Source: a bacterium
GTDB taxonomy: Bacteria; Hinthialibacterota; Hinthialibacteria; H5-UNCL2
DNA: 64,000 bases
Reading direction: 5' to 3'
Assembly (NCBI GenBank): GCA_015075175.1
Contig: JABTUV010000001.1
Location: 186,001-250,000, forward strand
The first letter of the stretch is position 1. Every line of letters begins with the position of its first letter. Made by a program: the position numbers and the translations under genes. The notes under the pieces were generated by a model. It saw nothing but the letters and a program-made list of their open reading frames with translations. It was not told the origin of the DNA and searched no databases. This document shows, piece by piece, positions 1 to 64,000 of this stretch.

Positions 1-2328
1 AGCTTGGCTCGATCACCTTCGAGGACTGCAACATGGAGGCCTACTTCGGTTGCCTGGAGTCGGGCGGCGCCAATACCACCAACACGCACGGCGACTTCAC
101 CCTGAGCAACTGCACCTTCCAGGGCAACTACTACGAAGGCATCTGGGGCAGCGACGGCCTGCGCGCGGGCAACGTGTTGATCGACGACTGCACGTTCATC
201 TCGCGGCGCTCGCGCCAGGGGATCCTCTGGGGCGGCAACTGGGAGAAGAGCCTGACCGTCCGCAACAGCCGGTTCCTGAGCCTGCCTGATCTGGGTACGG
301 CCAACGCGGATGCGATGCTGCTGTACTTCCGGTCGGCGAAGGGTCCGATTCTGATCGAGAACAACTTCTTCTACACTCGGACTTACGCGGGCTTTGCGCT
401 GTCCAATCACTCGGGTTATATCCCGTCCACGTTCTACGGACCGCTGGTCATTCAGAACAACGAGTTCAACTCGAACGGGTACGGCATCTACACGGGCATT
501 TCGGCGAAGAACGTAACCATCCGCAATACGGACCTGTCCAAGTACGGGTCGCCGGGCGCCTTGGGCGACAGCCAGCATCAGGGTGACGGCGGCATCCTGG
601 TCTTCAACGGCACGGGCGCGTCGGATCAGGTGTACAACCGCGGGGCGCTGTTGATCGAGGACTGCACGATCTGGGCGAAGAACTGGACCAGCGGCAACGC
701 GCACGCCATCCGGGTGTTGCGGGGTCCGTGGACCAGCATCACGGTGCAGCGGTGCAACCTGGAGGCCTTCGAGCGGTCGTGCTTCACGTTCCGCGAGGGC
801 TACCAGTTGCCGATTCCCAACATCACCATCAAGGACAGCGTGCTCAACCAGCCGGACGCCGGCGTAACGGGCGACTGGGGCGCCATCGAGGTGTCCGGGA
901 ACCCGAACGTGGCGGCCGGGCTGTACTCGCGGGTCACCAACCTGAATGTGGAGAACAGCACCGTCAATGCGGATGAGTACGGCGTGGCGCTGTTCACCAA
1001 CTCGTACATCGGCTCGCTGAACATCACGGGCAGCGTGATCAACGCGACCGGCTGGGGCGTCTATGTCACCAACGGAACGATGGAGAACATCAACATGAAC
1101 CTGAGCTCGATCGTGGCTCAGGATCGGGGCATGTTCATCACCAATCGGGTACCGTTGGGCGGCATGATCCAGAACTCGGTCATCAGCGCGTCCAACGGGG
1201 CGGGCATCCGCCTGGTGGGCGGCGGCGTGAACGGGCTGACCATCAAGGACAGCGTGCTGTCCACGTTGGGAACCGACTTCGCCGACGGGGCGGACGCGGT
1301 GTTCGTGGTCGAGGGCAACAGCACCAGCCCGACGGCGCCGGTAGTGGTGCAGAACCTGACCATCGACAACAACGTGATGACGGGCGGGACCTCGGCGGTG
1401 GCCATCCAGCCCGCCAACTACGGGGTCACGGGCGCCAGTTCGGCGTTGTTGGCGGCCAACAACCTGCAGGTGTCCAACGTGGACATCACCAACAACGTGA
1501 TGGCGTTCAACGGGGTGTTCGGCGTGGCGATCATCAACGCCACTGCGCGGCGGCGGCGTGGACGTGTCGGGCAACGCGATTTACAATCACGGGTCCGGCC
1601 TGGTCTATGCGGCGACGCCGCATGACACGTCGCTGTTCCCGAATCCGGGACCGGCCATCGCGATGAGCGGCGGCCTGAACGGAGTCACCATTACGGGCAA
1701 CCAGATCGACGGCGCGGGGACCGGCTCGGGTATCGTCCTGGGCACGCTGCCGGCCGGTCCGGGCGCGATGCTGACCAACGTGACGGTGACGGGCAACATC
1801 ATCGCCAACACGGTCGGCAACACCGGCATCGGGGCGGGCGCGGGCGCGGAGATCCTGGCGGCCACCAACTGCGTGCACGGCTACAATGACGAGGGCGCAG
1901 GCCTCCAAGCCGCGGGCGACAACAGCGTGATGCGCAGCAACACCGTCATCAACTTCGCTACCGGCGCGTCGGTGACGGGCGACAACAACGACGTGTACAG
2001 CAACATCTTCGCCGACTGCACCACGGGCGTGTATCTGGCGGGCGGAGCCACGGGCAACCTGATCAGCTACAACGGCTTCGTGGGCAACGGCGTGAACGGT
2101 GTGGGCTACACGCCGTCCGGCGCCAACGGCGACGTGCAGTCGGCCAGCACGGTTGCGCAGGAGATCGTCTCCGTGGATCCGTACAACCCGACCTTCTGCC
2201 TGTTGCAGCCGGGCAGCAACTTCGTGGGCAAGGGTTCCAGCAACGGCTTGACCCTGAACGCGACGCTGGACATGGGCGCCATCCAGACCGGCTACATCAG
2301 CGGTGTGGAGAACTGGCGGCAGTTCTAA
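1..2328 (+). CDS. Secreted right-handed parallel beta-helix protein (5' partial, one frameshift)
   Basis: The open frame enters from the left edge, so the signal peptide and true start lie outside the window. The visible ~775 residues are a long run of imperfect ~22-30 residue coils with recurrent patterns such as ITIKDS, VENST, NNVM and IENNFF, the asparagine/valine ladder of right-handed beta-helix (pectate-lyase-like, NosD/DUF1565) proteins. The frame is lost in a CGG run near 1545-1560 and resumes one phase later with VDVSGNAIYNHG, so two open frames make one protein. It ends with D-M-G-A-I and a short aromatic tail, ENWRQF, then a strong terminator. Substrate is unknown; such folds bind or cleave polysaccharides, but no catalytic site could be assigned. 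The frameshift is probably a sequence error. Confidence 0.75.
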
Positions 2329-2352
2329 GCGCAACTGTTCGTGAATCACCCA

Positions 2353-2389
2353 GGGGGGTGCGGGGTTTCCCGCACCCCCCTTTTTCTTT
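2353..2389 (+). terminator. Rho-independent terminator after the first beta-helix gene
   Basis: A perfect 12-bp GC stem (2353-2364 pairing with 2369-2380), a GTTT loop, and a T-rich tail (TTTTTCTTT). It lies 25 bases after the stop codon. Confidence 0.93.
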
Positions 2390-2408
2390 GCGCCGGACCG
2401 TGCGTTTC

Positions 2409-2570
2409 GTAGCGCCGGCATCCTGGCGGCTTGTGTGTCGGCATCTTGCCGACACGCTTCGTTCGTTTCTCGCCCGGTTGTTCCAAGGGAGCCACGGCGT
2501 AGGAACACACGAGGCGGCGAAGCGTGGGGGCGGACGCCCGCCACGCGAGCCGGCAAGATGCCGGCGCTAC
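2409..2570. repeat. Hairpin-ended intergenic repeat, family A (MITE-like)
   Basis: A ~162-bp element whose ends are ~25-bp inverted repeats with about three mismatches (2409-2433 against 2546-2570). Both ends read GTAGCGCCGGCATC outward in. An inner palindrome, GTGTCGGCATC-TTGCCGACAC, lies just inside the left end. The same end sequence recurs at 12588. There is no convincing coding potential in it. Confidence 0.75.
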
Positions 2571-2667
2571 CCTTCCGGCGGCGGGAGCGCGGGTAACTGC
2601 GACTGCGACGCAGTCGCGGCGCGCGCACGATTTTTAGTTGGAAGTCACAAAAGCCGGACGATTTTGC

Positions 2668-2697
2668 TTGAAGGCACGACCGGAACTGGAATAAGAT
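2668..2697 (+). promoter_or_regulatory. Possible sigma-70 promoter for the second beta-helix gene
   Basis: TTGAAG (2668-2673), an 18-base spacer and TAAGAT (2692-2697), each 4/6 to consensus. It sits in the gene-free stretch 2571-2881, between a terminator/repeat and the ATG at 2882. Nothing else was recognised in that stretch. Confidence 0.3.
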
Positions 2698-2881
2698 GCG
2701 CAAGCATCGCTGATCGCGATTGTGTGGTTTGTTTGCGCATGTATGAGCGTTCACGGCAGGCGAAGAATTCTCTCCTTTGAGGCGACTTGCGCTGCCAGTC
2801 GTCGGGGAGCGTTGTCTGTTTGAATCGGGCCATACCGGCCCCTCGGGGCCGAACCATCAATCCCATGCGGAGGGAGGTCTA

Positions 2882-5800
2882 ATGATCACCAAACATCTCA
2901 TTTTCGCAACGTTGTTGGCGGGATTGCTCGTGGGCGGGTTCGCATCGGCCGATGTGTACCTGAGCACGGCGGGCGCCGACGCCAACGACGGACTGACGGC
3001 GGGCACGCCCAAGCTGACGCTGGGCGCGGCCCTCGGAGTCCTGAACGGGCAAACGGCCCCGACCACGCTGCACATCGCGGCCGGGACCTACACACAAAAC
3101 GGCATATTCAACGTGACGGTGTCCGGCAGCGCCGGCAATCTCGTCACCATCCAGGGCGAAGGCGGCACGGTCACGCTTCGCCAGTCGGTGCTCAATGTGC
3201 AGGGCGCCTTCGTGACCATTCAGAACATCTCGTTTGACGCGCAGGACTTGCATGAGGCGTGCGTCGTGGTGCGGAGCACGGCGGCGGACTGCACCATCAG
3301 TAGCTGCAACTTCACGGGCGTCAAAGAGGTCGGCGAGCACTTCAACACCGAGACGTCGGAGGCGGTCGAGGACATCGACGTGGCCCCGGTGCAGGTGATG
3401 GCGGCGAACCGTTGCACAATCCAGAACTGCAACTTCAACGGTACGGCGCTGCAGTTGTGGGACTACGCGATCCTCATGCCCAGCGCGACCGGCGGAGCGC
3501 AGGACCTGACGGTGACGGGCTGCACGATCGAGGGCGCCACGTCCTGCACGGGCGGGGTGAAAATCCTGCGGCAGTGCTTCAACGTGCAGATTCTCAACAC
3601 CAACTTCGCCAACATCATGACCGAGGCGTTCAGCCTGGAGTCGAACGGCAGCGCCATCGCCTCGGGCACGTCGGTGGGGATCCTGATCCAGGGCGGAGTC
3701 TCCAACGGCGGCTACCGGAAGGACAGCCAGCGCGGGCTGATGGAGCTGTATCGCTGCCAGGCGGACAACGTGCAGTTCAGGAACCTGATCATGTACAGCG
3801 TGGGCTCGGACGGAGCGGACGGCATCAAGATTTCGTCGGCCACCTGCACCAACGTGACCATCGATGGTTTCAACTACGCGCAGAACCTGGGCGGCGGCAC
3901 GCGCGCGATCTCGATCACCAACCACGACGGCAACAGCAACGAGGACGGGTTGGCGGCGGTCTGCTACGTGGGCAACATCCTGATCCAGAACGCGGTGATC
4001 AACACAGGCCCCTCGGGGACGGCGATCCAGTTGTGGAACTACCCCGTCGTGGACGGCATCACGTTGCGCAACATCGTGGTCACGCGCCCGGGGAACGGCA
4101 ACTTCCTTGACTGGAACAGCAACTCGACGGCGTCCAACATCCTGATCGACGGCCTCACGGCCACCAACGGCTCGGACACGATCGCGTGGTACGCGACTTC
4201 GCATTTCAGGAACGCGACGATCCGCAATTTCACCCACACGGGGACGAGTTCGGAGCCGATCGTCTTCGAAAGCGGCTCGACGTTCGCCAACATCCTCATC
4301 GAAGACTGCACCTTCACGCGCCTGGACGGAGAGGTGGGTCCGGGCGGTAACGCCATCAGCATGGCGGGCGGCGTGCAGGTGAACGGATGCACGATGCGTC
4401 GGCTCAACGTCAATTGGCTGGACGGCAACGACGCTCTGGCGTTCTGGGGGGCGACCTCGTCGTTCCAGAATTTCACGCTCCAGAACTCGTATATCAACAG
4501 CACGCGCGACGCCTTCGTGGTGGCCGACACGCCCATGACGGGTATCGTGATCGAAGACTGCACCATGACGGCGTCGGCGCACGGCGTGGTAGCGCGGCGG
4601 GACAACGGGGCGTTCGTAAACGTGACCATGCGGCGCTGCCGGTTCCACATCGGGCAGCTGGACCCGGACATTGCAATTGATACGACGTGGGGCGCGGCCA
4701 TCTGCGCGCGCATCGGCACGGCGCGCTGGATCGGCGGCGTGATCGAGGACATCCTGTGCACGGGGCATCGCGCGCTGGGCTTCTACGACGTGGGGGTGAA
4801 GGAAAACCTCATCATCCGGCGCGTGATCTCCAACACGGATTACGAGGCGGTGCTGACGGGGGTGGGCAACGATTTGCGCACCACCCCCTTCCCGGACTGC
4901 AAGTTCGTCTCCAATCTCGGTTACGCGGGGCGCTTCTGGCAGAACCTGACCACGTTCGGCCCCTGCATCTTCGAGAACATCACCATGACTAACTGCATCT
5001 GGCAGAGCCTGGCGCTGCACGGCATGGACCTGAACCAGCAGACCACCTGGACGGGGCTGAACGCGAGCAACTGCCTGTTTGAGGGGCGGGGTTCCAGCCT
5101 GGGCAGCGGGTCTCTGGGGATCAAGGTGGAGGTCGGCTCGACGATTACCAGCGCGACCTTCAACAACTGCGTGTTCAAGTACGCAGGCCCGATCGACGAC
5201 GTGACGGACTTCCGCATGGGCGGGTTCCTCTTGGAGGATCCGGGCACGGCGCTGACCAGCGCGGGCTTCCACAACTGCCTGTTTGACGGCGGCAACGCGG
5301 GCTTTATCGCGCAGCGCTTCCGCATCAGCGACGGGGCCAGCATCCAGCCGACGGTGACCAGCGTGCTCCTTGACAACTGCTCGTTCGTGAACCAGAAGGA
5401 TCGGGCGGTTTCGCTGCACTATTCGCAGGGCAGCAACGTGATCATCAAGGACTGCACCGTGAGCGGCGGGCTGCGCGGGCATCGTGTGTACGCGCTGTGG
5501 CACGGCAACCGGCTGTCGGTGCAAAACCTGACGGTGGACGGCGGCGGAGTGCAGCGAGGCGTCTTCTTCGGCACCTCGGCCAACACCGAGCCCAACAACT
5601 GGAGCATCCTGGGCGGCGCCATGACCAACCTGGCCAACGTCGGCATCCGGTTGGCGGCCGGGGTACGTGACAGCGCGATCTCGGGCGTGACGCTGGCGGG
5701 GGCGGCGGGTTCGAGCCACGGCATCTTCGTGGACAACTCGGGCGCCTCAGGGCGGGCGCCAAGTTCGCCACCAACATCAACATCAGCAACACGTCGGTCA

Positions 5801-6599
5801 GCGGCTTCGGCGGCGACGGCATCCGGCTGCACGGATCATCGCACACGGTCAGCGCCTGCACGGTCGCGGGCGTGGGCGGAGTGGGCATCAACATCCTGGA
5901 CGATTCGCAGGTTCGCCCGGTTCCCGCCAACGTCCAGTGCACCAACAACACGGTGAGCGATGCGCGGGGGCGGGGGTGCGGCTGGAGGGCCAGGACTGCA
6001 CGTTTCGGGCAACCGCATCCTGCGCTGCGGCGAGGGCATCCAGGTGCGTTCGGGCCTGTCAGGTGTATTGGCCATGAGTCAATACCACCGGCAACATGAT
6101 CTCGCACGCAACGCGGTGCGGGGCAGCGTTCCCGCCAGCCCTCATGGGCATCTCAGGCGCTGAATCCCGGCTTCCCGGCGATCCAGGTCCCAACTCGAAC
6201 GCTTACGTGAACAATACGGTGACGGACTGGGCGCAGGGGACGGAGTTCCGCGGGTTCGGCAACCGCATCTGGAACAACATCTTCTACTTCAACACGCCGG
6301 GCACGGACTTCCGGGTGTTGCCGTCGGGTCTCGGCGGACTGCGGGCGGGCTGGAACTGCGCGGGCCGGCAGACCGACACGCGCTTTGACGGCATTTACGT
6401 CGACTTCACCAAGGACATCTGGTACGACCCGAGCCTGGTGTCGCGGGATCCCGTCAGTCCGAACTTCTACTATCTGACCGCGGGTACCAGTCCATGCCTG
6501 GATCGGGGCACGACCAACGGTCTCGTGCCGGACGGGACGACCGACCTGGGCTGCATTGAGACCGGAACTTCGGAGGTGGCATCATGGCGGCTTTACTGA
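2882..6599 (+). CDS. Large secreted right-handed beta-helix protein (3' third frameshifted)
   Basis: The start at 2882 follows GGAGG (2870-2874) and opens a clear signal peptide (MITKHLIFATLLAGLLVGGFASA). Next comes the NosD/DUF1565-type entry motif DVYLSTAGADANDG, then ~1,000 residues of beta-helix coils rich in NCxF, IENxxI and VTNxN strands. The reading frame is intact to about 5750 and then breaks several times (about 5750, 5965, 6075-6150). Each segment still shows beta-helix strands, and the last runs from about 6160 to the stop at 6597. It ends D-L-G-C-I-E-T-G and the aromatic tail ASWRLY, like its neighbours. An intact version would be ~1,240 residues. It is probably a surface or extracellular polysaccharide-interacting protein. 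The breaks look like clustered sequence errors, but decay is possible. Confidence 0.75.
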
Positions 6600-6658
6600 G
6601 AGAGAGTGGAGCGGGGATGACGCCGATGAAGGAGACAACCACGATGGGAGGTGGAACA

Positions 6659-8788
6659 ATGAAACACAAAGGAGGCCTCATGCGCCTGTGGGTGCTGGCC
6701 CTCTTGGTTATCAGCCTGGTCGCGGCGGACGCGGCGACCTATTACGTTCGGACCGACGGCAACGACGCCAATCCGGGCACGGCGGACACGCCGGCGGGCG
6801 CCTGGAAGACCTTCGGGCGCATCCGGCTGGCGGGACTGGGTCCGGGGGACGTGGTCAACATCGCGGCGGGCACGTATGACGAGGCGCAGACGGCGGCCTA
6901 CACGTTCTTCGCCGCCGGCGTCACGGTGCGCGGCTCGACGCCCGTTCGTCCCGTGATTCAGCGCATGTCGCTGGAGTTCGACGGGCTGGCGGACAACTGG
7001 GTGCTTGAGAACCTGGTGATCGACGCCCAGTTGGTGTTTGAGGACATCATCACGCTGCGGCTGGGCGTGCAGAACTTCACCTTGCGCGGCTGCGATCTCC
7101 TGAAGGCTTCCAATGCCAACGCGGACTCGCTGCCGGGCGGCTGCCTGGCCATCGAGGCGGTGTACGGGTTGGTGGTCGAGAGCTGCAACCTGATTCTGGA
7201 GCCGGGGGGAACCGCGGCGACCAACGCGGGGCAGTTCACGCTGGCCACGCGCTCGGGGTTCGGCCCCTCGCAGAACTGGAGCATCCTCAACTCGCAGTTC
7301 GCTCTGATTCCGCCAACCTCCTCGGCGTCCAACGCGGGCGGAAACATCTCTTTGCGGGACGGGTTGTCCAACGTGCTGATCGAGGGCTGCACGTTTGCGC
7401 TTTCGACCCGCGAGCACATCTGGGCGGACGCGCCGCTGGACACGCTGAACTTCACCTATGCCAACTGGACGGTGCGGCGCAACGGGTTCCTGGACACCAC
7501 CCGCGTGACCCAGGTTTACATCGCCAATCCCAACCTGCTCATCAACTGGGTGTGGGAAAACAACCTGTTCAAGAACTCGCGCAACGCGGCCTTCTGGCTG
7601 GCGGGCGGCGTGACGGAGGGCGTGCGCCGGGGCACCATCGTGGACGGCCTGCGCCTGGTCGGCAACGTGTTCGAGAACATCGGCGTGGGCACGGCGTTGC
7701 TGACCAATGACAATATTCTTCTGGACGACGTGGAGTTCGCGCCCACCCAGGGCCGGTCCACGGTCATCAGCAACAATCGCTTCATGAACGACCGTGGTCC
7801 GACCTACGGCGGCTGGGGCATCTGGATCGCGGCCAACGGGCCGGGGCCGACCATCACTGAGAACGTGTTCGACCGCATTCGTGAGGCCTGCATTCTGGTA
7901 GGCGGAAGCCCGTATACCAACACGGGCAGCCCCAGCTCCGGCCTGCAGAACACGGTGATCTCGGGCAACACGGTGATCACCAACACGTATGGCGGGGTGG
8001 TGCTGCGGCACAACGTCGCGGGCACCGAGATCGCCTACAATCGCAACACGACGGTGGAGAACAACGTGATCCTGGACGCGGCGCAGTACGGCGTGTCGAT
8101 TGAGTCGCTGTACTCGGTCAATCCGGTGGTGCGTTTCAACGACATCAGCGGTTGCGGGGCGGGCATCCGCACCTCGGGTCCGGCGACTATCCGGGGCAAC
8201 GAGGTGATCCAGGCGCTGATCACCGCGCGGGCGGGCATCTGGCTGGCCAACGTGGGCGCGGCGCCCGACGTGTCGGGCTCGATCGTCGCTTACAACGTCA
8301 CCGCCGGCTGCAACGGCTACGGCATCCGCTGCGCGACCGAGCTGACCGACGACATCGCCACCAACGTGGACGTGTTCAACAACACGGTCGTCTCCAACGT
8401 GCTGGGCGGGATTCTCTTGGGCAACAGCGGCATCGACTGCTACAACAACATCGTGGCGTTCCATGCCAGCGCAGGGCTGGTGTACTCCGCATCGTCGCTG
8501 GGGCTGGTGGGTTACAACCTGCTTTACAACGTGCCTTCCGGGGGCGTAGACTATCTCGGGTTCCCGGGCGGGACGACGCCGTTCGCGGGCGACATCACGG
8601 GCCAGAATCCGCAGTTCCAGAGCCTCTTTGGGCTGGACTTCCACCTGCGGTCCAACAGCCCGGCGATCAACGCGGCGGCGGTGCGCGCGGGCGCCTCGCT
8701 GCTTCCCGGCGGCGGCGACATGGGCGCCTTTCCGACCGGCACGGTGTCGGCGGGCGTGTCGCCGGCGGCCTGGGAACTGTACCGCTGA
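6659..8788 (+). CDS. Secreted right-handed beta-helix protein (NosD/DUF1565-like)
   Basis: About 709 residues and intact. ATG 6659 follows GGGAGGTGG; an alternative ATG at 6680 follows AAAGGAGG at ideal spacing, so either could be used. The signal peptide core is LWVLALLVISLVAADA. The entry motif ATYYVRTDGNDANPGT, followed by W-K-T and A-G-T-Y, is typical of DUF1565 proteins. The rest is parallel beta-helix coils with repeated NNVI/GNTV rungs, ending G-D-M-G-A-F and AAWELYR. It is the third consecutive paralogue-like protein in the cluster, and a pseudopilin gene follows 27 bases later, so the two are likely co-transcribed. No catalytic residues could be assigned; polysaccharide binding or lyase activity is a family-level possibility only. 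Confidence 0.85.
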   Translation: MKHKGGLMRLWVLALLVISLVAADAATYYVRTDGNDANPGTADTPAGAWKTFGRIRLAGLGPGDVVNIAAGTYDEAQTAAYTFFAAGVTVRGSTPVRPVIQRMSLEFDGLADNWVLENLVIDAQLVFEDIITLRLGVQNFTLRGCDLLKASNANADSLPGGCLAIEAVYGLVVESCNLILEPGGTAATNAGQFTLATRSGFGPSQNWSILNSQFALIPPTSSASNAGGNISLRDGLSNVLIEGCTFALSTREHIWADAPLDTLNFTYANWTVRRNGFLDTTRVTQVYIANPNLLINWVWENNLFKNSRNAAFWLAGGVTEGVRRGTIVDGLRLVGNVFENIGVGTALLTNDNILLDDVEFAPTQGRSTVISNNRFMNDRGPTYGGWGIWIAANGPGPTITENVFDRIREACILVGGSPYTNTGSPSSGLQNTVISGNTVITNTYGGVVLRHNVAGTEIAYNRNTTVENNVILDAAQYGVSIESLYSVNPVVRFNDISGCGAGIRTSGPATIRGNEVIQALITARAGIWLANVGAAPDVSGSIVAYNVTAGCNGYGIRCATELTDDIATNVDVFNNTVVSNVLGGILLGNSGIDCYNNIVAFHASAGLVYSASSLGLVGYNLLYNVPSGGVDYLGFPGGTTPFAGDITGQNPQFQSLFGLDFHLRSNSPAINAAAVRAGASLLPGGGDMGAFPTGTVSAGVSPAAWELYR

Positions 8789-8815
8789 GCAATTCGTCAA
8801 AGAGAGGGTTGAAAC

Positions 8816-9472
8816 ATGTGTCGCAGGGTCCGACAACACAAGCGGGGCTTCACCTTGATCGAGCTGTTGATCGTGGTCGCGATCATCGCCATCCTGGCGG
8901 CGATTGCGGTCCCCAACTTCTTGCATGCGCAGTTGCGCGCGAAGGTCGCCCGCTGCCAGGCCGACTTCCACCAACTGCAACTGGCTATCGAGTCGTATCG
9001 CACCGACAACATCACCTATCCCATGACCAGCGGGATGCCGTGGTTCACGGGAACCTCGGGCACGGGCGTGGACATCCGGTTGTGGTGCTTGACGTATCCG
9101 ATTCCGTACATGAAGACCCTCGCGCTTCGCGTGTTCCCGACCGAGCGGGCGGCGAACCGCGACGGACAACTCGGGACGCCATCTTCATTTGACAAGTATG
9201 ACTACTACTCGATTTACCACAATGGCGCGCCGCAGCACATCACCGACCTGCATCGCACCAGCGGCGGCGAGTGGCGGGTGTCGCAACCCGGACCGGACCG
9301 GTATCACACGTTCGGCGAAATCCAGCCGGAGTATGATCCCAGCAACGGGCTTCTGAGCGACGGGGACATCTGCATCGTCGGGCCTCCGGGACCCAGAATC
9401 CCCGGGACCGCGCCGATCAAGTACAATCGGGCCAAGGGTCAGTGGGGCGATCCGCCGTGGAACGTGTGGTAA
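8816..9472 (+). CDS. Type II secretion pseudopilin-like protein (GspG/PulG style)
   Basis: 218 residues. The N-terminus has a short basic leader and a prepilin peptidase site, KRG|FTLIE, with Glu at mature position 5, followed by the hydrophobic helix LLIVVAIIAILAAIAVPNF. The globular domain is ~150 residues and ends in EYDPSNGLLSDGD, a motif shared in altered form with the pseudopilins at 15353 and 16811. AGAGAGGG precedes ATG 8816. It lies 27 bases after a beta-helix gene and is followed by a terminator, so it closes that transcription unit. No secretion ATPase, secretin or prepilin peptidase is present in the window. It may be a minor pilin of a remote type II or type IV system. Confidence 0.88.
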   Translation: MCRRVRQHKRGFTLIELLIVVAIIAILAAIAVPNFLHAQLRAKVARCQADFHQLQLAIESYRTDNITYPMTSGMPWFTGTSGTGVDIRLWCLTYPIPYMKTLALRVFPTERAANRDGQLGTPSSFDKYDYYSIYHNGAPQHITDLHRTSGGEWRVSQPGPDRYHTFGEIQPEYDPSNGLLSDGDICIVGPPGPRIPGTAPIKYNRAKGQWGDPPWNVW

Positions 9473-9495
9473 TCGCTTGACCGATGGGATCAGGC

Positions 9496-9531
9496 AAGGC
9501 CCCGGGGAGGCGACTCTCCGGGGCCTTTTTC
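9496..9531 (+). terminator. Rho-independent terminator after the pseudopilin gene
   Basis: AAGGCCCCGG pairs with CCGGGGCCTT, extended by a GGAG/CTCT inner stem around a GCGA loop, and runs into a T tract. It starts 23 bases after the stop codon. Confidence 0.92.
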
Positions 9532-9666
9532 CTGGGCATTGGACGTATCCAGGAGTGCTGGGAGCGGAAAGGGACAGGCGCCGATTTTCCGCGGAGGTCT
9601 TCGCGTTGTTTGTGGGAATTACTTGGAAACTCGGCGATTGTCCCGCATGGCCGGTTTTTTCCCGCG

Positions 9667-9695
9667 TTGACAGCGCAATCGGGCATTGATACCCT
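9667..9695 (+). promoter_or_regulatory. Possible sigma-70 promoter for the HtrA-like pair
   Basis: A perfect TTGACA (9667-9672), a 17-base spacer, and a weak TACCCT at 9690-9695 that keeps the conserved first, second and sixth bases. It lies 42 bases before the likely start at 9737. Confidence 0.4.
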
Positions 9696-9736
9696 TGGGC
9701 GTGCATCCTACAAACAGAGGAGCGTGGCGTACTGTG

Positions 9737-11123
9737 ATGCGATATGGGTCTGTCTGCGTACTCTTGGTCTTATCGGCGGGGATGGGGGCGGCGGCGCCCG
9801 AGGAGCTGCAGGAGGCCATCTTCCGCGCGCGCGACGCAGTCCTGCCCGCGCTCGTGCATCTTCAGCCCATCTCCGAGGTGTACGTCTCGGGCGAGCGGCG
9901 GCGGGAATCCAGCGTCGGCAGCGGGGTGCTGTTCGACGACCGGGGGCACGTGGTCACCAACTACCACGTGGCCGGCAAGGCGCAGAAACTGATCTGCACG
10001 CTGGCCAACAAGGAGCGCATCTCGGGCGAACTGGTGGGCGGCGATCCCTACACCGACATCGCGGTGATCCGGCTGAAGGTGGAGGACGCCAAGATGAAGC
10101 TCGTGCCGGCGCGGCTGGGCGACTCGGACCGGCTGGAGGTGGGCCAGTACGTCTTGGCGCTGGGCAGTCCCCTGGCGCTCTCGCGCACGGTCAGTTGCGG
10201 GGTCATCAGTTGCCTGGATCGCTACCTGGACGCGGGCGACACGCTGCCGACCGGCGAGCGCACCGGGTTCTTTAACACCTGGATTCAGACCGACGCGGCC
10301 ATCAATCCGGGCAACAGCGGCGGGCCGCTGGTCAACCTCTCCGGCGAAGTGGTGGGCATCAACGCGCGCGCCTACATGTTCGCCGACAACCTGGGTTTCG
10401 CCATCCCCATCAACCTGGTCAAGCGCATCGTGGACGAGATCCTGCGCGAGGGCCGGGTGACGCGCAGCTGGACGGGGCTGTCGCTGCAGCCCTTGCAGGA
10501 GCTGGGGTCGCACTTCGGCGTGGATGAGCGCGTCGGGGTGCTGGTGTCGGGCATCGATCCGGGCAGCCCCGCCATCGAGGCCGGCATCGAGACGGGGGAC
10601 ATCATGACCGAGTTCGACGGCCGGCCCACCACGGCGCGCTTTCAGGAAGAAGTCCCCGCCATCGCCGCCGCCATCGCCGATACGTCGGTAGGCAAGGAAG
10701 TGGTGGTCAAGCTCCTGCGCGGCGGCCAGGCGCGGGAGGTCAAGCTGACGACCAAGCCGCTGGGACGCGCCGAGGGCGACGAGTTCGCCGCTTCCGGCTG
10801 GGGCTTCGCCGTCAAGGGCATCAGCCGCCAGATGATGCTGGATGATGAAACCGCCCTCGCAGGCAGGGGTGCTCGTGAGCGGGGCCGCGACCGGCCGCGA
10901 AGTCAGGCGCCGGCGACCTCTGCCCGGCGACGTGATCGTCGAGATCAACCGGCAGAAGGTCGAGGACCTGGCCGGCTTCAAGACCCTGCACAAGCAGTTT
11001 TCCGACGCGCGCGAGGCCAAGCTGGTGATGAAGATCGACCGCAGGAACCAGACGCGCCTCGTGCCGGTCACGCCCAATTATGAAGCCGCCGACAAGGACC
11101 AAGGGGAGGAGACGCAACCGTGA
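9737..11123 (+). CDS. HtrA/DegP-type serine protease with PDZ domains (frameshift in second PDZ)
   Basis: Periplasmic trypsin-fold protease. The signal peptide runs to about residue 19 (LLVLSAGMGAAA). The catalytic triad is visible: His77 in VVTNYHVAG, Asp107 in DPYTDIAVI and Ser194 in INPGNSGGPLV. A PDZ domain begins near residue 250 (GLSLQPL, GSPAIEAGIETGDIM). A second PDZ starts near residue 360, but the frame shifts around 10855; the C-terminal part (PGDVIVEINRQKVEDL) continues one phase over to the stop at 11121. AGGAG lies upstream; GTG 9734 is an alternative start. The stop overlaps the start of the next gene by four bases, so the pair is translationally coupled. The role is expected to be envelope protein quality control. 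Confidence 0.85.
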
Positions 11124-12562
11124 ATACATTGCCGATGCGATGGATGGTGCTGGTATTGTGCGTGTGCGGGGCGTGGGCCGGCTTCGGGCGGGACAAGACG
11201 GCCGCGCGCCTGGAAAAGGTCTACCATGCGCTGCGGGAGAGCGTGGTGGAGCTCAAGTACGTGCAGGAGTTCTCCTACGGTTCGCAGACGCACAAGATGG
11301 AGGGGAGCGCCTGCGGGCTGGTAGTGGGCAAGGATGGGCTGGTGATGTTCTCGGGCAGCATCGTCTCGCCGCCCGACTTCGGCCGACGCGGCGGCTGGGA
11401 ACGCGAGAAGCCCAAGGACTACAAGATCGTCCTCTCCGACGACACCGAGCTCTTCGCCGACTACGTGGGCATGGACGAGGACAGCAACATGGCCTTCGTG
11501 CGGGTGCGCTACGCGACCGACGCGCGGCAGCTGATCCCGGTCGCCTTCTCGAAGAAGAAGTCGCTGACGCTGGGCGACGAAGTGGTGGTGGTGGGGCTGT
11601 TGCCCAAGCGCTACACGCCCAACCGCAAGTTCCAGACGGCGCGCATCAACGCGGAGATCGCCAAGCCGACGCATCTCTACGGCACGACGGTGTCGCTGAT
11701 CGAGGATCTGGGCGCGCCGGTCGCCACGCTGGAGGGGGACGTGGTGGGTGTGGTGGGAATGGAGTCGGACCTGGACCTGGACGAGAGCAGCCTCATGTCG
11801 GCCCTTTCGGGCTCGCGTTCCTCGGGGCTGTCCAGCATGTTGGGGGGATTCGTGATTCCGGCGCACGCCTATGCACCGCTCCTCCTTGCTCCGCCGCGGG
11901 ACGAGGAGACGCGGCAGGGCTGGCTGGGCGTGACCTTGCAGGCGCTGGACAAGGACACCGCCGACTATCTGGAGGTCCCCGGACGCGCGGGCATCTACAT
12001 CACGCGCGTGATGAAGGACTCGCCCGCCGCACGCGCCGGCATCGCCGCCGAGGACGTGCTCATCCAGCTGGACGGCCAGCCGCTGGAGGTCAAGAAGCCG
12101 GAGGATCTGGTGGTCTTCCAACGCGCCATGCGCCGCAAGAGTCCGGGTGAGAAGGTGACCTTCACCGTCTACCGCGACAAGGCCACGTTGCAGACGACGG
12201 TCGTTTTGGGCGACGCGCCCAAGAAAGCGCAGGACGCCGAGAAGTTCAAGAGCGGCCCCTTGGGTTTGACGGTGCGGGAACTGGTCCTGACCGACGTGCT
12301 CGACATGAACCTGTCCGACGAGCAAAAGGGCGTGGTGGTACAGATCGTGGAGAGCGGCGGCGCCGCCGAACTGGCCGAGATGGAGCCGATGGACGTGGTC
12401 CAGCAGTTGGACGGCAAGCCGGTCGAGTCCATCGCGCACTACAAAGAGGTCTACAACGCGCTGGCCAAGGACAAGAAAGAAGAAGTGCTGCTGCTGGTGC
12501 TGCGCGACGGCAACGAGACCAAGTTCATTCGCATCAAGCCGGACTGGAGCGAGAAGGACTGA
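11120..12562 (+). CDS. HtrA-like pseudo-protease with two PDZ domains
   Basis: 480 residues. GTG start at 11120 after AGGGGAGGAG, overlapping the upstream stop (GTGA). The signal peptide is WMVLVLCVCGAWA. The protease fold is recognisable: strand pattern, KDGLVMFSGS where His should be, and EDSNMAFVRV where the Asp strand should be. The catalytic serine loop GNSGGP is replaced by LGAPVATLEG, and no serine or histidine sits at the active positions, so proteolysis is not expected. Two PDZ domains follow: one from about residue 270 (GWLGVTLQAL, PAARAGIAAEDVL), one from about 375 (GLTVRELVLTDVL, AAELAEMEPMDVV). A peptide-binding or regulatory partner of the upstream protease is the likeliest role; that is inference. 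Confidence 0.8.
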   Translation: MNTLPMRWMVLVLCVCGAWAGFGRDKTAARLEKVYHALRESVVELKYVQEFSYGSQTHKMEGSACGLVVGKDGLVMFSGSIVSPPDFGRRGGWEREKPKDYKIVLSDDTELFADYVGMDEDSNMAFVRVRYATDARQLIPVAFSKKKSLTLGDEVVVVGLLPKRYTPNRKFQTARINAEIAKPTHLYGTTVSLIEDLGAPVATLEGDVVGVVGMESDLDLDESSLMSALSGSRSSGLSSMLGGFVIPAHAYAPLLLAPPRDEETRQGWLGVTLQALDKDTADYLEVPGRAGIYITRVMKDSPAARAGIAAEDVLIQLDGQPLEVKKPEDLVVFQRAMRRKSPGEKVTFTVYRDKATLQTTVVLGDAPKKAQDAEKFKSGPLGLTVRELVLTDVLDMNLSDEQKGVVVQIVESGGAAELAEMEPMDVVQQLDGKPVESIAHYKEVYNALAKDKKEEVLLLVLRDGNETKFIRIKPDWSEKD

Positions 12563-12587
12563 CCCTTCCCGGCCGGGAGGAGCGGGC

Positions 12588-12640
12588 GTAGCGCCGGCAT
12601 CCTGCCGGCTCGCGTGTGGGCATCCTGCCCACGCGCTTCG
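12588..12640. repeat. Family A repeat end
   Basis: GTAGCGCCGGCATCCTGCC followed by the hairpin GTGGGCATCCTGCCCAC. It matches the ends of the element at 2409-2570 and starts 25 bases after a stop codon. The gap 12563-12963 holds only repeats (families A, H, I, B and C), with no gene seen. Confidence 0.7.
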
Positions 12641-12730
12641 TTTGCGTGCCGGCCGCTTGACGCACAGAGGACAGGAACTCGGGAGGCTTCGAAGGCGGCC
12701 TTTATGCGTGGAGGCCGTCCCCTCGATATC

Positions 12731-12758
12731 CCTCGATACGCCGCTGGGGCTACTCGGG
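12731..12758. repeat. Family H intergenic repeat
   Basis: CCTCGATACGCC...CTACTCGGG with a GC-rich middle. Variants of the same boxed pattern occur at 17499-17532 and 34636-34664. Confidence 0.55.
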
Positions 12759-12799
12759 AAACGGCGCGGCCCGATGTAACAGCTCGCATCATTGGACGC

Positions 12800-12852
12800 A
12801 GCTGGTCGGGCCGCTACTCGAGGACTCGGTTCTACATTCTCTCGTAACTCCA
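12800..12852. repeat. Family I intergenic repeat
   Basis: A stretch around GGGCCGCTACTCGAGGACTC, followed by a degenerate TTCTACATTCTCTCGTAACT. It reappears in inverted orientation at 41294-41342 with most bases kept. Confidence 0.6.
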
Positions 12853-12900
12853 TCAAGACCCATGATTGAGAGTAGCGCGGCGCAGCCGGTTACACGAGCC

Positions 12901-12955
12901 GTAGTTGCGCAGCGTGCTGCGCGGGCGCCATGCGGCGGCAAGCGGCCGCAGTCCA
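12901..12955. repeat. Family B plus family C hairpin repeats
   Basis: B is GTAGTTGCGCAGCGTGCTGC plus GC at 12901-12922, a self-complementary hairpin. C is a GCGGCAAGCGGCCGCAGTCC-type hairpin at about 12933-12955. The two families are repeatedly found side by side in this window (also at 23225-23390 and 34669-34735). Confidence 0.75.
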
Positions 12956-12963
12956 TATTGACC

Positions 12964-15324
12964 TTACGGCAGGCAGGAGGCGCGCAAGGCGGCGGGGCGG
13001 CGGCGGTCCCAGTCGAAGGTCCCCTTGGTCATGCCGCCGGGCGGACCGGAGACCCACACGAGCAGCCAGGCGCCGGGCGCGGCGTCGATTTCCAGCCCTT
13101 TGAAAACCGCGCCGGACTTGCCTGGGAACAGCTGCTTGTCCCGGCTGCGGGAGAAGCTCCACGTCGTGCCGGTCGCGTCGGCGACCACGACCGCGACTTC
13201 ATCGATGCGAATCCACTCCGGTGCGCGGACTTCGACCTCGACGCGCACCGGCGCGGCGGCCTGGCCGCGCCGCGGTTTGCCCCGCTTCGCCTTAACGGCG
13301 ATGAAGGGGCCGTTGCTGAGCACGACTTCGCCCGCGGAAAGGGCTGCGACGACGGCGGGGGGACGGATGTCGGCGGGATCGTCAGGGGGCAGGGGAAGAT
13401 AGACGCGGGGGCTGCCTGAATCCGCGTGGCGCGGGCCCACGGCCCCGCCCGCGCCCAAGAGCGACGTCACCAGCGGCAAGAGCTGACTGGCGGAAAGCGA
13501 CGCGCCGTCGGCAGGCAGGAGCTGCGACAAAAGCACCCCTTCGCGCGGATGGCGCGACAAGAGCGAGACCAGGCGGGCCTCGCGCGTCAACTCGGGCAAA
13601 GAATCGACGACTCGCAACGTCAGCGCGGGCGAGGCGGCAGGCAGCGACGCCAGCGTCGCGTAGGGATCGTGGCTCCACGCCGGCGCGCCGCCGGTCGCCG
13701 CCGCGATGGCTTCCGCGTCAAGCGGAAAGGCGACCAGCCTAAAGCCGAGCGGATGCGACAGCTCGATTCCGGGGCAGAGAGAAATGACTTTCTCCAGCCC
13801 GGCGCGGGCCAGGGCCGATGCGCCTTCCGGCAGTCGCTCGCGTTCCGCCAGGACCACGAACTCCACGCCGTCCGCCGCCAGCCCCAAGAGTCGATCCGGC
13901 GCGGAGACGAGGCTTGTTCCCGAGCGCCGCGTCTGCGCGTACAGGCAGGCCGCAATCCAACCCTCAGTATCCACGACCCGCAACAGCTTGACGCGCTCCG
14001 CCCTTTTCTGGCCTTCTTTCAACTCGAAGCGCCTTTCCGCCAGCTCGTATTCCGGCCCGGCGGAAAAGAGGGCGCGATAGCGGCCGGGCGGCAGGAAGAG
14101 GCGGAAGCGTCCGTCGGGCGAATCCACCGCCTGCCCGTGCACGGAGAGCTCTTCCTGGAGCGAGAGCGGCGGATCGGGCGTGCCGTCGAGGCCGAACACG
14201 CGCGCGCGCGCGGGCAGCGCCCGCCGTCCCGAGACCACGGTGAACTCGATGACGGCCGGCTCGGGTAGAGTGAGATTTTCGCGCCAAACGCGCCCCTCGA
14301 AGAGCTCGGCCTCGGCGGAGACGGACGAACAGCCGGGCCGCTCGGCGTAAAGCCGATAGCTGCCCGAGGGAAGTTGCAGGCTGAAATAGCCCAGCGGGCT
14401 GCTCCGATCAGAGACCTCCCAGCCGGCTCCGAGCAGCCGCACGGGGACGTCCCTCAGATGCTTGCGGTCGGCGTCGATAAGCGTGAACCAGAGGCCGGAG
14501 AGGAAGTCGGCGTGCTCGCGCGCCCAGGTTTGCAGGAGCAGCGCGCTGGAACTCTTGACCACGAGGCGGCGCGACCAGACGAAACCATGCGTGGGCGGGA
14601 CCGGCCAGGGTTCCGAGCGGCCCTCGAAGCGCAGGCGCGCCCAGGGCATCGCGGGGGTGGCCGGCTCGATGTGGACCGTGCCGCTGGTCGAGTAGACGCC
14701 CAAGGCATAGCGGGGCCGCCGCGCCTCGAACATGGCCAGCGGCTGCTCGCCCGTAGCCAGGCAGGTCAGGCCCTCGGAATAGAGACCATCGCAGGGCGTG
14801 AACTCGAACGGCTCGGCGCCGCGGTTGATCAACCAGGTGGTCGCATCCAGCGCGTAGCCGTCGGCCTCCAGCGAGAGCTCATGCTCGATGTCCACGGGCA
14901 GGAGTTCCCCGGTGCGCGGATCGTAGAGGCGGCCCGAGAGGAGCAGCCACGGCGGCCGGCCCGCCGCAACCGGTGGGGCCGTCGCCGACATGAGCAGCGT
15001 CGCGTAGGCTCCCGCTGGTCCTTCCCAGCCGAAGCGATAGGCGATCAGTTGGTCGTGGTCGAAGTGGGTGATGTGAAAGTCGATCAGGTCGCCGCGTTGC
15101 ATGGGAAATCCGGCCGGGATGCGGCGGTCGGTCGAGGCGCCCAGGACGACGGCCGTGACGGTGCGATTGGAGAGGACCCAGTCGCCCAAGTCCGCGTCCG
15201 CTTGCGGTCCGCTGCCGGCCGGCAATTGTCCGGGCGCGGACAGGAGATACACGTCAGGCCAGACGCCACTGCCGGCCAGCGTCCAGGTAAGGCACAACGT
15301 AACAAGCCGAAAAGTACGCAACAC
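12964..15324 (-). CDS. Secreted protein with degenerate PHP-type (CehA/McbA-like) domain
   Basis: About 786 residues from GTG 15324; a TTG start at 15369, overlapping the upstream stop, is an alternative. The signal peptide is around LRTFRLVTLCLTWTLAG. The middle has carboxypeptidase-regulatory-like beta-sandwich stretches (YFSLQLPSGSYRLYAERPG; FRLFLPPGRYRALFSAG). Near residue 448, VDTEGWIAACLYAQTRR and later LAADGVEFVVLAER align with the PHP-hydrolase start of CehA/McbA proteins, which normally read GDxHxHT and AEGVEfvvaTDH. Here the metal-binding histidines and aspartates are missing. The SNGPF box near residue 671 is also typical of that family. I infer a non-catalytic relative. It sits downstream of, and is coupled to, a pseudopilin gene. 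Confidence 0.65.
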   Translation of the reverse strand: MLRTFRLVTLCLTWTLAGSGVWPDVYLLSAPGQLPAGSGPQADADLGDWVLSNRTVTAVVLGASTDRRIPAGFPMQRGDLIDFHITHFDHDQLIAYRFGWEGPAGAYATLLMSATAPPVAAGRPPWLLLSGRLYDPRTGELLPVDIEHELSLEADGYALDATTWLINRGAEPFEFTPCDGLYSEGLTCLATGEQPLAMFEARRPRYALGVYSTSGTVHIEPATPAMPWARLRFEGRSEPWPVPPTHGFVWSRRLVVKSSSALLLQTWAREHADFLSGLWFTLIDADRKHLRDVPVRLLGAGWEVSDRSSPLGYFSLQLPSGSYRLYAERPGCSSVSAEAELFEGRVWRENLTLPEPAVIEFTVVSGRRALPARARVFGLDGTPDPPLSLQEELSVHGQAVDSPDGRFRLFLPPGRYRALFSAGPEYELAERRFELKEGQKRAERVKLLRVVDTEGWIAACLYAQTRRSGTSLVSAPDRLLGLAADGVEFVVLAERERLPEGASALARAGLEKVISLCPGIELSHPLGFRLVAFPLDAEAIAAATGGAPAWSHDPYATLASLPAASPALTLRVVDSLPELTREARLVSLLSRHPREGVLLSQLLPADGASLSASQLLPLVTSLLGAGGAVGPRHADSGSPRVYLPLPPDDPADIRPPAVVAALSAGEVVLSNGPFIAVKAKRGKPRRGQAAAPVRVEVEVRAPEWIRIDEVAVVVADATGTTWSFSRSRDKQLFPGKSGAVFKGLEIDAAPGAWLLVWVSGPPGGMTKGTFDWDRRRPAALRASCLP

Positions 15325-15352
15325 GTGCGGGAGGTCGCGCAACGGCCGGCGG

Positions 15353-15910
15353 CTACTGGATGGAGTCAAAGATGCCGGTCTTGTTGCCCGGGCCGCCGAT
15401 GATCAGATCGCCGCGGCTGCGGATGCCGTTGCTGGGATCATATTCGACCAGGAGGTAGCCGAACTCGATCTTCATGTCCGGTCCACGGCCCGCCAGAATG
15501 AAGCTGAGGTCCTGGCCCAGGATGCGCGCGTGCACCGGCGAGAGCGCGTAGTAGCCGTACTGCGCGGCGACCGGATAGGTCAGGGCGATCGCGCCCTGAC
15601 GCGTCAGAAGCGTCTGGCGCGAGAAGAAGATGTCCTCGGGCACGGTCGGCAGGTAGGTTACCGGAGAAGTCAGGAAGCGCGGATCGATGAAGCGAATGCC
15701 CAGTTCTTTTGCGGGCGGCAGCGACTGGTTGTCCACGTCGTAGGACTGCACCGCTTGGCAGAGCGTGCGCAGGTCCACGCGCGAGCGCGACACCTTGGTG
15801 CGAATCTGGGCGTTCTGGTAATTGGGGATGGCGATCAGCATCAGGATCGCCAGCACGGTGACCACGATGAGGGCTTCGATCAGGCTGTATCCGCTTCGCA
15901 ATCCGCGCAT
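15353..15910 (-). CDS. Type II pseudopilin-like protein
   Basis: About 185 residues from ATG 15910, preceded by GAAGGGA. The prepilin signature is RSG|YSLIEALIVV, with tyrosine instead of phenylalanine at mature position 1 and Glu at +5, followed by a hydrophobic helix (TVLAILMLIAIPNY). The globular domain ends EYDPSNGIRSRGD and GGPGNK, matching the C-terminal motif of the pseudopilins at 8816 and 16811. The gene overlaps or abuts the degenerate PHP protein downstream, suggesting one unit in which a pilin-like subunit and a large secreted protein are made together. Confidence 0.85.
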   Translation of the reverse strand: MRGLRSGYSLIEALIVVTVLAILMLIAIPNYQNAQIRTKVSRSRVDLRTLCQAVQSYDVDNQSLPPAKELGIRFIDPRFLTSPVTYLPTVPEDIFFSRQTLLTRQGAIALTYPVAAQYGYYALSPVHARILGQDLSFILAGRGPDMKIEFGYLLVEYDPSNGIRSRGDLIIGGPGNKTGIFDSIQ

Positions 15911-15952
15911 ACGGCAACGTCCCTTCCCGAAGAAGCTGGCCATGTAGGTCAC

Positions 15953-16115
15953 ACCACGTGAATACTATAGACCTGTCCGCGGGCAGGTTCAAGACCCAAT
16001 AGCGCCGGCGCGAGATAATCCACGGCGCCGAGAAGGCGACGCCGGCGGCCATGCCGGCGGCACGCGTGCGCGGTAAGCGGATGCAGATGCATTTTTTTAC
16101 ACTTGGCGGCTTGGC
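15953..16115. other. Intergenic stretch upstream of the pseudopilin/PHP pair
   Basis: Part of the 15911-16419 gap between divergent genes. It presumably holds the promoter of the minus-strand pair, but no clear -10/-35 pair was seen and no coding region is supported. Confidence 0.3.
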
Positions 16116-16271
16116 TGTCATTTCGACCGAAGGGAGAAATCTTCGGCCTCGCACTCGACCCGCGGTAACGGCGGGGGAGAGATTTCTCCCTTCGGTCGAA
16201 ATGACAGGCGGTTTCGGTCGCAATGACGGGCGGTTTCGGTCGCAATGACGGGCGGTTTCGGTCGAAATGAC
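16116..16271. repeat. Family E inverted-repeat element with direct-repeat tail
   Basis: TGTCATTTCGACCGAAGGGA (from 16116) and its reverse complement ending at 16206 are ~27-bp terminal inverted repeats around a ~36-bp core. The right end is followed by three near-identical ~21-bp direct repeats, GGCGGTTTCGGTCGCAATGA plus C, to about 16271. A second copy without the tail lies at 47631-47720. It looks like a non-autonomous mobile repeat; no transposase was found in the window. Confidence 0.8.
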
Positions 16272-16367
16272 AGCTCAATTCCAGCGGAACCGCGACGACC
16301 GCCTCAAGTAGTTCCGCGCGGGCTGCAACCGTAGCTCGTTACGGCTGCGCCCAAGCAAGCTGGCAGG

Positions 16368-16395
16368 TGGACAGGCGCAAAAAGCCTGCTATAAT
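16368..16395 (+). promoter_or_regulatory. Strong sigma-70 type promoter
   Basis: TGGACA (5/6 to consensus), a 16-base spacer and a perfect TATAAT at 16390-16395. The next start codon, GTG 16420 with AAGGGGAAG before it, is 25 bases downstream, giving a very short leader. Confidence 0.75.
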
Positions 16396-16419
16396 GGAGC
16401 TGACTCCAAGGGGAAGATT

Positions 16420-16710
16420 GTGGCGAAGGGCAGTAGTTTTTACAGAATAGCTCTTTTTATTGCTTTGGCCGCCGCCACGGGGGTCTTGGGCCACGGCGTG
16501 GTCCACCCCGTGCCTGGCGCGCACGAACATTCCTGCGCTCTGTGCGGGCTGGCGTCGCCCAGCGTAAAGCTCGGCGGATCGTCCGCCTGCGAGGTCCTTC
16601 AGTTTGAAATGGCCGCTCGGCTCCCCGTGCCGGATGCGCCGGACATGCCCAACGTCGCTTTCGCCCCGTCGGCCCCGCGACGGGCTCCTCCCGCCTCTCC
16701 GACCGCCTGA
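16420..16710 (+). CDS. Small secreted or membrane-anchored CxxC protein, unknown function
   Basis: 96 residues from GTG 16420 with AAGGGGAAG upstream and a near-consensus promoter 25 bases away, which is good support for a real gene. One hydrophobic N-terminal segment (IALFIALAAATGVLG) serves as signal or anchor. It is followed by a His/Cys-rich patch, HPVPGAHEHSCALCGL, containing a CxxC that could bind metal or form a disulfide, and a Pro/Ala-rich tail. The layout recalls small DUF2946-like proteins, but identity is not established. A pseudopilin gene follows 100 bases later on the same strand. Confidence 0.55.
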   Translation: MAKGSSFYRIALFIALAAATGVLGHGVVHPVPGAHEHSCALCGLASPSVKLGGSSACEVLQFEMAARLPVPDAPDMPNVAFAPSAPRRAPPASPTA

Positions 16711-16810
16711 GTCCCTCATCGACTTTTTGCGCGACAAGGCCGACCGAACCGGACAACGACCGGATCGGAGGCCCATTCACAGGCAGCCGGATACGAACGG
16801 AGGAACGCTC

Positions 16811-17407
16811 ATGCAACGCACGCAACGCGCATTTACGCTGATTGAACTGCTCATCGTAGTAGCCATCATTTCCATTCTGGCGGCCATCGCCGTGCCCAAT
16901 TTCCTGCACGCCCAGCTGCGCGCCCGGATCGCCCGGGCGCAGGCGGACATGCGCACGCTGGCCACGGCGGTGGAAACCTACTGCGTGGACTGTCTGGCCT
17001 ATCCCCGGGTGGGAGACGAATTCGGGGATCCCATCGCACCCTATCCCTCAGGCGGTCCGGAGATCCTGGAGACGCGCCTGTCGATCCACCTGACCACGCC
17101 GGTGCGGTATCTTGCCCAGCGCCTGCCCGAGCCGTTCCCGGCGGAAGGTGACGGCGAGAGCGCCCAATACCATTACTCCACCCGGGACTACGCGGAGGCG
17201 AAGCGAGGTGCGGCTGGCGTGGCTGAATTCCTGGACTTCTGCGGGCAGCTGGGCCAGCGCAGTCCTGAGATTCGGTATCTGTTCCTCAGCCACGGGCCTG
17301 ACCGGGATCACGACGACGCGACGCCCGCGCTGTACGACGCGACCAACGGGCTGGTCTCCAGCGGAGACATCGTCTACTTCGGGCCGGGAGGGGGCCTGGG
17401 GCGATGA
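16811..17407 (+). CDS. Type II pseudopilin-like protein
   Basis: 198 residues. GGAGG at ideal spacing precedes ATG 16811. The leader MQRTQRA|FTLIELLIVV is a prepilin site with Ala at -1 and Glu at +5. The helix and first globular stretch (AIAVPNFLHAQLRARIARAQ) are nearly identical to the pseudopilin at 8816, so the two are recent paralogues. The C-terminus, LYDATNGLVSSGDIVYFGPG, repeats the shared YDxxNGxxSxGD motif. A cysteine pair (CVDC) lies about 55 residues in. No other secretion gene is adjacent, so its system must be encoded elsewhere. Confidence 0.88.
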   Translation: MQRTQRAFTLIELLIVVAIISILAAIAVPNFLHAQLRARIARAQADMRTLATAVETYCVDCLAYPRVGDEFGDPIAPYPSGGPEILETRLSIHLTTPVRYLAQRLPEPFPAEGDGESAQYHYSTRDYAEAKRGAAGVAEFLDFCGQLGQRSPEIRYLFLSHGPDRDHDDATPALYDATNGLVSSGDIVYFGPGGGLGR

Positions 17408-17498
17408 TGGGGGAGTCCGCCCGGGCGGAACCGCGTCCCTTTCAAGAAAGGTCGCAGTGATTCAGCCGTGCTCTCGATACGCTGGAGTACCGGCTGCC

Positions 17499-17532
17499 CC
17501 TCGACGCGTCCGCCGCGGCGGACTACTCGGGG
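17499..17532. repeat. Family H intergenic repeat
   Basis: CCTCGACGCG...GACTACTCGGGG, a variant of the repeat at 12731 and 34636, located between two convergent genes. Confidence 0.5.
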
Positions 17533-17597
17533 AAGGCCTCGAGCAGTCGGTTTTTCTCTTTTCGCCGGTGCGAATTGCAAGCGGCAGGGGGGGCCCT

Positions 17598-19553
17598 TCA
17601 GGGGCGGCGCCCCAGGTGCCGTTGGAGGTCGGAATTGGCCTCTCGCTGGGCCGGCAGGCGATGGCGATGTCCATATCGCTCCGCCTCCAGAACGAGCCTC
17701 CTGGCGGCTCTTTTGGCCCCCAGAGGGCCTCCGTATTCGACGACCACCCCGGAAGCGGATGCCGGTTCGGTTACCAGCGGAAACCGATATTGGGTAGGAG
17801 GCAGGGAGGCCGGCTGGAAGACGATGGAGGGACGCTGGGGGTCGTCTGGTAGGCCGAGCAGGTGGGTGAGGGTAGCCGATAGGCGGGCGGCCTCGGGTAT
17901 GTCTTCGAGGCCCGCCACGGACGCCGAGGCGAGGGTGTCCCAGGCGATGCCACAGGGCGGCGCCAGCGGCTCGCGCCAGCGGGCCGTCAATTCCGGGCTG
18001 GCGGACGAGAGCGTCCACTCGCCCGCCAGGTCGATCCAGCCGACGTCGGACTTCCAAGCGACCGGCTCCCCGTTGACGTGGATAGCCTCGGGGTCGGGCA
18101 GGGCATCGGCGGGCAGCCGTAACTGGAGTCGCACCGCCGGTCCTGCGCCGTGGGTGAGACTCAATGTCCGCTCCTGCCCTTGTCGTTGCACCCGCAGCGA
18201 GATGCGCGCGCCCATGAGCTCGAGGTTGTCCACGGATGCCTCGGGCCATCCCAGCGGCAGGCCGGGCGCCAGCCGCGCGCGGCCCGCCGCATGGTCGGGG
18301 ACGTAGCCGGTCAAGAGGAGGAGCAGGCTGGCAATGAACTCGCCGTTGGACCACGCCAGGTTGCGCGTCGAGACCGGCTGGCCGGTGATGGCCATCTGCT
18401 CGGGCAGATACCAGAGCGCAGCGTCATACGGATAGCCTTGCTTGCGCGCGACGGCGGAGAGATAGAGCAAGGCCGCCGACGGCTCTCCCAGAAGCAGATG
18501 GTATTGCGCCATCCAGGCCGTGCTGATGGGCCAGACGGCCCATTGGCCGGTGGGATAGCCGTAACCCCTGCGATTGCCGGTGAAGCGGGAAATGGCGTAA
18601 TCCGCCTGCTGCAGCTCGCGCTTGATCTGAGCGACCGTCCCCGTCATGGCGGGATCGCCGGGTGTGCACGCGGACACGTGCGGGCGGAACACGCCCAGCC
18701 GCGCCAGGTTGAGCATCCCCGAATCGACGCGGTCGTCGGTCCACTTGCCCGAGAGGGGGCGAAAGCGGCCCAGCATCGGATCGTAGGCGGTCTCCCGGAT
18801 CGCACGGCGCAACTCTACCGCGGCCGAGAGCCAATCGTCCTCGCGCCGCTTGCCGAGCAGCATGGAAATCTCCGCCGCCGCGACCAGGCCGGCGTAAATC
18901 TCGGCGTTGGGCCAGGCGGTCTGGGCGGGGATCTGGTTGATCCACTCCTCCGCCGTGTGGACCATGCCCTCCCGCTCGATCCGCCCGCGATAGTAGTCGG
19001 CGTATCGTTCGACGTAAGGCCAGGCGTCGGTGAGCAACTGCCTGTCGCCGGTGAGATGATAGTGGTGGAGAAACCCGAGGATGCCGATGGCGGGCTGCTG
19101 GCATTCGTTTTCGCCGCCGTAGGAGAAGCCGGCGTCGGCCAGCCAGTAGCGATAGAAGCGCTCGGCCTCGTCGTGCAGGCCGGCCAGGTCCAGGCCCATC
19201 GTCGTGTAGCCGCCGTCGCGAATCCAGGCGTGCTTGTACCAGCCGTCGCTGCCGGCGATGAGCACGCCAGTGTCGAAGCTGTTGCCGCGCACGTTCAGCA
19301 AGGCGCGAGTGTAGAGACGATTCAGGGACGGTTCGGGAGTGCGCACGCGCGCGGTCCGCGCCAGCCACGCGCGATCGGCGCTTTCCGCCTCGCGCAAGTG
19401 GCCGGCGGCGTCCCTCCGGGCGGCTTCATCCATGCGTTGCCGCAGGAGCGCCGGATCGCGTCCGACCGCAATGAAGATGGAGACGGTCTCGCCCGCCCAC
19501 TCCCCCAGAAGGTCGACGTGCTGCGACTCGGGCGACGCCCTTCGGTCTTTCAC
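17598..19553 (-). CDS. GH15-like (six-hairpin) glycoside hydrolase, C-terminal part of a split gene
   Basis: 651 residues from a GTG at 19553. The (alpha/alpha)6-barrel pattern of glucoamylase-like enzymes is visible: KHAWIRDGGYTTMGLDLAG, HTAEEWINQIPAQTAWPNAE (candidate general-acid region), GYPTGQWAVWPISTAWM and NLAWSNGEFIASLLLLL (candidate base region). A beta-sandwich-like C-terminal portion follows. It is in the same reading frame as the upstream gene (19560-20663), separated only by one TAG codon, and the two together give the expected N-terminal beta domain plus catalytic barrel. The last ~45 residues look atypical and may be out of frame. Predicted to hydrolyse alpha-linked glucans or oligosaccharides in the envelope. 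Confidence 0.7.
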   Translation of the reverse strand: MKDRRASPESQHVDLLGEWAGETVSIFIAVGRDPALLRQRMDEAARRDAAGHLREAESADRAWLARTARVRTPEPSLNRLYTRALLNVRGNSFDTGVLIAGSDGWYKHAWIRDGGYTTMGLDLAGLHDEAERFYRYWLADAGFSYGGENECQQPAIGILGFLHHYHLTGDRQLLTDAWPYVERYADYYRGRIEREGMVHTAEEWINQIPAQTAWPNAEIYAGLVAAAEISMLLGKRREDDWLSAAVELRRAIRETAYDPMLGRFRPLSGKWTDDRVDSGMLNLARLGVFRPHVSACTPGDPAMTGTVAQIKRELQQADYAISRFTGNRRGYGYPTGQWAVWPISTAWMAQYHLLLGEPSAALLYLSAVARKQGYPYDAALWYLPEQMAITGQPVSTRNLAWSNGEFIASLLLLLTGYVPDHAAGRARLAPGLPLGWPEASVDNLELMGARISLRVQRQGQERTLSLTHGAGPAVRLQLRLPADALPDPEAIHVNGEPVAWKSDVGWIDLAGEWTLSSASPELTARWREPLAPPCGIAWDTLASASVAGLEDIPEAARLSATLTHLLGLPDDPQRPSIVFQPASLPPTQYRFPLVTEPASASGVVVEYGGPLGAKRAARRLVLEAERYGHRHRLPAQREANSDLQRHLGRRP

Positions 19554-19559
19554 GGTAAT

Positions 19560-20663
19560 CTATGCGCCCTTCGCGACGTACTGCAGGGTACGATTGCGCA
19601 GCACGACGCCGTGATCCCAGGTTGAGACGATGGGCGCATCCCAATCCTGATACTGGGAAATCCAACGGTAGCGAAAGGGCGTGCCCGTCGCATTCTCGAT
19701 GTGATATTGCAGGACCAGCAAATCCTCCGGGTGGACCGGGCTTTCCCGCCCGGCAGGCAGACGTGGAGGTCTGTCCCACCCCTCGGGGGGCGGTGGCCAG
19801 GGAGAGAATGCGACCAGGCGCAGGTTGCGGTCGCCGAGCTTGCCGGCCATCGCCAGGATGTTGGTGTCGGGCAGCCAACCGTAGTTCCAGCGCATCGTCC
19901 GGCTGTCCTGCCAGGCATCATCCTCGAGCAGGCTGAGGTAACCGGAGGCGAGGCAATAGCGGGGCACGCGGGGGGCGTAGAGTCTGCCGCGCGCCCAGTG
20001 TTCGCGCACTTCGCCATTGACGCCGAAGTAGACCCACTGGTTGCCGGTGGACAGCACGGCGTGGTAGGGCGAGGGGGCGCGGTCCGGTTGGACCAGGGCG
20101 ATCTCGACATCCGGCCCCTCCGCGCCGCAGTTCACGTCCGCCAGCGTCTCGTCTCCCTTTTTGAGTTGAATGCGCGAGATCCAAGCGATGGGATCGATGG
20201 CGCCGGTCACGGGGCGGACGACCACGTCTAGGCGGCCGTCGCCGTTGTCATCGCGGGCGGGGAAGGGAAGATCGTGGGGCTGCTCCGCCCCCAACTCTCG
20301 CGCCACATCGACGCTGCGAGCCGGCCGGCCCTCGATGACGATGTCCACGGGATAGGTAACGGGAACATCGGGCGCGGGTTTGCGCTCGCAGAATCCGAGT
20401 ATGAGCTCATAAGGCCCGCCGGCCGGAACGACAAACTGGTAGTGCACCTCGCCCATGGCGCTGGCGCGGCGGCTGCGGTAGGCCTCGGGCACGGCGGGGT
20501 TCCCGATGTAGCGCGGCTCGGCGGACTCGCCGTCCAGGAGACGGATGGGGAGGGCGTGAGCTGAAGAGAGAATGTCCATCATCAGGAGCAAAGCAAGCGC
20601 CCGAGAACACGTAGGTCTCCGGTACGACCAACTAAGCGGGGCGGGGTTCCTGGATTCATGCAT
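19560..20663 (-). CDS. N-terminal domain of the GH15-like glycosidase (ends at in-frame TAG)
   Basis: About 367 residues from ATG 20663. The hydrophobic stretch SRALALLLMMDILSSAHA fits a signal peptide. The mature part is beta-rich, includes a malectin-like opening (YIGNPAVPEAYRSRR, YQFVVPAGGPYELILGF) and then segments such as RWISQYQDWDAPIVSTWDHG. The frame stops at TAG 19560-19562 after LQYVAKGA, but the same frame continues directly with ITVKDRRASPESQHVDLLG and the catalytic barrel. The start overlaps the end of the HEPN gene by eight bases. One base change would restore a single ~1,020-residue enzyme, so this is either a recent nonsense mutation, a sequence error or amber readthrough. Confidence 0.65.
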   Translation of the reverse strand: MHESRNPAPLSWSYRRPTCSRALALLLMMDILSSAHALPIRLLDGESAEPRYIGNPAVPEAYRSRRASAMGEVHYQFVVPAGGPYELILGFCERKPAPDVPVTYPVDIVIEGRPARSVDVARELGAEQPHDLPFPARDDNGDGRLDVVVRPVTGAIDPIAWISRIQLKKGDETLADVNCGAEGPDVEIALVQPDRAPSPYHAVLSTGNQWVYFGVNGEVREHWARGRLYAPRVPRYCLASGYLSLLEDDAWQDSRTMRWNYGWLPDTNILAMAGKLGDRNLRLVAFSPWPPPPEGWDRPPRLPAGRESPVHPEDLLVLQYHIENATGTPFRYRWISQYQDWDAPIVSTWDHGVVLRNRTLQYVAKGA

Positions 20664-21018
20664 CCGTCGGGGAACCGCCTTCGGCGGACAGAATCTTCTC
20701 AATGGCCTGAACGAAAGGCGGAAGTTCCTGCGTGATCGTGCTCCAGACGACTTCGTACTTGATGTCAGAATACGCATGGACCATGCGATTCCGCATGCTC
20801 ATGATCGCGGGCCAGGAGACTTCGGGATGCTTCTCGCGCAATTGAGCGCTAAGCCTGGAGGAGGCTTCCCCGATGATCTCGATACACTTGACCAGACCCA
20901 AAGCCCAAACGGGATCCTCGTACAAGTCGCCTTGGCCTTTTGCAGCGGCCGCCTTCGTCGCCTGCTTTGCCGCAACGAACATGTCGTTCAACAAAACGCT
21001 GTCATCACGGCGCGACAT
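20656..21018 (-). CDS. hepT: HepT-like HEPN toxin (DUF86)
   Basis: 120 residues. The helical HEPN fold carries the RNase signature Rx4HxY (RNRMVHAY, about residues 76-83) and the typical GEASSRLSAQLREKHPEVSW run before it. In the HepT/MntA family the toxin cleaves RNA (tRNA in studied cases) and is neutralised by AMP-ylation from the cognate nucleotidyltransferase. The MNT gene lies just upstream and the two overlap by 14 bases, the usual arrangement. All key residues are present, so an active toxin is expected. Confidence 0.9.
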   Translation of the reverse strand: MSRRDDSVLLNDMFVAAKQATKAAAAKGQGDLYEDPVWALGLVKCIEIIGEASSRLSAQLREKHPEVSWPAIMSMRNRMVHAYSDIKYEVVWSTITQELPPFVQAIEKILSAEGGSPTDA

Positions 21019-21376
21019 ACTCGGCCTCGTGGAGTACTTGCTCGCAGAAGAATCGACTCAGCTCTTCCGGCAGGCGCATATCGACCTTGCGGCCGAGGAG
21101 TTTGGTCAATTCGATCTCCATCCCCGCCAGCCCGATGTAGCCGGGCACGTGTCCCGGCTCGAACTCCACCAGCATGTCGATGTCGCTTTGGTCGGTGAAG
21201 TCGTCGCGCAGGATGGAGCCGAACAGCGACAGCCGCCGGATGTGGTTGCGCCGGCAGAAATCGGTGATGGCTTGCCTGGGGATTTCAATGCCGTGGTAGA
21301 TAATGATTGAATAACCCAGCAGATAGGCCTGCTTGTGGACAAGGGCGAGATGGCAGGGAGCGGCGTGAACTGCCAT
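21005..21376 (-). CDS. mntA: MntA-like nucleotidyltransferase antitoxin
   Basis: Up to 123 residues from ATG 21376 (AGGCGG upstream). The conserved family start would be around IEIPRQAITDFCRRN, so the first ~28 residues may not be translated. The minimal nucleotidyltransferase motif GSx10DxD is intact (LFGSILRDDFTDQSDIDMLV). In the family this protein transfers AMP to a tyrosine of the HEPN toxin. It precedes and overlaps hepT, forming a two-gene module. Confidence 0.88.
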   Translation of the reverse strand: MAVHAAPCHLALVHKQAYLLGYSIIIYHGIEIPRQAITDFCRRNHIRRLSLFGSILRDDFTDQSDIDMLVEFEPGHVPGYIGLAGMEIELTKLLGRKVDMRLPEELSRFFCEQVLHEAEYVAP

Positions 21377-21388
21377 ACGCTTTGCCGC

Positions 21389-22026
21389 CTAAATGGCGAC
21401 ATTGCCTAGAATCGCGCCAATCGCAAGGGCGAGCAGGGCCGCCAGCGCAGTGGGCCAGCGCCTCCGCCCCGAGTATATGAAAAAGTCCGACCGTCGAAGC
21501 TGCTGCCAAGAGGGGAAAACCAGGATTCGCCAAGCCGTAGCCGATGATTGCCGTCGGTGGTCCTGACAGCACCGCCATATACTGCGGTTGCTACGGGATA
21601 GAGAAGAAAGAGAGCGCTCGCCCACGGAAATCGTGCATTGGAAACTCCCATAAACTCGCGCATGGCGGGTTGGCCGTAAGCATGCACAACATACGTCATT
21701 AGGACCATGTTGAAGAACATAAACAACATTGAATCTTCGAGTAGCATACCAGCACGTCCAAAGAACGCTTTGGCGTCCGTAATGACTTCGTCAAATATAG
21801 TGGCCGTGTCAGTTTGCCACAAGGTCTGGTCGTGCGCCCGGGCGTTCCAACGGTCGAAGAACGTTTCACTGTGGGCACGTACATTCTCTGGAAGCGAGGT
21901 CACCATTCCATACAATGCGAGCATCCGTTTGTCTTGACTTTGACTCTTGAGATGGTGGGCAACAAGTTCGGAAAAACGGCTCCCTCGAAACTGCGTCCTC
22001 AATTCGGTGAAGTTTACAGGATCCAT
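21389..22026 (-). CDS. Small membrane protein of unknown function (two frameshifts)
   Basis: ATG 22026 follows AAAGGGG at good spacing and opens MDPVNFTELRTQFRGSRF. The first ~150 residues are soluble and helical, with a hydrophobic turn around LFMFFNMVLMTYVVHAYGQ. The C-terminal transmembrane part is spread over three phases: WASALFLLYPVATAVYGG, then (after a shift near 21580) PTAIIGYGLANPGFPLLAAA, then (after a shift near 21475) WPTALAALLALAIGAILGNV to the stop at 21389. Joined, they give about three membrane helices and ~210 residues. No family was recognised. It follows the toxin-antitoxin module but no functional link is evident. Confidence 0.5.
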
Positions 22027-22358
22027 TTGTGCCCCTTTCATCCCAAGAGTTGGACCCGCTGGGGGCGATCTTCCACAGTCAGATACGGCCCGCAACGCAA
22101 GACGTGTATCCGCGACGACCCTTAACGATCCGGCCATATTTCGCGCCGCAGTTCTCGAATGTCTTCCTCGGTCGGAACGGGGCCTTGCCCATTACAGCGC
22201 CCGATCCACGATGGGCGTGGCTCGCCTGTGTCAACACGCGCGCGAAATCTCCGGCGTTTGAAATCGACTTGGCCATATCGCGCTCTCCGTTCCGCATTCC
22301 CACCATAAATTTACCACTTCAGCGCCATCAAGACAACGGCGACGATGGCGTTACGGAG
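22027..22358. other. Gene-poor gap between the membrane protein and the nucleotidyltransferase
   Basis: A short minus-strand open frame (22079-22306, 75 codons; MAKSISNAGDFARVL onward) exists, but nothing in its composition or surroundings supports it as a gene. No repeat family member was seen. Confidence 0.3.
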
Positions 22359-22925
22359 TCACGCAACCACGCCCGCCATGCGGGACGCCGCTTCCCATTC
22401 GCCCGAAAGGCCGAGTTCGCCGACCCAGCGGTCCAGATAATCCCGATCGAGTTCCGCCCACCTGATTCTGAGCAGCCCGGCCACGTCCTCAAGTTGCCGT
22501 TGTGACTGCCCCAGCTTGGCCCACTCGAGCTTGGACAGGATAACATCCTCCACGCTGGCGATGGAGACTTGGAGTCCGTGTGTATATTCACTGCGGCGAC
22601 GGTCAAATTCAGTGCGGCTGAAGGGTCTCGATCGGCGGATGATGAAATCCACTTTCCATCCGGTCAAACGATCCACCGCGTTGAACTGCGATTGGTGCTG
22701 CTGCGCCTCGATGGCGTCCTCCACGTCCAAGTGAAATTCCGCGCGGGAGAGGTTCTCGGCAAACCTCCGCAACTGCTGTGGGGTCGGGGCGATGACGAGG
22801 TCGATGTCCTGCGTGGACCGTGATGCGCCGTGAAATGCGCTGGCAAACGAGCCGGTGAGCATGTAGGGAATGCCAGCCGCTTCCAGCTTTTCGACCACTC
22901 GCCGAATCACGTCGGCAAAAGTCAC
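22359..22925 (-). CDS. Nucleotidyltransferase-fold protein (AbiEii/DUF6036-like)
   Basis: 188 residues from GTG 22925. The N-terminal helix is followed by the nucleotidyltransferase signature GSFASAFHGASRSTQDIDLV (GS plus DxD within TQDIDLV), then a beta strand with the possible third acidic residue (WKVDFII). The helical C-terminus (SVEDVILSKLEWAKLG) is typical of AbiEii-like and related antitoxin or toxin enzymes. The start codon overlaps the stop of a small upstream frame (GTGA), so the pair behaves as a two-gene unit, plausibly toxin-antitoxin-like. The activity is not defined. Confidence 0.75.
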   Translation of the reverse strand: MTFADVIRRVVEKLEAAGIPYMLTGSFASAFHGASRSTQDIDLVIAPTPQQLRRFAENLSRAEFHLDVEDAIEAQQHQSQFNAVDRLTGWKVDFIIRRSRPFSRTEFDRRRSEYTHGLQVSIASVEDVILSKLEWAKLGQSQRQLEDVAGLLRIRWAELDRDYLDRWVGELGLSGEWEAASRMAGVVA

Positions 22926-23113
22926 CGTAACCCCTCCGGCAGACGTTTGGGCAGGAAGGCGTACCGCAGCAACTCCCGCTGCAGCTCATGTTCGGTCCAC
23001 TCCGGGTGCTGTCGGCGAAGGCGGAGAGGACAGTTCGCGCGCAGCCATGCTCATCTGGAACGCAGTTCCAGCCGTTCCTCGCCCGTCATGCGCCGGAGGA
23101 TTTCGTCCTGCAT
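22922..23113 (-). pseudogene. Small antitoxin-like partner of the nucleotidyltransferase, frame broken
   Basis: From ATG 23113 the frame reads MQDEILRRMTGEERLEL, then breaks near 23050. A second phase gives FQMSMAARELSS, and the last part reads HPEWTEHELQRELLRYAFLP to a TGA at 22922-22924. Joined, it is a ~62-residue helical protein of the kind often found just upstream of such nucleotidyltransferases (Rv0078B-related antitoxin-like; from memory, unverified). The two breaks could be indel errors. Confidence 0.5.
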
Positions 23114-23224
23114 CGCCTGGATCCTGGGGAGGTGTCCCGCATGGAACCAGGATACCACCGTGGGGCTCCAGAACAATCCGCCCGGTTGCTTCGTGAAAGT
23201 CGGGGAGCGACATGGGCGCGTGAT

Positions 23225-23296
23225 GTGGAGTGCGGCTGCTTGCTGCCGCGGGAGAGGGGAAGCGCCTGGCGGCGGCAGCAAACAGCCGCAGTCCAC
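23225..23296. repeat. Family C inverted pair
   Basis: GTGGAGTGCGGCTGCTTGCT (from 23225) and the reverse complement form ending CAGCCGCAGTCCAC at 23296 face each other across ~20 bases. Other copies are at 12933, 34687 and 55558. The surrounding gap 23114-23595 holds repeats and no supported gene. Confidence 0.75.
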
Positions 23297-23368
23297 GCAA
23301 TGGGATTGAGTCCCATGAAAGGACGGAGCCTCCCTGGCGGAGGTGAAGCCGATCGGCGTCGGTACGGG

Positions 23369-23390
23369 GTAGTTGCGTAGCGCGCTGCGC
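23369..23390. repeat. Family B hairpin repeat
   Basis: A GTAGTTGCGTAGCGCGCTGC-type 22-bp copy, ending GC, ~200 bases upstream of nuoA. No convincing promoter was recognised between it and nuoA. Confidence 0.65.
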
Positions 23391-23595
23391 CTGCCGGCGG
23401 GGAGCAGGCTGAGGCCGATGCTCCGCTCGTGGGCCGAGGGGGGCGTGGCGCTTGAGTTCGGCTCAAGTTGTCGTAAAGCAGTTGCGGGGACTGGAAGTTT
23501 ATGCTATCCCAAGGACGGCGTGGCTGAAAGGCCGCCGGTTGCGGCCTCGGCCGCGACGACCGTGACGCAAACATGGGCGGGGACCGCCCCGCGCC

Positions 23596-24003
23596 GTGTG
23601 GGGGTGTGCCTTGCATCCGGAACAGTTCTACACCCTGTCGTTCCTCGGGGTGTTTGTCGTGGTGGGCCTGCTTTTTGCCCTGGGTCCGCTCATTCTGGCT
23701 TATATGCTGGCCCCCTACCGGCCCGGGCGGACCAAGAACGAGACCTATGAATGCGGCCTGGAAGCCAGGGGCGACAGCTGGATCCAGTTCCGCGTGCAGT
23801 ATTACGTGATCGCGCTCGCCTTCCTGATCTTCGATTTGGAAGCGGTCTTTCTCTTCCCCGCCGCCATGGTTCTGCGCGAGCGCTTCGTGGAGCAGAGCCT
23901 CTCGCTGGGCCTATTGGCGGCCGTCGAGATCGTGCTTTTCGTCGCCATCCTCGCCATCGGCCTGGTTTACGCCTGGGCCAAGAAACTCCTGGAGTGGAAT
24001 TAG
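23596..24003 (+). CDS. nuoA: NADH-quinone oxidoreductase subunit A
   Basis: 135 residues and three membrane helices. The family signature [20 protein letters not shown] and the following [13 protein letters not shown] are intact. The first helix is [20 protein letters not shown]. The start is uncertain: GTG 23596 or TTG 23611 (giving MHPEQFY) are both possible. It opens an 11-gene complex I cluster and is separated by one base from nuoB. NuoA is part of the membrane-arm heel next to the quinone site. Confidence 0.95.
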
Positions 24004-24004
24004 C

Positions 24005-24625
24005 ATGGCCGACGAGGGGCTTAAGAGCGAGCTGCAGAAATCCGGCATATTCGTCACCACCATCGAGGAGCTCTATAACTGGGGGCGGAAGAACTCGATC
24101 TGGCCGATGCAGTTCGGGTTGGCCTGTTGCGCCATCGAGATGATCGCCACCGCGGCCAGCCGCTTCGATCTGGCGCGGTTTGGGGCCGAGCTTTTCCGGG
24201 CCAGCCCGCGCCAGGCCGACCTGATGATCGTCGCGGGGACCGTCACCAAGAAAATGGCCCCGCAAGTCGTGCGGCTGTACAACCAGATGCCGGACCCCAA
24301 GTACGTGATCGCGATGGGCGCGTGCGCGATTTCCGGCGGGCCTTTCCGCGACGGCTACAACGTCCTGAAGGGCATTGATCGCTTCATTCCCGTGGACGTG
24401 CACATCCCGGGTTGCCCGCCCCGGCCGGAAGCCCTTCTCCAGGGGCTCATCATGCTGCAGGAGAAGATCACCGGCGACAAGCTGGAGGACGCCGAGTGGT
24501 ACAAAGACCCCGAGCACGGCGAGTTTCCCGTGCCCCAGTACGGGACCAACGGACTGGTACCTCGGTACAACGCTGAAATCTGGAAACCATGGACGCCGCC
24601 GAAAGAGTCCGAGAGCGCATCTTAG
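24005..24625 (+). CDS. nuoB: NADH-quinone oxidoreductase subunit B
   Basis: 206 residues. Carries the N2 [4Fe-4S] ligands: tandem cysteines in [10 protein letters not shown], a third in GACAISGG and a fourth in [10 protein letters not shown]. It is the peripheral-arm subunit passing electrons to quinone. Its last 37 bases overlap the start of nuoC, indicating tight coupling. The C-terminal ~50 residues ([20 protein letters not shown]) form a family-typical extension. Confidence 0.97.
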
Positions 24626-25104
24626 CCGCCGTGCCCGGCGCCGAGATCGAAGTGGTCGCGGGCGTGCAGCCCTCGCTGCGCGTCGATCCCGCTCATCTCG
24701 TCGCGGCCGTCAAGTTCGTCAAGGACGATCCCGACTACCGCATGGACATGTGCACCTGCGTTTCCGGCGTGGACTATCCCGACAGCGGCGTGATCGAAAT
24801 CGTCTATCACTTTTACTCGGTGGAAAAAAGGCTCGGGCCCATGATTCTTCGCACCTGCGTGCCGCGCGAGGAGGCCAGGTGCGAGTGCCCGAGCCTGACG
24901 CCCCTCTATCGCGGCGCGGAGTTCCAGGAACGCGAGATTTTCGACCTTTTCGGCGTGCGCTTCACCGGGCATCCCGACCTGCGCCGCATCCTGATGTGGG
25001 ACGGCTTCGTGGGCCATCCCATGCGCAAGGACTACGTCCCCGAGGATCAGGACAGCCTGGAGGACATGGAGGTCGCGGTGCGACCGGAGGATACGATCAA
25101 CTGA
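24589..25104 (+). CDS. nuoC: NADH-quinone oxidoreductase subunit C (30 kDa)
   Basis: 171 residues. The signature [20 protein letters not shown] followed by [11 protein letters not shown] is intact. The protein is separate, not fused to NuoD as in enteric bacteria. It starts inside the end of nuoB, and its TGA overlaps the nuoD ATG by one base. Confidence 0.96.
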
Positions 25105-26228
25105 TGGCCGCGCGACGCCTTGCCGATCTCAGGACGGAACAGCTTTCGGTCAATATCGGGCCCCAGCATCCCAGTACCCACGGCGTGTTTCGCATGAACG
25201 TGACGCTGGACGGCGAGACCATCGTCGCGCTCAAGCCGGTCGTCGGTTACCTGCATCGCAACCACGAGAAGCTGGCCGAAAAGATGACCTACCTGGGGTC
25301 GATGCCCTACACCGACCGGTTGGACTATCTGACCAGCATGACCAACAACTGGGCGTATGCCTTGGCGGTCGAGAAGCTGGCGGGGATCGAGGTTCCCGAG
25401 CGGGCCGAGTACATCCGGGTCATCATGGCGGAGCTGACGCGGCTCGTAAACCACTGCCTGCTGGTGGGCTTTCTCACCAACGACCTGGGCTGCTTTTTCA
25501 CGCCGGTGCTTTACGCCTTCCGCGAGCGGGAGAAGATCCTGGACGTGTTCGAGGACGTTTCCGGCTCGCGCATGATGTGCAATTACGTGCGTTTCGGGGG
25601 CGTGCGCGTGGACATGAGCGCCGAGGCGCTGGACGAAACGCGCCGCATCGTGGCCGCTTTCCCCGCCTTCCTGGACGAGTTCGAAAAACTCCTGGCCGAA
25701 AACGAAATCCTGATCCAGCGCTGCCAGAACGTGGGCATCCTGCCCGCCCCGCTGGCGATCAACGCCAGCATTACCGGCCCCATGCTGCGCGCCTCCGGGG
25801 TCAACTACGACATCCGCAAGGTGGACAAGTACGGCGTGTACGATCGCTTCTCCTGGCGGGTTCCGCTGGGCACGGTGGGCGACGTGTACGATCGCTACTA
25901 CGTGCGCGTCCTGGAGATGCGCGAGTCGGTCAAGATTCTGGAGCAGGCGCTGGCGCAGATTCCCGAGGGGCCGGTCTCCAATCCCAAGGTCAACCGGATG
26001 CTGAAGCCGCCGCAGGGCGACGCCTACGCGCGCATCGAGGGGCCCAAGGGGGAGTTGGGCTTCTATCTCGTCTCCGACAAGAGCCGCAATCCCTATCGCT
26101 ACAAGGTGCGGCCGCCCTCCTTCATCAACCTGACGATCCTCGAAGACATGTGCATCGGCCACAAGGTCGCCGACGCGGTCGTCATCCTGGGCAGCGTGGA
26201 CATCGTGCTGGGGGAGGTGGACCGATGA
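25104..26228 (+). CDS. nuoD: NADH-quinone oxidoreductase subunit D (49 kDa)
   Basis: 374 residues from ATG 25104 ([20 protein letters not shown]), slightly shorter than many homologues. The conserved quinone-pocket loop [15 protein letters not shown] and the helix with [20 protein letters not shown] are present, as are the C-terminal [17 protein letters not shown] and the ending [13 protein letters not shown]. It forms the quinone-binding cavity with NuoB. Its stop overlaps the nuoI start (ATGA). Confidence 0.97.
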
Positions 26229-26941
26229 GTTTCGGCGCGGGCGTCTTGAAGGGACTCGTGGTCACGTTCAAGAACATGTGGACCAGTTACACCACCCCTC
26301 GCTTCCAGAGCGGCGGCGTCACCACGCTGCTCTATCCCGAGGAGAAACCGCAGCTGCGCGAGAACTTCCGGCAGTTTCCGTTTCTCATTTACGACGGCGA
26401 CGACCCCATGGGCGGCATCCGTTGCACCGCCTGCAAGATCTGCGAGCAGGAGTGCCCGCCGCAGTGCATCTTTATCATTCAGGAAAAAGACGAGCGGGGC
26501 AAGCCGGTGCAGCGGCCCAAGGTGTTCGACATCGACATGTCGATCTGCATGTCGTGCCAGATATGCGCGGAGGTCTGCCCCTTCGAGGCCATCCGCATGG
26601 ATCACGACTTCGAACTGTCGGAGTACGGGCGTTTCTCGGAGCTGTACTACCGCATGGACAGGCTCTTGAAGCCGAACACGTATTATCATTCGATCAAGCC
26701 GACGGACGCGACGGCGGATGACGCGGCGGTGCGCGCGCGGGAGGAGAAGAAGCGGGCGGCGGAGGAGAAGCGCAGGGCGGCGGCGGCGGCCAAGGCCGCC
26801 GAAGCGAAGGCCGCCGAAGCGACAGCCGCGGCGGATGCGGCGCCCGCACCCGCGGCCTCCGCGGGCGATGCCGTCGTCGCGCCCCGTCCCGCGCCAGCCT
26901 CCCAACCGCCTTCGGAATCCTCGCCCGGAGGACTCGGCTAG
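26225..26941 (+). CDS. nuoI: NADH-quinone oxidoreductase subunit I with a charged Ala-rich tail
   Basis: 238 residues. Two [4Fe-4S] ferredoxin motifs: [12 protein letters not shown] and [12 protein letters not shown]. The core ends near residue 160 ([13 protein letters not shown]). It is followed by ~75 residues of Ala/Lys/Glu- and then Ala/Pro-rich sequence ([20 protein letters not shown]), likely a charged helix plus a disordered tail, which is absent from most NuoI proteins. nuoH follows with no gap. Here nuoI precedes nuoH, the reverse of the usual H-I order. Confidence 0.95.
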
Positions 26942-28294
26942 ATGCGCGCCCTGCTTCGCCACGTTCTCTTCTTCCTCATCGCCCTGTTGCGCGTGCTGGA
27001 CCGCACGCTGGGCCGCGTCCTGGCCCCGGTGCTGGTTCCGCTCTTTCGCGTGTGCGTTTGGGCCTTGCATACGCCGTTGGGCGTGATTCTTCCGCCCGTC
27101 CTCATGCTCATGGGCGCGTACCTGTTGGCCGCCCGACCGGCGCTGCGGCAGGAACTGCCGGACACGACCTGGCTGCCCCTCTGGTCGCACATGTGGATCG
27201 ATATTCTTGTCGCCATCGTCGGCATTGTCCTCTTGGGCCCCATGTGCATGGTGTACATCACCTGGCTGGAGCGGAAACTGCTGGGCCGCTTCCAGAACCG
27301 CTACGGCCCCAACCGCGTGGGCAAGTACGGCCTCCTGCAGCCCTTCGCCGACGGCATCAAGATGCTGATCAAAGAAGACATCGTCCCGCGCGGGGCGGAT
27401 CGCGCGCTGCACTTCATCGCGCCGGTCGTCATCGTGGTACCGCCGCTGGTGATCTTCTCCGTGCTGCCGCTGGGACCGGGCATGTCGGCCCTGCCGATGG
27501 AGGTGGGCGTGCTTTTCTTCTTCGCCCTTTCCGGCATCTCGGGCGTGGCCATTTTTCTGGCCGGCTGGGCCAGCCACAACAAGTTCAGCCTCCTGGGCGG
27601 CATGAGGGCGGTGGCGCAACTGGTTTCCTACGAAGTGCCGTTGCTGCTCTCCGTGGTGGTCGTCATCATGGTCGCAGGCACGCTCTCGACCGACAAACTG
27701 GTCGAGGCGCAGACCGCGGGTCGCTGGTTTGTTTTCACTCCCTGGGGGCTGGTCGGCTTCCTGCTCTTCTTCACGGCGGGGTTGGCTGAGGTCAATCGCA
27801 CGCCCTTCGATCTGCCCGAGGCCGAGTCGGAGCTGGTGGCCGGTTTTCACACCGAGTACTCCGGTTTCAAGTTCGCGCTGTTTTACCTGGCCGAGTTCAT
27901 CGCCGCGGTCGCCATCGCGGGTCTGACGGTGACGCTGTTTCTGGGCGGCTGGTCGCTGCCCGGCGCCGACCGCTATCCCATGCTGGCGCCCGTCGTGTTT
28001 CTCTCCAAGGCCGCCTTGCTCGTGCTGGTCATGGTCTGGTTCCGCGGCACCTTCCCTCGGCTGCGCATCGACCAGGTGATGACTTTCTCCTGGAAGTTCC
28101 TCTTGCCCCTGGCGCTGGTCAACATTATCGTGGCGGGGATTTGGATTTTCCTGGTGCGCGACGGCTCCTGGAGGTCATTTGGCATCGGCTGGGCGGTCGG
28201 CGCCATCATCCTGATTGCGTTTTACGTCTGGCTGAATCGCTTCACTGCGCCGAGTACGATCGAGAAGCGCGTTTACCGCTTCGCGGAAGAGTAG
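26942..28294 (+). CDS. nuoH: NADH-quinone oxidoreductase subunit H
   Basis: 450 residues. ATG 26942 directly follows the nuoI stop. About nine membrane helices; the quinone-channel signatures WLERKLLGRFQNRYGPNRVG and EVNRTPFDLPEAESELVAGF are intact. An extra N-terminal hydrophobic region of ~80 residues precedes the usual first helix. The TAG stop lies within the left end of a hairpin repeat (28291-28363). Confidence 0.96.
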   Translation: MRALLRHVLFFLIALLRVLDRTLGRVLAPVLVPLFRVCVWALHTPLGVILPPVLMLMGAYLLAARPALRQELPDTTWLPLWSHMWIDILVAIVGIVLLGPMCMVYITWLERKLLGRFQNRYGPNRVGKYGLLQPFADGIKMLIKEDIVPRGADRALHFIAPVVIVVPPLVIFSVLPLGPGMSALPMEVGVLFFFALSGISGVAIFLAGWASHNKFSLLGGMRAVAQLVSYEVPLLLSVVVVIMVAGTLSTDKLVEAQTAGRWFVFTPWGLVGFLLFFTAGLAEVNRTPFDLPEAESELVAGFHTEYSGFKFALFYLAEFIAAVAIAGLTVTLFLGGWSLPGADRYPMLAPVVFLSKAALLVLVMVWFRGTFPRLRIDQVMTFSWKFLLPLALVNIIVAGIWIFLVRDGSWRSFGIGWAVGAIILIAFYVWLNRFTAPSTIEKRVYRFAEE

Positions 28295-28363
28295 GGTGGG
28301 TTTCACCCACCGCCGGGTAATCGGGGGGCATACAGCGCGGGTGGTGGGTGGAACCCACCCTAC
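28291..28363. repeat. Family F hairpin element in the nuo operon
   Basis: GTAGGGTGGGTTTCACCCAC (from 28291) and its one-mismatch reverse complement ending at 28363 are 21-bp terminal inverted repeats around ~31 bases. The nuoH stop codon is bases 2-4 of the element. It could form a strong hairpin in the nuo transcript. Confidence 0.85.
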
Positions 28364-28395
28364 CGCTCCACGGGATGCGCCCGTAATCGACAGCA

Positions 28396-28470
28396 CTGAT
28401 TACGATTCGTAATCGTCATCGTAATCTTGCTCGTGCTCGTAACCGAGCAAGATCAAGATCAAGATTAAGA
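28396..28470. repeat. Family K nested inverted repeats
   Basis: GATTACGATTCGTAATC and a second pair built on AATCTTGCTCG and CGAGCAAGAT form stacked hairpins upstream of nuoJ. The same GATTACGA/TCGTAATC words form a perfect inverted repeat at 43275-43315. No gene fits in 28295-28483. Confidence 0.65.
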
Positions 28471-28483
28471 TTAAAACACGAGC

Positions 28484-29026
28484 ATGGACGAAATCCTCGC
28501 AAAATCCGCTCAGAGTAGCGCGCCGGCTTTATGGGTGGGGGCGGCGTTTGCCGTCTCTTTCGGCCTGGTCGTGGCGGGAAGTCTTGGCGCGGCCTTACTG
28601 AAGAACCTGCTCCACGCCGTGCTCTTTCTGGCACTGGCGCTTCTGGGAGTCGCCGGACTGTTTCTCATGCTTTCGTCCACATTTCTTTTTGTGGTGCAGA
28701 TACTCGTGTACGTGGGCGGAGTGGTGATTCTGCTCATCTTCGGCGTGATGTTGACGAGCAAGATGGCGCAGCCTGACATTCCACCGCGCAACCGGCAGAC
28801 GCTGGCGGCGGCGCTCTTGGCGCTGCTGCTCTTTTGCGCGACGGCTTACGTTCTGACCACGCACCCGTGGATGGTTTCCGCCGAGCCGCCCGCCGTGCCG
28901 GTAGCCGAAATCGGGGTGGGGCTCTTGCAGAAATACGTCTTGCCCTTTGAAATCGTCTCGGTCGTGCTCCTGGTCGCCATGGTGGGCGCGATCGTTCTGG
29001 CGCGCAGGGAGCCGGAATCCAAATGA
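28484..29026 (+). CDS. nuoJ: NADH-quinone oxidoreductase subunit J
   Basis: 180 residues and five membrane helices. The conserved run STFLFVVQILVYVGGVVILL (third helix with the pi-bulge region) is intact. The stop overlaps the nuoK start by four bases. No good ribosome-binding site is seen before ATG 28484, where a repeat-filled 189-base gap interrupts the operon. Confidence 0.95.
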   Translation: MDEILAKSAQSSAPALWVGAAFAVSFGLVVAGSLGAALLKNLLHAVLFLALALLGVAGLFLMLSSTFLFVVQILVYVGGVVILLIFGVMLTSKMAQPDIPPRNRQTLAAALLALLLFCATAYVLTTHPWMVSAEPPAVPVAEIGVGLLQKYVLPFEIVSVVLLVAMVGAIVLARREPESK

Positions 29027-29355
29027 TCCCGCTGATTCCCCTGCCGTGGTTCCTGGGACTGGCCGCCTTCATGTTCTTCTGCGGCGTGTTCGGGGCTTTG
29101 ACGCGCCGCAACGCCGTCGGCATCCTGGTAGCCATCGAGTTGATGCTGAACGGCGTGACGCTGACGCTGGCGGCGTTCGCGCGTTTTCTTCCCCCCGGCG
29201 CGGACGGCGCGACTCCGCTGGCCGGACAGATGCTCGTGGTCTTCATCATCGCCCTGGCCGCCGCCGCCGCCGCCGTCGGCCTGGCCATCGTGCTGGCCAT
29301 CTTCCGGACCTTCTCGTCCATCGACTCCCAGCAGATCAACATCATGAGGTGGTAG
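29023..29355 (+). CDS. nuoK: NADH-quinone oxidoreductase subunit K
   Basis: 110 residues and three helices. Has the conserved glutamate in GILVAIELMLNGVTL and a second acidic residue later (SSIDSQQINIMRW at the C-terminus is family-typical). It overlaps nuoJ, and nuoL follows after 10 bases. Confidence 0.95.
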   Translation: MIPLIPLPWFLGLAAFMFFCGVFGALTRRNAVGILVAIELMLNGVTLTLAAFARFLPPGADGATPLAGQMLVVFIIALAAAAAAVGLAIVLAIFRTFSSIDSQQINIMRW

Positions 29356-29365
29356 CGGACCGGCC

Positions 29366-31438
29366 ATGCACGCACTCGTCGCCTACGCTTATCTGATCCC
29401 GCTCCTGCCGCTGGCCGCGTTCGTCCTGATTATTTTCTTCGGACACCGCTACTTCTATCGCGGCAGCGCCTGGCTGGCGGTGTTGTGCACGTCGGCCAGC
29501 TTCGTGCTCTCACTGGCGGCTTTTCTCCATGTGCTGGGCGGCCACGGCTACGTCGAACCGATCCGGCAGGATTTCACCTGGATCGCCAACTTCGCTCCCG
29601 GCGCCGTGGACGCGACCGGCGCGGCGCTGCTCCACTCGTCGATCACCCTCGGCGTTTACATCGACCGCCTGGCCGCCCTCATGCTCATGGTGGTCGCCGG
29701 CATTTCCACCCTCACCATCTTCTACTCGATCGGCTACATGCACGAAGACCCGCGCTATCCGCGCTTCTTCGCTTATAAGAGCTTCTTCGCCTTCTCCATG
29801 CTGGGCCTCGTGGCCGCGCCCAACTTCTTTCAGATGTTCGTCTTCTGGGAGCTGGTGGGCCTGGCCAGCTATCTGCTGATCGGCTTCTGGTTCGAGAAGA
29901 CCTCCGCCTCCGACGCGGCCAAGAAGGCGTTCATTACCAATCGCATCGGCGACGTGGGGTTTTTGATCGGCCTCTTGTTGCTCTTCTATTACGTGGGGAC
30001 GGTGACCTTCAGCGATCTCACTCCCGATCTTCTGCGCGAGAAGGGCTTTGTGGGGGGCATGGCGACGTTCATCGGTCTTGCGCTGTTCTGCGGCGCGGTG
30101 GGCAAGAGCGCGCAGTTCCCGCTGCACGTCTGGCTGCCGGACGCGATGGAGGGTCCCACCAGCGTGTCGGCCCTCATCCACAGCGCGACCATGGTGGCCG
30201 CCGGCGTGTACATGATCGTGCGCGCCTATCCGGTCTTCGCCGCCTCCGAGACGACGCTGGCGACAATCGCCGCCGTCGGCGCCATTACCGCCCTGGGGGC
30301 GGCCTACATCGCGCTCACCCAGACCGACATCAAGCGCATCCTGGCCTATTCGACGCTATCGCAATTGGGTTACATGATCTTCTCCTGCGGATGCCTGGGT
30401 CCGGTCGCCGCCTTCTTTCATCTGGTCACGCACGCCTGCTTCAAGTCACTGCTCTTTCTGGGGTCCGGCTCGGTCATCCACGCCTGCCACCACGAGCAGG
30501 ACATCCGGAGCATGGGCTCGCTGCGACGGTATCTTCCCATCACGCACGGGACGTTTCTCATCGCGTGCCTGGCGCTGGCGGGCGTCTTTCCGCTGGCGGG
30601 GTTTTTCTCGAAGGACGAAATTCTGCTTTCCGCGTGGCATCGCTATCCCGCAGTGTTCATCATAGGTGAGATCGTCGCCGCGCTGACGGCGTTCTATATC
30701 TTCCGACTGTACTTCGTAGCGTTCGGCGGAGAGCGCTTTCGTGGCACGGGCGTCTCGCCCGTGCAGCATGGGCAGGATGCCCATGTCACGGCGGGAGGGC
30801 AGCACGGGCAGGATGCCCATGCCACGCCGCATGAGTCGCCCTGGACCATGACGCTGCCGCTGGTCATCCTGGCGATTCTCGCCGTGGGCGTGGGTTGGAT
30901 CAACTGGCCCTGGGCGGAACGTCCCTGGCTGGCCGGTTTCGTGCACGTCGAGGGCGGCCAGCACCATCATCTCTCCTATCTGGTGATGGGCGTCTCCACC
31001 GCTGCGGCGCTGCTCGGGCTCTTTTTCGCCTGGCGCAAGTACTCCCTGGGGCGCGCCCTGCCGCCCTTGGAATACTCGAAGGTCGGCTTCTGGTATCGCC
31101 TCTCCCTGCGCAAGTTCTGGATCGATGAGTTCTACAAGAAGTACATCGTCGATGGTTTCACCTTCGGCTTCTGCGTGGTCGGTATGCACGACGTGTTCGA
31201 CCGGAGGATCGTGGACGCCTTCGTCAACCTGTGCGGGCGCGCCTACATGCTCATCTCCGCCGTTCACGGCCTGTTCGACAAGTACGTGGTGGACGGCCTC
31301 GTGAACTTCTCCGCCTGGTTCCTAGCGCTGTGCAGCACCGTCGCCCGTCGCACCCAGACGGGACTGGCGCAGAGCTCGCTGTTGATCCTGGTCCTGGGCC
31401 TGTTGGTGTTGATCGTCTGGTCGGCGATGATGGTATGA
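29366..31438 (+). CDS. nuoL: NADH-quinone oxidoreductase subunit L with in-frame repeat insertion
   Basis: 690 residues. The antiporter-like core is complete: HEDPRYPRFFAYKSFFAFSM, the lysine/glutamate channel region, LPDAMEGPTSVSALIHSATM and HACFKSLLFLGSGSVIH. Between residues ~459 and ~487 an extra segment (GTGVSPVQHGQDAHVTAGGQ onward) is inserted; it is the translation of a hairpin repeat at 30741-30825. The normal sequence resumes with HESPWTMTLPLVILAIL, so the reading frame is kept. The insert falls in a loop between membrane segments. The long lateral helix region at the C-terminus is present. Confidence 0.95.
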   Translation: MHALVAYAYLIPLLPLAAFVLIIFFGHRYFYRGSAWLAVLCTSASFVLSLAAFLHVLGGHGYVEPIRQDFTWIANFAPGAVDATGAALLHSSITLGVYIDRLAALMLMVVAGISTLTIFYSIGYMHEDPRYPRFFAYKSFFAFSMLGLVAAPNFFQMFVFWELVGLASYLLIGFWFEKTSASDAAKKAFITNRIGDVGFLIGLLLLFYYVGTVTFSDLTPDLLREKGFVGGMATFIGLALFCGAVGKSAQFPLHVWLPDAMEGPTSVSALIHSATMVAAGVYMIVRAYPVFAASETTLATIAAVGAITALGAAYIALTQTDIKRILAYSTLSQLGYMIFSCGCLGPVAAFFHLVTHACFKSLLFLGSGSVIHACHHEQDIRSMGSLRRYLPITHGTFLIACLALAGVFPLAGFFSKDEILLSAWHRYPAVFIIGEIVAALTAFYIFRLYFVAFGGERFRGTGVSPVQHGQDAHVTAGGQHGQDAHATPHESPWTMTLPLVILAILAVGVGWINWPWAERPWLAGFVHVEGGQHHHLSYLVMGVSTAAALLGLFFAWRKYSLGRALPPLEYSKVGFWYRLSLRKFWIDEFYKKYIVDGFTFGFCVVGMHDVFDRRIVDAFVNLCGRAYMLISAVHGLFDKYVVDGLVNFSAWFLALCSTVARRTQTGLAQSSLLILVLGLLVLIVWSAMMV
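30741..30825. repeat. Family A-related hairpin repeat inside nuoL
   Basis: Starts GTGGCACGGG and ends GCCCATGCCAC, with inner hairpins CACGGGC/GCCCGTG and two copies of CATGGGCAGGATGCCCAT or a close variant. A shorter intergenic relative lies at 36328-36377. Here it is translated within nuoL. Confidence 0.85.
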
Positions 31439-31481
31439 TGAAGTGAGACACTGTCGCCGGGCCGGCGCGGCAGTGAGTCAC

Positions 31482-31556
31482 GAGTAAGAGTAAGAGTAAG
31501 ATTAAGAGCAAGAGCAAGATTAAGATTAAGTTTAAGATTGAGAGAAAGTAAGAGAA
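31482..31556. repeat. Low-complexity AAG/ATT purine-rich tract
   Basis: Short irregular repeats of GAGTAAGAGTAAGATTAAGA type fill the gap between nuoL and nuoM. The tract is sharply AT- and purine-rich against the GC-rich background. No gene or terminator is present. Confidence 0.7.
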
Positions 31557-31571
31557 GCGGGAGACGCCTGA

Positions 31572-33119
31572 ATGCTCGACGCGCGAATACTGCAAGCGTT
31601 TGACCAGTCCCTCTTGACCCTTCTGTGGGCCGTACCGGTCCTCGGCGGGATCATCATTCTCTTGTTGCCGCGCGAGGCCAGGGGCGCGATCAAGTGGACG
31701 ATGATTCTCGCCTCGCTCGCGGCGTGCGCGCTTTCCACATATGTGGCGGTGGAATTGTGGCGGATGCCCCAGGCCACCATCGACAACCGCTGGCTCTTTT
31801 CCGTCGCCTGGATTCCCGCCGTCAATGTTCTCTACAAAGTGGGCGTGGACGGCATCTCCGGTCCGATGGTGTTTCTCACCGGCGTCGTCTCGCTGATGGC
31901 CGCCATCGCCAGTTGGAACGTGGCCGACCAGCGCGCGAAAGAGTACTGCACGCTCTTTCTCCTGCTCCTGGCGGGCATGATGGGCACCTTCGTGGCGCTG
32001 GACCTCTTCGTTTTCTACGTCTTCTGGGAAGTGATGCTCGTCCCCATGTACTTCCTGATCGGCATCTGGGGCGGGCCGCAGCGCGAATACGCGGCCATCA
32101 AGTTCTTTCTCTACACGCTGGCCGGCTCGGTGTTCATGCTGATCGGTTTTTTGGTGCTGTATTTCAACCTGAGGAACCCCGACAACACGCTGACCTTCGA
32201 CATGATTGCGCTGGCCCGGAACGCGCAGGAGGCCAGCATGGAAAACCTGTTTTCCCCGCGCCTGCAGTTCTGGGTCTTTGCGGCCATGGGGGTGGGATTC
32301 GCCATCAAGGTTCCCATGTGGCCGTTCCACACGTGGCTTCCTGACGCTCACGTGGAGGCGCCCACGCCCATATCTGTGATCCTGGCGGGCGTGCTGCTGA
32401 AGATGGGGACCTACGGCTTCTACCGCATCGGCTATCCGCTGACGCCGCTGGGGGCGGAGGCCTGGCGGCCCATCATCGCCGCCCTGGCGGTGATCGCCAT
32501 CATCTACGGCGCCTACTGCGCTCTGGCCCAGCAGGACTTCAAGAAACTGGTCGCCTACAGTTCGGTTTCGCACATGGGATTCGTGATGCTGGGCCTGGCC
32601 GCATTGACCGTCAACGGCCTGAACGGCGGACTCTTTCAGATGTTCGCGCACGGCTGCATCACCAGCTGCCTGTTTCTTCTGGTGGGCGTGCTGTACGACC
32701 GCGCCCACACCCGTGACCTCTACGCTTTCGGCGGCCTGGGCACCCGCCTGCCCAAGTACACCTTCTGCATGATGCTGGCCTTCTTCGCCTCCATGGGCCT
32801 GCCGGGCCTGGCGGGATTCGTGGCCGAGTTCATGGTCTTTTCCGGCGCCATGCCGGTTTACATGTGGCTGACGTGCCTGTCCATCATCGGCATCACCATC
32901 ACCGCCACGTATATTCTCTACACCCTGCAGCGGATCCTCCTGGGCCCGTTCAATCAACGCTGGAGCAATCTCACCGACATCTCCGGCCGCGAGGCGCTCA
33001 CGCTGGCGCCGCTCCTGGCGTTGACCGTGGTGCTGGGCATCTTCCCGGGACTGCTTTTGAAAATCCAGGAACCGAGCGTGCAGGCGCTGGTGGATACCAT
33101 GTCGAGGTTTGCGAAGTAG
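31572..33119 (+). CDS. nuoM: NADH-quinone oxidoreductase subunit M
   Basis: 515 residues, ATG 31572 after GGGAGA. An antiporter-like membrane subunit of ~14 helices. Signatures FVALDLFVFYVFWEVMLVPM, WLPDAHVEAPTPISVILAGV and KKLVAYSSVSHMGFVMLG are intact. nuoN follows after nine bases. Confidence 0.96.
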   Translation: MLDARILQAFDQSLLTLLWAVPVLGGIIILLLPREARGAIKWTMILASLAACALSTYVAVELWRMPQATIDNRWLFSVAWIPAVNVLYKVGVDGISGPMVFLTGVVSLMAAIASWNVADQRAKEYCTLFLLLLAGMMGTFVALDLFVFYVFWEVMLVPMYFLIGIWGGPQREYAAIKFFLYTLAGSVFMLIGFLVLYFNLRNPDNTLTFDMIALARNAQEASMENLFSPRLQFWVFAAMGVGFAIKVPMWPFHTWLPDAHVEAPTPISVILAGVLLKMGTYGFYRIGYPLTPLGAEAWRPIIAALAVIAIIYGAYCALAQQDFKKLVAYSSVSHMGFVMLGLAALTVNGLNGGLFQMFAHGCITSCLFLLVGVLYDRAHTRDLYAFGGLGTRLPKYTFCMMLAFFASMGLPGLAGFVAEFMVFSGAMPVYMWLTCLSIIGITITATYILYTLQRILLGPFNQRWSNLTDISGREALTLAPLLALTVVLGIFPGLLLKIQEPSVQALVDTMSRFAK

Positions 33120-33128
33120 GAGACGGCC

Positions 33129-34607
33129 GTGGTTGGAGCGAGCGAACTTTGGCAGCAGATGCGATACCTCATGCCCGAGGGGCTGCTCTTGTGCGCGGGG
33201 CTGGTGATTCTTCTCTTCGACCTGGTGGTCAAGAAGGGGCGCAGTCTCTATCCGCTGGCCATGCTGGCGACGGCGGGCGCGGCCGCGCTCGCCCTCCTGC
33301 CGCTGGAGAGCAGCGAACCGCTCTTCTTCGGCATGATCCAGAGCGACGCCTTCGCCCGCTACTTCAAGGTCTTTTCCGCCCTGGCCGGATTCCTCGTCGT
33401 GCTCATGTCGATGGACTACAAGCCCCTGCCGGCGCGTTTCGTCGGCGAGTACCTGGGGATTCTTGTTCTTGCGCTGGCCGCCATCATGCTCCTGGCCGAA
33501 TCCACCAACCTCCTCATGATCTTTTTGTCGCTGGAGTTTCTCTCGCTGTCCAGTTACATCCTGGTGGGCTTCCTGCGCAACGACAAGAAGAGCAAGGAAG
33601 CCTCGCTCAAGTACTTTCTCTTCGGCGCCATGTGCACCGCGGTGATGCTGTACGGCTTTGCGCTGCTCTACGGCGCGTCCGGCTCGCTGGACCTGCCGGC
33701 CATCAAGGCGGCCTTCGCCAACCGGCAGAACACGCCCCTGACGTGCCTGGCCATGCTCTTCATTCTGGCCGGTTTCGGTTTCAAGGTAGCCATGGTTCCC
33801 TTTCACGCCTGGGTTCCCGACGCTTACGAGGGCGCGCCCACGCCGATCACCGCCTTTCTCTCGGTCGGCAGCAAAGCCGGCGGCTTCGCCGTGCTGTTGC
33901 GCGTCTTTTTCACCGTCTTTCCCGGCCTGGACTATCATCCCTACTGGCTGGCGGTGGTCGGCGTCCTGGCGGTGTTCACCATGACCGTCGGCAACGTCAT
34001 CGCGTGCAGCCAGGACAACCTCAAGCGCCTTCTCGGTTACTCCAGCATCGCGCAGGCCGGTTACGTGCTGCTCGGTTTCGTGGTCATGGACGGGCGCTTC
34101 ACGCAGCCCGCCGTGATGATCTATCTCTTGGCCTACCTGTTCATGAACCTGGGCGCGTTCGTGGTCGTCATCGTCATCGCCAACACCACGGGTCAGGAGG
34201 AGATCGACGATCTGGCCGGGCTGTCCGAGCGCAGTCCGCTCCTGGCCTGGTCGATGTTCATCTTTCTCCTCTCGCTGGCGGGGGTGCCGCCGCTGGGCGG
34301 CTGGATCGGCAAGTATTATATTTTCGCCACGCTGGTGAAGGGCTACCTGGAGGGCCTGTCGGGGGGGAACCTGATGCTCTGGTTCGCGGTGGCGCTGGCG
34401 GTCAACAGCGTAATCGCCGCGTACTACTATTTCAGGATCGTGAAGGCGATGTTCTTCGAGCACGCGCGCGAGCGCATGGCGCGGCCGGTCGTCGGCGGTC
34501 CGCTCTTGACTGCGCTGTACGTGTCCCTCATTCTGACTTTTGCCGTGGGGCTGTGGCCGCAGCCGTTTCTGAATTGGGTGTCGCGGATGGCGCTGCCGTT
34601 GTTGTAA
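33129..34607 (+). CDS. nuoN: NADH-quinone oxidoreductase subunit N
   Basis: 492 residues from GTG 33129, with GGAG upstream. Antiporter-like; STNLLMIFLSLEFLSLSSYI, WVPDAYEGAPTPITAFLSVG and NLKRLLGYSSIAQAGYVLLG are intact. It is the last nuo gene in the window. nuoE, nuoF and nuoG (the NADH-oxidising module) are absent, so the electron donor may be ferredoxin or the module is elsewhere. Confidence 0.96.
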   Translation: MVGASELWQQMRYLMPEGLLLCAGLVILLFDLVVKKGRSLYPLAMLATAGAAALALLPLESSEPLFFGMIQSDAFARYFKVFSALAGFLVVLMSMDYKPLPARFVGEYLGILVLALAAIMLLAESTNLLMIFLSLEFLSLSSYILVGFLRNDKKSKEASLKYFLFGAMCTAVMLYGFALLYGASGSLDLPAIKAAFANRQNTPLTCLAMLFILAGFGFKVAMVPFHAWVPDAYEGAPTPITAFLSVGSKAGGFAVLLRVFFTVFPGLDYHPYWLAVVGVLAVFTMTVGNVIACSQDNLKRLLGYSSIAQAGYVLLGFVVMDGRFTQPAVMIYLLAYLFMNLGAFVVVIVIANTTGQEEIDDLAGLSERSPLLAWSMFIFLLSLAGVPPLGGWIGKYYIFATLVKGYLEGLSGGNLMLWFAVALAVNSVIAAYYYFRIVKAMFFEHARERMARPVVGGPLLTALYVSLILTFAVGLWPQPFLNWVSRMALPLL

Positions 34608-34635
34608 AGCCCGTATCGACGGCAAGGGCAGCACC

Positions 34636-34735
34636 CCTCGATACGGCCTGCGGCCTACTCGGGGCGAGGCGCTGCGCAACTACGGCGCGGCAGCAAGCAG
34701 CCGCAGTCCACAAGCGCAGCGCGCTGCGCAACTGC
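34636..34735. repeat. Cluster of repeats H, B and C
   Basis: H at 34636-34664 (CCTCGATACGGCC...CTACTCGGGG), inverted B at 34669-34686, C at 34687-34711 (GCGGCAGCAAGCAGCCGCAG) and another B at 34714-34735. Together they fill the gap between nuoN and dacB. Confidence 0.75.
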
Positions 34736-34756
34736 GAGAGCAGACGATCGAGTTGG

Positions 34757-36301
34757 ATGAGACGCTTGAGACGAGTACTGACGATCGTCGTGCTGGTAGG
34801 CGGCGTGTTGGGACTGCCGGCGGGCCTGGCCCAGGCGCCCGCGCCGCGCCGACCGGCCGCGCCCGCCGCCCAGAAGCCCGTTCCGCCCTCGCTGGACGCG
34901 ACCATCCGCGGCATTTTGCAGAAGTACCGCATCCCCGCCGCCTCCGCCGGCATCCTGGCCCAGTCCCCCGACGGCAAGACCACCTATTACTCGCTCAACC
35001 CTGACACGCCGTTGATTCCGGCCTCCAACATGAAGCTTTGGACGACCGCCGCCGCGCTGGACGAGCTGGGGCCGGCCTATCGCTTCAGTACCAACCTGAC
35101 GCTGGTGGGGAGAATCGAGGGCGATACTCTCCACGGCGACCTGTGGGTGACGGGCCGCGGTGATCCCACCATCTCGGGGCGCTTCGAGGGCGGCGACCGC
35201 TTCGCGCAGATGAAGCGCTGGGCCGACGAACTCCTCTCGGCCGGCATCCGCCGCGTGACCGGCGGCGTGGTCGGCGACGACGACTTCTTCGACGACGTGT
35301 TGCGCCATCCCGACTGGAAGCCGGCGCATTACGCCGAGTGGTACGGCGCGCCGGTCTGCGCGCTCTCTTTCAACGACAACTGCGTGGACATCCACTGGAA
35401 GCCCGGCCCCACCCTCAACAGTCCGGCGGCGTATTCCATCGATCCCGACGTGGGCGCCCTGGCGCTCAGAAACAACGTGAAGACCTCCGCCCGCAACTCC
35501 AGGGACGGCCGCTATTACCTCGTGTCGGTGGGCAGTCCCACCGCGGAGGCGCTGGGCACGGTCCGGCTGTCGCGCACCATTCCCGTGCAGGACTTTCTGC
35601 CCGTGGACAACCCGACGTATTACTTCGTCTCGACCTTCAAGCAAGTACTGGAGAGCCGGGGGATCCAGGTCGCCGGGCCGGCGGTAGACCGGGACGAGGT
35701 CCGCAGGGCCGTGCCGCGGGACGTGCCGGTGCGGCGCTTTTCCGTGGCCTGGTCGCCCGACTTGGCGGAGATCGTGAAAGTCATCAATCGCCGCAGCCAG
35801 AACTTCTACGCCGAAATGCTCCTGAAGACCATCGGCAAGGAGAGCCGCGGGGAGGGGAGTTTTTCCGGCGGCGAGCGGGCCATACTGGAGTTCATGCGGC
35901 GCTCCGAAATTCCCACCGAGGGGTTCCGGCAGGCGGACGGGTCCGGATTGGCCGATACCAACCGGGTGAAGCCCCGCCAGTTCGTTGCCTTGTTGCGGGT
36001 GATGGATGCCCATCCCGCGCGCGCCGTCTTCTGGGACTCGCTGCCGGTCGGCGGGCGGGCGGACGGCTCGATGCGCAACCGCTTTCAAGCCGACGCCCGG
36101 CAGCGCCGGCTGGCCGGCGCCGTCCAGGCCAAGACGGGCAGCATCAATTCCGTGCGCGCGCTGTCCGGCGCCTGCCGGCCCGACCACGGCAAGCCCTTCT
36201 ACTTCTCGGTCGTGCTCAACGACATCCCCGGCGCCGGCGCCGCCGGTACGCCCGCCATCGACGAGATTGTGCTGGCCATCCACCAGGCGATCAACGATTG
36301 A
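34757..36301 (+). CDS. dacB: D-alanyl-D-alanine carboxypeptidase/endopeptidase (PBP4 family)
   Basis: 514 residues. The signal peptide is LTIVVLVGGVLGLPAGLAQA. All three penicillin-binding motifs are present: SxxK in ASNMKLWTT, SxN in RRSQNFYAEMLLKT and KTG in QAKTGSINSV. The length and the large insertion domain between SxxK and SxN fit PBP4/DacB, a periplasmic peptidoglycan-trimming enzyme. This implies the organism makes peptidoglycan. The ribosome-binding site is weak, and repeats lie directly upstream. Confidence 0.93.
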   Translation: MRRLRRVLTIVVLVGGVLGLPAGLAQAPAPRRPAAPAAQKPVPPSLDATIRGILQKYRIPAASAGILAQSPDGKTTYYSLNPDTPLIPASNMKLWTTAAALDELGPAYRFSTNLTLVGRIEGDTLHGDLWVTGRGDPTISGRFEGGDRFAQMKRWADELLSAGIRRVTGGVVGDDDFFDDVLRHPDWKPAHYAEWYGAPVCALSFNDNCVDIHWKPGPTLNSPAAYSIDPDVGALALRNNVKTSARNSRDGRYYLVSVGSPTAEALGTVRLSRTIPVQDFLPVDNPTYYFVSTFKQVLESRGIQVAGPAVDRDEVRRAVPRDVPVRRFSVAWSPDLAEIVKVINRRSQNFYAEMLLKTIGKESRGEGSFSGGERAILEFMRRSEIPTEGFRQADGSGLADTNRVKPRQFVALLRVMDAHPARAVFWDSLPVGGRADGSMRNRFQADARQRRLAGAVQAKTGSINSVRALSGACRPDHGKPFYFSVVLNDIPGAGAAGTPAIDEIVLAIHQAIND

Positions 36302-36327
36302 GATTCCATCTCATGTGGGAATCTGGG

Positions 36328-36377
36328 GTGGCACGGGCATCTTGCCCGTGCGCGCATGGGCAAGACGCTCATGGCAC
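36328..36377. repeat. Family A-related hairpin repeat
   Basis: GTGGCACGGGCATCTTGCCC to ATGGCAC, with a CACGGGC/GCCCGTG hairpin. It is the intergenic counterpart of the repeat inside nuoL. The rest of 36302-36477 shows nothing else. Confidence 0.75.
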
Positions 36378-36477
36378 GATGGGGATTGATTTTGCATCAC
36401 CACCCGAGTAACACTAGCCGCATGTTTCCGGAGTTTGCCGGACACTCCCTAGCATCGACAGGAAGGAGCCGCCCCTC

Positions 36478-37874
36478 ATGGCCAAAATCGGCGTCATTAC
36501 TTTCTCGGACGGACGCAAGAACGTGCACGAGAGCACGTTGGAAATGAACCTGAGTTTCCAGAACGGATTGGTGGACCAACTGGAAGGCCGGCCACGGTGG
36601 TGGTGGCCGACGAAATCCCTGGACCAACGAGGCTGGCGCGCGGCGGCCAGAAGATGGCCGCCAGTCGCGTGGACATGACCATTTTCAACTATGCCATCTG
36701 GTCGTAGCCGCTTCACCGCCATCGCCGCGCAGTTCGCCAGGCCCGTTCTCTGCTTCTCCAACGTCAATCCCTCGTTTCCCGGCCTGGTCGGCATGTTGGC
36801 GAGTTCCGGCGCGCTGGACAACATCGGCGTGCCCTACAAACGCATCGTCGGCGACGTGTCCAAGAAGAAGGTGATCGGCAAAGTGCTCAGGTGGGTCAAT
36901 GCCGCCGGCGCCGTGGCCGCGCTGAAGGGCGAGACCATGGGCGTCTTCGGCGGCCGTCCCATGGGCATGTACACCGCCACTTCGGGGACGGACCAGTGGA
37001 TGGCGCAGTTCGGCGTCGACGTCGAGCATATCGACCAGTGGGAGATCGTGCGCCGCGCCGGCCTTGTGCCCAAGAAGAAGGTCGAGTCGGCGCTCAAGTG
37101 GTGCAAGGAGAACGTCGGCCGGATCCTCTGGGACGAAAAGCAGCTCACCGAGGACCACTTGCGCCGCCAGCTGGCCAGCTACTACGCCGTACGGCAGATG
37201 GTGGAGGAGATGCATCTGGACTTCTGCGGCATCAAGGGCCAGCCGGAGCTCACCAACAACTGGTGCACGATGGACGTGCCCGAGGCGTTCCTGAACGATC
37301 CTTATGATTTCGACGGCCCCAAGCCGATCATCGTGTGCAGTACCGAGGCCGACATGGACGCGGCGCTGACGATGGAGATTTTCAAGCATCTGGCCAAGAC
37401 GCCGGTGCTGTTCGCGGACGTGCGGCATTACTTCGAGAAGGAGGGCATCTGGGATTTCGTCAACTCGGGCCAGCACGCGACCTACTTTGCGGCCAGGAGT
37501 TTTGATCCGAAGGACAACATGCCGCACGTGACGTTCTATCCCGAGGGCTTCTACTTCCCGGCGGGCGGGGCCAGCGTGCAGCATCTGGCGGCGCCGGGCG
37601 ACGTGACGCTGGCGCGCCTGGGCCGCAAGAACGGCCGCTACTGATGGCGATTCTGCCCGGCAAGTTCCTGCAATACGACAAGAAGAAGAACGAGAAGTTG
37701 ATGAAGGAGACGCAGATCGAGTGGCCGCACGCCTTCTTCAAGCCGGACGGCGACAGCGAGGAGATCATCGCGGAGGTTCCCTGCAACCATATTCACGGCG
37801 TATACGGCGACTTTGTCGAGGAACTGACCATCGTGTGCGAATTGCTGGACGTGGAGTACGAGGTGTACGCGTAG
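36478..37874 (+). CDS. L-fucose/L-arabinose isomerase-fold protein (three frameshifts)
   Basis: From ATG 36478: MAKIGVITFSDGRKNVHEST, a typical fucose-isomerase-superfamily start. The frame shifts near 36590 (continuing TVVVADEIPGPTRLA and VDMTIFNYAIWS), returns near 36705 (RFTAIAAQFARPVLCFSNVN) and runs to a TGA at 37642. One missing G would turn that TGA into TGG and continue with MAILPGKFLQYDKKKNEKLM to the real end, VEYEVYA. Restored length is ~465 residues, normal for the family. Candidate metal or active-site residues include Glu/Asp in KGQPELTNNWCTMDVPEA and His in CNHIHGVYGD. The likely role is sugar isomerisation; the exact substrate is unknown. The TAG stop is followed by GGTCGCC, like other stop-adjacent repeats. 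Confidence 0.75.
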
Positions 37875-37912
37875 GGTCGCCGCTGTTGCGACGGGAGAGA
37901 GGACGGCAACAA

Positions 37913-37943
37913 GGGGCGACTGGGAAGTCGCCCCTGTATTTTA
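37913..37943 (+). terminator. Probable terminator after the isomerase-like gene
   Basis: A perfect 9-bp stem (GGGGCGACT with AGTCGCCCC) and a GGGA loop, followed by the moderately T-rich TGTATTTTA. Confidence 0.6.
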
Positions 37944-37993
37944 TGGTCGCGGTTGCCGCGAGCTGCGCGCTGGCGGAAGGCCGTCGCGAGGCA

Positions 37994-38090
37994 CCCTCAC
38001 CCCAACCCTCTCCTCGGGAGAGGGGTTCCTCCTGGGGAGGCGTTTCACCTCTCGTTAGGGAGAGGTCGCCCCGAAGGGCGGATGAGGGGC
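37994..38090. repeat. Family D repeat and a related hairpin
   Basis: CCCTCACCCCAACCCTCTCC followed by a GGGAGAGG complement (37994-38025), then a CCTCTCGTTAGGGAGAGG hairpin region to about 38090. D copies also occur at 55596, 56747 and 57920. Confidence 0.75.
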
Positions 38091-38138
38091 CGCTTCGACC
38101 ACTCAGGCCGCATGTAAGAGGATCGCGGAGGCGCAATT

Positions 38139-38507
38139 GTGCGACATACATTCCCCAACGCTGTCGAGAAAGGCGCACGGCGGCTTCGTCGCGACTCCAC
38201 CGATGTCGAGCAGAAAATGTGGCGACTGTTGCGCAGTCGGCAACTCTGCGGCTATAAGTTTCGCCGCCAGCATCCGTTGGGACCGTATATCGTTGATTTC
38301 TTCTCTATACAGCGGCGACTGGTGATCGAGCTGGACGGCGGGCAACACGACGAGCAGCGTGAGGTGGACGCGCGGCGCGATGAGTGGATGCAGCTTTCGG
38401 GCTATCGCGTGTTGCGGTTTTGGAATCACGACGTGTTGGAGAATTGTCACGGCGTGTTGACGGCGGTTCTTGAGGCATTGGAGGGGAGCGAGAAAGGGAG
38501 TCGATGA
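38139..38507 (+). CDS. DUF559 endonuclease-domain protein
   Basis: 122 residues from GTG 38139, with GGAGG seven bases upstream. The Vsr/PD-(D/E)XK-like DUF559 fold is clear: EQKMWRLLRSRQLCGYKFRR, the metal-binding Asp in YIVDFFS, the E/D motif VIELDGGQHD and the closing GYRVLRFWNHDV. Such proteins are frequent, often isolated genes surrounded by repeats, as here. Nuclease activity is predicted; the biological role is unknown. Confidence 0.88.
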   Translation: MRHTFPNAVEKGARRLRRDSTDVEQKMWRLLRSRQLCGYKFRRQHPLGPYIVDFFSIQRRLVIELDGGQHDEQREVDARRDEWMQLSGYRVLRFWNHDVLENCHGVLTAVLEALEGSEKGSR

Positions 38508-38544
38508 TCGCGGCAGCGCGGTCTTTGCGCGTTCTCACCCAGGC

Positions 38545-38660
38545 GCTGCGCGCCGACCTCTCCAGGGGAGGGTGGAATGGGCTGCGCGCCGACCTCCCGG
38601 GGAGAGGTGGAGAATGGGCTGCGCGCCGACCTCTCCCTGGGGAGAGGTGAAATGCAAGCC
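38545..38660. repeat. Three tandem copies of a 36-37-bp repeat
   Basis: Units start at 38545, 38581 and 38618 with GCTGCGCGCCGACCTC and end GGGGAGAGGTG plus an AATG-like tail. The last unit places GGGGAGAGGTGAA directly before ATG 38652 of the glycosyltransferase gene. Confidence 0.85.
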
Positions 38661-39852
38661 TCCGACATCTCGCACGCAATCGAAAGGTGCGGCATTGCAC
38701 TGTCCCTCTACTTCATTCGCACCAGCCTGCCCGGCCCACAGGCGCATACCGTGCAGGTGGTCGAGAACGCGCGCTGGCGGAGGCGGGCTGCGAGGTGCCT
38801 CTTCGCGGGGCGGACGGCGATAAGTGAGGAGGAGGCTGCTCGCCTGGTACGGCTTGGCGCCCTGTCCCAACTGGCATTTTCATCCCGTGCCGCTTCTCTT
38901 GAAGAGAGGCTGGCTTCCCAACTCCAGCGGCATGTTGCTCTGGACGTATCGCTTCTCCGGCTTGGCGCGGTCGCTCGATCCGAAATCGACCATCGTCTTC
39001 ACGCGCCAGACGAAAATCTGCCGGCTGGTCTCGCAGTCGCCCATGCTGCGGCGTTTCACCCACGTGCACGAGGTTCACGACCTTAAGGACGTGTCGGAGC
39101 GCGGCCCTGACGGCGTCCCCGGCCATTGGGAATATTACGAAATCGGACGCGCGCACGGAGTCGTCTGTGTGCCGGCCCCCTGCGTGGAAATCCTGCGCAG
39201 ACGAATCGCCCACGCGCGCCCCATCCTCTGGCTGCCCAACGGCGGCACGCCGGATCCCGATCCGTGGAGCGACTGGGAAAAACGTGAGGGCGTGCTCTAC
39301 GTCGGCAGCCTCTTTCCCTATGAAGGCTTCGGTACGCTCTTGGACGTGATGCAGCGCCTGCCGGAGGGGCGACTGACGGTCGTGGGCGGGCATCCCGAGT
39401 CGGCGCTGGCAGCGGCCAAGGCGCGCGCGGACGAGATGGGCGTGGCGGACAGAGTCAATTTCGTCGGCTTCGTTCCGCCGGGACGAGTACGGGAATATCT
39501 CCGCCGGGCGCTGGTGGTGGTGGCGCCGCTGCGCGACAATCCGCACAATCGCTGGACCATGTGTCCCATGAAGCTGATCCAGTACATGGGCAGCGGCGCG
39601 GCCATGGTCGTGCCCCGGTTTCCCACTACCGAGCCGCTGCTGGCGCATCCCCATGAGGCGCTGCTCGTGCGTCCGGACGACCCGGCCGCGCTGGCGGCGG
39701 CGGTGGGACGGTTGCTTGGCGAGCGCGAATGGTGTAGAAAGATGGCCGAGGCCGCCTGCCGGCGCGCGCTCGCGTACAGTTGGCCGGCCCGCGCGCAAAA
39801 ACTGGTGCGTTTCTTCGATGCCGTAATTGCGCAGCGTGCTGCGAGGCCGTAG
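38652..39852 (+). CDS. GT4-like glycosyltransferase (frameshifts near the N-terminus)
   Basis: From ATG 38652: RCGIALSLYFIRTSLPGPQA, QAHTVQVVENAR, then the frame is disturbed between about 38775 and 38830 (LAEAGCEV and FAGRT lie in different phases). It continues from LLAWYGLAPCPNWHFHPVPL to the end. The C-terminal Rossmann domain shows ILWLPNGGTPDPD, VLYVGSLFPYEGFGTLLDVM and MKLIQYMGSGAAMVVPRFPT, the usual GT4 nucleotide-sugar binding region. Restored length is ~400 residues. The last residues (AVIAQRAARP) and the stop are supplied by a family B repeat. It lies near dTDP-rhamnose genes, so a role in glycan assembly is plausible. Confidence 0.75.
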
Positions 39853-39870
39853 TTGCGCAGCGTGCTGCGC
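39823..39870. repeat. Two family B repeats in tandem
   Basis: GTAATTGCGCAGCGTGCTGC (39823) and GTAGTTGCGCAGCGTGCTGC (39849). The stop of the glycosyltransferase frame (39850-39852) is the TAG of the second copy. Confidence 0.85.
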
Positions 39871-39922
39871 AACTCCAGGGATGGCGCCCATGCGCGGCTA
39901 TCTATCACGAGGTTGTGACCTG

Positions 39923-41260
39923 ATGGACGCACTCAAGTCTTCACGACTCTCCGTCGCCGATCTCTTTCCCGTCAGGAGCGGCGTCCGGCCGGTCGAGATG
40001 GGACCCATGTATGTGGGCTGGAACATCCTCCCGCGCGTGGGAGAGGCGTGCCAGGCCGCGGGACTGGCCGGCCGCGCAGTCGTGGGTATGGACGTCAACA
40101 CGCAAAAGGCCGCCGGCGACGCGGTCGTCTCATGCCTGCAAGCGGCGGGCTATGCCGTCCGGTCGATTCTCATCGGTCCGGCCGACGGTTCGCGCTTTCT
40201 TTCCAACAGCAACCTGTCGCGCTGGATGCTCTCGCAATGCGACCCACTGCCGGATTTTTTCGTCTCCGTCGGCGCGGGCACGCTGACGGATATCGTCAAG
40301 TACGCCGCTTATCTTGTGGAGAAACCCTTCGCCGCCGTCGCTACCGCCGCGTCGGTCGACGCTTACACGTCCAACATCGCCGCCATGGTAGATGGCGAAG
40401 TGAAGAAATCCCTGCCTTGCCGCGCTCCGGCCATGGTCCTGGCCGACATGGACGTGATCGCGGGGGCGCCGCCGGACCTGACGCTGGCGGGATACGGCGA
40501 CACCTTGGCCAAGTTCACGTCCTGTGGTGACTGGGTCATGGCGCATGAGCTGTGGGGCGAGGCCTACCAGCGGGAGGTGGCCGTGGCGACGTTTCAGTCG
40601 GCGCGCGAACTCCTGGACCGCGCGGAGGCGGTGAGGGCACGCGAGCCAAAGGCGATGGAACTGCTCATGCGCGGGCAATTGGCGCTCGGCATCGCCATGT
40701 GGCTGGCCGACAGCAGCCGCCCCGCCTCCGGCGCCGAGCATCTCGTGTCGCATTGCTGGGATATGTTGGCGGTGCGCGAGCATACGCTGCCCGCCTATCA
40801 CGGCTACCAGGTTGCGGTCGGGACCATGCAGATGGCGCGGCTGTATGAGATCTTCGACCGGGAGCACGTCTGGCGCGACGGCGTCGAGCCGGTCCGCGAG
40901 GCCTTCGCGCGGCTGGGGCGCGAGCGGCAGACGGCGCTGGCGCGGCTGGGCGCCGATCCCGCGGAAGTCGGAAAGAACTGGGAGAGCGAAGCGGCCCTCT
41001 CGCATTTTCGTCAGTCCGTCTCCCTCGTCTGGCCGCAGCTGCGCGACAAGATCGGCGAATTCCTCGTGCCCGTCTACGAGCTGGAGGGTGCCTATCGCCG
41101 CGCCGGATGCCCGGTCGAGGCCGCCGCCGTCGGCATCGACCCTGCAACCGCCGAGCGCACGTTCCTGGACGCGCGCTACCTGCGCTCCCGCTTCACCATT
41201 CTTGACCTCTTCGACGCCTTCCGCCCGCTCTCGTCCGCCGTCGCCGAGGTGGTGCGTTGA
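39923..41260 (+). CDS. Glycerol-1-phosphate dehydrogenase-like protein (AraM/EgsA type)
   Basis: About 445 residues from ATG 39923. Iron-containing-alcohol-dehydrogenase fold. NAD-binding signature VSVGAGTLTDIVKYAA, then TAASVDAYTSNIAAMVDGEV, LADMDVIAGAPPDLTLAGYG and DTLAKFTSCGDWVMAHELWG. Metal ligands are visible: Asp in SVDAYTS, His in GAEHLVSHCWD and His in YHGYQVAVG. In known members the enzyme reduces dihydroxyacetone phosphate to sn-glycerol-1-phosphate. It is slightly longer than B. subtilis AraM. Neighbours include a glycosyltransferase and dTDP-rhamnose genes, so it may feed a glycan or lipid pathway. Confidence 0.85.
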   Translation: MDALKSSRLSVADLFPVRSGVRPVEMGPMYVGWNILPRVGEACQAAGLAGRAVVGMDVNTQKAAGDAVVSCLQAAGYAVRSILIGPADGSRFLSNSNLSRWMLSQCDPLPDFFVSVGAGTLTDIVKYAAYLVEKPFAAVATAASVDAYTSNIAAMVDGEVKKSLPCRAPAMVLADMDVIAGAPPDLTLAGYGDTLAKFTSCGDWVMAHELWGEAYQREVAVATFQSARELLDRAEAVRAREPKAMELLMRGQLALGIAMWLADSSRPASGAEHLVSHCWDMLAVREHTLPAYHGYQVAVGTMQMARLYEIFDREHVWRDGVEPVREAFARLGRERQTALARLGADPAEVGKNWESEAALSHFRQSVSLVWPQLRDKIGEFLVPVYELEGAYRRAGCPVEAAAVGIDPATAERTFLDARYLRSRFTILDLFDAFRPLSSAVAEVVR

Positions 41261-41293
41261 GGCGCCGCTCGGTGACGCAGGCGTCGACGAGTA

Positions 41294-41342
41294 GTTGCGG
41301 GAAAATGATAAACCGAGTCCTCGAGTAGCGGCCCGACCGGCG
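41294..41342. repeat. Family I repeat, inverted copy
   Basis: The reverse complement of this stretch matches 12800-12852 around GGGCCGCTACTCGAGGACTC. The rest of the gap 41261-41422 shows nothing else. Confidence 0.6.
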
Positions 41343-41422
41343 CTGAGCATGGAGGCGAGCTGGTGTGTCGGGCCGCGTATCGAGAGGACGGTGAGGATGC
41401 TGTTCGTTTCCTTGCAACAACC

Positions 41423-42007
41423 TCACCCTCCGGTGCTGCCGCCGGTCCTTCCGTACTCGAACCGATTCACCGCCCGGTCCAGCGTGGGCAGCGCCGCGTC
41501 ACGCTGCGACAGAATCACTTTTGAGATGTCGATGTCCCACTCGATGGCCAGCGCCGGATCGGAAAAGAGTATCCCCGCCTCGTGCTCGGGCGAATACGGC
41601 TGGTCGCACTTGTAGAGAACCTCGGCGCTTTCGCTTTGCACGAGAAACCCATGCGCGAATCCCGGCGGAATCCAGAGCTGGCGCCGGTTCCCGGCGGAAA
41701 GACGCACGCGATAGTGCCGGCCGTAGGTGGGGGAGCCGCGCCGGATGTCCACGGTGACATCGAGGATTTCGCCCGACAGGACGCGCACCAGTTTGCCCTG
41801 CGCCAGGGGCGGATTCTGGTAGTGCAGGCCCCGCAGCACGTTCTTTACCGAGTAGGACTGGTTGTCCTGTACGAACACGCAGTCGATGCCGGCCTCATGT
41901 TGAAACATGAGTTGATTATAGCTCTCGAAAAAGTACCCGCGATCGTCGTAATGCACGACAGGCTCGTAGATCAATAGTCCGGGCATGTGGGTGGGCAGAA
42001 AGGGCAT
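41423..42007 (-). CDS. rfbC: dTDP-4-dehydrorhamnose 3,5-epimerase
   Basis: 194 residues. Cupin fold with the active-site histidine in NVLRGLHYQNPPLAQGKLVR and the second conserved region LYKCDQPYSPEHEAGILFSD. DYDDRGYFFESYN at the start and WIPPGFAHGFLV are family hallmarks. It converts dTDP-4-keto-6-deoxyglucose to the rhamnose series. It is transcribed divergently from rfbB. Confidence 0.95.
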   Translation of the reverse strand: MPFLPTHMPGLLIYEPVVHYDDRGYFFESYNQLMFQHEAGIDCVFVQDNQSYSVKNVLRGLHYQNPPLAQGKLVRVLSGEILDVTVDIRRGSPTYGRHYRVRLSAGNRRQLWIPPGFAHGFLVQSESAEVLYKCDQPYSPEHEAGILFSDPALAIEWDIDISKVILSQRDAALPTLDRAVNRFEYGRTGGSTGG

Positions 42008-42124
42008 GGTGCGCGGTCCTCGACTCCTGGCAGTGCGGTGCGGGAGAGGGTAGGGGCGACGCGACCGTCTGTCAAGTGCGGGGCGGGCGCTTGACGCCTC
42101 GTTACGGGCAGGTTAGACTACCCT

Positions 42125-42146
42125 GTAGTTGCGCAGCGTGCTGCGC
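42125..42146. repeat. Family B hairpin repeat upstream of rfbB
   Basis: An exact copy of the 22-bp GTAGTTGCGCAGCGTGCTGC-type unit in the rfbC-rfbB divergent gap, 30 bases from the rfbB start. Confidence 0.8.
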
Positions 42147-42176
42147 GCGACCGCCGTGCTTTCCCGGAAGGATGCG

Positions 42177-43184
42177 ATGAAGATACTCGTCACCGGCGGC
42201 TGCGGATTCATCGGCAGCAACTTCATCCGCCACACGCTTCGCCGGCATCCCGACGCGCGCATCATCAATCTGGACAAGCTCACCTACGCCGGCAATCCCG
42301 AGAACCTGGCGGACGTGGAGACCGACGCCCGCTATGAGTTCGTGCAGGGCGACATCTGTGATCCAGCGACCGTCGAGCGGGTATTCGCGCGCGGCGTGGA
42401 CCTGGTGTTCAACTTCGCCGCCGAGACCCACGTGGACCGCTCCATCGGCGATCCCGGCAGCTTCGTGATGACCGATACGTACGGCGTCTATGTGCTCTTG
42501 GAGGCGCTGCGACGCTTTGGCGGGGCGCGCTTCGTGCAGATTTCCACCGACGAGGTCTACGGCAGCATCGAAGTCGGCGCCTTCCGCGAGAGCGATCCCC
42601 TCAACCCACGCAACCCTTACGCGGCCAGCAAGGCCGGCGGCGACCGCCTCGCCTACGCCTACTTTTGCACCCACGGCCTGCCCGTTTTGATCACTCGCGC
42701 TTCCAATAACCTCGGTCCCAACCAGTATCCCGAGAAAATCGTGCCGTTGTTTACCACCAACGCGATCGACGATCTCCCCCTGCCGCTTTACGGCGACGGC
42801 GGCAATGTGCGCGACTGGCTCTACGTCGAGGACCACTGCGAGGCGCTGTGGGTCATCGCCGAGCGGGGGTGCGTGGGCGAGGTCTACAACGTCGGCGGCG
42901 GTGCCGAAATCACCAATCTCGACCTGACCCGGCGGATTCTCGCCATTCTGGGCAAGCCGGAATCACTGATCCAGCCGGTGGTCGACCGGCCCGGCCACGA
43001 TCGCCGCTACGCGCTCTGCTGCGACAAGCTGCGCGCCCTGGGATGGACGCCGCGGCATGATTTCGACGCGGCCCTGCGCGACACAGTGCAATGGTACGTG
43101 AAGAACCAGGCCTGGTGGAGAAAGATCAAGTCCGGCGAGTTCAGGAAATACTATGAGGCGCAGTATAGGGGAAGAGAGGTGTAG
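42177..43184 (+). CDS. rfbB: dTDP-glucose 4,6-dehydratase
   Basis: 335 residues from ATG 42177 with GGAAGG upstream. Extended SDR: GGCGFIGSNFIRHTL for NAD binding, the catalytic STDEVYGSI, YAASKAGGDRL (YxxxK), and RASNNLGPNQYPEKIVPLF with Leu where Tyr is common. It makes dTDP-4-keto-6-deoxyglucose, the second step of dTDP-rhamnose synthesis. A short terminator hairpin follows. Confidence 0.97.
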   Translation: MKILVTGGCGFIGSNFIRHTLRRHPDARIINLDKLTYAGNPENLADVETDARYEFVQGDICDPATVERVFARGVDLVFNFAAETHVDRSIGDPGSFVMTDTYGVYVLLEALRRFGGARFVQISTDEVYGSIEVGAFRESDPLNPRNPYAASKAGGDRLAYAYFCTHGLPVLITRASNNLGPNQYPEKIVPLFTTNAIDDLPLPLYGDGGNVRDWLYVEDHCEALWVIAERGCVGEVYNVGGGAEITNLDLTRRILAILGKPESLIQPVVDRPGHDRRYALCCDKLRALGWTPRHDFDAALRDTVQWYVKNQAWWRKIKSGEFRKYYEAQYRGREV

Positions 43185-43192
43185 GCTGCGCA

Positions 43193-43216
43193 CGGCGCAC
43201 CGAGCGCCGCTTTTTT
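43193..43216 (+). terminator. Short terminator after rfbB
   Basis: CGGCGC pairs with GCGCCG across an ACCGA loop, followed by C and six Ts. Confidence 0.6.
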
Positions 43217-43242
43217 GATCGACGTAATCGTGTCACCCGCCC

Positions 43243-43264
43243 GTAGTTGCGCAGCGTGCTGCGC
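43243..43264. repeat. Family B hairpin repeat
   Basis: An exact 22-bp copy between the convergent rfbB and rfbA genes. Confidence 0.8.
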
Positions 43265-43274
43265 GCGCCCGTAG

Positions 43275-43315
43275 GAGCACGATCACGATTACGAATCGTA
43301 ATCGTGATCGTGCTC
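43275..43315. repeat. Perfect 20-bp inverted repeat (family K)
   Basis: GAGCACGATCACGATTACGA at 43275-43294 and its exact reverse complement at 43296-43315, one base apart. It is related to the nested repeats at 28396-28470. Confidence 0.9.
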
Positions 43316-43356
43316 GTGCTCGTATTGCGAGATGGAGTCGGTGCGCGGTGCGCACC

Positions 43357-44253
43357 CTACCGTTCCATCTCCGCCGCCAGGGCGCGGAGATAGTCGTAAT
43401 AGGGCCCGTCGGGGCCTTGGCGCGCCAGCTGGGCGAAGTCGCGCGCGGAGATGAACCCCATGCGCAGGGCGATTTCCTCCAGGCAGGCGACGGAGAGGCC
43501 CTGGCGGCTTTCCACCGCGCCGATGAAGCTCCCCGCTTCCAGGAGACTGCGGGGCGTGCCGGTGTCCAGCCAGGCGATGCCGCGCCGCAGGATCTCGACG
43601 TGCAGGCCGCCGCGCCGCAGGTACTCAATGTTGACGTCGGTGATCTCCAGCTCGCCGCGGGCGGAGGGGCGAAGCCGCTCCGCAATCTCGATCACCGTGG
43701 TGTCATAGCAGTAAAGACCCACCACGGCGTAAGGGCTTCTCGGACGGGCGGGCTTTTCCTCGATGGAGAGGACGCGGCCGGCGGCGTCGAACTCGACCAC
43801 TCCGTAACGCTGCGGATCGGCCACGTGATAGCCGAAAATGGAGGCGCCGGTAGTTCGCTGCAGCGCGCGGCGGAGAAAGTCATGGTCGCCGTAAAAGATG
43901 TTGTCGCCCAAAACCAGGCAGACGGGGCGGCCGGCGATGAAATCGCGCGCCAGGAGAAACGCCTGCGCGATGCCCTCGGGCCGGGCTGCGCCAGGTAACT
44001 GAGCGCACGCCCAATCGCGCGCCGTCGCCCAGGGCTGTTGAAAACGCGGCGGGTCCTCAGGCGTGGAGATGATGAGAATCTCGCGGATGCCCGCCAGCAG
44101 CAGCGTGCCGATGGGATAATAGACCATCGGCTTGTCGTAGACGGGCAGGAGATGCTTGTTGGTCGCCAGGGTAGTGGGAAAAAGGCGCGTGCCGGCTCCG
44201 CCCGCCAGCACGATTCCCTTCCAGTCGCCTGCACTCGCGCCGTCATGGATCAT
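43357..44253 (-). CDS. rfbA: Glucose-1-phosphate thymidylyltransferase
   Basis: 298 residues from ATG 44253, with AGGAGG upstream. KGIVLAGGAGTRLFPTTLAT, KPMVYYPIGTLLLAGIREIL, LGDNIFYGDHDF and VVEFDAAGRVLSIEEKP are intact. Between 43985 and 44040 the read PWATARDWACAQLPGAARPE is out of phase. Three compensating single-base losses would restore LGDGARLGV and LSYLAQP, the normal family text, so this patch is very likely a sequence error. The TAG stop lies inside a GTAGGGTGCGCACC repeat word. It overlaps the end of rfbD by 11 bases. Confidence 0.93.
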   Translation of the reverse strand: MIHDGASAGDWKGIVLAGGAGTRLFPTTLATNKHLLPVYDKPMVYYPIGTLLLAGIREILIISTPEDPPRFQQPWATARDWACAQLPGAARPEGIAQAFLLARDFIAGRPVCLVLGDNIFYGDHDFLRRALQRTTGASIFGYHVADPQRYGVVEFDAAGRVLSIEEKPARPRSPYAVVGLYCYDTTVIEIAERLRPSARGELEITDVNIEYLRRGGLHVEILRRGIAWLDTGTPRSLLEAGSFIGAVESRQGLSVACLEEIALRMGFISARDFAQLARQGPDGPYYDYLRALAAEMER

Positions 44254-45134
44254 GGGGAATTCCTCCTGTCGGGGCGAATCGGGTTCGTCGGTGATGATCC
44301 CTGGGGCCGCGCAAGGCGAGGTACTCGGACAGCGCCTCGCGCCAGGGGCGCAGCGGCGGCAGCTCTCGCTGGCCAGGGCGGAGTTGGCCGGCACGGGTAC
44401 GGGACCCTGGCGCTTGATGCCGACTACGGGCGTGTCCGCCATGCCCGCCTGCGAGAGGATTTCGCGCGCGAACTCGAACCAGCTGCACGGCCCCGCGTTG
44501 GCGAGATGATAGAGTCCCGGCGCGAGCGAAAAAAGCCGGTCGCGCAGAAAACGCGCCACGTCCAGGCTGAAGGTGGGAGTGCACACGGCATCCTCCACCA
44601 CTTGGAGCGTCCTGCCGGCTTGGGCCTGTTCGAGAATCTTCTCGACGAAGTTCCCGCCGCCCTTGGTCCGGCATCCCGTGGTTCCAAAGAGGGCCGAAAG
44701 GCGAAAGATGAACCACGTTCCAGCCCGCATGGCGAGCGCTTCGCCCGCCAGCTTGGAAACGGCGTAAACGTTCTGCGGGCAGGGCGGATCGTTCTCCACG
44801 TAGGCCGCGCCCTTCTCGCCGGAGAAGACGTAGTCGGTGCTGAAGTGGACGAATCGCGCGCCCACCTGCCGGGCCTGTCGCGCCAGGATCGCCACGGCCG
44901 CGGCGTTGACGGCGAACGCCGGCAGCGGATTCTCCTCCGCAGCCCCCACGTCGTTGTAGGCGGTCGCATTGATGATCCACTCGGCCTCTCGCGAGGCGAA
45001 CCGCGACGCCACCGCGCGCGCGTCCGTCACGTCGAGATCGTCCGGACCATAGGCGTCCTGCTCGTGGCCGGAGAGCCCCGCGCCAAGTCGGACCCCAGCT
45101 GTCCGGTGGAACCGAAGAGCACGATGCGCGCCAT
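44243..45134 (-). CDS. rfbD: dTDP-4-dehydrorhamnose reductase (two frameshifts)
   Basis: From ATG 45134: MARIVLFGSTGQLGSDLARG, a normal RmlD start. The phase changes near 45070 and continues LSGHEQDAYGPDDLDVTDAR, INATAYNDVGAAEENP, FVHFSTDYVFSGEK and the catalytic YAVSKLAGEAL. It changes again near 44370, and the natural C-terminus LPPLRPWREALSEYLALRG is found in the phase that ends at 44243. Restored length is ~297 residues. It makes dTDP-L-rhamnose. It is co-transcribed with rfbA. Confidence 0.85.
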
Positions 45135-45176
45135 GATAGGGCGATGCTAGGCAAGCGGACCGGGGAATGCAAGTCC

Positions 45177-45345
45177 GTAGGGTGCGCACCGCGCACCGCC
45201 GGCCGGCCCGTTTGCACCGTCCCAACGGTGCGACGCGCACCCTACCGGCCGGCCAGCCAGTCCCAACGGTGCGCGATGCGCACCCTACCGGCCGGCCAGC
45301 CAGTCCCAACGGTGCGCGATGCGCACCCTACCGGCCGGCTAGCCA
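45177..45345. repeat. 43-bp tandem repeat (family G)
   Basis: Unit boundaries at 45240, 45283 and 45326 on CCCTACCGGCCGG, spaced exactly 43 bases; a degenerate further copy begins near 45177. Each unit carries GGTGCGC...GCGCACC. The right end overlaps the stop codon (45328-45330) of the amidotransferase-like gene. Confidence 0.9.
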
Positions 45346-46073
45346 GTTGACGAGGTTGCCCCACAGCGGCGCGTAGCCGGGCCAATCCATGAAGGCCGCC
45401 GGGCCCCAGTGTGGCGCGCAGTCGGACGTGAACGCCGCCGACCGCCCTTTCCCGTAATGTCCGACGACCAGCAGCGGGTCCTTCTCGAACATGAGGACCG
45501 GCGTGCTGCCCATCTTGGGAATCACCTTGTTGTAACCCAGAAAATACGGCCACTCCTTGGGCAGGCCCTTCAGAATGGGATGCTCGAGATCGACCGGTTG
45601 AGGGATGCAGCCTTCGGGCCGCTCCATGCGATCGTCGTAGGGCAGGCATTCGACCGTCAGAGCCTCCTCGAGCGCGGAGCCGTGATACTTGGCGCGTCCG
45701 TCCATGCCGGCGAACGACATCCAACCGCCGATCATGGCCATGCCGCCGCCGGCTGCCACGTAGTCCCGGATCAGCGCCAGCCGGTTGGGGTGCCGAATGC
45801 CCTGCTTGAGCATCTCGGGATGAAAGTAGAACGTGTTGGAACCCACGTCGGAGACCAGGATCACGTCATACTTCTGCAGGGCGGAAAGCTCTTCGGGAAG
45901 TCGAGCGTGACGTTGCAGGTCATGATCCAATCCAACTGGTGTCCCTGCGCCTCCAGGGCGGCGCGGATCCTGCGTCCTCCGGGATGAAAGCCGCCCACGC
46001 CGAAATAGTCCGCGCCCTTGAACTCCAGCGTCCAAGTCTGCGCCTGCTCGCCGACGAAAAGAACTTTGCTCAC
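45328..46073 (-). CDS. Class-I glutamine amidotransferase-like protein (one frameshift)
   Basis: From GTG 46073: SKVLFVGEQAQTWTLEFKGA, YFGVGGFHPGGRRIRAALEA. The phase shifts near 45900 and continues PEELSALQKYDVILVSDVGS, VAAGGGMAMIGGWMSFAGM, LTVECLPYDDRMERPEG and YGKGRSAAFTSDCAPHWGP. This is the PF07090-like GATase1 family of cytosolic proteins with no known substrate; the nucleophile Cys of true glutaminases is not seen at the GGGMAMIGG elbow. The stop TAG and final GR are in the tandem repeat. Confidence 0.7.
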
Positions 46074-46162
46074 GATGGAAACCTCGCATGGTGGGATAAG
46101 GTGCGGACACCATGCCACAAAAAAATGAACTTCCACCATCACGCGCTGAGCAAGTCCCAAGC

Positions 46163-47397
46163 CTATGCTTTGACGTCCCCGAGCTGCGGCCGACCGCCCA
46201 GGCCGATTGTCCTGAGCGAAGGCCGAAGGCCGGAGTCGAAGGGCGGCTGCAGGCCGCTACGTTCCCGCGAAAGCGCGCGCAGCCGCGCAAGATGCTTGGG
46301 GACGGCGGCCAGGATGGCGTCGATGTCCTCGTCGGTATTCTCATGCGCGAAAGCGAAAACGCACCGCGCCGAGCGCCTCCTCGGGGCTGCGGCCCATCGC
46401 CAGGAGGACGTGACTCGGTTCGGTCCGGCCCGCCTTGCAGGCCGAGCCGCTGCTGGCGCAGATGCCTTCCTCGCCCAGGGCAGAGAAGCGCCTCGCCTTC
46501 GATGCCGGGAATGCACGTTGAGCGTATTGGGCAGGCGCTCGGCGTGTTCGCCATTGACGAGGATGCAGGGGTCCAGCGCGCAGAGGCCGGCCTGCAGGCG
46601 ATCGCGCAAGGCGGCCACGCGCGGCCAATCCCCCAGCCGGCGTTTCGCCAGCTCCGCCGCCGCTCCCATGCCGACGATGCCGGGCACGTTCTCGGTTCCC
46701 CGAGCGGCGTCCTCCTGGCCGCCTCCCAGATTCTGCGCCACCAGTCGCGTCCCGCGCCGCACATAGAGCGCGCCGACGCCCTTGGGACCGTGGGAACTTG
46801 TGACCCGACAGCGGGCCAGTACAGGTCCGTCGCGATGCGCCCGGAGGTCGATCTTCCCCACGCCTGCACGGCGTCGCAGAAGTACGGCACGCCCGCCTCC
46901 GCGGCGACGGCTGCGATCTCACGCACGGGAAAACGCACGCCCGTCTCGTTGTTGGCGGCCATCCCGGCGATGAGGGCCGTGTCGGGCCGCACAGCCCGTC
47001 GCACGTCGGCGGGGTCCAGTCGCCCCTGCCCGTCGACGGAAAGCCGCGTGACTTCCCAGCCGCGCCGCGCATAATGCGAAAGCACTTCATAAACGGCCGC
47101 GTGCTCGACCGGCGAGGTGATGACGTGCCGGCCCGCGTTGGGCCGCTCCAGCACGCCGCGGATGGCCAGGTTGTTGCTCTCGGTCCCGCCGGAAGTAAAG
47201 ACGACCTCCTCGGGCCGCGCGCCCATCAGGTCCGCGACGCGCGCCCGCGCGGCGGACACGTCCCGCTCCAATTGCGAACCGAAGGCGTGCACGCTGCTGG
47301 GATTGCCGTATCGTTCCGAGAAATACGGCTGCATCGCGGCAAGCACTTCCGGCGCGGTTCGGGTCGTGGCGTTGTTGTCGGCGTAGATGATGCGCAT
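46163..47397 (-). CDS. Cysteine desulfurase (NifS/IscS-like), multiply frameshifted
   Basis: From ATG 47397: MRIIYADNNATTRTAPEVLA, YGNPSSVHAFGSQLER, FTSGGTESNNLAIRGVLERP, HVITSPVEHAAVYEVL and AANNETGVRFPVREIAAVA are all in one phase. After about 46855 the frame changes several times. LSGHKF (PLP lysine), HGPKGVGALYVRRG, GGQEDAARGTENVPGIVGMG and ICASSGSACKAG (active-site cysteine) are all still present but in different phases. All key residues therefore survive, which favours sequencing indels over decay. The last ~30 residues come from a repeat (46205-46260). Confidence 0.7.
46205..46260. repeat. Family J intergenic repeat overlapping the desulfurase 3' end
   Basis: A stretch around GTCCTGAGCGAAGGCCGAAG, followed by GGAGTCGAAGGGCGGCTGCA. 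It resembles a repeat word I have seen in many bacterial genomes (from memory). Only one copy occurs in this window. Confidence 0.4.
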
Positions 47398-47630
47398 GGC
47401 CGGTCCCCTGGGCGAGGAGTACTTGGAGGCTTGGATCGCTGCTACCGTCGATATCCAACACAGCCCGACGATCAACGTTCGCCTTATCATAGCCCATCAC
47501 CGCCTTGCGCGCAACCCGATGATGGCGTCGGGCGCAGTCGCAGAAAACGGCGGCCGCAGTCCGCGCGACGCCGCAACAGGCGGTCGTCGCGGCGCCGGTG
47601 GAATTAAGCTGTCATGTCGACCGAAACTCC
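47398..47630. other. Intergenic stretch without a supported gene
   Basis: The first part of the gap 47398-47937, which separates the desulfurase start from the dockerin-type gene end. GC-rich; includes GGCGGCCGCAGTCCGCGC, weakly like family C. No promoter stood out. Confidence 0.3.
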
Positions 47631-47720
47631 CTGTCATTTCGACCGAAGGGAGAAATCTTCCCCGCCGTTACCGCAAGTCGCACGCGAAGCTGGAGAATTC
47701 TCGCGTCGGTCGAAATGACA
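47631..47720. repeat. Family E inverted-repeat element
   Basis: TGTCATTTCGACCGAAGGGA (from 47631), with the complementary TCGGTCGAAATGACA ending at 47720. Same ends and similar length (~90 bp) as the copy at 16116. The stretch 47721-47937 shows nothing else. Confidence 0.85.
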
Positions 47721-47937
47721 GCAGCGCCGCCAACCGCAACCGCCGAAAGCGGCGCCTCCGGCCAAGAGGTCCCCGCGTGAGCCTCGAAATACGATCCGCC
47801 GGGCGCGTTATCATGCCGGTCGGCGTCCCGACGCGCCGTGGGACCGCCATGGCGTCGCGCGCGACGAGGGCCGCGTGCAGTTGATGAAGTTGATGATGCG
47901 TTTCCTGACGAGCGTCTGAAACAGGGTGGGGCGGGGA

Positions 47938-49512
47938 CTACCGAGCAGCGTCGGTCCAGCCCCAGTATTGCGCGAAGTCCAGCAGGCGCTGCGTCGGCAT
48001 TTCGCCCTCTTCAACGAGGCGGGCCAGAATGAGGAGGTCGGTCGCGTCGACCACGCCGTCGCGGTTGAGGTCGGCCCACAGGAGGTCCGGCGTGGCGGTA
48101 GGCGTCGGCGTGGTTGTATCCGTGGGCGTGGGCGTGCTGCTTGGCGTCGGCGTGGCGCTGAACGTGGGAGTCGGGGAGAACGTCGGTGTGGGTGTGGGCG
48201 GGGCGCCGGCTGGTTCCTGATAGGCGCCCAGCGTGTTCCCCGTCCCCGGAATGCGCGGCGTTCGGAGCAGGTCCTCCAGTACCGGGCTTTCGCCCGCCGC
48301 ACCCAACAACGGACTGTCCCACGCCGGGCGATAATCGCGATTCCGCGCGTCCACGAACCGCGGATCGAGGTCCATCATGGCCGTTCCCTGTGCTGCGCCC
48401 TCTACGAGCGAGTGCGACAGAGACAGGGCCGACGTGGCGGCGAGAAGCAGCGAAGGAGCATCCCCCCACAGGACGCCGTTCAAGAGGGCGCCCTCCGCGC
48501 CCCACGCCGTCGCCTTGGGTTCCATGCGAATTCCGGCCTCGCGATTGTCGACCAGAGTATTGTATATCAGCGTTGCGCTGACGCCGTCCTTGAGGTGCAG
48601 GGCGTTGCGTGTGTCGTAAACGAGATTATTATAGACCTCGAAAGGTCTGCCGTTTTCAAGCGACAGACCGGAGTCGATCATGCCCGCGACCACGTTGCGC
48701 TCGATCACGCCTCCGGCGCGCTCCGAGTCCACGCCGTCGTCCCCGCCGTTGATGATCACGTTATCGGCGATCACGAAGCCGCCGGCGGGATGCTGGTTGA
48801 AGTCGACGGCGTCGTGGTCGCCCAGCGTGTCGAAGATGCGGTTGCGCAGGATGCGGGCGGGCGCCTGGTTGCAGTGGATGCCGCCGCGATTGCCGGAGAA
48901 ATGGCATTCCTCCACGACCAGCGGACAGGCGATGGTCTCGACGGCCTCATACTCGTTGTCCTCGAACGTGCAGGAGACCACGCGCACGGCGCACTGATAG
49001 CCCGACAGTGCGCCGCGAAAGGCGTGGCCGCCCGCCTGCGACTCCAGGCCGCGGAGAAACATGCGTGAACTATGATGTTCTCATCAGCGGTCCTATCCAG
49101 CATGATGGAACCCCACGGCGAACCCCGCCCGTATCCACGAAGCGTACGGGCGCCTCGGCGGTTCCCAGCGCCAGCAGCCGGCCCCGCACCCACAGCGACG
49201 CAGCCGGACCAAGGCGAACCTCAACGCCGGGCAGAAGCGTCAGGCTTGCGCCGGGCGCGACCTGGCGCGTGGCCAGAGCGCACATACGGTCCGGCGGCGG
49301 CGCTCACGTCGCGTCGGAGGTGATGTCGGCGTCCACCGCGTTCAACGTCTCGCCGGCGGAAACCAGCGCGACGCGCCGGCCGACCGCCCGCCCCTCGGCG
49401 TCGCGCGCCTCCACCGTGTACGCGCCGGCATTCAGGAAATCCTGAATGGTCCACTGTCCGCGCGCGGGATCATAGTCGGCGTCGACTCCGTTGACCGCGA
49501 CGTTCCGCGTCA
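47938..49512 (-). CDS. Beta-helix and dockerin-like C-terminal half of a giant surface protein (frameshifted)
   Basis: From about 49062 downstream the frame is intact for 374 residues: beta-helix coils (VVEECHFSGNRGGIHCNQAP, NVVAGMIDSGLSLENGRPF), then a Thr-Pro linker (PTPTPTFSPTPTFSATPTPS) and one EF-hand-like dockerin repeat, DLNRDGVVDATDLLILARL. Between 49063 and 49512 the upstream part lies in other phases: NVAVNGVDADYDPARGQWTI, then VAPGASLTLLPGVEVRLGPA and VRFVDTGGV. These join naturally to the CotH-type protein that ends out of phase at 49470. I read 47938-53396 as one ~1,820-residue gene with several indels. The dockerin-like tail suggests attachment to a partner or the cell surface. 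Confidence 0.65.
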
Positions 49513-52500
49513 AAGTACGGGCGCAAATCCGACAGGCGCACGCTGCCCGACGCCGACCGGAGGCAGTGAAGTTCGGGGATGAGGGAGAAATCGCTGGAGG
49601 TGCTGGATTGGTTGTGACCCTGAATCGCCATCACGTTGTCACCCTCGACCAGAAGGTGAAGATGGTGTGAAAGGTCGAAAATCTCCGGCGTTCCGGCCTC
49701 GTGGTCGGAGGCGCGGGTATTGTATGCCGGAGGAGCGCCCGCCACATGCGCGCGGGCGACTTCGACTCCATTTAGATAGGCGACGAAGCCGTCGTCGTAG
49801 TCGATGGATAGGTAAAGCGCCGTAACCTGCTCCCGATTCGGCACGTCAAACACCCGGCGTATATAAAGAGAGACATAGTCGCCCTCCATGTCCTCCAAGA
49901 GCGTGTGGTCGTCGCCGTCGCCGTAGCCGAAGCCGGAGCCGCCGGCCTCCCACGCGCTGTCGTCAAAGCCGGGCAGCGTCCACGCGGTGGTCCCGCCGGA
50001 CGGCTCGGACCTGCCGCGAAAGAACCGCCAGACGTCGCCCTGCGCGACCAGGATCTCCCGCAGCACGTCGCGCTCGGCCGTCCATACCGAGAGATGACGC
50101 CGCAATTGCCCGTGAATGCTGCTGTTGCGCTCCAGCCCGTATTCCGCGAGCGAGGCGTGATTGCCGGCGGAAATGCCGGAACCAAAGTTCTCCAGGCGAC
50201 TGCCCAGCTCCTGGGGCGCGCCCACACTGGCCGCCAGCTCGACCACGTATCGCAGATACCGCGCCGCAAACGCGGGTGAACGCAGAAGCCTCCGTACGGA
50301 TGCCAGGCTCTGCCGATAAATCACGCCGTAGGGGTCCTGCATGACGCTGTCGAGATCCCATCCGATCAGAATGAACCTTCCGTCGGAGGGCCGACGATAA
50401 ATAAGATAATCATCACCGGAATAGTTGGAGAGGCCGCCCTCGTCGTCGTTGAGCACGGTCTTGACGGCGAACCAGCGCAACCACTCGTCCAGGTCGATGC
50501 GGCGCGGCAGCTCGGATTCAAAATAGGCGTCGTCGGTCGTCGAAAACACGCGCGTCAGGGCGATCAGCGCCTCATGATCGGGCGTCTCCTCGTCGGTCCG
50601 CTGAACATAGTATTGCCGGTAATAGGCGAGATTACCGCCATGGTCGCCGAGGTCCGCCTGGTCATTGCAGCGATAGAGAAGTCCGCCGTCGTCATCAGGA
50701 TAGAGCCGCTCAAGAAAGTCGGCGTCCACGCGTTCGACTTGCGCAAAGAGTCCGGCGGGCTCACCGTTTAGCGACATGCGCGCGTATCGCTCCAGGGGTG
50801 CGGGGACGTCGGCGCGGCGAAAGAGATCGGCGCCGAGGACCTGCCGGTAGGGACGATAGGCGTTGAGGTTGAGCTTGCGCACGCCGGCGAGCGGACGGCC
50901 GCCGGTAAGGTCGACGCGATAAGACTTATTGGCCTGGCGGCGCGCATTGTCGCCGCGATAGCGGATGCCGCAGAGGTATCGCACCTCGCCGCCGGCGATC
51001 ACGGTGCACGGCAGAAGCACGTTCGAGGTGACGGGCCGCGTTTCCAACTCCTGTCGGTCGGCGGCCGTCATGATGACGCGAAAGTACGGATGCTCGTCAG
51101 TCGGTGGATCTCCCCCGGACAAATAGAGACACGCCGACGCGGGCGCGTCCGGCGGATAAACCGCGCGCGCCGCGGACTGTGACTCTACTATGACGCGAAA
51201 ACGCACGCGCGTACCATCCGGCTGCGGCGGCAACAAGGCCGCGTAAACGCCGTCGTCGGCCAGGAGGTCGGCGCCCTGGCCGTCGTCCTGCATAGGCGCC
51301 AGCAGTTCTTCGGCCACACCGTCGCGCGCGTAGTGGACGACCACGGACTCGATGGGATCGACGGCGGCGATGCGCGCAAGGACGGCGACAGGCTCCTGCG
51401 CTTGAGGAAAGAGCGGCGCGTGGCGCACCGCGGTGATGGTGGGCGGCGGCGAGCCGTGATGGGCGCCGTTTCGCGCACCGGGAGTGCCGCCGGGCGGCCC
51501 CGCCGCCCACGCTTGCGGGCTGTCGCCGTCCAGCTGGGGGTGCACGCGCTCAAGGGTACGGCCCGTGCCGTCGGCTTCGCGCGTAAATCCCTCTTCCCGG
51601 CTGTAGCGGACTTCCTCGATCACGTTCCCCCACGCATCCTCCAAGCGCACGTTTTCACCACGGTTGTCCAACTTGCCGACCCATGGCCCCTCGACGGTAA
51701 TACTCGCCGGCAGAAGCTGCGGGGACGCAGCCACAACCAGGTAGCCTCCCGCGGGAATCGCAGGTCCGCCGAGAAACAAAAAATCCACGCCGCCCGCCAG
51801 CCTCCAGCCATCAAGATCGGCCGGTCCTGCGCCGAAATTGTGAAGTTCGATGAATTCCGTCTCCAGCGTGGCGGAAAGCGGATGAAAGTGGATCTCATTG
51901 AAGGCGATGCGCGGCGACGGCAGGACCACGCGGTTTGGCGCTGCCGGCGTGCGGGCGAGCTGCAGGTATTCGCGCGCGGGTCGATACGGATCGCGGATGC
52001 GGGTCCAGCCGGCCTCGGGCGGAGCCTGCAGCGCGTCGACCAGGTCTCCGTCCCTGTCGAACAGGTACCAGTTCGCGCCCGCTGCGTCCGCGTTGACTCC
52101 CAGCGCGTCCTCGGCAACCATGAGATAGGCATGAGCGTCAACAGAAGCGTCCACGGGAAACATATAGTCGTAAGGCGCGTCCATGCGGCGCGCCAAAGCA
52201 TAACCGGACAAATCCAGGGCGACAGCATGATAATTGTAAATCTCGACAAACCCCAATACCGTGCCCGATCCGGCGGCGATCTCCGACAGCGCGGGTTTCG
52301 GGTACGAACCTCGGCCCGCCCGCAAGCGGGGATGCAGCGAGAAGTCGCTGCTGCCGATGGACTGGTTGTGCCCCTGCACCGCGAGCACGTTGTCGCCGGG
52401 TTGCAGAAGGCCGACGTGGGCGGAAATGTCGAAGCTCTCCGGTACGCCCGCCTCATGATCGGAGGCCGTCTGATTGTAGGCGACGAAGGTCCCCGGATCC

Positions 52501-53396
52501 CCAAGTTGCGAACGCGCGACCTCAACGCCGTTCAGGTAGGCGACGAAACCGTCATCGTAGTCGTTTTCGAGTACCAGCCGCGTGGGCGCCTCGCCGCTCA
52601 CGACCTGAAAGTGATGGCGGATATACACCGACCGATAACCGTTCTGCATGTCGGACAAAACAGTCGCGTCATCGTTGTCGCCATAGCCGAAGCCGGCAGG
52701 ACCGACGCTCCAGGTGGACTCCTCGGCAAAGTCGACTTGCCGCCAGGCGTCGACGGGGTCGGAGGGTTCTCGCGTGCCTTTGAAGTAGCGCCATTCCGCG
52801 CCCGGAGGAACAAGCCAATTGAGGGGCGCAGGCCCGGGAACGCGATTGGGGCGGCCGGGCGTGCCTCCCGGGGTGAGCGAGGCGCGCCACTGGTCGGGGT
52901 AATGATTGTCGCTCTCGCCGGGAGGCAGTTCAAGGGACGCTCCAAGCCCATCGGCCAGCGTGGGCCAGGGCGGCTTGTCGTCATAGTTGACTTCATCCAT
53001 CAGCGTTCCGTCGCGGTTGCGCAGAACCACGCGCTCGCCGCCATTGTCCAATCTTCCCTGGTACGAACCCACCACGTTGGACAGATGATAATAAGACGCC
53101 AGCCAGGCGGCGTTCTCGGCTACTACCACGCTGGAGCCTTCGCGGACGCGCACGCCGGCGGGAAAGGTAAAGGAGACGCCGCCCGAAAGCGTCCATCCGT
53201 CCAGTTGAACGGAGCCAGGCCCCAGATTGGTCAGCTCGAGGTATTCCCCCGCCGGATGCTCGGGCGGCGGATGGTACATGATTTCAGAAATGACGACGGC
53301 CAGGTCGCGGGCATGAGGGGTCGCCGGAGCGGCGAGTACGCTCAACAACAAAACGAGAGACGCGACCAGTCGATGCGTGTTTGGGAAGGGCCGCAT
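49470..53396 (-). CDS. Lamin-tail and CotH-kinase-domain secreted protein (N-terminal part)
   Basis: About 1,308 residues from ATG 53396. The signal peptide is RLVASLVLLLSVLAAPATPH. Lamin-tail domains: VVISEIMYHPPPEHPAGEYL near residue 35, and another with IAFNEIHFHPLSATLETEFI near 495. Two PA14/ligand-binding-like repeats share YDDGFVAYLNGVEVARSQL and GDNVLAVQGHNQS. A CotH-kinase region includes YRGDNARRQANKSYRVDL, RMSLNGEPAGLFAQVERVD and ILIGWDLDSVMQDPYGV (candidate DxD). CotH proteins phosphorylate spore-coat or surface proteins in Bacillus; here a surface-assembly role is inferred. The frame is lost near 49510 and resumes in the dockerin half. Confidence 0.85.
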   Translation of the reverse strand: MRPFPNTHRLVASLVLLLSVLAAPATPHARDLAVVISEIMYHPPPEHPAGEYLELTNLGPGSVQLDGWTLSGGVSFTFPAGVRVREGSSVVVAENAAWLASYYHLSNVVGSYQGRLDNGGERVVLRNRDGTLMDEVNYDDKPPWPTLADGLGASLELPPGESDNHYPDQWRASLTPGGTPGRPNRVPGPAPLNWLVPPGAEWRYFKGTREPSDPVDAWRQVDFAEESTWSVGPAGFGYGDNDDATVLSDMQNGYRSVYIRHHFQVVSGEAPTRLVLENDYDDGFVAYLNGVEVARSQLGDPGTFVAYNQTASDHEAGVPESFDISAHVGLLQPGDNVLAVQGHNQSIGSSDFSLHPRLRAGRGSYPKPALSEIAAGSGTVLGFVEIYNYHAVALDLSGYALARRMDAPYDYMFPVDASVDAHAYLMVAEDALGVNADAAGANWYLFDRDGDLVDALQAPPEAGWTRIRDPYRPAREYLQLARTPAAPNRVVLPSPRIAFNEIHFHPLSATLETEFIELHNFGAGPADLDGWRLAGGVDFLFLGGPAIPAGGYLVVAASPQLLPASITVEGPWVGKLDNRGENVRLEDAWGNVIEEVRYSREEGFTREADGTGRTLERVHPQLDGDSPQAWAAGPPGGTPGARNGAHHGSPPPTITAVRHAPLFPQAQEPVAVLARIAAVDPIESVVVHYARDGVAEELLAPMQDDGQGADLLADDGVYAALLPPQPDGTRVRFRVIVESQSAARAVYPPDAPASACLYLSGGDPPTDEHPYFRVIMTAADRQELETRPVTSNVLLPCTVIAGGEVRYLCGIRYRGDNARRQANKSYRVDLTGGRPLAGVRKLNLNAYRPYRQVLGADLFRRADVPAPLERYARMSLNGEPAGLFAQVERVDADFLERLYPDDDGGLLYRCNDQADLGDHGGNLAYYRQYYVQRTDEETPDHEALIALTRVFSTTDDAYFESELPRRIDLDEWLRWFAVKTVLNDDEGGLSNYSGDDYLIYRRPSDGRFILIGWDLDSVMQDPYGVIYRQSLASVRRLLRSPAFAARYLRYVVELAASVGAPQELGSRLENFGSGISAGNHASLAEYGLERNSSIHGQLRRHLSVWTAERDVLREILVAQGDVWRFFRGRSEPSGGTTAWTLPGFDDSAWEAGGSGFGYGDGDDHTLLEDMEGDYVSLYIRRVFDVPNREQVTALYLSIDYDDGFVAYLNGVEVARAHVAGAPPAYNTRASDHEAGTPEIFDLSHHLHLLVEGDNVMAIQGHNQSSTSSDFSLIPELHCLRSASGSVRLSDLRPYFDAERRGQRSRRRL

Positions 53397-53403
53397 CAGC
53401 GGA

Positions 53404-54771
53404 TCAGGCCGACAGGGGAATGACGGGCGAGAGCGTCGCGTTGTCGCCGAGCATGTCGTTGTTGTTCTTATGGTCCTTCTCCATGGGGCGTTCGTTGTGC
53501 TTGCGGCGATAATCGAGTTTGTCTTCAATGCTCATCCAGCTGTTGCGCTGGAAGGGGCGCGAGAGTTGATAGGTTTCGACTTCGACGCGGTCGGAAAAGA
53601 CGAGGAAGCGGCGATAGATGAGCGGCCATTCGACCATGGCGGCGACGGTCGCGTGGGCGCGCCCGTTGTAGCGCGCATAGTGGTTGCGGTGAGTGTGGCC
53701 GGCGAGAATGAGCTTCACCTGGGGATTGACCGCGAGGCGCGGCGCCAGTCCCGACGTCAGCCGGGGATTCTCGCCCGGTTCGCCGACCGGCGTGTGCGCG
53801 GCGATCACCGTCGGCCGGTCCGGATGCTGCGCCAGATCGGCGTCCAGCCACGCCAGTTGCGGCTCGCGCAAACTGTGACTCTGATTGAGCAGGCAATCCA
53901 GCATGATGAAATGCCAGCCCTTGCAGTCAAATGAGTAGTAAACCTTGTCTGAGGGGAAATCGTCCTTCCAGATGGAGAGCCAGTTGGCGTGGTTGTTTCG
54001 ATAGGTGTCGTGATTGCCGAGGATCGGATAGAGCGGGCGCGGGATGGGCCGCATCACTTCGCGGGCGAAGGCGATGGACTCGGGCGTCTCGCCGTCCACG
54101 ATGTCGCCGGTGTGCATGACGAAATCGGGGGAGAGCTCCCTGATTTTCGCGGCGACTTCCAGCAGCGCCTCGGGCATGTCGCCGTCGATCTTGCGGTTGA
54201 GCCATACGGGATACTGGCCTTTCATGATGTGTGTGTCGGAGAGTTGGACGAATGAGAGGCGCGGACGATCCAGCGGCCGGTTGGTCGGCGTGACGCGCAG
54301 CGATTCGAGCGCCTCGCCGCGCTCGAACAGGGTCTCAATCTCGACGGTATGCAGTCCCGCCGTGACGCGATGGGTTCCCAGGTCGCCGTGGGAGAACTGG
54401 GGGCGCATGGCGGTGGGATCGGCCTCGTGATCGGTGAGAAAGTAGTTGGTCCCCAGGAGCCGCCGGTCGAGGAGGACGGCGGCGCGGGGAGGGCGCGGAA
54501 GCGTATCGCCGCCGTAACGCAACTCGAAGTGATAGTAGCCGTCGCTGGGGAACTGGACCCGGAAGCGCGCCACGTTGTCGGCGCCGAGATCCAGGAACAC
54601 GCGCCCGCGCGCGCGGCAGGCTTCAGCGGCCGGATGCTCCAGCACAGCCTCGACCAGTCGCAGGTCCAGCGCCCGCCGCCGCGGAACCGTTTCCACCGCC
54701 CGCAACGACTCCGGTAGAAACAGCGTCGCCGGCAACACCAGGCTGCTGGACAGAAAACGCCGCCGATCCAT
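53404..54771 (-). CDS. Tat-exported metallophosphoesterase (calcineurin-like)
   Basis: About 455 residues from ATG 54771, with AGGAGAAGGA upstream. The twin-arginine signal is MDRRRFLSSSLVLPATLFLP. An N-terminal ~150-residue beta domain is followed by the phosphoesterase core, with all metal ligands: VQLSDTHIM, HTGDIVDGE, ILGNHDTYR, VIAAHTPVG and LAGHTHRNHYA. The C-terminus is charged (RRKHNERPMEKDHKNNN). It precedes the lamin-tail/CotH gene by seven bases and so is probably co-transcribed. Substrate unknown; a periplasmic phosphodiester or phosphomonoester is likely. Confidence 0.9.
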   Translation of the reverse strand: MDRRRFLSSSLVLPATLFLPESLRAVETVPRRRALDLRLVEAVLEHPAAEACRARGRVFLDLGADNVARFRVQFPSDGYYHFELRYGGDTLPRPPRAAVLLDRRLLGTNYFLTDHEADPTAMRPQFSHGDLGTHRVTAGLHTVEIETLFERGEALESLRVTPTNRPLDRPRLSFVQLSDTHIMKGQYPVWLNRKIDGDMPEALLEVAAKIRELSPDFVMHTGDIVDGETPESIAFAREVMRPIPRPLYPILGNHDTYRNNHANWLSIWKDDFPSDKVYYSFDCKGWHFIMLDCLLNQSHSLREPQLAWLDADLAQHPDRPTVIAAHTPVGEPGENPRLTSGLAPRLAVNPQVKLILAGHTHRNHYARYNGRAHATVAAMVEWPLIYRRFLVFSDRVEVETYQLSRPFQRNSWMSIEDKLDYRRKHNERPMEKDHKNNNDMLGDNATLSPVIPLSA

Positions 54772-54839
54772 GGCCGTCCTTCTCCTGGTCATCCTGGACG
54801 TGTCGCGTCCGGGTCGAGCGCAAGACGCAGCGTCCCGTC

Positions 54840-55512
54840 TCACGACGGCCTGCTGTATCCTACCCGCGACGGATCGAACTCGTCCAGCAGCTTTTCATCC
54901 ACCACGCGGCTGTCGCCGGCCTCTCGGATGGGCCGTTCCAGAAGCCAGTTGACCACCTCCTCCGCCAGGGAACCCACGCCGCGATAGAATGGATGCCGGC
55001 AGCGCCGCTGCAGCGGTTGGTACACCGATTGAACCGCGACCAGAAGATGCGCGCGCGCGAACTCCAATCGCGCCGCGGCCAGCATCCGCAACTTGTCGCG
55101 TGGGCCGGAGGCTTCCGCCGTCTCCTCGCTCTGCAACAGAAAGCGCGCAAAACTCCATTGCACCGCCAGGTGGTCAGGGCGGACATGAGGCACGTAGTTG
55201 AATCCGAAGGCGCGATAAAACATCTCCAGCGTACGGCAGATGCTCTGCGAGTCGTCGCGCTTGCAGAGATAGTCCGACGCGGTGGGAAGGAGCAGCGGTC
55301 GGCGGAAGGCGCCCCTTGAAGGTGGATTGGTAGGCGCTCTCCAGGCGCGCGCGGCTCCAGAGTCCGGCGGGAAAGGCGATCCCCTGCCGCGCCAGCAGTT
55401 CCCCCATGCCCGGGACTTCCGCAAACCGCGCCAGCTCCGGCCCGGGCGGCAGAAACGCCTCGGCCAGAAACCCGCACACTTCAGTCAGAAACAACCTCGC
55501 CCGCGCCCTCAT
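54840..55512 (-). CDS. TorD-family chaperone-like protein (one frameshift)
   Basis: From ATG 55512: ARLFLTEVCGFLAEAFLPPG, then SAYQSTFKGRL. The phase changes near 55315 and continues LLLPTASDYLCKRDDSQSIC, MFYRAFGFNYVPHVRPDHLA, VQWSFARFLLQSEETAEA. The pairing of a Y/F-rich middle with PDHLAVQWSF matches the TorD/DmsD/NarJ fold, which escorts Tat substrates, usually molybdoenzymes. ~223 residues if joined. No molybdoenzyme gene is in the window, but three predicted Tat substrates are encoded next to it. Confidence 0.6.
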
Positions 55513-55557
55513 GGGCCTATGATACGAGCTGGGCGCGCCGCGGGCAAGATGCTGTTT

Positions 55558-55629
55558 GTGGAGCGCCGCTGCCTGCTGCCGCGTCGTGGGGATTCCCCCT
55601 CACCCCAACCCTCTCCCCGAGGGAGAGGG
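55558..55629. repeat. Family C and family D repeats
   Basis: GTGGAGCGCCGCTGCCTGCT at 55558-55583 (C) and CCCCTCACCCCAACCCTCTC onward at 55596-55629 (D). D encodes the last residues and the stop of the neighbouring hydrolase gene. Confidence 0.8.
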
Positions 55630-56706
55630 AGTGCGCAGCATCTTGCCTTGCCAAGTGGCGCGGGCGATGCAGAAGTACTTGTGGACCGTGTCGATGCGCG
55701 CGGCGTAGTACATCACGTAACCGCCGCGGTCGCGGAGGATGGTCTGGCTGGAAACGTAGGCGCGATCATAGCTGCTGTCACGCACGGGTGTAAAGACGGG
55801 GTTGTCCGGGTTCTTCTTCCAAACTATGCCGTCCGGGCTTGTCGCCATGCCCATCGCCGTGGTCAACACTCCCCAACCCGATTTCCAGTAGGCGGCGTAG
55901 TACATGATCCACGTCTTGTCCTCCTTCCACACGTAAGGATAGACAAGCGCCGCGGGCGACCGGACTCCATCGGGACCCGGCTCCCATTGCGCCTCCCAGT
56001 TGTGTTGGTCCAGTTCCAGCATGGGATTGGCGGGATGCGGCGAGAGCGAATAAAGATCGGGGCCGGTCGCCAGAAAGATACGCCACGGCCGCTGCGAGCC
56101 ATCGACGTGGTACATGCGGTACTCCCCGCCCACCTTGAGCAAGCAGGGCGCATAGGCGTCGCGATAGATCGGGTTCCGGGCATCCAGCGCCCAGGTGAGA
56201 CCGTCCGGACTGGTCGCATGTTCGACGTCGTTCCTGCGGTTGCCGTTGAATACGAGGTGCCAGAGACCGTTCTCCTTGTGCAGTTCGGTGTTGGGCTTGC
56301 GCAGCAGCGCGGGCGCGGCGTGGAAGTTGGCCCGCTCCGTCAAGGGAAAGATCGGCCCGCCGGTCTTGTGGAAATGCACGCCGTCGTCGGAGAGAGCCAG
56401 GCCCAGCTGGTAATTGACGTACTGGCGGCCGCTGCCTTCCGTATCCGGTGCCAGGTCCGGATCCCCCTGCGGGCCGCCCGAGTAGAACATGTAATAACGT
56501 CCCTTCACCTTGACCACGCAGGGGGCGAAGATGTTCCAGTGGTCGAAGGCGCCCGCCGGTCCGAGCGACAGCACGGGCCTCTGTGGGTCGCGCACCCAGC
56601 CTCTAGGCCCTTGCTTGGCGTGTCCGCGATCGATGAGAGTTCCCGCCAGTCCCAGCGCGGACGTCGCGAGCATCTGGCGGCGCGTGAGTCTTGCGGTCCC
56701 TTTCAT
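55600..56706 (-). CDS. Tat-type beta-propeller glycosidase-like protein
   Basis: 368 residues from ATG 56706, with AAGGGGAGA upstream. The Tat-like signal is ARLTRRQMLATSALGLAGTL. The body is a five-bladed beta-propeller of the GH32/43/68 type, with blades opening as YMFYSGGP, LALSDDGVHF, HLVFNGNRRNDVEHATSPDG, YRMYHVDG and WIMYYAAYWKSGWG. The acidic catalytic residues cannot be placed by eye with confidence. The C-terminus (KMLRTPSPSGRGLG) is the translation of a family D repeat. It is a tandem paralogue of the next gene upstream, with high identity throughout. Exported carbohydrate-active or binding protein. Confidence 0.8.
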   Translation of the reverse strand: MKGTARLTRRQMLATSALGLAGTLIDRGHAKQGPRGWVRDPQRPVLSLGPAGAFDHWNIFAPCVVKVKGRYYMFYSGGPQGDPDLAPDTEGSGRQYVNYQLGLALSDDGVHFHKTGGPIFPLTERANFHAAPALLRKPNTELHKENGLWHLVFNGNRRNDVEHATSPDGLTWALDARNPIYRDAYAPCLLKVGGEYRMYHVDGSQRPWRIFLATGPDLYSLSPHPANPMLELDQHNWEAQWEPGPDGVRSPAALVYPYVWKEDKTWIMYYAAYWKSGWGVLTTAMGMATSPDGIVWKKNPDNPVFTPVRDSSYDRAYVSSQTILRDRGGYVMYYAARIDTVHKYFCIARATWQGKMLRTPSPSGRGLG

Positions 56707-56746
56707 GGCGCATCTCCCCTTCGGTAGCAGCACGCGGCGCAACCTC

Positions 56747-56782
56747 CCCCTCACCCCAACCCTCTGCCCGAGGGAGAGGGGG
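56747..56782. repeat. Family D repeat
   Basis: CCCCTCACCCCAACCCTCTG followed by the complementary GAGGGAGAGGGG. It encodes the C-terminal residues and stop of the upstream paralogue. Confidence 0.85.
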
Positions 56783-57821
56783 TGCGCAGCATCTTGCCCT
56801 GCCAGGTGGCCATGCCGATGGCGTAATACCGATGGATGGTATCGATACGAGCCCCGTAATACATCCGGTAGCCGTCGCCGTCGCGGATGATGCACTGGCT
56901 GGAGACGTAGGCGCCGTCATAGTTGCTGCCGCGCGTCGGTTTGAACACGGGATTGTCCGGATGCTTCGTCCAGGCCAGTCCCGTCGCGCTCTTCGCCATG
57001 CCCATCGCCGTCGTCTGATGCCCCCAGCCGGATTTCCAATAAGAGGCGTAATACATGATCCACGTCTCGTCTTCCAGCCAGACGTAGGGATAGACGAGCG
57101 CGCTCGTGCCGACCTCGTCCGTCGCCTCCCAGTCGTGCTGGTCCAGAATCAGCATGGGATTGTCGGGATGCGGTTTGAGTGAATAGATGTCCGGCCCGGT
57201 CGCCAGGTGGATTTCCCACGGACGTACGCCGCCGTAGGTGTAATACATGCGATACTCGTTGCCGACTTTCAAGAGACAGGGCGCATACGCGTTGGGGAAG
57301 ATGGGATTCCGCTCGTCCAGCGTCCAGTCAAGTCCGTCGGGACTGGTCGCGTGAAAGACCTCGTTCCTGCGATTGGCGCAGAAGATCATGTGCCAGAGCC
57401 CGTTTACTTTCAGAAGCCGGGTATCCGGCGTGCGCAGGACGGCGGGGGTGCATTGAAAGTTCATGCGGCTCGTGAGCGGGAAAATGGGTTTGCCGGTCTT
57501 CTGAAAGTGCGCGCCGTCGTCGGAGAGCGCGATACCGAGTTGATGGTTCACGTAACCGCCGTCGTCGGGACCGGTCGGCCCGCCGGAGTAATAGAGAAAG
57601 TAGCGGCCGTTCTCTTTCACCGCGCAGGGGGAGAAGATGTTGAAGCCGTCAAAGGAGCCTTTGGGTCCGAGCGAGAGCACGGGGCCTTCGGGATTGCGCA
57701 CCCAGCCGGGGTGCGGTTCTTGGGCGCGGGTGCGTCCCGCAAGCAGCGTACCGGCTACGCCGAGAGCGGTCGTCGCCAGCACGTGGCGGCGGGTGCAGGT
57801 GTCGGGATGGATGTCGCGCAT
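56751..57821 (-). CDS. Tat-type beta-propeller glycosidase-like protein (tandem paralogue)
   Basis: 356 residues from ATG 57821 (GGGAGA upstream; ATG 57839 is an alternative). The Tat-like signal is CTRRHVLATTALGVAGTLLA. Same propeller as the downstream gene: VKENGRYFLYYSGG, LGIALSDDGAHFQKTGKPIF, HMIFCANRRNEVFHATSPDG and WIMYYASYWKSGWGHQTTAM. It too ends KMLRTPSPSGRGLG from a family D repeat, so either the duplication carried the repeat with it or both genes were captured at the same point. Confidence 0.8.
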   Translation of the reverse strand: MRDIHPDTCTRRHVLATTALGVAGTLLAGRTRAQEPHPGWVRNPEGPVLSLGPKGSFDGFNIFSPCAVKENGRYFLYYSGGPTGPDDGGYVNHQLGIALSDDGAHFQKTGKPIFPLTSRMNFQCTPAVLRTPDTRLLKVNGLWHMIFCANRRNEVFHATSPDGLDWTLDERNPIFPNAYAPCLLKVGNEYRMYYTYGGVRPWEIHLATGPDIYSLKPHPDNPMLILDQHDWEATDEVGTSALVYPYVWLEDETWIMYYASYWKSGWGHQTTAMGMAKSATGLAWTKHPDNPVFKPTRGSNYDGAYVSSQCIIRDGDGYRMYYGARIDTIHRYYAIGMATWQGKMLRTPSPSGRGLG

Positions 57822-57878
57822 GGACGGGTGTTCTCCCATAAGTTTCAGCCGCGAATCGATTCAATTGGCTGTTCTTGA

Positions 57879-57907
57879 TGGTTAACCGGATGGCTGGAGC
57901 TTGTCAA
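57879..57907 (-). promoter_or_regulatory. Possible promoter for the hydrolase pair
   Basis: A perfect TTGACA (minus strand, 57902-57907), a 17-base spacer and a weak TAACCA at 57879-57884. About 58 bases upstream of ATG 57821. Confidence 0.35.
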
Positions 57908-57919
57908 GGGCAAGGGCGC

Positions 57920-57952
57920 TCCCTCTCTGGGGGAGAGGGTTGACGTGAGGGG
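57920..57952. repeat. Family D repeat, opposite orientation
   Basis: CCCTCTCTGGGGGAGAGGGT followed by TGACGTGAGGGG, the inverted form of the repeats at 55596 and 56747. Confidence 0.7.
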
Positions 57953-57967
57953 GGCGCCTACGGATGG

Positions 57968-59240
57968 CTATCGCAAGAGAAACGCCTCTCCGCCTCGCAA
58001 CCAATAGCGCAGGTGGCCGCGGTCGCCTGGCTTGTCCTCGTACCGGTGGGGCAGCGTACGCAGGAGTTTGGGATCGCCCAGCTCGCGAAAGAGTGGACTT
58101 GTGGGATCGAAGCGATTGAAGGTATAGATGCCCGAGACTCCCGCCTCCCACGCATCCAGCGCCTCCCCGCGCCACAAAGGCAGGTCGTCTCCGCCCTCGG
58201 GATTGCTCGACGAGACCAGCCGCGAACCGGACAGGCACGCATAGACGGGAACATCATACCTGCGGCCGAGCTCCGCCCAGTTCCTCCACGGCTCCAGGTG
58301 GATGTAACCGCCGCCGACAAGAATGTCGACCAGCCGTTCCTTTAGCCACGTCTCCAGGTCGAGACCAATGGCCAGCGAGTACGACACGCTGTCCGGCACG
58401 CGCGCGGCCAAGAGGATCGGGCGCCGCCGTTCGCTTTGCGACCCGATCGCACAGCGCCCGCACGCGCGCAACCAACGCCGTCATGGCCTCGCATTCCTCG
58501 TGTGAGGCTCGTCCGCCCAGCATCTGGGACTTGAAGTAGACGGGATGCCGGAAAAAGTCCAACTCGACCCCGTCGATGTCATAGCGTGTAATCACGTCCT
58601 CCAGAATGCGATAAACCTTCTCGCGCACTTCCGGCTCGCCATAGTTCACAGCGGACCAGCGGCCGTTGCCGGCGGCGAAGCGCTCGCCCTCGCGCCCCAT
58701 CAACAGCTCGGGATGGTCCTTCTTCCACTGGGCCATGAGTTCCCGATAGGCGCGGCTGCTGTCGTGGGTGTCGTTCATGCGCATGGACCAGAAAATCTCG
58801 ATTTCATGTTTGCGACAGAACTCGATCATGATGGTGAGCGGGTCCTTGCCGCAATTCGCGTACAACTCACTCGCGAAGGTGCGGCGTTCTCCGTAGAGAT
58901 GGTCGCGCATTTCCGTCACGCCGCTGTGATTGGTGTAGACGTTGAATACGCCCGTGCAATAAAAGATGGCGTCTACCTGCGAACCGAGAAGGGGAGTCGT
59001 GCGACGCGCCAGCAGCGCCTGGGGCGTGGCGGTGTATTCCTCCGTGGCGAAGTTGACGATGCAGTCGTTGCCGTCGTTGTTCATGATGATGCGGCGGGGC
59101 TTGTGCGCAGCCTCGTGGCGGGCGCGGGCCAGATCGAAGCCCCCGTCGCTCCCGGCGCGGTCGAGGGCGTTGCAGGCGCAAAAGAACAGGAGCAGGCCGC
59201 CGGCGCACGTCAGACGAAGCGCGCTGTAGAACGGCGGCAT
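57968..59240 (-). CDS. Family-10-like glycosyl hydrolase lipoprotein (one frameshift)
   Basis: From ATG 59240 with GGAGG upstream. A hydrophobic signal with a possible lipobox (GGLLLFFCAC) is followed by RRIIMNNDGNDCIVNFATEE, FNVYTNHSGVTEMRDHLYGE, EIEIFWSMRMNDTHD and the TIM-barrel acidic site YDIDGVELDFFRHPVYF. The phase shifts near 58430-58470, and the C-terminal half continues ILLAARVPDSVSYSLAIGLD, ILVGGGYIHLEPWRNWAELG, SGIYTFNRFDP. ~420 residues restored. A GHL10/COG1649-like outer-membrane lipoprotein is the best guess; substrate unknown. Confidence 0.7.
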
Positions 59241-59242
59241 GA

Positions 59243-59316
59243 TGGACCTCCGGTGCGTAGTGGGGACCACGGACCCGGGCGGACGCCGCACGAACGGGAC
59301 GCCCGTGCCCCACCTA
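59243..59316. repeat. Family L repeat at the transketolase 3' end
   Basis: On the minus strand GTAGGTGGGGCACGGGCGTC begins at the stop codon (TAG 59314-59316). A loosely complementary GTGGTCCCCAC lies near 59260. Confidence 0.55.
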
Positions 59317-61584
59317 CAGACTTGATACGGCTTCCACCAGCGCGTCGGCGGTGAGGCCGAAGTGCGCCCAGGTCTCCAGATGTCCTTCCGACGGCGCGAT
59401 GCGCGGATCCACGATGCCCACGTGCTCCAGCGGCGCGCGCCCCTCGACTGCGCTGCGCACGAGCCCCGCGAAGCCCACGATCCCCGCGCCCGGCCCGCTG
59501 ATGATGCCGTCCTCGATGGTCGCCAGTCCCTCGGGATAACGTTCCGCCAGCTCCTCCAGTGTTCCTTCCGGCAGGGGGAGTCCATTGACGACGTAGGCGT
59601 CGGTCGGCACGCCCTCCTTCGCCAGCGTCTCGACGGCCTGGCCGGCCAGGAACGCGGGCGCGCCGAAGGCCAGGATGGCGCGCCGCGCGCCCGGCGTCAC
59701 CCGATACTCGGTCACCGGCTCCCATCGCGATTGCGCCGTCCACAGCGGGCCGCCGTCAACCTTGGCCAGGATGGGTAGATTGTCGCGCGGAATGCAGATG
59801 ATATGGCCTCCGTAGTGCGCCGCCATGTCGCGCACCGCGACAAAGGCCGCCCGCGCATCCGCCGGCGCGTACAACCGATGCAGATACGGCAGATAGCTGA
59901 TCCCCAGGTTGACCCAGTCCAGGCTCCAGCCGGAAAAATGGTCGCGGCCCGTGCATGCGCCCACGTGCGACAGGTGCATGACCACGTTCAGCCCCTCGTT
60001 GACGCCGGTGAGATTGCGCTGATAGCGCCACATCTCGAACCCCTCGCGCGCGATGCCCTCATAAAAAGCCGCGAAGGTGGAGAATACGTTGAGCTGCGGC
60101 CTGCGGCTGGAAACGGCCAACCCGTTGGCCATGATGGAGGATGCCTGCTCCTCGATGCTCATCTCGAACTGGTGGTCCCGGGGCAGGAACTTGCGCGCCT
60201 TGCCCAGCTTGGTCGAGGGATCAAGGTCGCAGGATACGACGAACATGTCGCTGGGAAAGGCCTTGGCGATGGCGGCGTAGGCGGCCTCGCTGCCGGCGCG
60301 GGGCGAGACGCTTTTGCCCACGGGCGGCAGCTCCACTTCGGCCAGCGCAGAATCGGGCAGGATCAGATTGGGCGAGCCGGGCGCCGGACGCGCCGTCGTT
60401 ACCACCCGCCGCTTGGGCTGACCTTCGAGATGGGCCAGCGCCTCCTTCTGCGCCTTCGATTCCTTGAACATGGGATTGGCGAGGACCGCGCGCAGGTCGC
60501 GCCCCTTCATGTGCCCGTCGTGGTGCCCTTCGCCGCCGGGCAGTCCGTTGACGAGGAAGATGCACTCCAGCATGGGCACGACGTCCCGATAGCTCATGAG
60601 CGAGCCGGGAATCCAGATTTCCGTCTCGGGATCCACGCCGTGCCTGGCCGCGAACTCTTCGACTTGGCGCGTGATTCTGTACATGCGCCCCAGACGGCGG
60701 AGCGTCACTTTCGTGCGGCTCTTCGACTTGAATCCGGTGGGATAGATCAGCGTGGGCTTGCCCTCCTGCGCCAGCCGGTACGCCTCCACATACGCTTGGT
60801 AGAGCGAGGCCGTGTCGGTGAAGGTCGGGATTTCAAGGATGGTGACGCCCAGCGAGGCGATGATGGGGCGCGGATCCTTGTCCATGATGGCCTTGTTGGC
60901 GCCCGACAATTGGATGCCGTTGCGATGCATGACGAAGGTGATGGGCGCGCGGTGCAAGTGGGCGGCGTTGAAGCCGTTCAGCGCCTGGCCGGAAATCCAA
61001 CCGGCGTCGCCGCAATGGCAGATCATGAAGGTCCCCTCGCCCAGCCGCGCCTTCATGCCCAGCGCGCATCCGACGGCGGCGGGGATCATCACGCCCAGCC
61101 GCCCGCCATTCAGCTCCGTCCCGCCGGGGACCCAGGACACGTGCCCCGGGATGTCCAGCCCGCGCCGGAAACCGTCGATCACCAGCTCCCGATCCAGAAA
61201 CCCATACGCCGCCAGCGTGGAGAAGTAGCCGATGCTCGTGTGCGCGTGCTCGATGGTATACTGAATCTTGTCGTAGTCCGTCATGGCGACGGTGAGGGTA
61301 AAGGCGGGGATGAGATCGAGTCCGCCGCCCAGGTGGTCGAGTTCGCCGATTTTGGCGAGGCTGGCCAGGCTGGCTAGGGCGATGCGCGCCGCCTCGGTTC
61401 CCAACCCGTTGGCGATGAGGACTTGTTCCTCCGACAGGGCCTGGTCGCGGCCGGGATGCAGGGTGAAGGGCAGCACCTCGGAGACCACTTCCGGGCGCAT
61501 GTAGCGGGAGTTCTCGATCAGGTTGCGGTTGCGCTCGGCCTGGCGGTTCCAGGCGGTGCGATGCAGGGACTCTACGGTAGCCAT
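59314..61584 (-). CDS. Transketolase-like thiamine-diphosphate enzyme
   Basis: 756 residues from ATG 61584 (TTG 61593 is an alternative). The N-terminal TPP domain contains GGGLDLIPAFTLTVAMTDYD and the binding motif region GDAGWISGQALNGFNAAH, where the usual GDG reads GDA, with the distal Asn in MHRNGIQLSG about 27 residues on. The middle Pyr domain has SIEEQASSIMANGLAVSSRR, with the catalytic Glu in IEEQ. The C-terminal domain is AILAFGAPAFLAGQAVETLA. Overall order and length fit the transketolase/E1 superfamily but not classical Tkt. Substrate undetermined. A good promoter lies upstream. Confidence 0.8.
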   Translation of the reverse strand: MATVESLHRTAWNRQAERNRNLIENSRYMRPEVVSEVLPFTLHPGRDQALSEEQVLIANGLGTEAARIALASLASLAKIGELDHLGGGLDLIPAFTLTVAMTDYDKIQYTIEHAHTSIGYFSTLAAYGFLDRELVIDGFRRGLDIPGHVSWVPGGTELNGGRLGVMIPAAVGCALGMKARLGEGTFMICHCGDAGWISGQALNGFNAAHLHRAPITFVMHRNGIQLSGANKAIMDKDPRPIIASLGVTILEIPTFTDTASLYQAYVEAYRLAQEGKPTLIYPTGFKSKSRTKVTLRRLGRMYRITRQVEEFAARHGVDPETEIWIPGSLMSYRDVVPMLECIFLVNGLPGGEGHHDGHMKGRDLRAVLANPMFKESKAQKEALAHLEGQPKRRVVTTARPAPGSPNLILPDSALAEVELPPVGKSVSPRAGSEAAYAAIAKAFPSDMFVVSCDLDPSTKLGKARKFLPRDHQFEMSIEEQASSIMANGLAVSSRRPQLNVFSTFAAFYEGIAREGFEMWRYQRNLTGVNEGLNVVMHLSHVGACTGRDHFSGWSLDWVNLGISYLPYLHRLYAPADARAAFVAVRDMAAHYGGHIICIPRDNLPILAKVDGGPLWTAQSRWEPVTEYRVTPGARRAILAFGAPAFLAGQAVETLAKEGVPTDAYVVNGLPLPEGTLEELAERYPEGLATIEDGIISGPGAGIVGFAGLVRSAVEGRAPLEHVGIVDPRIAPSEGHLETWAHFGLTADALVEAVSSL

Positions 61585-61652
61585 GATACTCAACTTTCGC
61601 GTGTGGAGTCGCCCGCCGCGGCGGGCCGCCGCAGGACGGGCGCGGAACAGGC

Positions 61653-61682
61653 ACTATACAAAAAGAAGCGACGGGAGTTCAA
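61653..61682 (-). promoter_or_regulatory. Sigma-70 type promoter for the transketolase-like gene
   Basis: On the minus strand TTGAAC (61677-61682), an 18-base spacer and TATAGT (61653-61658, 5/6). About 70 bases upstream of ATG 61584. Confidence 0.6.
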
Positions 61683-61735
61683 ATGGTAATTTTGGACGGG
61701 CTGCACCGTGAGCGCAAGGGGCGGCGGGCCTGGGG

Positions 61736-62086
61736 TCACTCGATGGTTACGATGACGTACTCCATGCCGCGCTGTTTGCACCACATTTCCCCCGCCTTGC
61801 GCTTGCGTTGCACATCATTGGACTCGACGCGGCTGGGGTCCTTTACTTCGATGACCGCCTTACGGCCATCTTGGTATTCCACCAGGAAGTCCGGCACGTA
61901 CCGTCGCTGATGTTTCTGGCCGTCAATCCAGGGGATGGTGATGCCGTGACGCTTCATCCACTTGACCACATGCGTGTCTCGCTCCAGGCGATCCATCATG
62001 CGCCGCTCGAGGTCGCTCTGGTACTTCTCGAAATTCCAGGGACTTTTCTTCGGATCCTCGTAGATGCCATGAATGCTAATCGCCAT
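61736..62086 (-). CDS. PD-(D/E)XK nuclease-domain protein (restriction-associated)
   Basis: 116 residues from ATG 62086. FEKYQSDLERRMMDRLERDT, VVKWMKRHGITIPWIDG and RRYVPDFLVEYQDGRKAVIE then VKDPSRV give the core PD...ExK catalytic motif (Asp in PDF, Glu and Lys in IEVK). The same arrangement closes the C-terminus of type III-style restriction subunits (Res). It overlaps the preceding gene by 11 bases and follows a helicase, so the three frames may be pieces of one R subunit or a split variant. Confidence 0.75.
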   Translation of the reverse strand: MAISIHGIYEDPKKSPWNFEKYQSDLERRMMDRLERDTHVVKWMKRHGITIPWIDGQKHQRRYVPDFLVEYQDGRKAVIEVKDPSRVESNDVQRKRKAGEMWCKQRGMEYVIVTIE

Positions 62087-62468
62087 GCTCGATGACTCCC
62101 GCAATAAGTCCCGGTATGGCCGCTACTTTGTTCCTCATTTGCGGCAGCATTTTCCACGCATAGTCGACATCCGACCGTTCAGCCAAACCGAGCGACGCGC
62201 CTCTAAGGAACTTGGCGCGAACGTGATGGAGCAAGGCGCTGTACACCACGTCTTTGAATGCGGCTGCATAGCCCGCCTGGACCGTGAGCTCTTCAGCCAT
62301 TTGAAGCAAGGTGTCCTTCACGGTGCTACGAGCGGCCTCATCGGAGACGTGAATGGCCGGTGCACCAGCAGTTGTTTCCTCGGGTGCGGAGTGGATCGTC
62401 TTCCACCCGCCGGTACCCAATTCGCGCCCCGACACTCCCGAGATCTTTACCTTCGTGATTTCCACCAC
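62076..62468 (-). CDS. Linker-domain protein between the helicase and nuclease
   Basis: 130 residues from GTG 62468. VEITKVKISGVSGRELGTGG, then helical ARSTVKDTLLQMAEELTVQA and FKDVVYSALLHHVRAKFLRG, ending VAAIPGLIAGVIEHGD. No family recognised. Upstream in-phase residues AIEYDPTVVEITKV precede the chosen start but follow a TGA, so this may be the continuation of the helicase after a frameshift near 62490. Confidence 0.5.
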   Translation of the reverse strand: MVEITKVKISGVSGRELGTGGWKTIHSAPEETTAGAPAIHVSDEAARSTVKDTLLQMAEELTVQAGYAAAFKDVVYSALLHHVRAKFLRGASLGLAERSDVDYAWKMLPQMRNKVAAIPGLIAGVIEHGD

Positions 62469-62500
62469 CGTCGGATCGTACTCGATTGCTCAAGGCGTCC

Positions 62501-64000
62501 TCAATTCTTAAGCGGCGTGGGGGGTGGGGCGATGGGGCCAACGTCGACCTCGCCTTCATCCGCCACAGACGGATCAACGGGCGGTACATCAATGACCAGG
62601 TCCGCCTTCACAAGGTCCTGCTTCGGCGGGGGTGGTGGCAGGTCCTCCGTCTCGTCGAATTCCTGGTCAATCAAGACGCCCGTTCGTTTCCTGGCGTTGA
62701 AGATGTCCCAGAGCCATTGATGTTCGAGCTTGGGATGGTCCACGATCGCGCAAATTTGGGGCTCCGTCGCCTCGACACCCTTTGCGCGTACTCGGCGCAG
62801 GCCGCGTCCGATCACCTGCTGCCCGTAAACTCTGCTGCCGAACTTGCGCAGAAGCAGGATCACCCCCACTTCCGGCACGTCCCATCCCTCGCGCAACATC
62901 AGCACGCTGACGACCGCCCGGTACGGCGCTGATGTCTTCTGTTGCCGCCCCAGTTCGCGAGCTTTCTGCCGGTCAGCTTCATCGCTGTCTTCCGTGACCA
63001 AGAGCGTCTTCACCTTGAAATATTTGTTGAGCGTCTGCTCGGCCTTTTCCGCGTCGGCTTTACACACGGCCACGACGAAGAGAATCGGCTGGTAGCGCTT
63101 CCTGGCCCGCCGCTCCTGTTCGTCCAGTCGGCGCAACGCTATCGCCATCTGCTGGCGCATCGGCTCATCGTCCGTCACCCATTGCGTGGCGTTCAGGCCC
63201 AGGCGGTCAACCTCGTCCCAATCAATCTCCTCCACCTTGCGATGCTCGCCGGTGCGAGCGTCGGTGTACGTCAATTGAACCGTCTTGATGTCGGGCTGGT
63301 ACACTACCGGCGTCTTGATGATGCCGTCTGCGAGGGCGTCGGTCACGCCGTACTCGTAGATCATGTCGCTGTCGGGGGCCTTGCCGTCGGCGCGGTCGGG
63401 CGTCGCCGTCGTATCCACGCGCAACACGACTTTCTCCCGCATGCGCTTAAGCGTGGCCTCGTATTCCGGCGCGGGCGAGTTGTGCGCCTCGTCGTTGAAC
63501 AGCGCGAAATCCGGGCCGTTCATCAGCGCCGAAAGGTTGCTCTGGCCGCTCTTGTTGCTCAGGTAGAATTGGTGGATGTTGCCCAGGATCACGCTGGCGC
63601 TGAACAGGCTCGCCCAGCCCCCTTCTTTTCCGCTGCCCAGCGTCGTCAAAATGAAGTCCTCGGGTCTGTAGTGTGTCCAATCCGGCAGCAGGTCGCGGTC
63701 CCTGAAGACTCTACCACCGTCAAAGTCGTCCTCGAGCCGATCGCGGACGATCAGATTCGGACAGTGAAGAACGAACTTCTGAACGCTGTGCGCGATGCGC
63801 AGCCACGCAATGACCGCCGCGATGACCGCTGTCTTGCCGCCGCCGGTTACGATGTTGAGCAACAGCCCATCCGCGCCAAGCTCCGCCTTGCCCAGAATTT
63901 CATGCGCATAAACCGCGCGCAAAAAAGACTCCCACTGATGTGGCCAGAGCGTCCCGGACCTGGGCGCCTGGTCGTCGTCCGGCGAGCTCAGAAACTCCAC
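62501..64000 (-). CDS. Restriction-type SF2 helicase (Res-like), 5' partial
   Basis: 499 residues visible; the start lies beyond the window. Helicase motifs: Q-like LWPHQWESFLRAVY, Walker A IVTGGGKTAVIA, Walker B DEAH in LFNDEAHNSP, motif III TTATPD, and motifs V/VI in REGWDVPEVGVILLLR and QVIGRGLRRVRA. The pattern fits type III or type I-like restriction R subunits or related defence helicases. The C-terminus becomes Pro/Asp-rich (DLPPPPPKQDL, VGPIAPPPTPLKN). No methyltransferase is inside the window; it would be expected just past 64000. Confidence 0.85.
   Translation of the reverse strand: MEFLSSPDDDQAPRSGTLWPHQWESFLRAVYAHEILGKAELGADGLLLNIVTGGGKTAVIAAVIAWLRIAHSVQKFVLHCPNLIVRDRLEDDFDGGRVFRDRDLLPDWTHYRPEDFILTTLGSGKEGGWASLFSASVILGNIHQFYLSNKSGQSNLSALMNGPDFALFNDEAHNSPAPEYEATLKRMREKVVLRVDTTATPDRADGKAPDSDMIYEYGVTDALADGIIKTPVVYQPDIKTVQLTYTDARTGEHRKVEEIDWDEVDRLGLNATQWVTDDEPMRQQMAIALRRLDEQERRARKRYQPILFVVAVCKADAEKAEQTLNKYFKVKTLLVTEDSDEADRQKARELGRQQKTSAPYRAVVSVLMLREGWDVPEVGVILLLRKFGSRVYGQQVIGRGLRRVRAKGVEATEPQICAIVDHPKLEHQWLWDIFNARKRTGVLIDQEFDETEDLPPPPPKQDLVKADLVIDVPPVDPSVADEGEVDVGPIAPPPTPLKN

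Follow-up and report, generated by a model that had tools for sequence, protein, structure and literature searches.

GTAG-class REP elements and gene stop codons coincide at native gene ends in a genome of the Hinthialibacteria

Introduction

Several unrelated genes in the 64-kb stretch of bacterial DNA analyzed here, which we refer to as the window, end on a TAG that is also part of the first letters of a short repeat. This raises the question of whether repeats and stop codons coincide more often than expected by chance and, if so, whether the stop came with the repeat or preceded it. The original prediction knew of no description of such a rule, but Di Nocera, De Gregorio and Rocco (2013, PMC3733652) had already stated that the GTAG termini of REP elements "often provide" flanking ORFs with their TAG stop, with hosts that include Chloroflexi, Planctomycetes, and Verrucomicrobia. 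The overlap is therefore not wholly new. It occupies one sentence of their main text, with no counts or controls, and what is new here is the measurement of its sharpness: the overlap was counted (59 copies at offset 0), linked to convergent gene ends and checked for truncation of the proteins. The GTAG tetranucleotide has been described as a guide bound by TnpA-REP (Bertels and Rainey 2011, PMC3116915; Nunvar 2010, PMC2817692; Quentin 2018, PMC6006769).

Results

The repeats in the window are GTAG-class REP elements

The following features were identified in the window:

2409..2438, plus strand: REP of family C (GTAGCGCCGGCATCC), away from any stop; inverted partner at 2541-2570, minus strand
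12901..12930, plus strand: REP of family B, away from any stop
26942..28294, plus strand: nuoH-like gene, 450 aa; stop TAG common to gene and REP
28291..28311, plus strand: REP of family A2, GTAGGGTGGGTTTCACCCACC; TAG 28292-28294 is the nuoH stop
28343..28363, minus strand: inverted partner REP, GTAGGGTGGGTTCCACCCACC read on the minus strand; REPIN/BIME-like pair with the copy at 28291
37871..37892, plus strand: GTAGGGTCGCC... where a short ORF (37644-37874) stops; outside any repeat family
38824..39852, plus strand: glycosyltransferase-like gene, 342 aa; stop TAG 39850-39852 within a GTAGTTGCGCAGCG repeat
39849..39870, plus strand: REP of family B, GTAGTTGCGCAGCGTGCTGCGC; forms the stop of the glycosyltransferase-like gene
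43340..43360, minus strand: REP of family A, GTAGGGTGCGCACCGCGCACC; the RmlD-RfbA ORF (43357-45030/45309) stops on its TAG 43359-43357
43357..45030, minus strand: ORF with an RmlD-like part and a complete RfbA/RmlA part (profile search)
45177..45197, plus strand: inverted REP copy facing the 43-bp array
45225..45288, minus strand: two more copies of a 43-bp tandem unit, made of the last ~20 nt of the amidotransferase-like gene plus the REP
45311..45331, minus strand: REP of family A, GTAGGGTGCGCATCGCGCACC; the amidotransferase-like ORF (45328-47490) stops on its TAG 45330-45328
59256..59317, minus strand: hairpin GTAGGTGGGG...CCCCACTAC, present as a single copy where the transketolase-like gene stops (TAG 59316-59314); outside any repeat family

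The repeats follow the consensus GTAG+GGTGCGCACCGCGCACC or GTAG+TTGCGCAGCGTGCTGCGC, a short palindrome with an unpaired GTAG located 0 to 2 nt 5' of the hairpin foot. Their copy number was high, as seen in genome-wide exact matches to GTAGGGTGCGC (218 versus 8 for the reversed control), GTAGGGTGGG (53 versus 18) and GTAGTTGCGCAGCG (183 versus 0). In the window itself, GTAGGGTG was seen 7 times against 0.65 expected from shuffles, and GTAGGTG 4 times against 2.8 expected, which is chance level. A sample of 1.63 Mb of the genome, taken as stretches, contained 234 GTAG-headed palindromes (GTAGGGTGCG, GTAGGGTGGG/GGA, GTAGTTGCGCA, GTAGCGCCGGC), and only about 27 to 29 of about 230 were located inside called genes; the gene calls were made within the present analysis rather than taken from an independent annotation. 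By the 20 to 40 nt palindrome, the copy number and the extragenic siting, the window repeats are GTAG-class REP elements.

The repeats occurred as singles, tandem arrays, and inverted pairs with both GTAGs facing outward, which is the REPIN/BIME arrangement, represented in the window by the 28291/28363 pair and the 45225-45331 array. The GTAG REPs of Di Nocera et al. likewise have an unpaired 5' GTAG and a high copy number, form singles, dimers, and arrays, and are located behind genes and in the gaps of convergent pairs. REPIN/RAYT systems share the inverted REP pairs with outward GTAG, and published heads include GTAGGGTGGG...CCCACC in Haemophilus.

The TAG codons originally assigned to the nuoH, rfbA, amidotransferase-like, and transketolase-like genes were all correctly placed. 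That the TAG also opens a hairpin repeat was confirmed for the first three but not for the transketolase-like gene or a further, isomerase-like gene, whose words are no repeat families in the 1.63 Mb sample (GTAGGTGGGG, 3 versus 5 for the reversed control; GTAGGGTCGCC, 1 versus 3). The glycosyltransferase-like gene, the stop of which is formed by the second family, GTAGTTGCGCAGCG, had been missed.

Repeat termini coincide with stop codons

In the 1.63 Mb sample, the TAG of the repeat was exactly the stop codon of a gene in 59 copies, whereas every other offset from -60 to +200 was represented by at most 2. Repeat TAGs served as stops of called genes in 58 to 59 of about 230 cases; among the remaining GTAG words, 112 of 6740 did so (Fisher 4e-45). 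The difference persisted when the comparison was restricted to non-coding GTAG words, of which 112 of 1631 are stops (Fisher 5e-18), and after an arbitrary halving of the intergenic background to allow for missed genes (Fisher 2e-7). Even relative to the non-coding words, repeats were found 3 to 5 times too often at stops. Within 250 nt of a gene 3' end, 59 same-strand copies were in frame versus 5 out of frame. The coincidence is far too sharp for chance, and the predicted exact placement at gene 3' ends thus extends well beyond the window.

At the stop-forming repeats, the hairpin started 0 to 2 nt behind the stop TAG, and the 26 nt that follow the stop had a median MFE of -13.1, as compared to about -4 to -5 in other genes. 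Repeats facing the opposite way kept their nearest border some 10 nt or more away from the stop and showed no pile-up. No displaced native stop was found at a fixed offset directly behind the repeat at the stop-forming loci. It was also noted that CCTCTCCC/GGTTGGGGTGAGG repeats end two duplicated genes on TGA, with no genome-wide excess found.

The repeats lie at native gene ends

The stop-sharing proteins are full length, and the repeat sits at the native gene end without truncating them. Among 78 NuoH homologues, 71 stop one codon earlier and 3 at the same codon. Family models reached to within 0 to 6 positions of the end for CysS, RlmI, OppC, PilB, PilT, RfbA, Fe-ADH, and others; the RfbA profile was matched to position 285 of 286 at residue 552 of 557 of its ORF. 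The C-terminal overhangs of genes with repeat stops resembled those of control genes and did not exceed them.

Two collinear paralogues that lack the repeat at the corresponding place (R20/C666, R32/C941) likewise have TAG as their stop at the same codon, which is what a stop older than the repeat would predict. Homologues sharing the stop position without the repeat, which had been named in advance as a refuting result, thus exist for nuoH and these two paralogues; they show that the position is native, while the original letters at the stop are not decided by these tests. Across collinear paralogue partners, TAG was present in 4 of 6 versus 13 of 40, which is not significant. A G preceded TAA in 60% of genes, and preceded TAG in 46% of repeat-free genes and 56% of all genes, a confounded comparison hinting that the repeat-borne GTAG stops were drawn from the natural pool.

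Repeats and GTAG stops are enriched between convergent genes

REPs were present in 42 of 137 convergent gaps versus 65 of 877 codirectional gaps in the 1.63 Mb sample; 13 convergent gaps contained both orientations, and in six convergent pairs both stops were formed by REPs. GTAG stops accounted for 27.0% of the convergent gene ends but only 13.7% of the codirectional ones (Fisher 4e-6; 0.003 for high-scoring genes), whereas other TAG stops did not differ (12.4% versus 12.6%), and neither did TAA. The total of GTAG stops thus depends on gene arrangement, which counts against repeats that merely colonize existing GTAG stops.

The pattern is not universal

Stop-forming copies were rare in relatives of the same class (1 of about 50), and only purQ of the related genome G013 was a real gene. 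This purQ ends on the TAG of a related REP, while the same codon is TGA in the REP-less congeners G012 and G008. None of about 21 REPs was at a stop in 250 kb of E. coli K-12, and no hairpin excess behind GTAG stops was found in contigs of other phyla. The pattern is thus weak in class relatives and absent from the E. coli sample.

Another element delivers stop codons in the same genome

Elsewhere in the genome, we identified family T, a RAYT-linked MITE of about 90 bp (GGAAAATTAGGGTCAGCGCC...GGCGCTGACCCTAATTTTCC). It clearly brings the stop together with the last two codons to 8 genes (GAA AAT/AAA TAG), and 2 further genes stop on its TAA, so that stops in two frames near its ends are used by 10 genes in all. 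RAYT-type elements therefore do deliver stops in this genome. A Y1 transposase gene (G000:C46:237765-238442; Y1_Tnp E 7e-13) is flanked by, and ends in, the family T repeat, and shares the terminal inverted repeats GGAAAATTAGGGTCAGCGCC/inverse with the copies of about 90 bp. The family resembles the TIRYT-type elements of Di Nocera et al. (2013), in which RAYT genes lie between longer terminal inverted repeats with GGGGWSAS, but differs in the stops in two frames. The 84%-complete genome contained two Y1_Tnp hits, both flanked by repeats other than the GTAGGGTG families; in contrast to RAYT systems, it yielded no RAYT gene bordered by GTAGGGTG or GTAGTTGCGC repeats.

Discussion

We suggest that mobile REPs have accumulated at gene 3' ends, where their outer end serves as the stop, and assign this reading a probability of roughly 58%. 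The unpaired 5' GTAG is the outer edge of the element and, according to published work, the guide read by RAYT transposases, and RAYT-type single-strand transposition may have placed the repeat at the gene end. REPs have gathered at 3' ends in this genome, mostly between convergent genes, and a GTAG end toward a gene is retained almost only if its TAG is in frame and adjoins the native last codon. The TAG probably arrived with the element and took the place of a native stop located at, or close to, the same codon. The repeat class, the precision, the frame bias, the full-length proteins, and the preference for convergent ends are direct results of the analysis.

The main competitor, a tenable but clearly less probable one, is that GTAG or TAG is the insertion target, and that genes already ending in G-TAG were hit harmlessly behind a native stop that gene and repeat now share. 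It accounts for the exact offset without selection, and agrees with the stop position in NuoH homologues, the two repeat-less paralogues with TAG, and the depletion of G before TAG among repeat-free genes. Families C and E also have TAA heads (GTAA, CTAA) at gene ends, which elsewhere are rare in C and not dominant in E. However, a target of this kind does not predict the doubling of GTAG ends alone between convergent genes, the 3- to 5-fold excess over non-coding GTAG words, or the TGA in the purQ congeners. Published work, moreover, sees GTAG as a guide within the element and not as a target, and related REPs with the same head lack the effect.

We consider it unlikely that REPs in this lineage are targeted to translation stop sites by sequence or by a termination-linked feature and insert at stop codons, with the guide tetranucleotide replacing the native stop and well over 100 genes of a single genome dependent on a mobile element for their stop.

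Fusion after insertion of repeats behind genes, in which a later loss of the stop or a small deletion carries the reading frame on to the TAG of the repeat as the first in-frame stop, would turn offset 0 into an absorbing state and fits a NuoH that exceeds most homologues by one codon. It has little to recommend it given that there was no pile-up at small positive offsets or for oppositely facing repeats, and that the C-terminal overhangs were no larger than in controls.

Even less plausible is random insertion in or behind genes with selection for copies that offer a handy in-frame stop, a simple scheme raised originally that would produce the frame bias. At a background density of about 0.25 to 0.4 same-orientation copies per nt downstream of genes, however, 59 in-frame copies need several hundred dispensable C-terminal nucleotides, which the complete proteins contradict. 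An artefact of ORF calling, in which chance ORFs that run into a TAG-bearing repeat would necessarily be recorded as ending in it, could apply to some short, low-scoring genes among the 59 but is practically dismissed by the coding scores of at least 70 in about 36 of them and by a dozen or more identified enzymes or other known proteins.

Scaled by length from 1.63 Mb, the 59 sites extrapolate to perhaps 150 to 180 in the whole genome. Roughly one-third of the genes in the sample that end in G-TAG start a stable hairpin at the stop, a position where, in E. coli, a REP within 15 nt has been reported to reduce translation. The stop-sharing sites provide a nucleotide-exact frame for asking how REPs select their sites and whether their movement is as singles or as inverted pairs: each of them predicts an empty site, which would read ...G-TAG if the repeat inserted at a target and would carry another stop if the TAG was borne by the element.

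Stop codons in GTAG-headed repeats of the window

The genome contains short GC-rich hairpin repeats with GTAG at the foot, which occur as singles, as tandem arrays and as inverted pairs with GTAG outward. These have the same anatomy as GTAG-class REP elements and REPINs, and the same head, GTAGGGTGGGTCTTGACCCACC, is listed for Haemophilus parasuis in a published REP table. According to published work, GTAG is the guide tetranucleotide read by RAYT/TnpA-REP. The original prediction was that five unrelated genes in the window stop on the TAG of such repeats. Its coordinates were all right, and three of its stop words belonged to repeat families, whereas the words in the transketolase and isomerase genes were rejected as repeats, as neither has a family in the 1.63 Mb of sequence sampled from this genome. 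A fourth true case, a glycosyltransferase-like gene, had been overlooked.

Genes in the window that stop on a repeat
28292-28294, plus strand: TAG stop of nuoH, the TAG of a GTAGGGTGGGTTTCACCCACC or GTAGGGTGCGCAYCGCGCACC hairpin
43359-43357, minus strand: TAG stop of the rfbA-containing ORF, the TAG of a GTAGGGTGGGTTTCACCCACC or GTAGGGTGCGCAYCGCGCACC hairpin
45330-45328, minus strand: TAG stop of the amidotransferase-like ORF, the TAG of a GTAGGGTGGGTTTCACCCACC or GTAGGGTGCGCAYCGCGCACC hairpin
38824-39852: glycosyltransferase-like gene, stop on GTAGTTGCGCAGCGTGCTGCGC

In the window, GTAGGGTG was observed 7 times versus 0.65 expected, and GTAGGTG occurred at chance level. The tandem arrays at window positions 45225-45358 and contig 1 positions 1215309-1215389 have a unit of the gene's last codons plus the REP, and the amplified unit thus takes in coding sequence 5' of GTAG. 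In GTAGTTG repeats (window 42125-42135 and two other places), automatic callers picked the TTG as a start, probably wrongly.

Other repeats were also noted. The GTCATTTCGACCGAAGGGAGAAATCT repeats are in inverted arrangement at 16103-16350 and 47530-47733, and imperfect AAGATTAAGATTAAG hexamer runs lie between nuo genes (28449-28474, 31480-31541). The commonest 12-mer of the sampled genome was GTCATTTCGACC (176 copies), and AAGATTAAGATT occurred 82 times in 1.63 Mb. Two tandem gene copies of ~1.1 kb (55594-57839; 72-77% identical) both end TTGGGGTGA, within a CCCTCACCCCAACCCTCTCCC repeat, and positions 1-8800 hold several ORFs of repetitive, beta-helix-like composition with many GTGACGGTGACG-type internal repeats.

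Genome-wide association with gene ends

The 4.98-Mb, 84%-complete assembly, in which the window spans positions 186001-250000 of contig 1, contained 218 copies of GTAGGGTGCGC, 53 of GTAGGGTGGG and 183 of GTAGTTGCGCAGCG, versus 8, 18 and 0 for the reversed controls. In a 1.63-Mb sample, made up of the whole of contig 1 and stretches of eight further contigs, 1167 genes were called with a fifth-order in-frame Markov model, and for every repeat TAG we determined how far it lay from gene stops on its own strand. The TAG was itself the stop in 59 cases, while every other offset from -60 to +200 was represented at most twice. About 36 of these 59 genes had a high coding score. A stop was present in 53 of 158 repeat clusters. 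Of the non-repeat GTAG words, 112 of 6740 were stops. The excess was significant against non-coding GTAG words alone (5e-18) and also when this background was arbitrarily halved to allow for missed genes (2e-7). Repeats facing away, with the hairpin foot toward the gene, had their nearest border at least ~10 nt behind the stop (none nearer versus ~4.5 expected).

The genes that end on repeats are uncut, with the stop at its proper place. NuoH aligned through to the end with 78 homologues from Omnitrophota, Verrucomicrobia, Acidobacteria and others (stop codons TGA 42, TAA 24, TAG 12). Of the homologues, 71 stop one codon earlier than the nuoH of the window and 3 at the same codon, and the stop position is thus native. 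The nuoH ORF (26942-28294) has ~78 additional N-terminal residues, and its product resembles Omnitrophota homologues (56-57%) more than any class relative (at most 51%). The NCBIfam models were likewise reached near their ends by CysS (position 465/466 at residue 461/462), RlmI (381/383 at 391/393), OppC (278/278 at 279/282), PilB (561/564 at 565/568), PilT (343/343 at 349/356), RfbA (285/286 at 552/557) and Fe-ADH (377/378 at 388/391), with C-terminal overhangs alike in repeat-free control genes. Random insertion with truncation is refuted, since the background density is too low for 59 in-frame copies, which would need hundreds of dispensable nucleotides, and the proteins are complete.

Origin of the TAG

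The evidence is divided on whether the TAG arrived with the repeat. The likeliest account, with a probability of about 0.58, is that GTAG REPs would be moved by RAYT-type activity and settle at gene ends, where the guide TAG would become the stop. GTAG stops made up 27.0% of the ends between convergent genes but only 13.7% of those between codirectional genes spaced by at least 20 nt, whereas the other TAG stops (12.4% versus 12.6%) and TAA were unchanged. This argues for a repeat-borne TAG, because a pre-existing pool of GTAG stops should ignore gene arrangement. REPs were heavily enriched between convergent genes (42 of 137 gaps versus 65 of 877 codirectional gaps), and there are six convergent pairs in which outward-facing REP TAGs form the stop of either gene.

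A less likely alternative is that GTAG stops were already present and served as the insertion target. Two paralogue pairs with collinear ends, where the TAG is at the same codon and only one member has the repeat, are consistent with such targeting, as are TAA heads at gene ends in repeat families C and E and the G that precedes TAG in 46% of repeat-free genes (TAA, 60%). Besides the effect of arrangement, the near lack of out-of-frame copies (5 versus 59 in frame) favors a repeat-borne TAG, and so does purQ, which stops on a REP TAG in relative G013 but on TGA at the same position in its REP-less congeners G012 and G008; its last 14 nt also differ between them.

A MITE that supplies stops

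Delivery of stops was seen in family T, a separate MITE of ~90 bp with GGAAAATTAGGGTCAGCGCC...GGCGCTGACCCTAATTTTCC termini. It flanks a Y1 transposase gene (contig C46, 237765-238442), whose own stop lies inside the repeat, and has copies on C1, C3, C5, C10, C12 and C46 (sampled stretches L098, L112). The TAG in its left end is the stop of eight genes, including the transposase gene, which usually finish GAA AAT TAG or GAA AAA TAG, and two more (10 in all) stop on a TAA that lies 13 nt farther on and in the next frame. Here the element contributes the stop as well as the two codons before it. About 10 copies start 0-5 nt behind a native stop; one (L098 on C3, near 5715) adjoins the native TGA of one gene and gives a TAG to the convergent neighbor from its opposite end. 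A second Y1 transposase gene (C5, 16315-16983; L111) lies amid many GGAGTACAAGCTTTAGCTTG...AAACTGAAGTTTGAACTCC repeats, a GGAG-headed family separate from the GTAG families.

Generality

That this overlap had not been described as a rule, as first thought, is incorrect, since Di Nocera et al. (2013; PMC3733652) already state that GTAG REP termini often give flanking ORFs their TAG stop. Our literature search found no quantification or explanation of the overlap. The phenomenon is thus known in outline, and what is new is the measurement, the effect of arrangement and family T. Because family T supplies stops and starts near native ones, we conclude that RAYT-type elements in this genome gather within a few nucleotides of stops and do deliver them. 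The REP/stop effect is lineage-dependent, since a real gene stop was found at only 1 of ~50 sites (purQ) in four class relatives with GTAGGGTGSGC repeats, and at none of ~21 REPs in 250 kb of Escherichia coli K-12. This dependence may be due to the element border and gene density.
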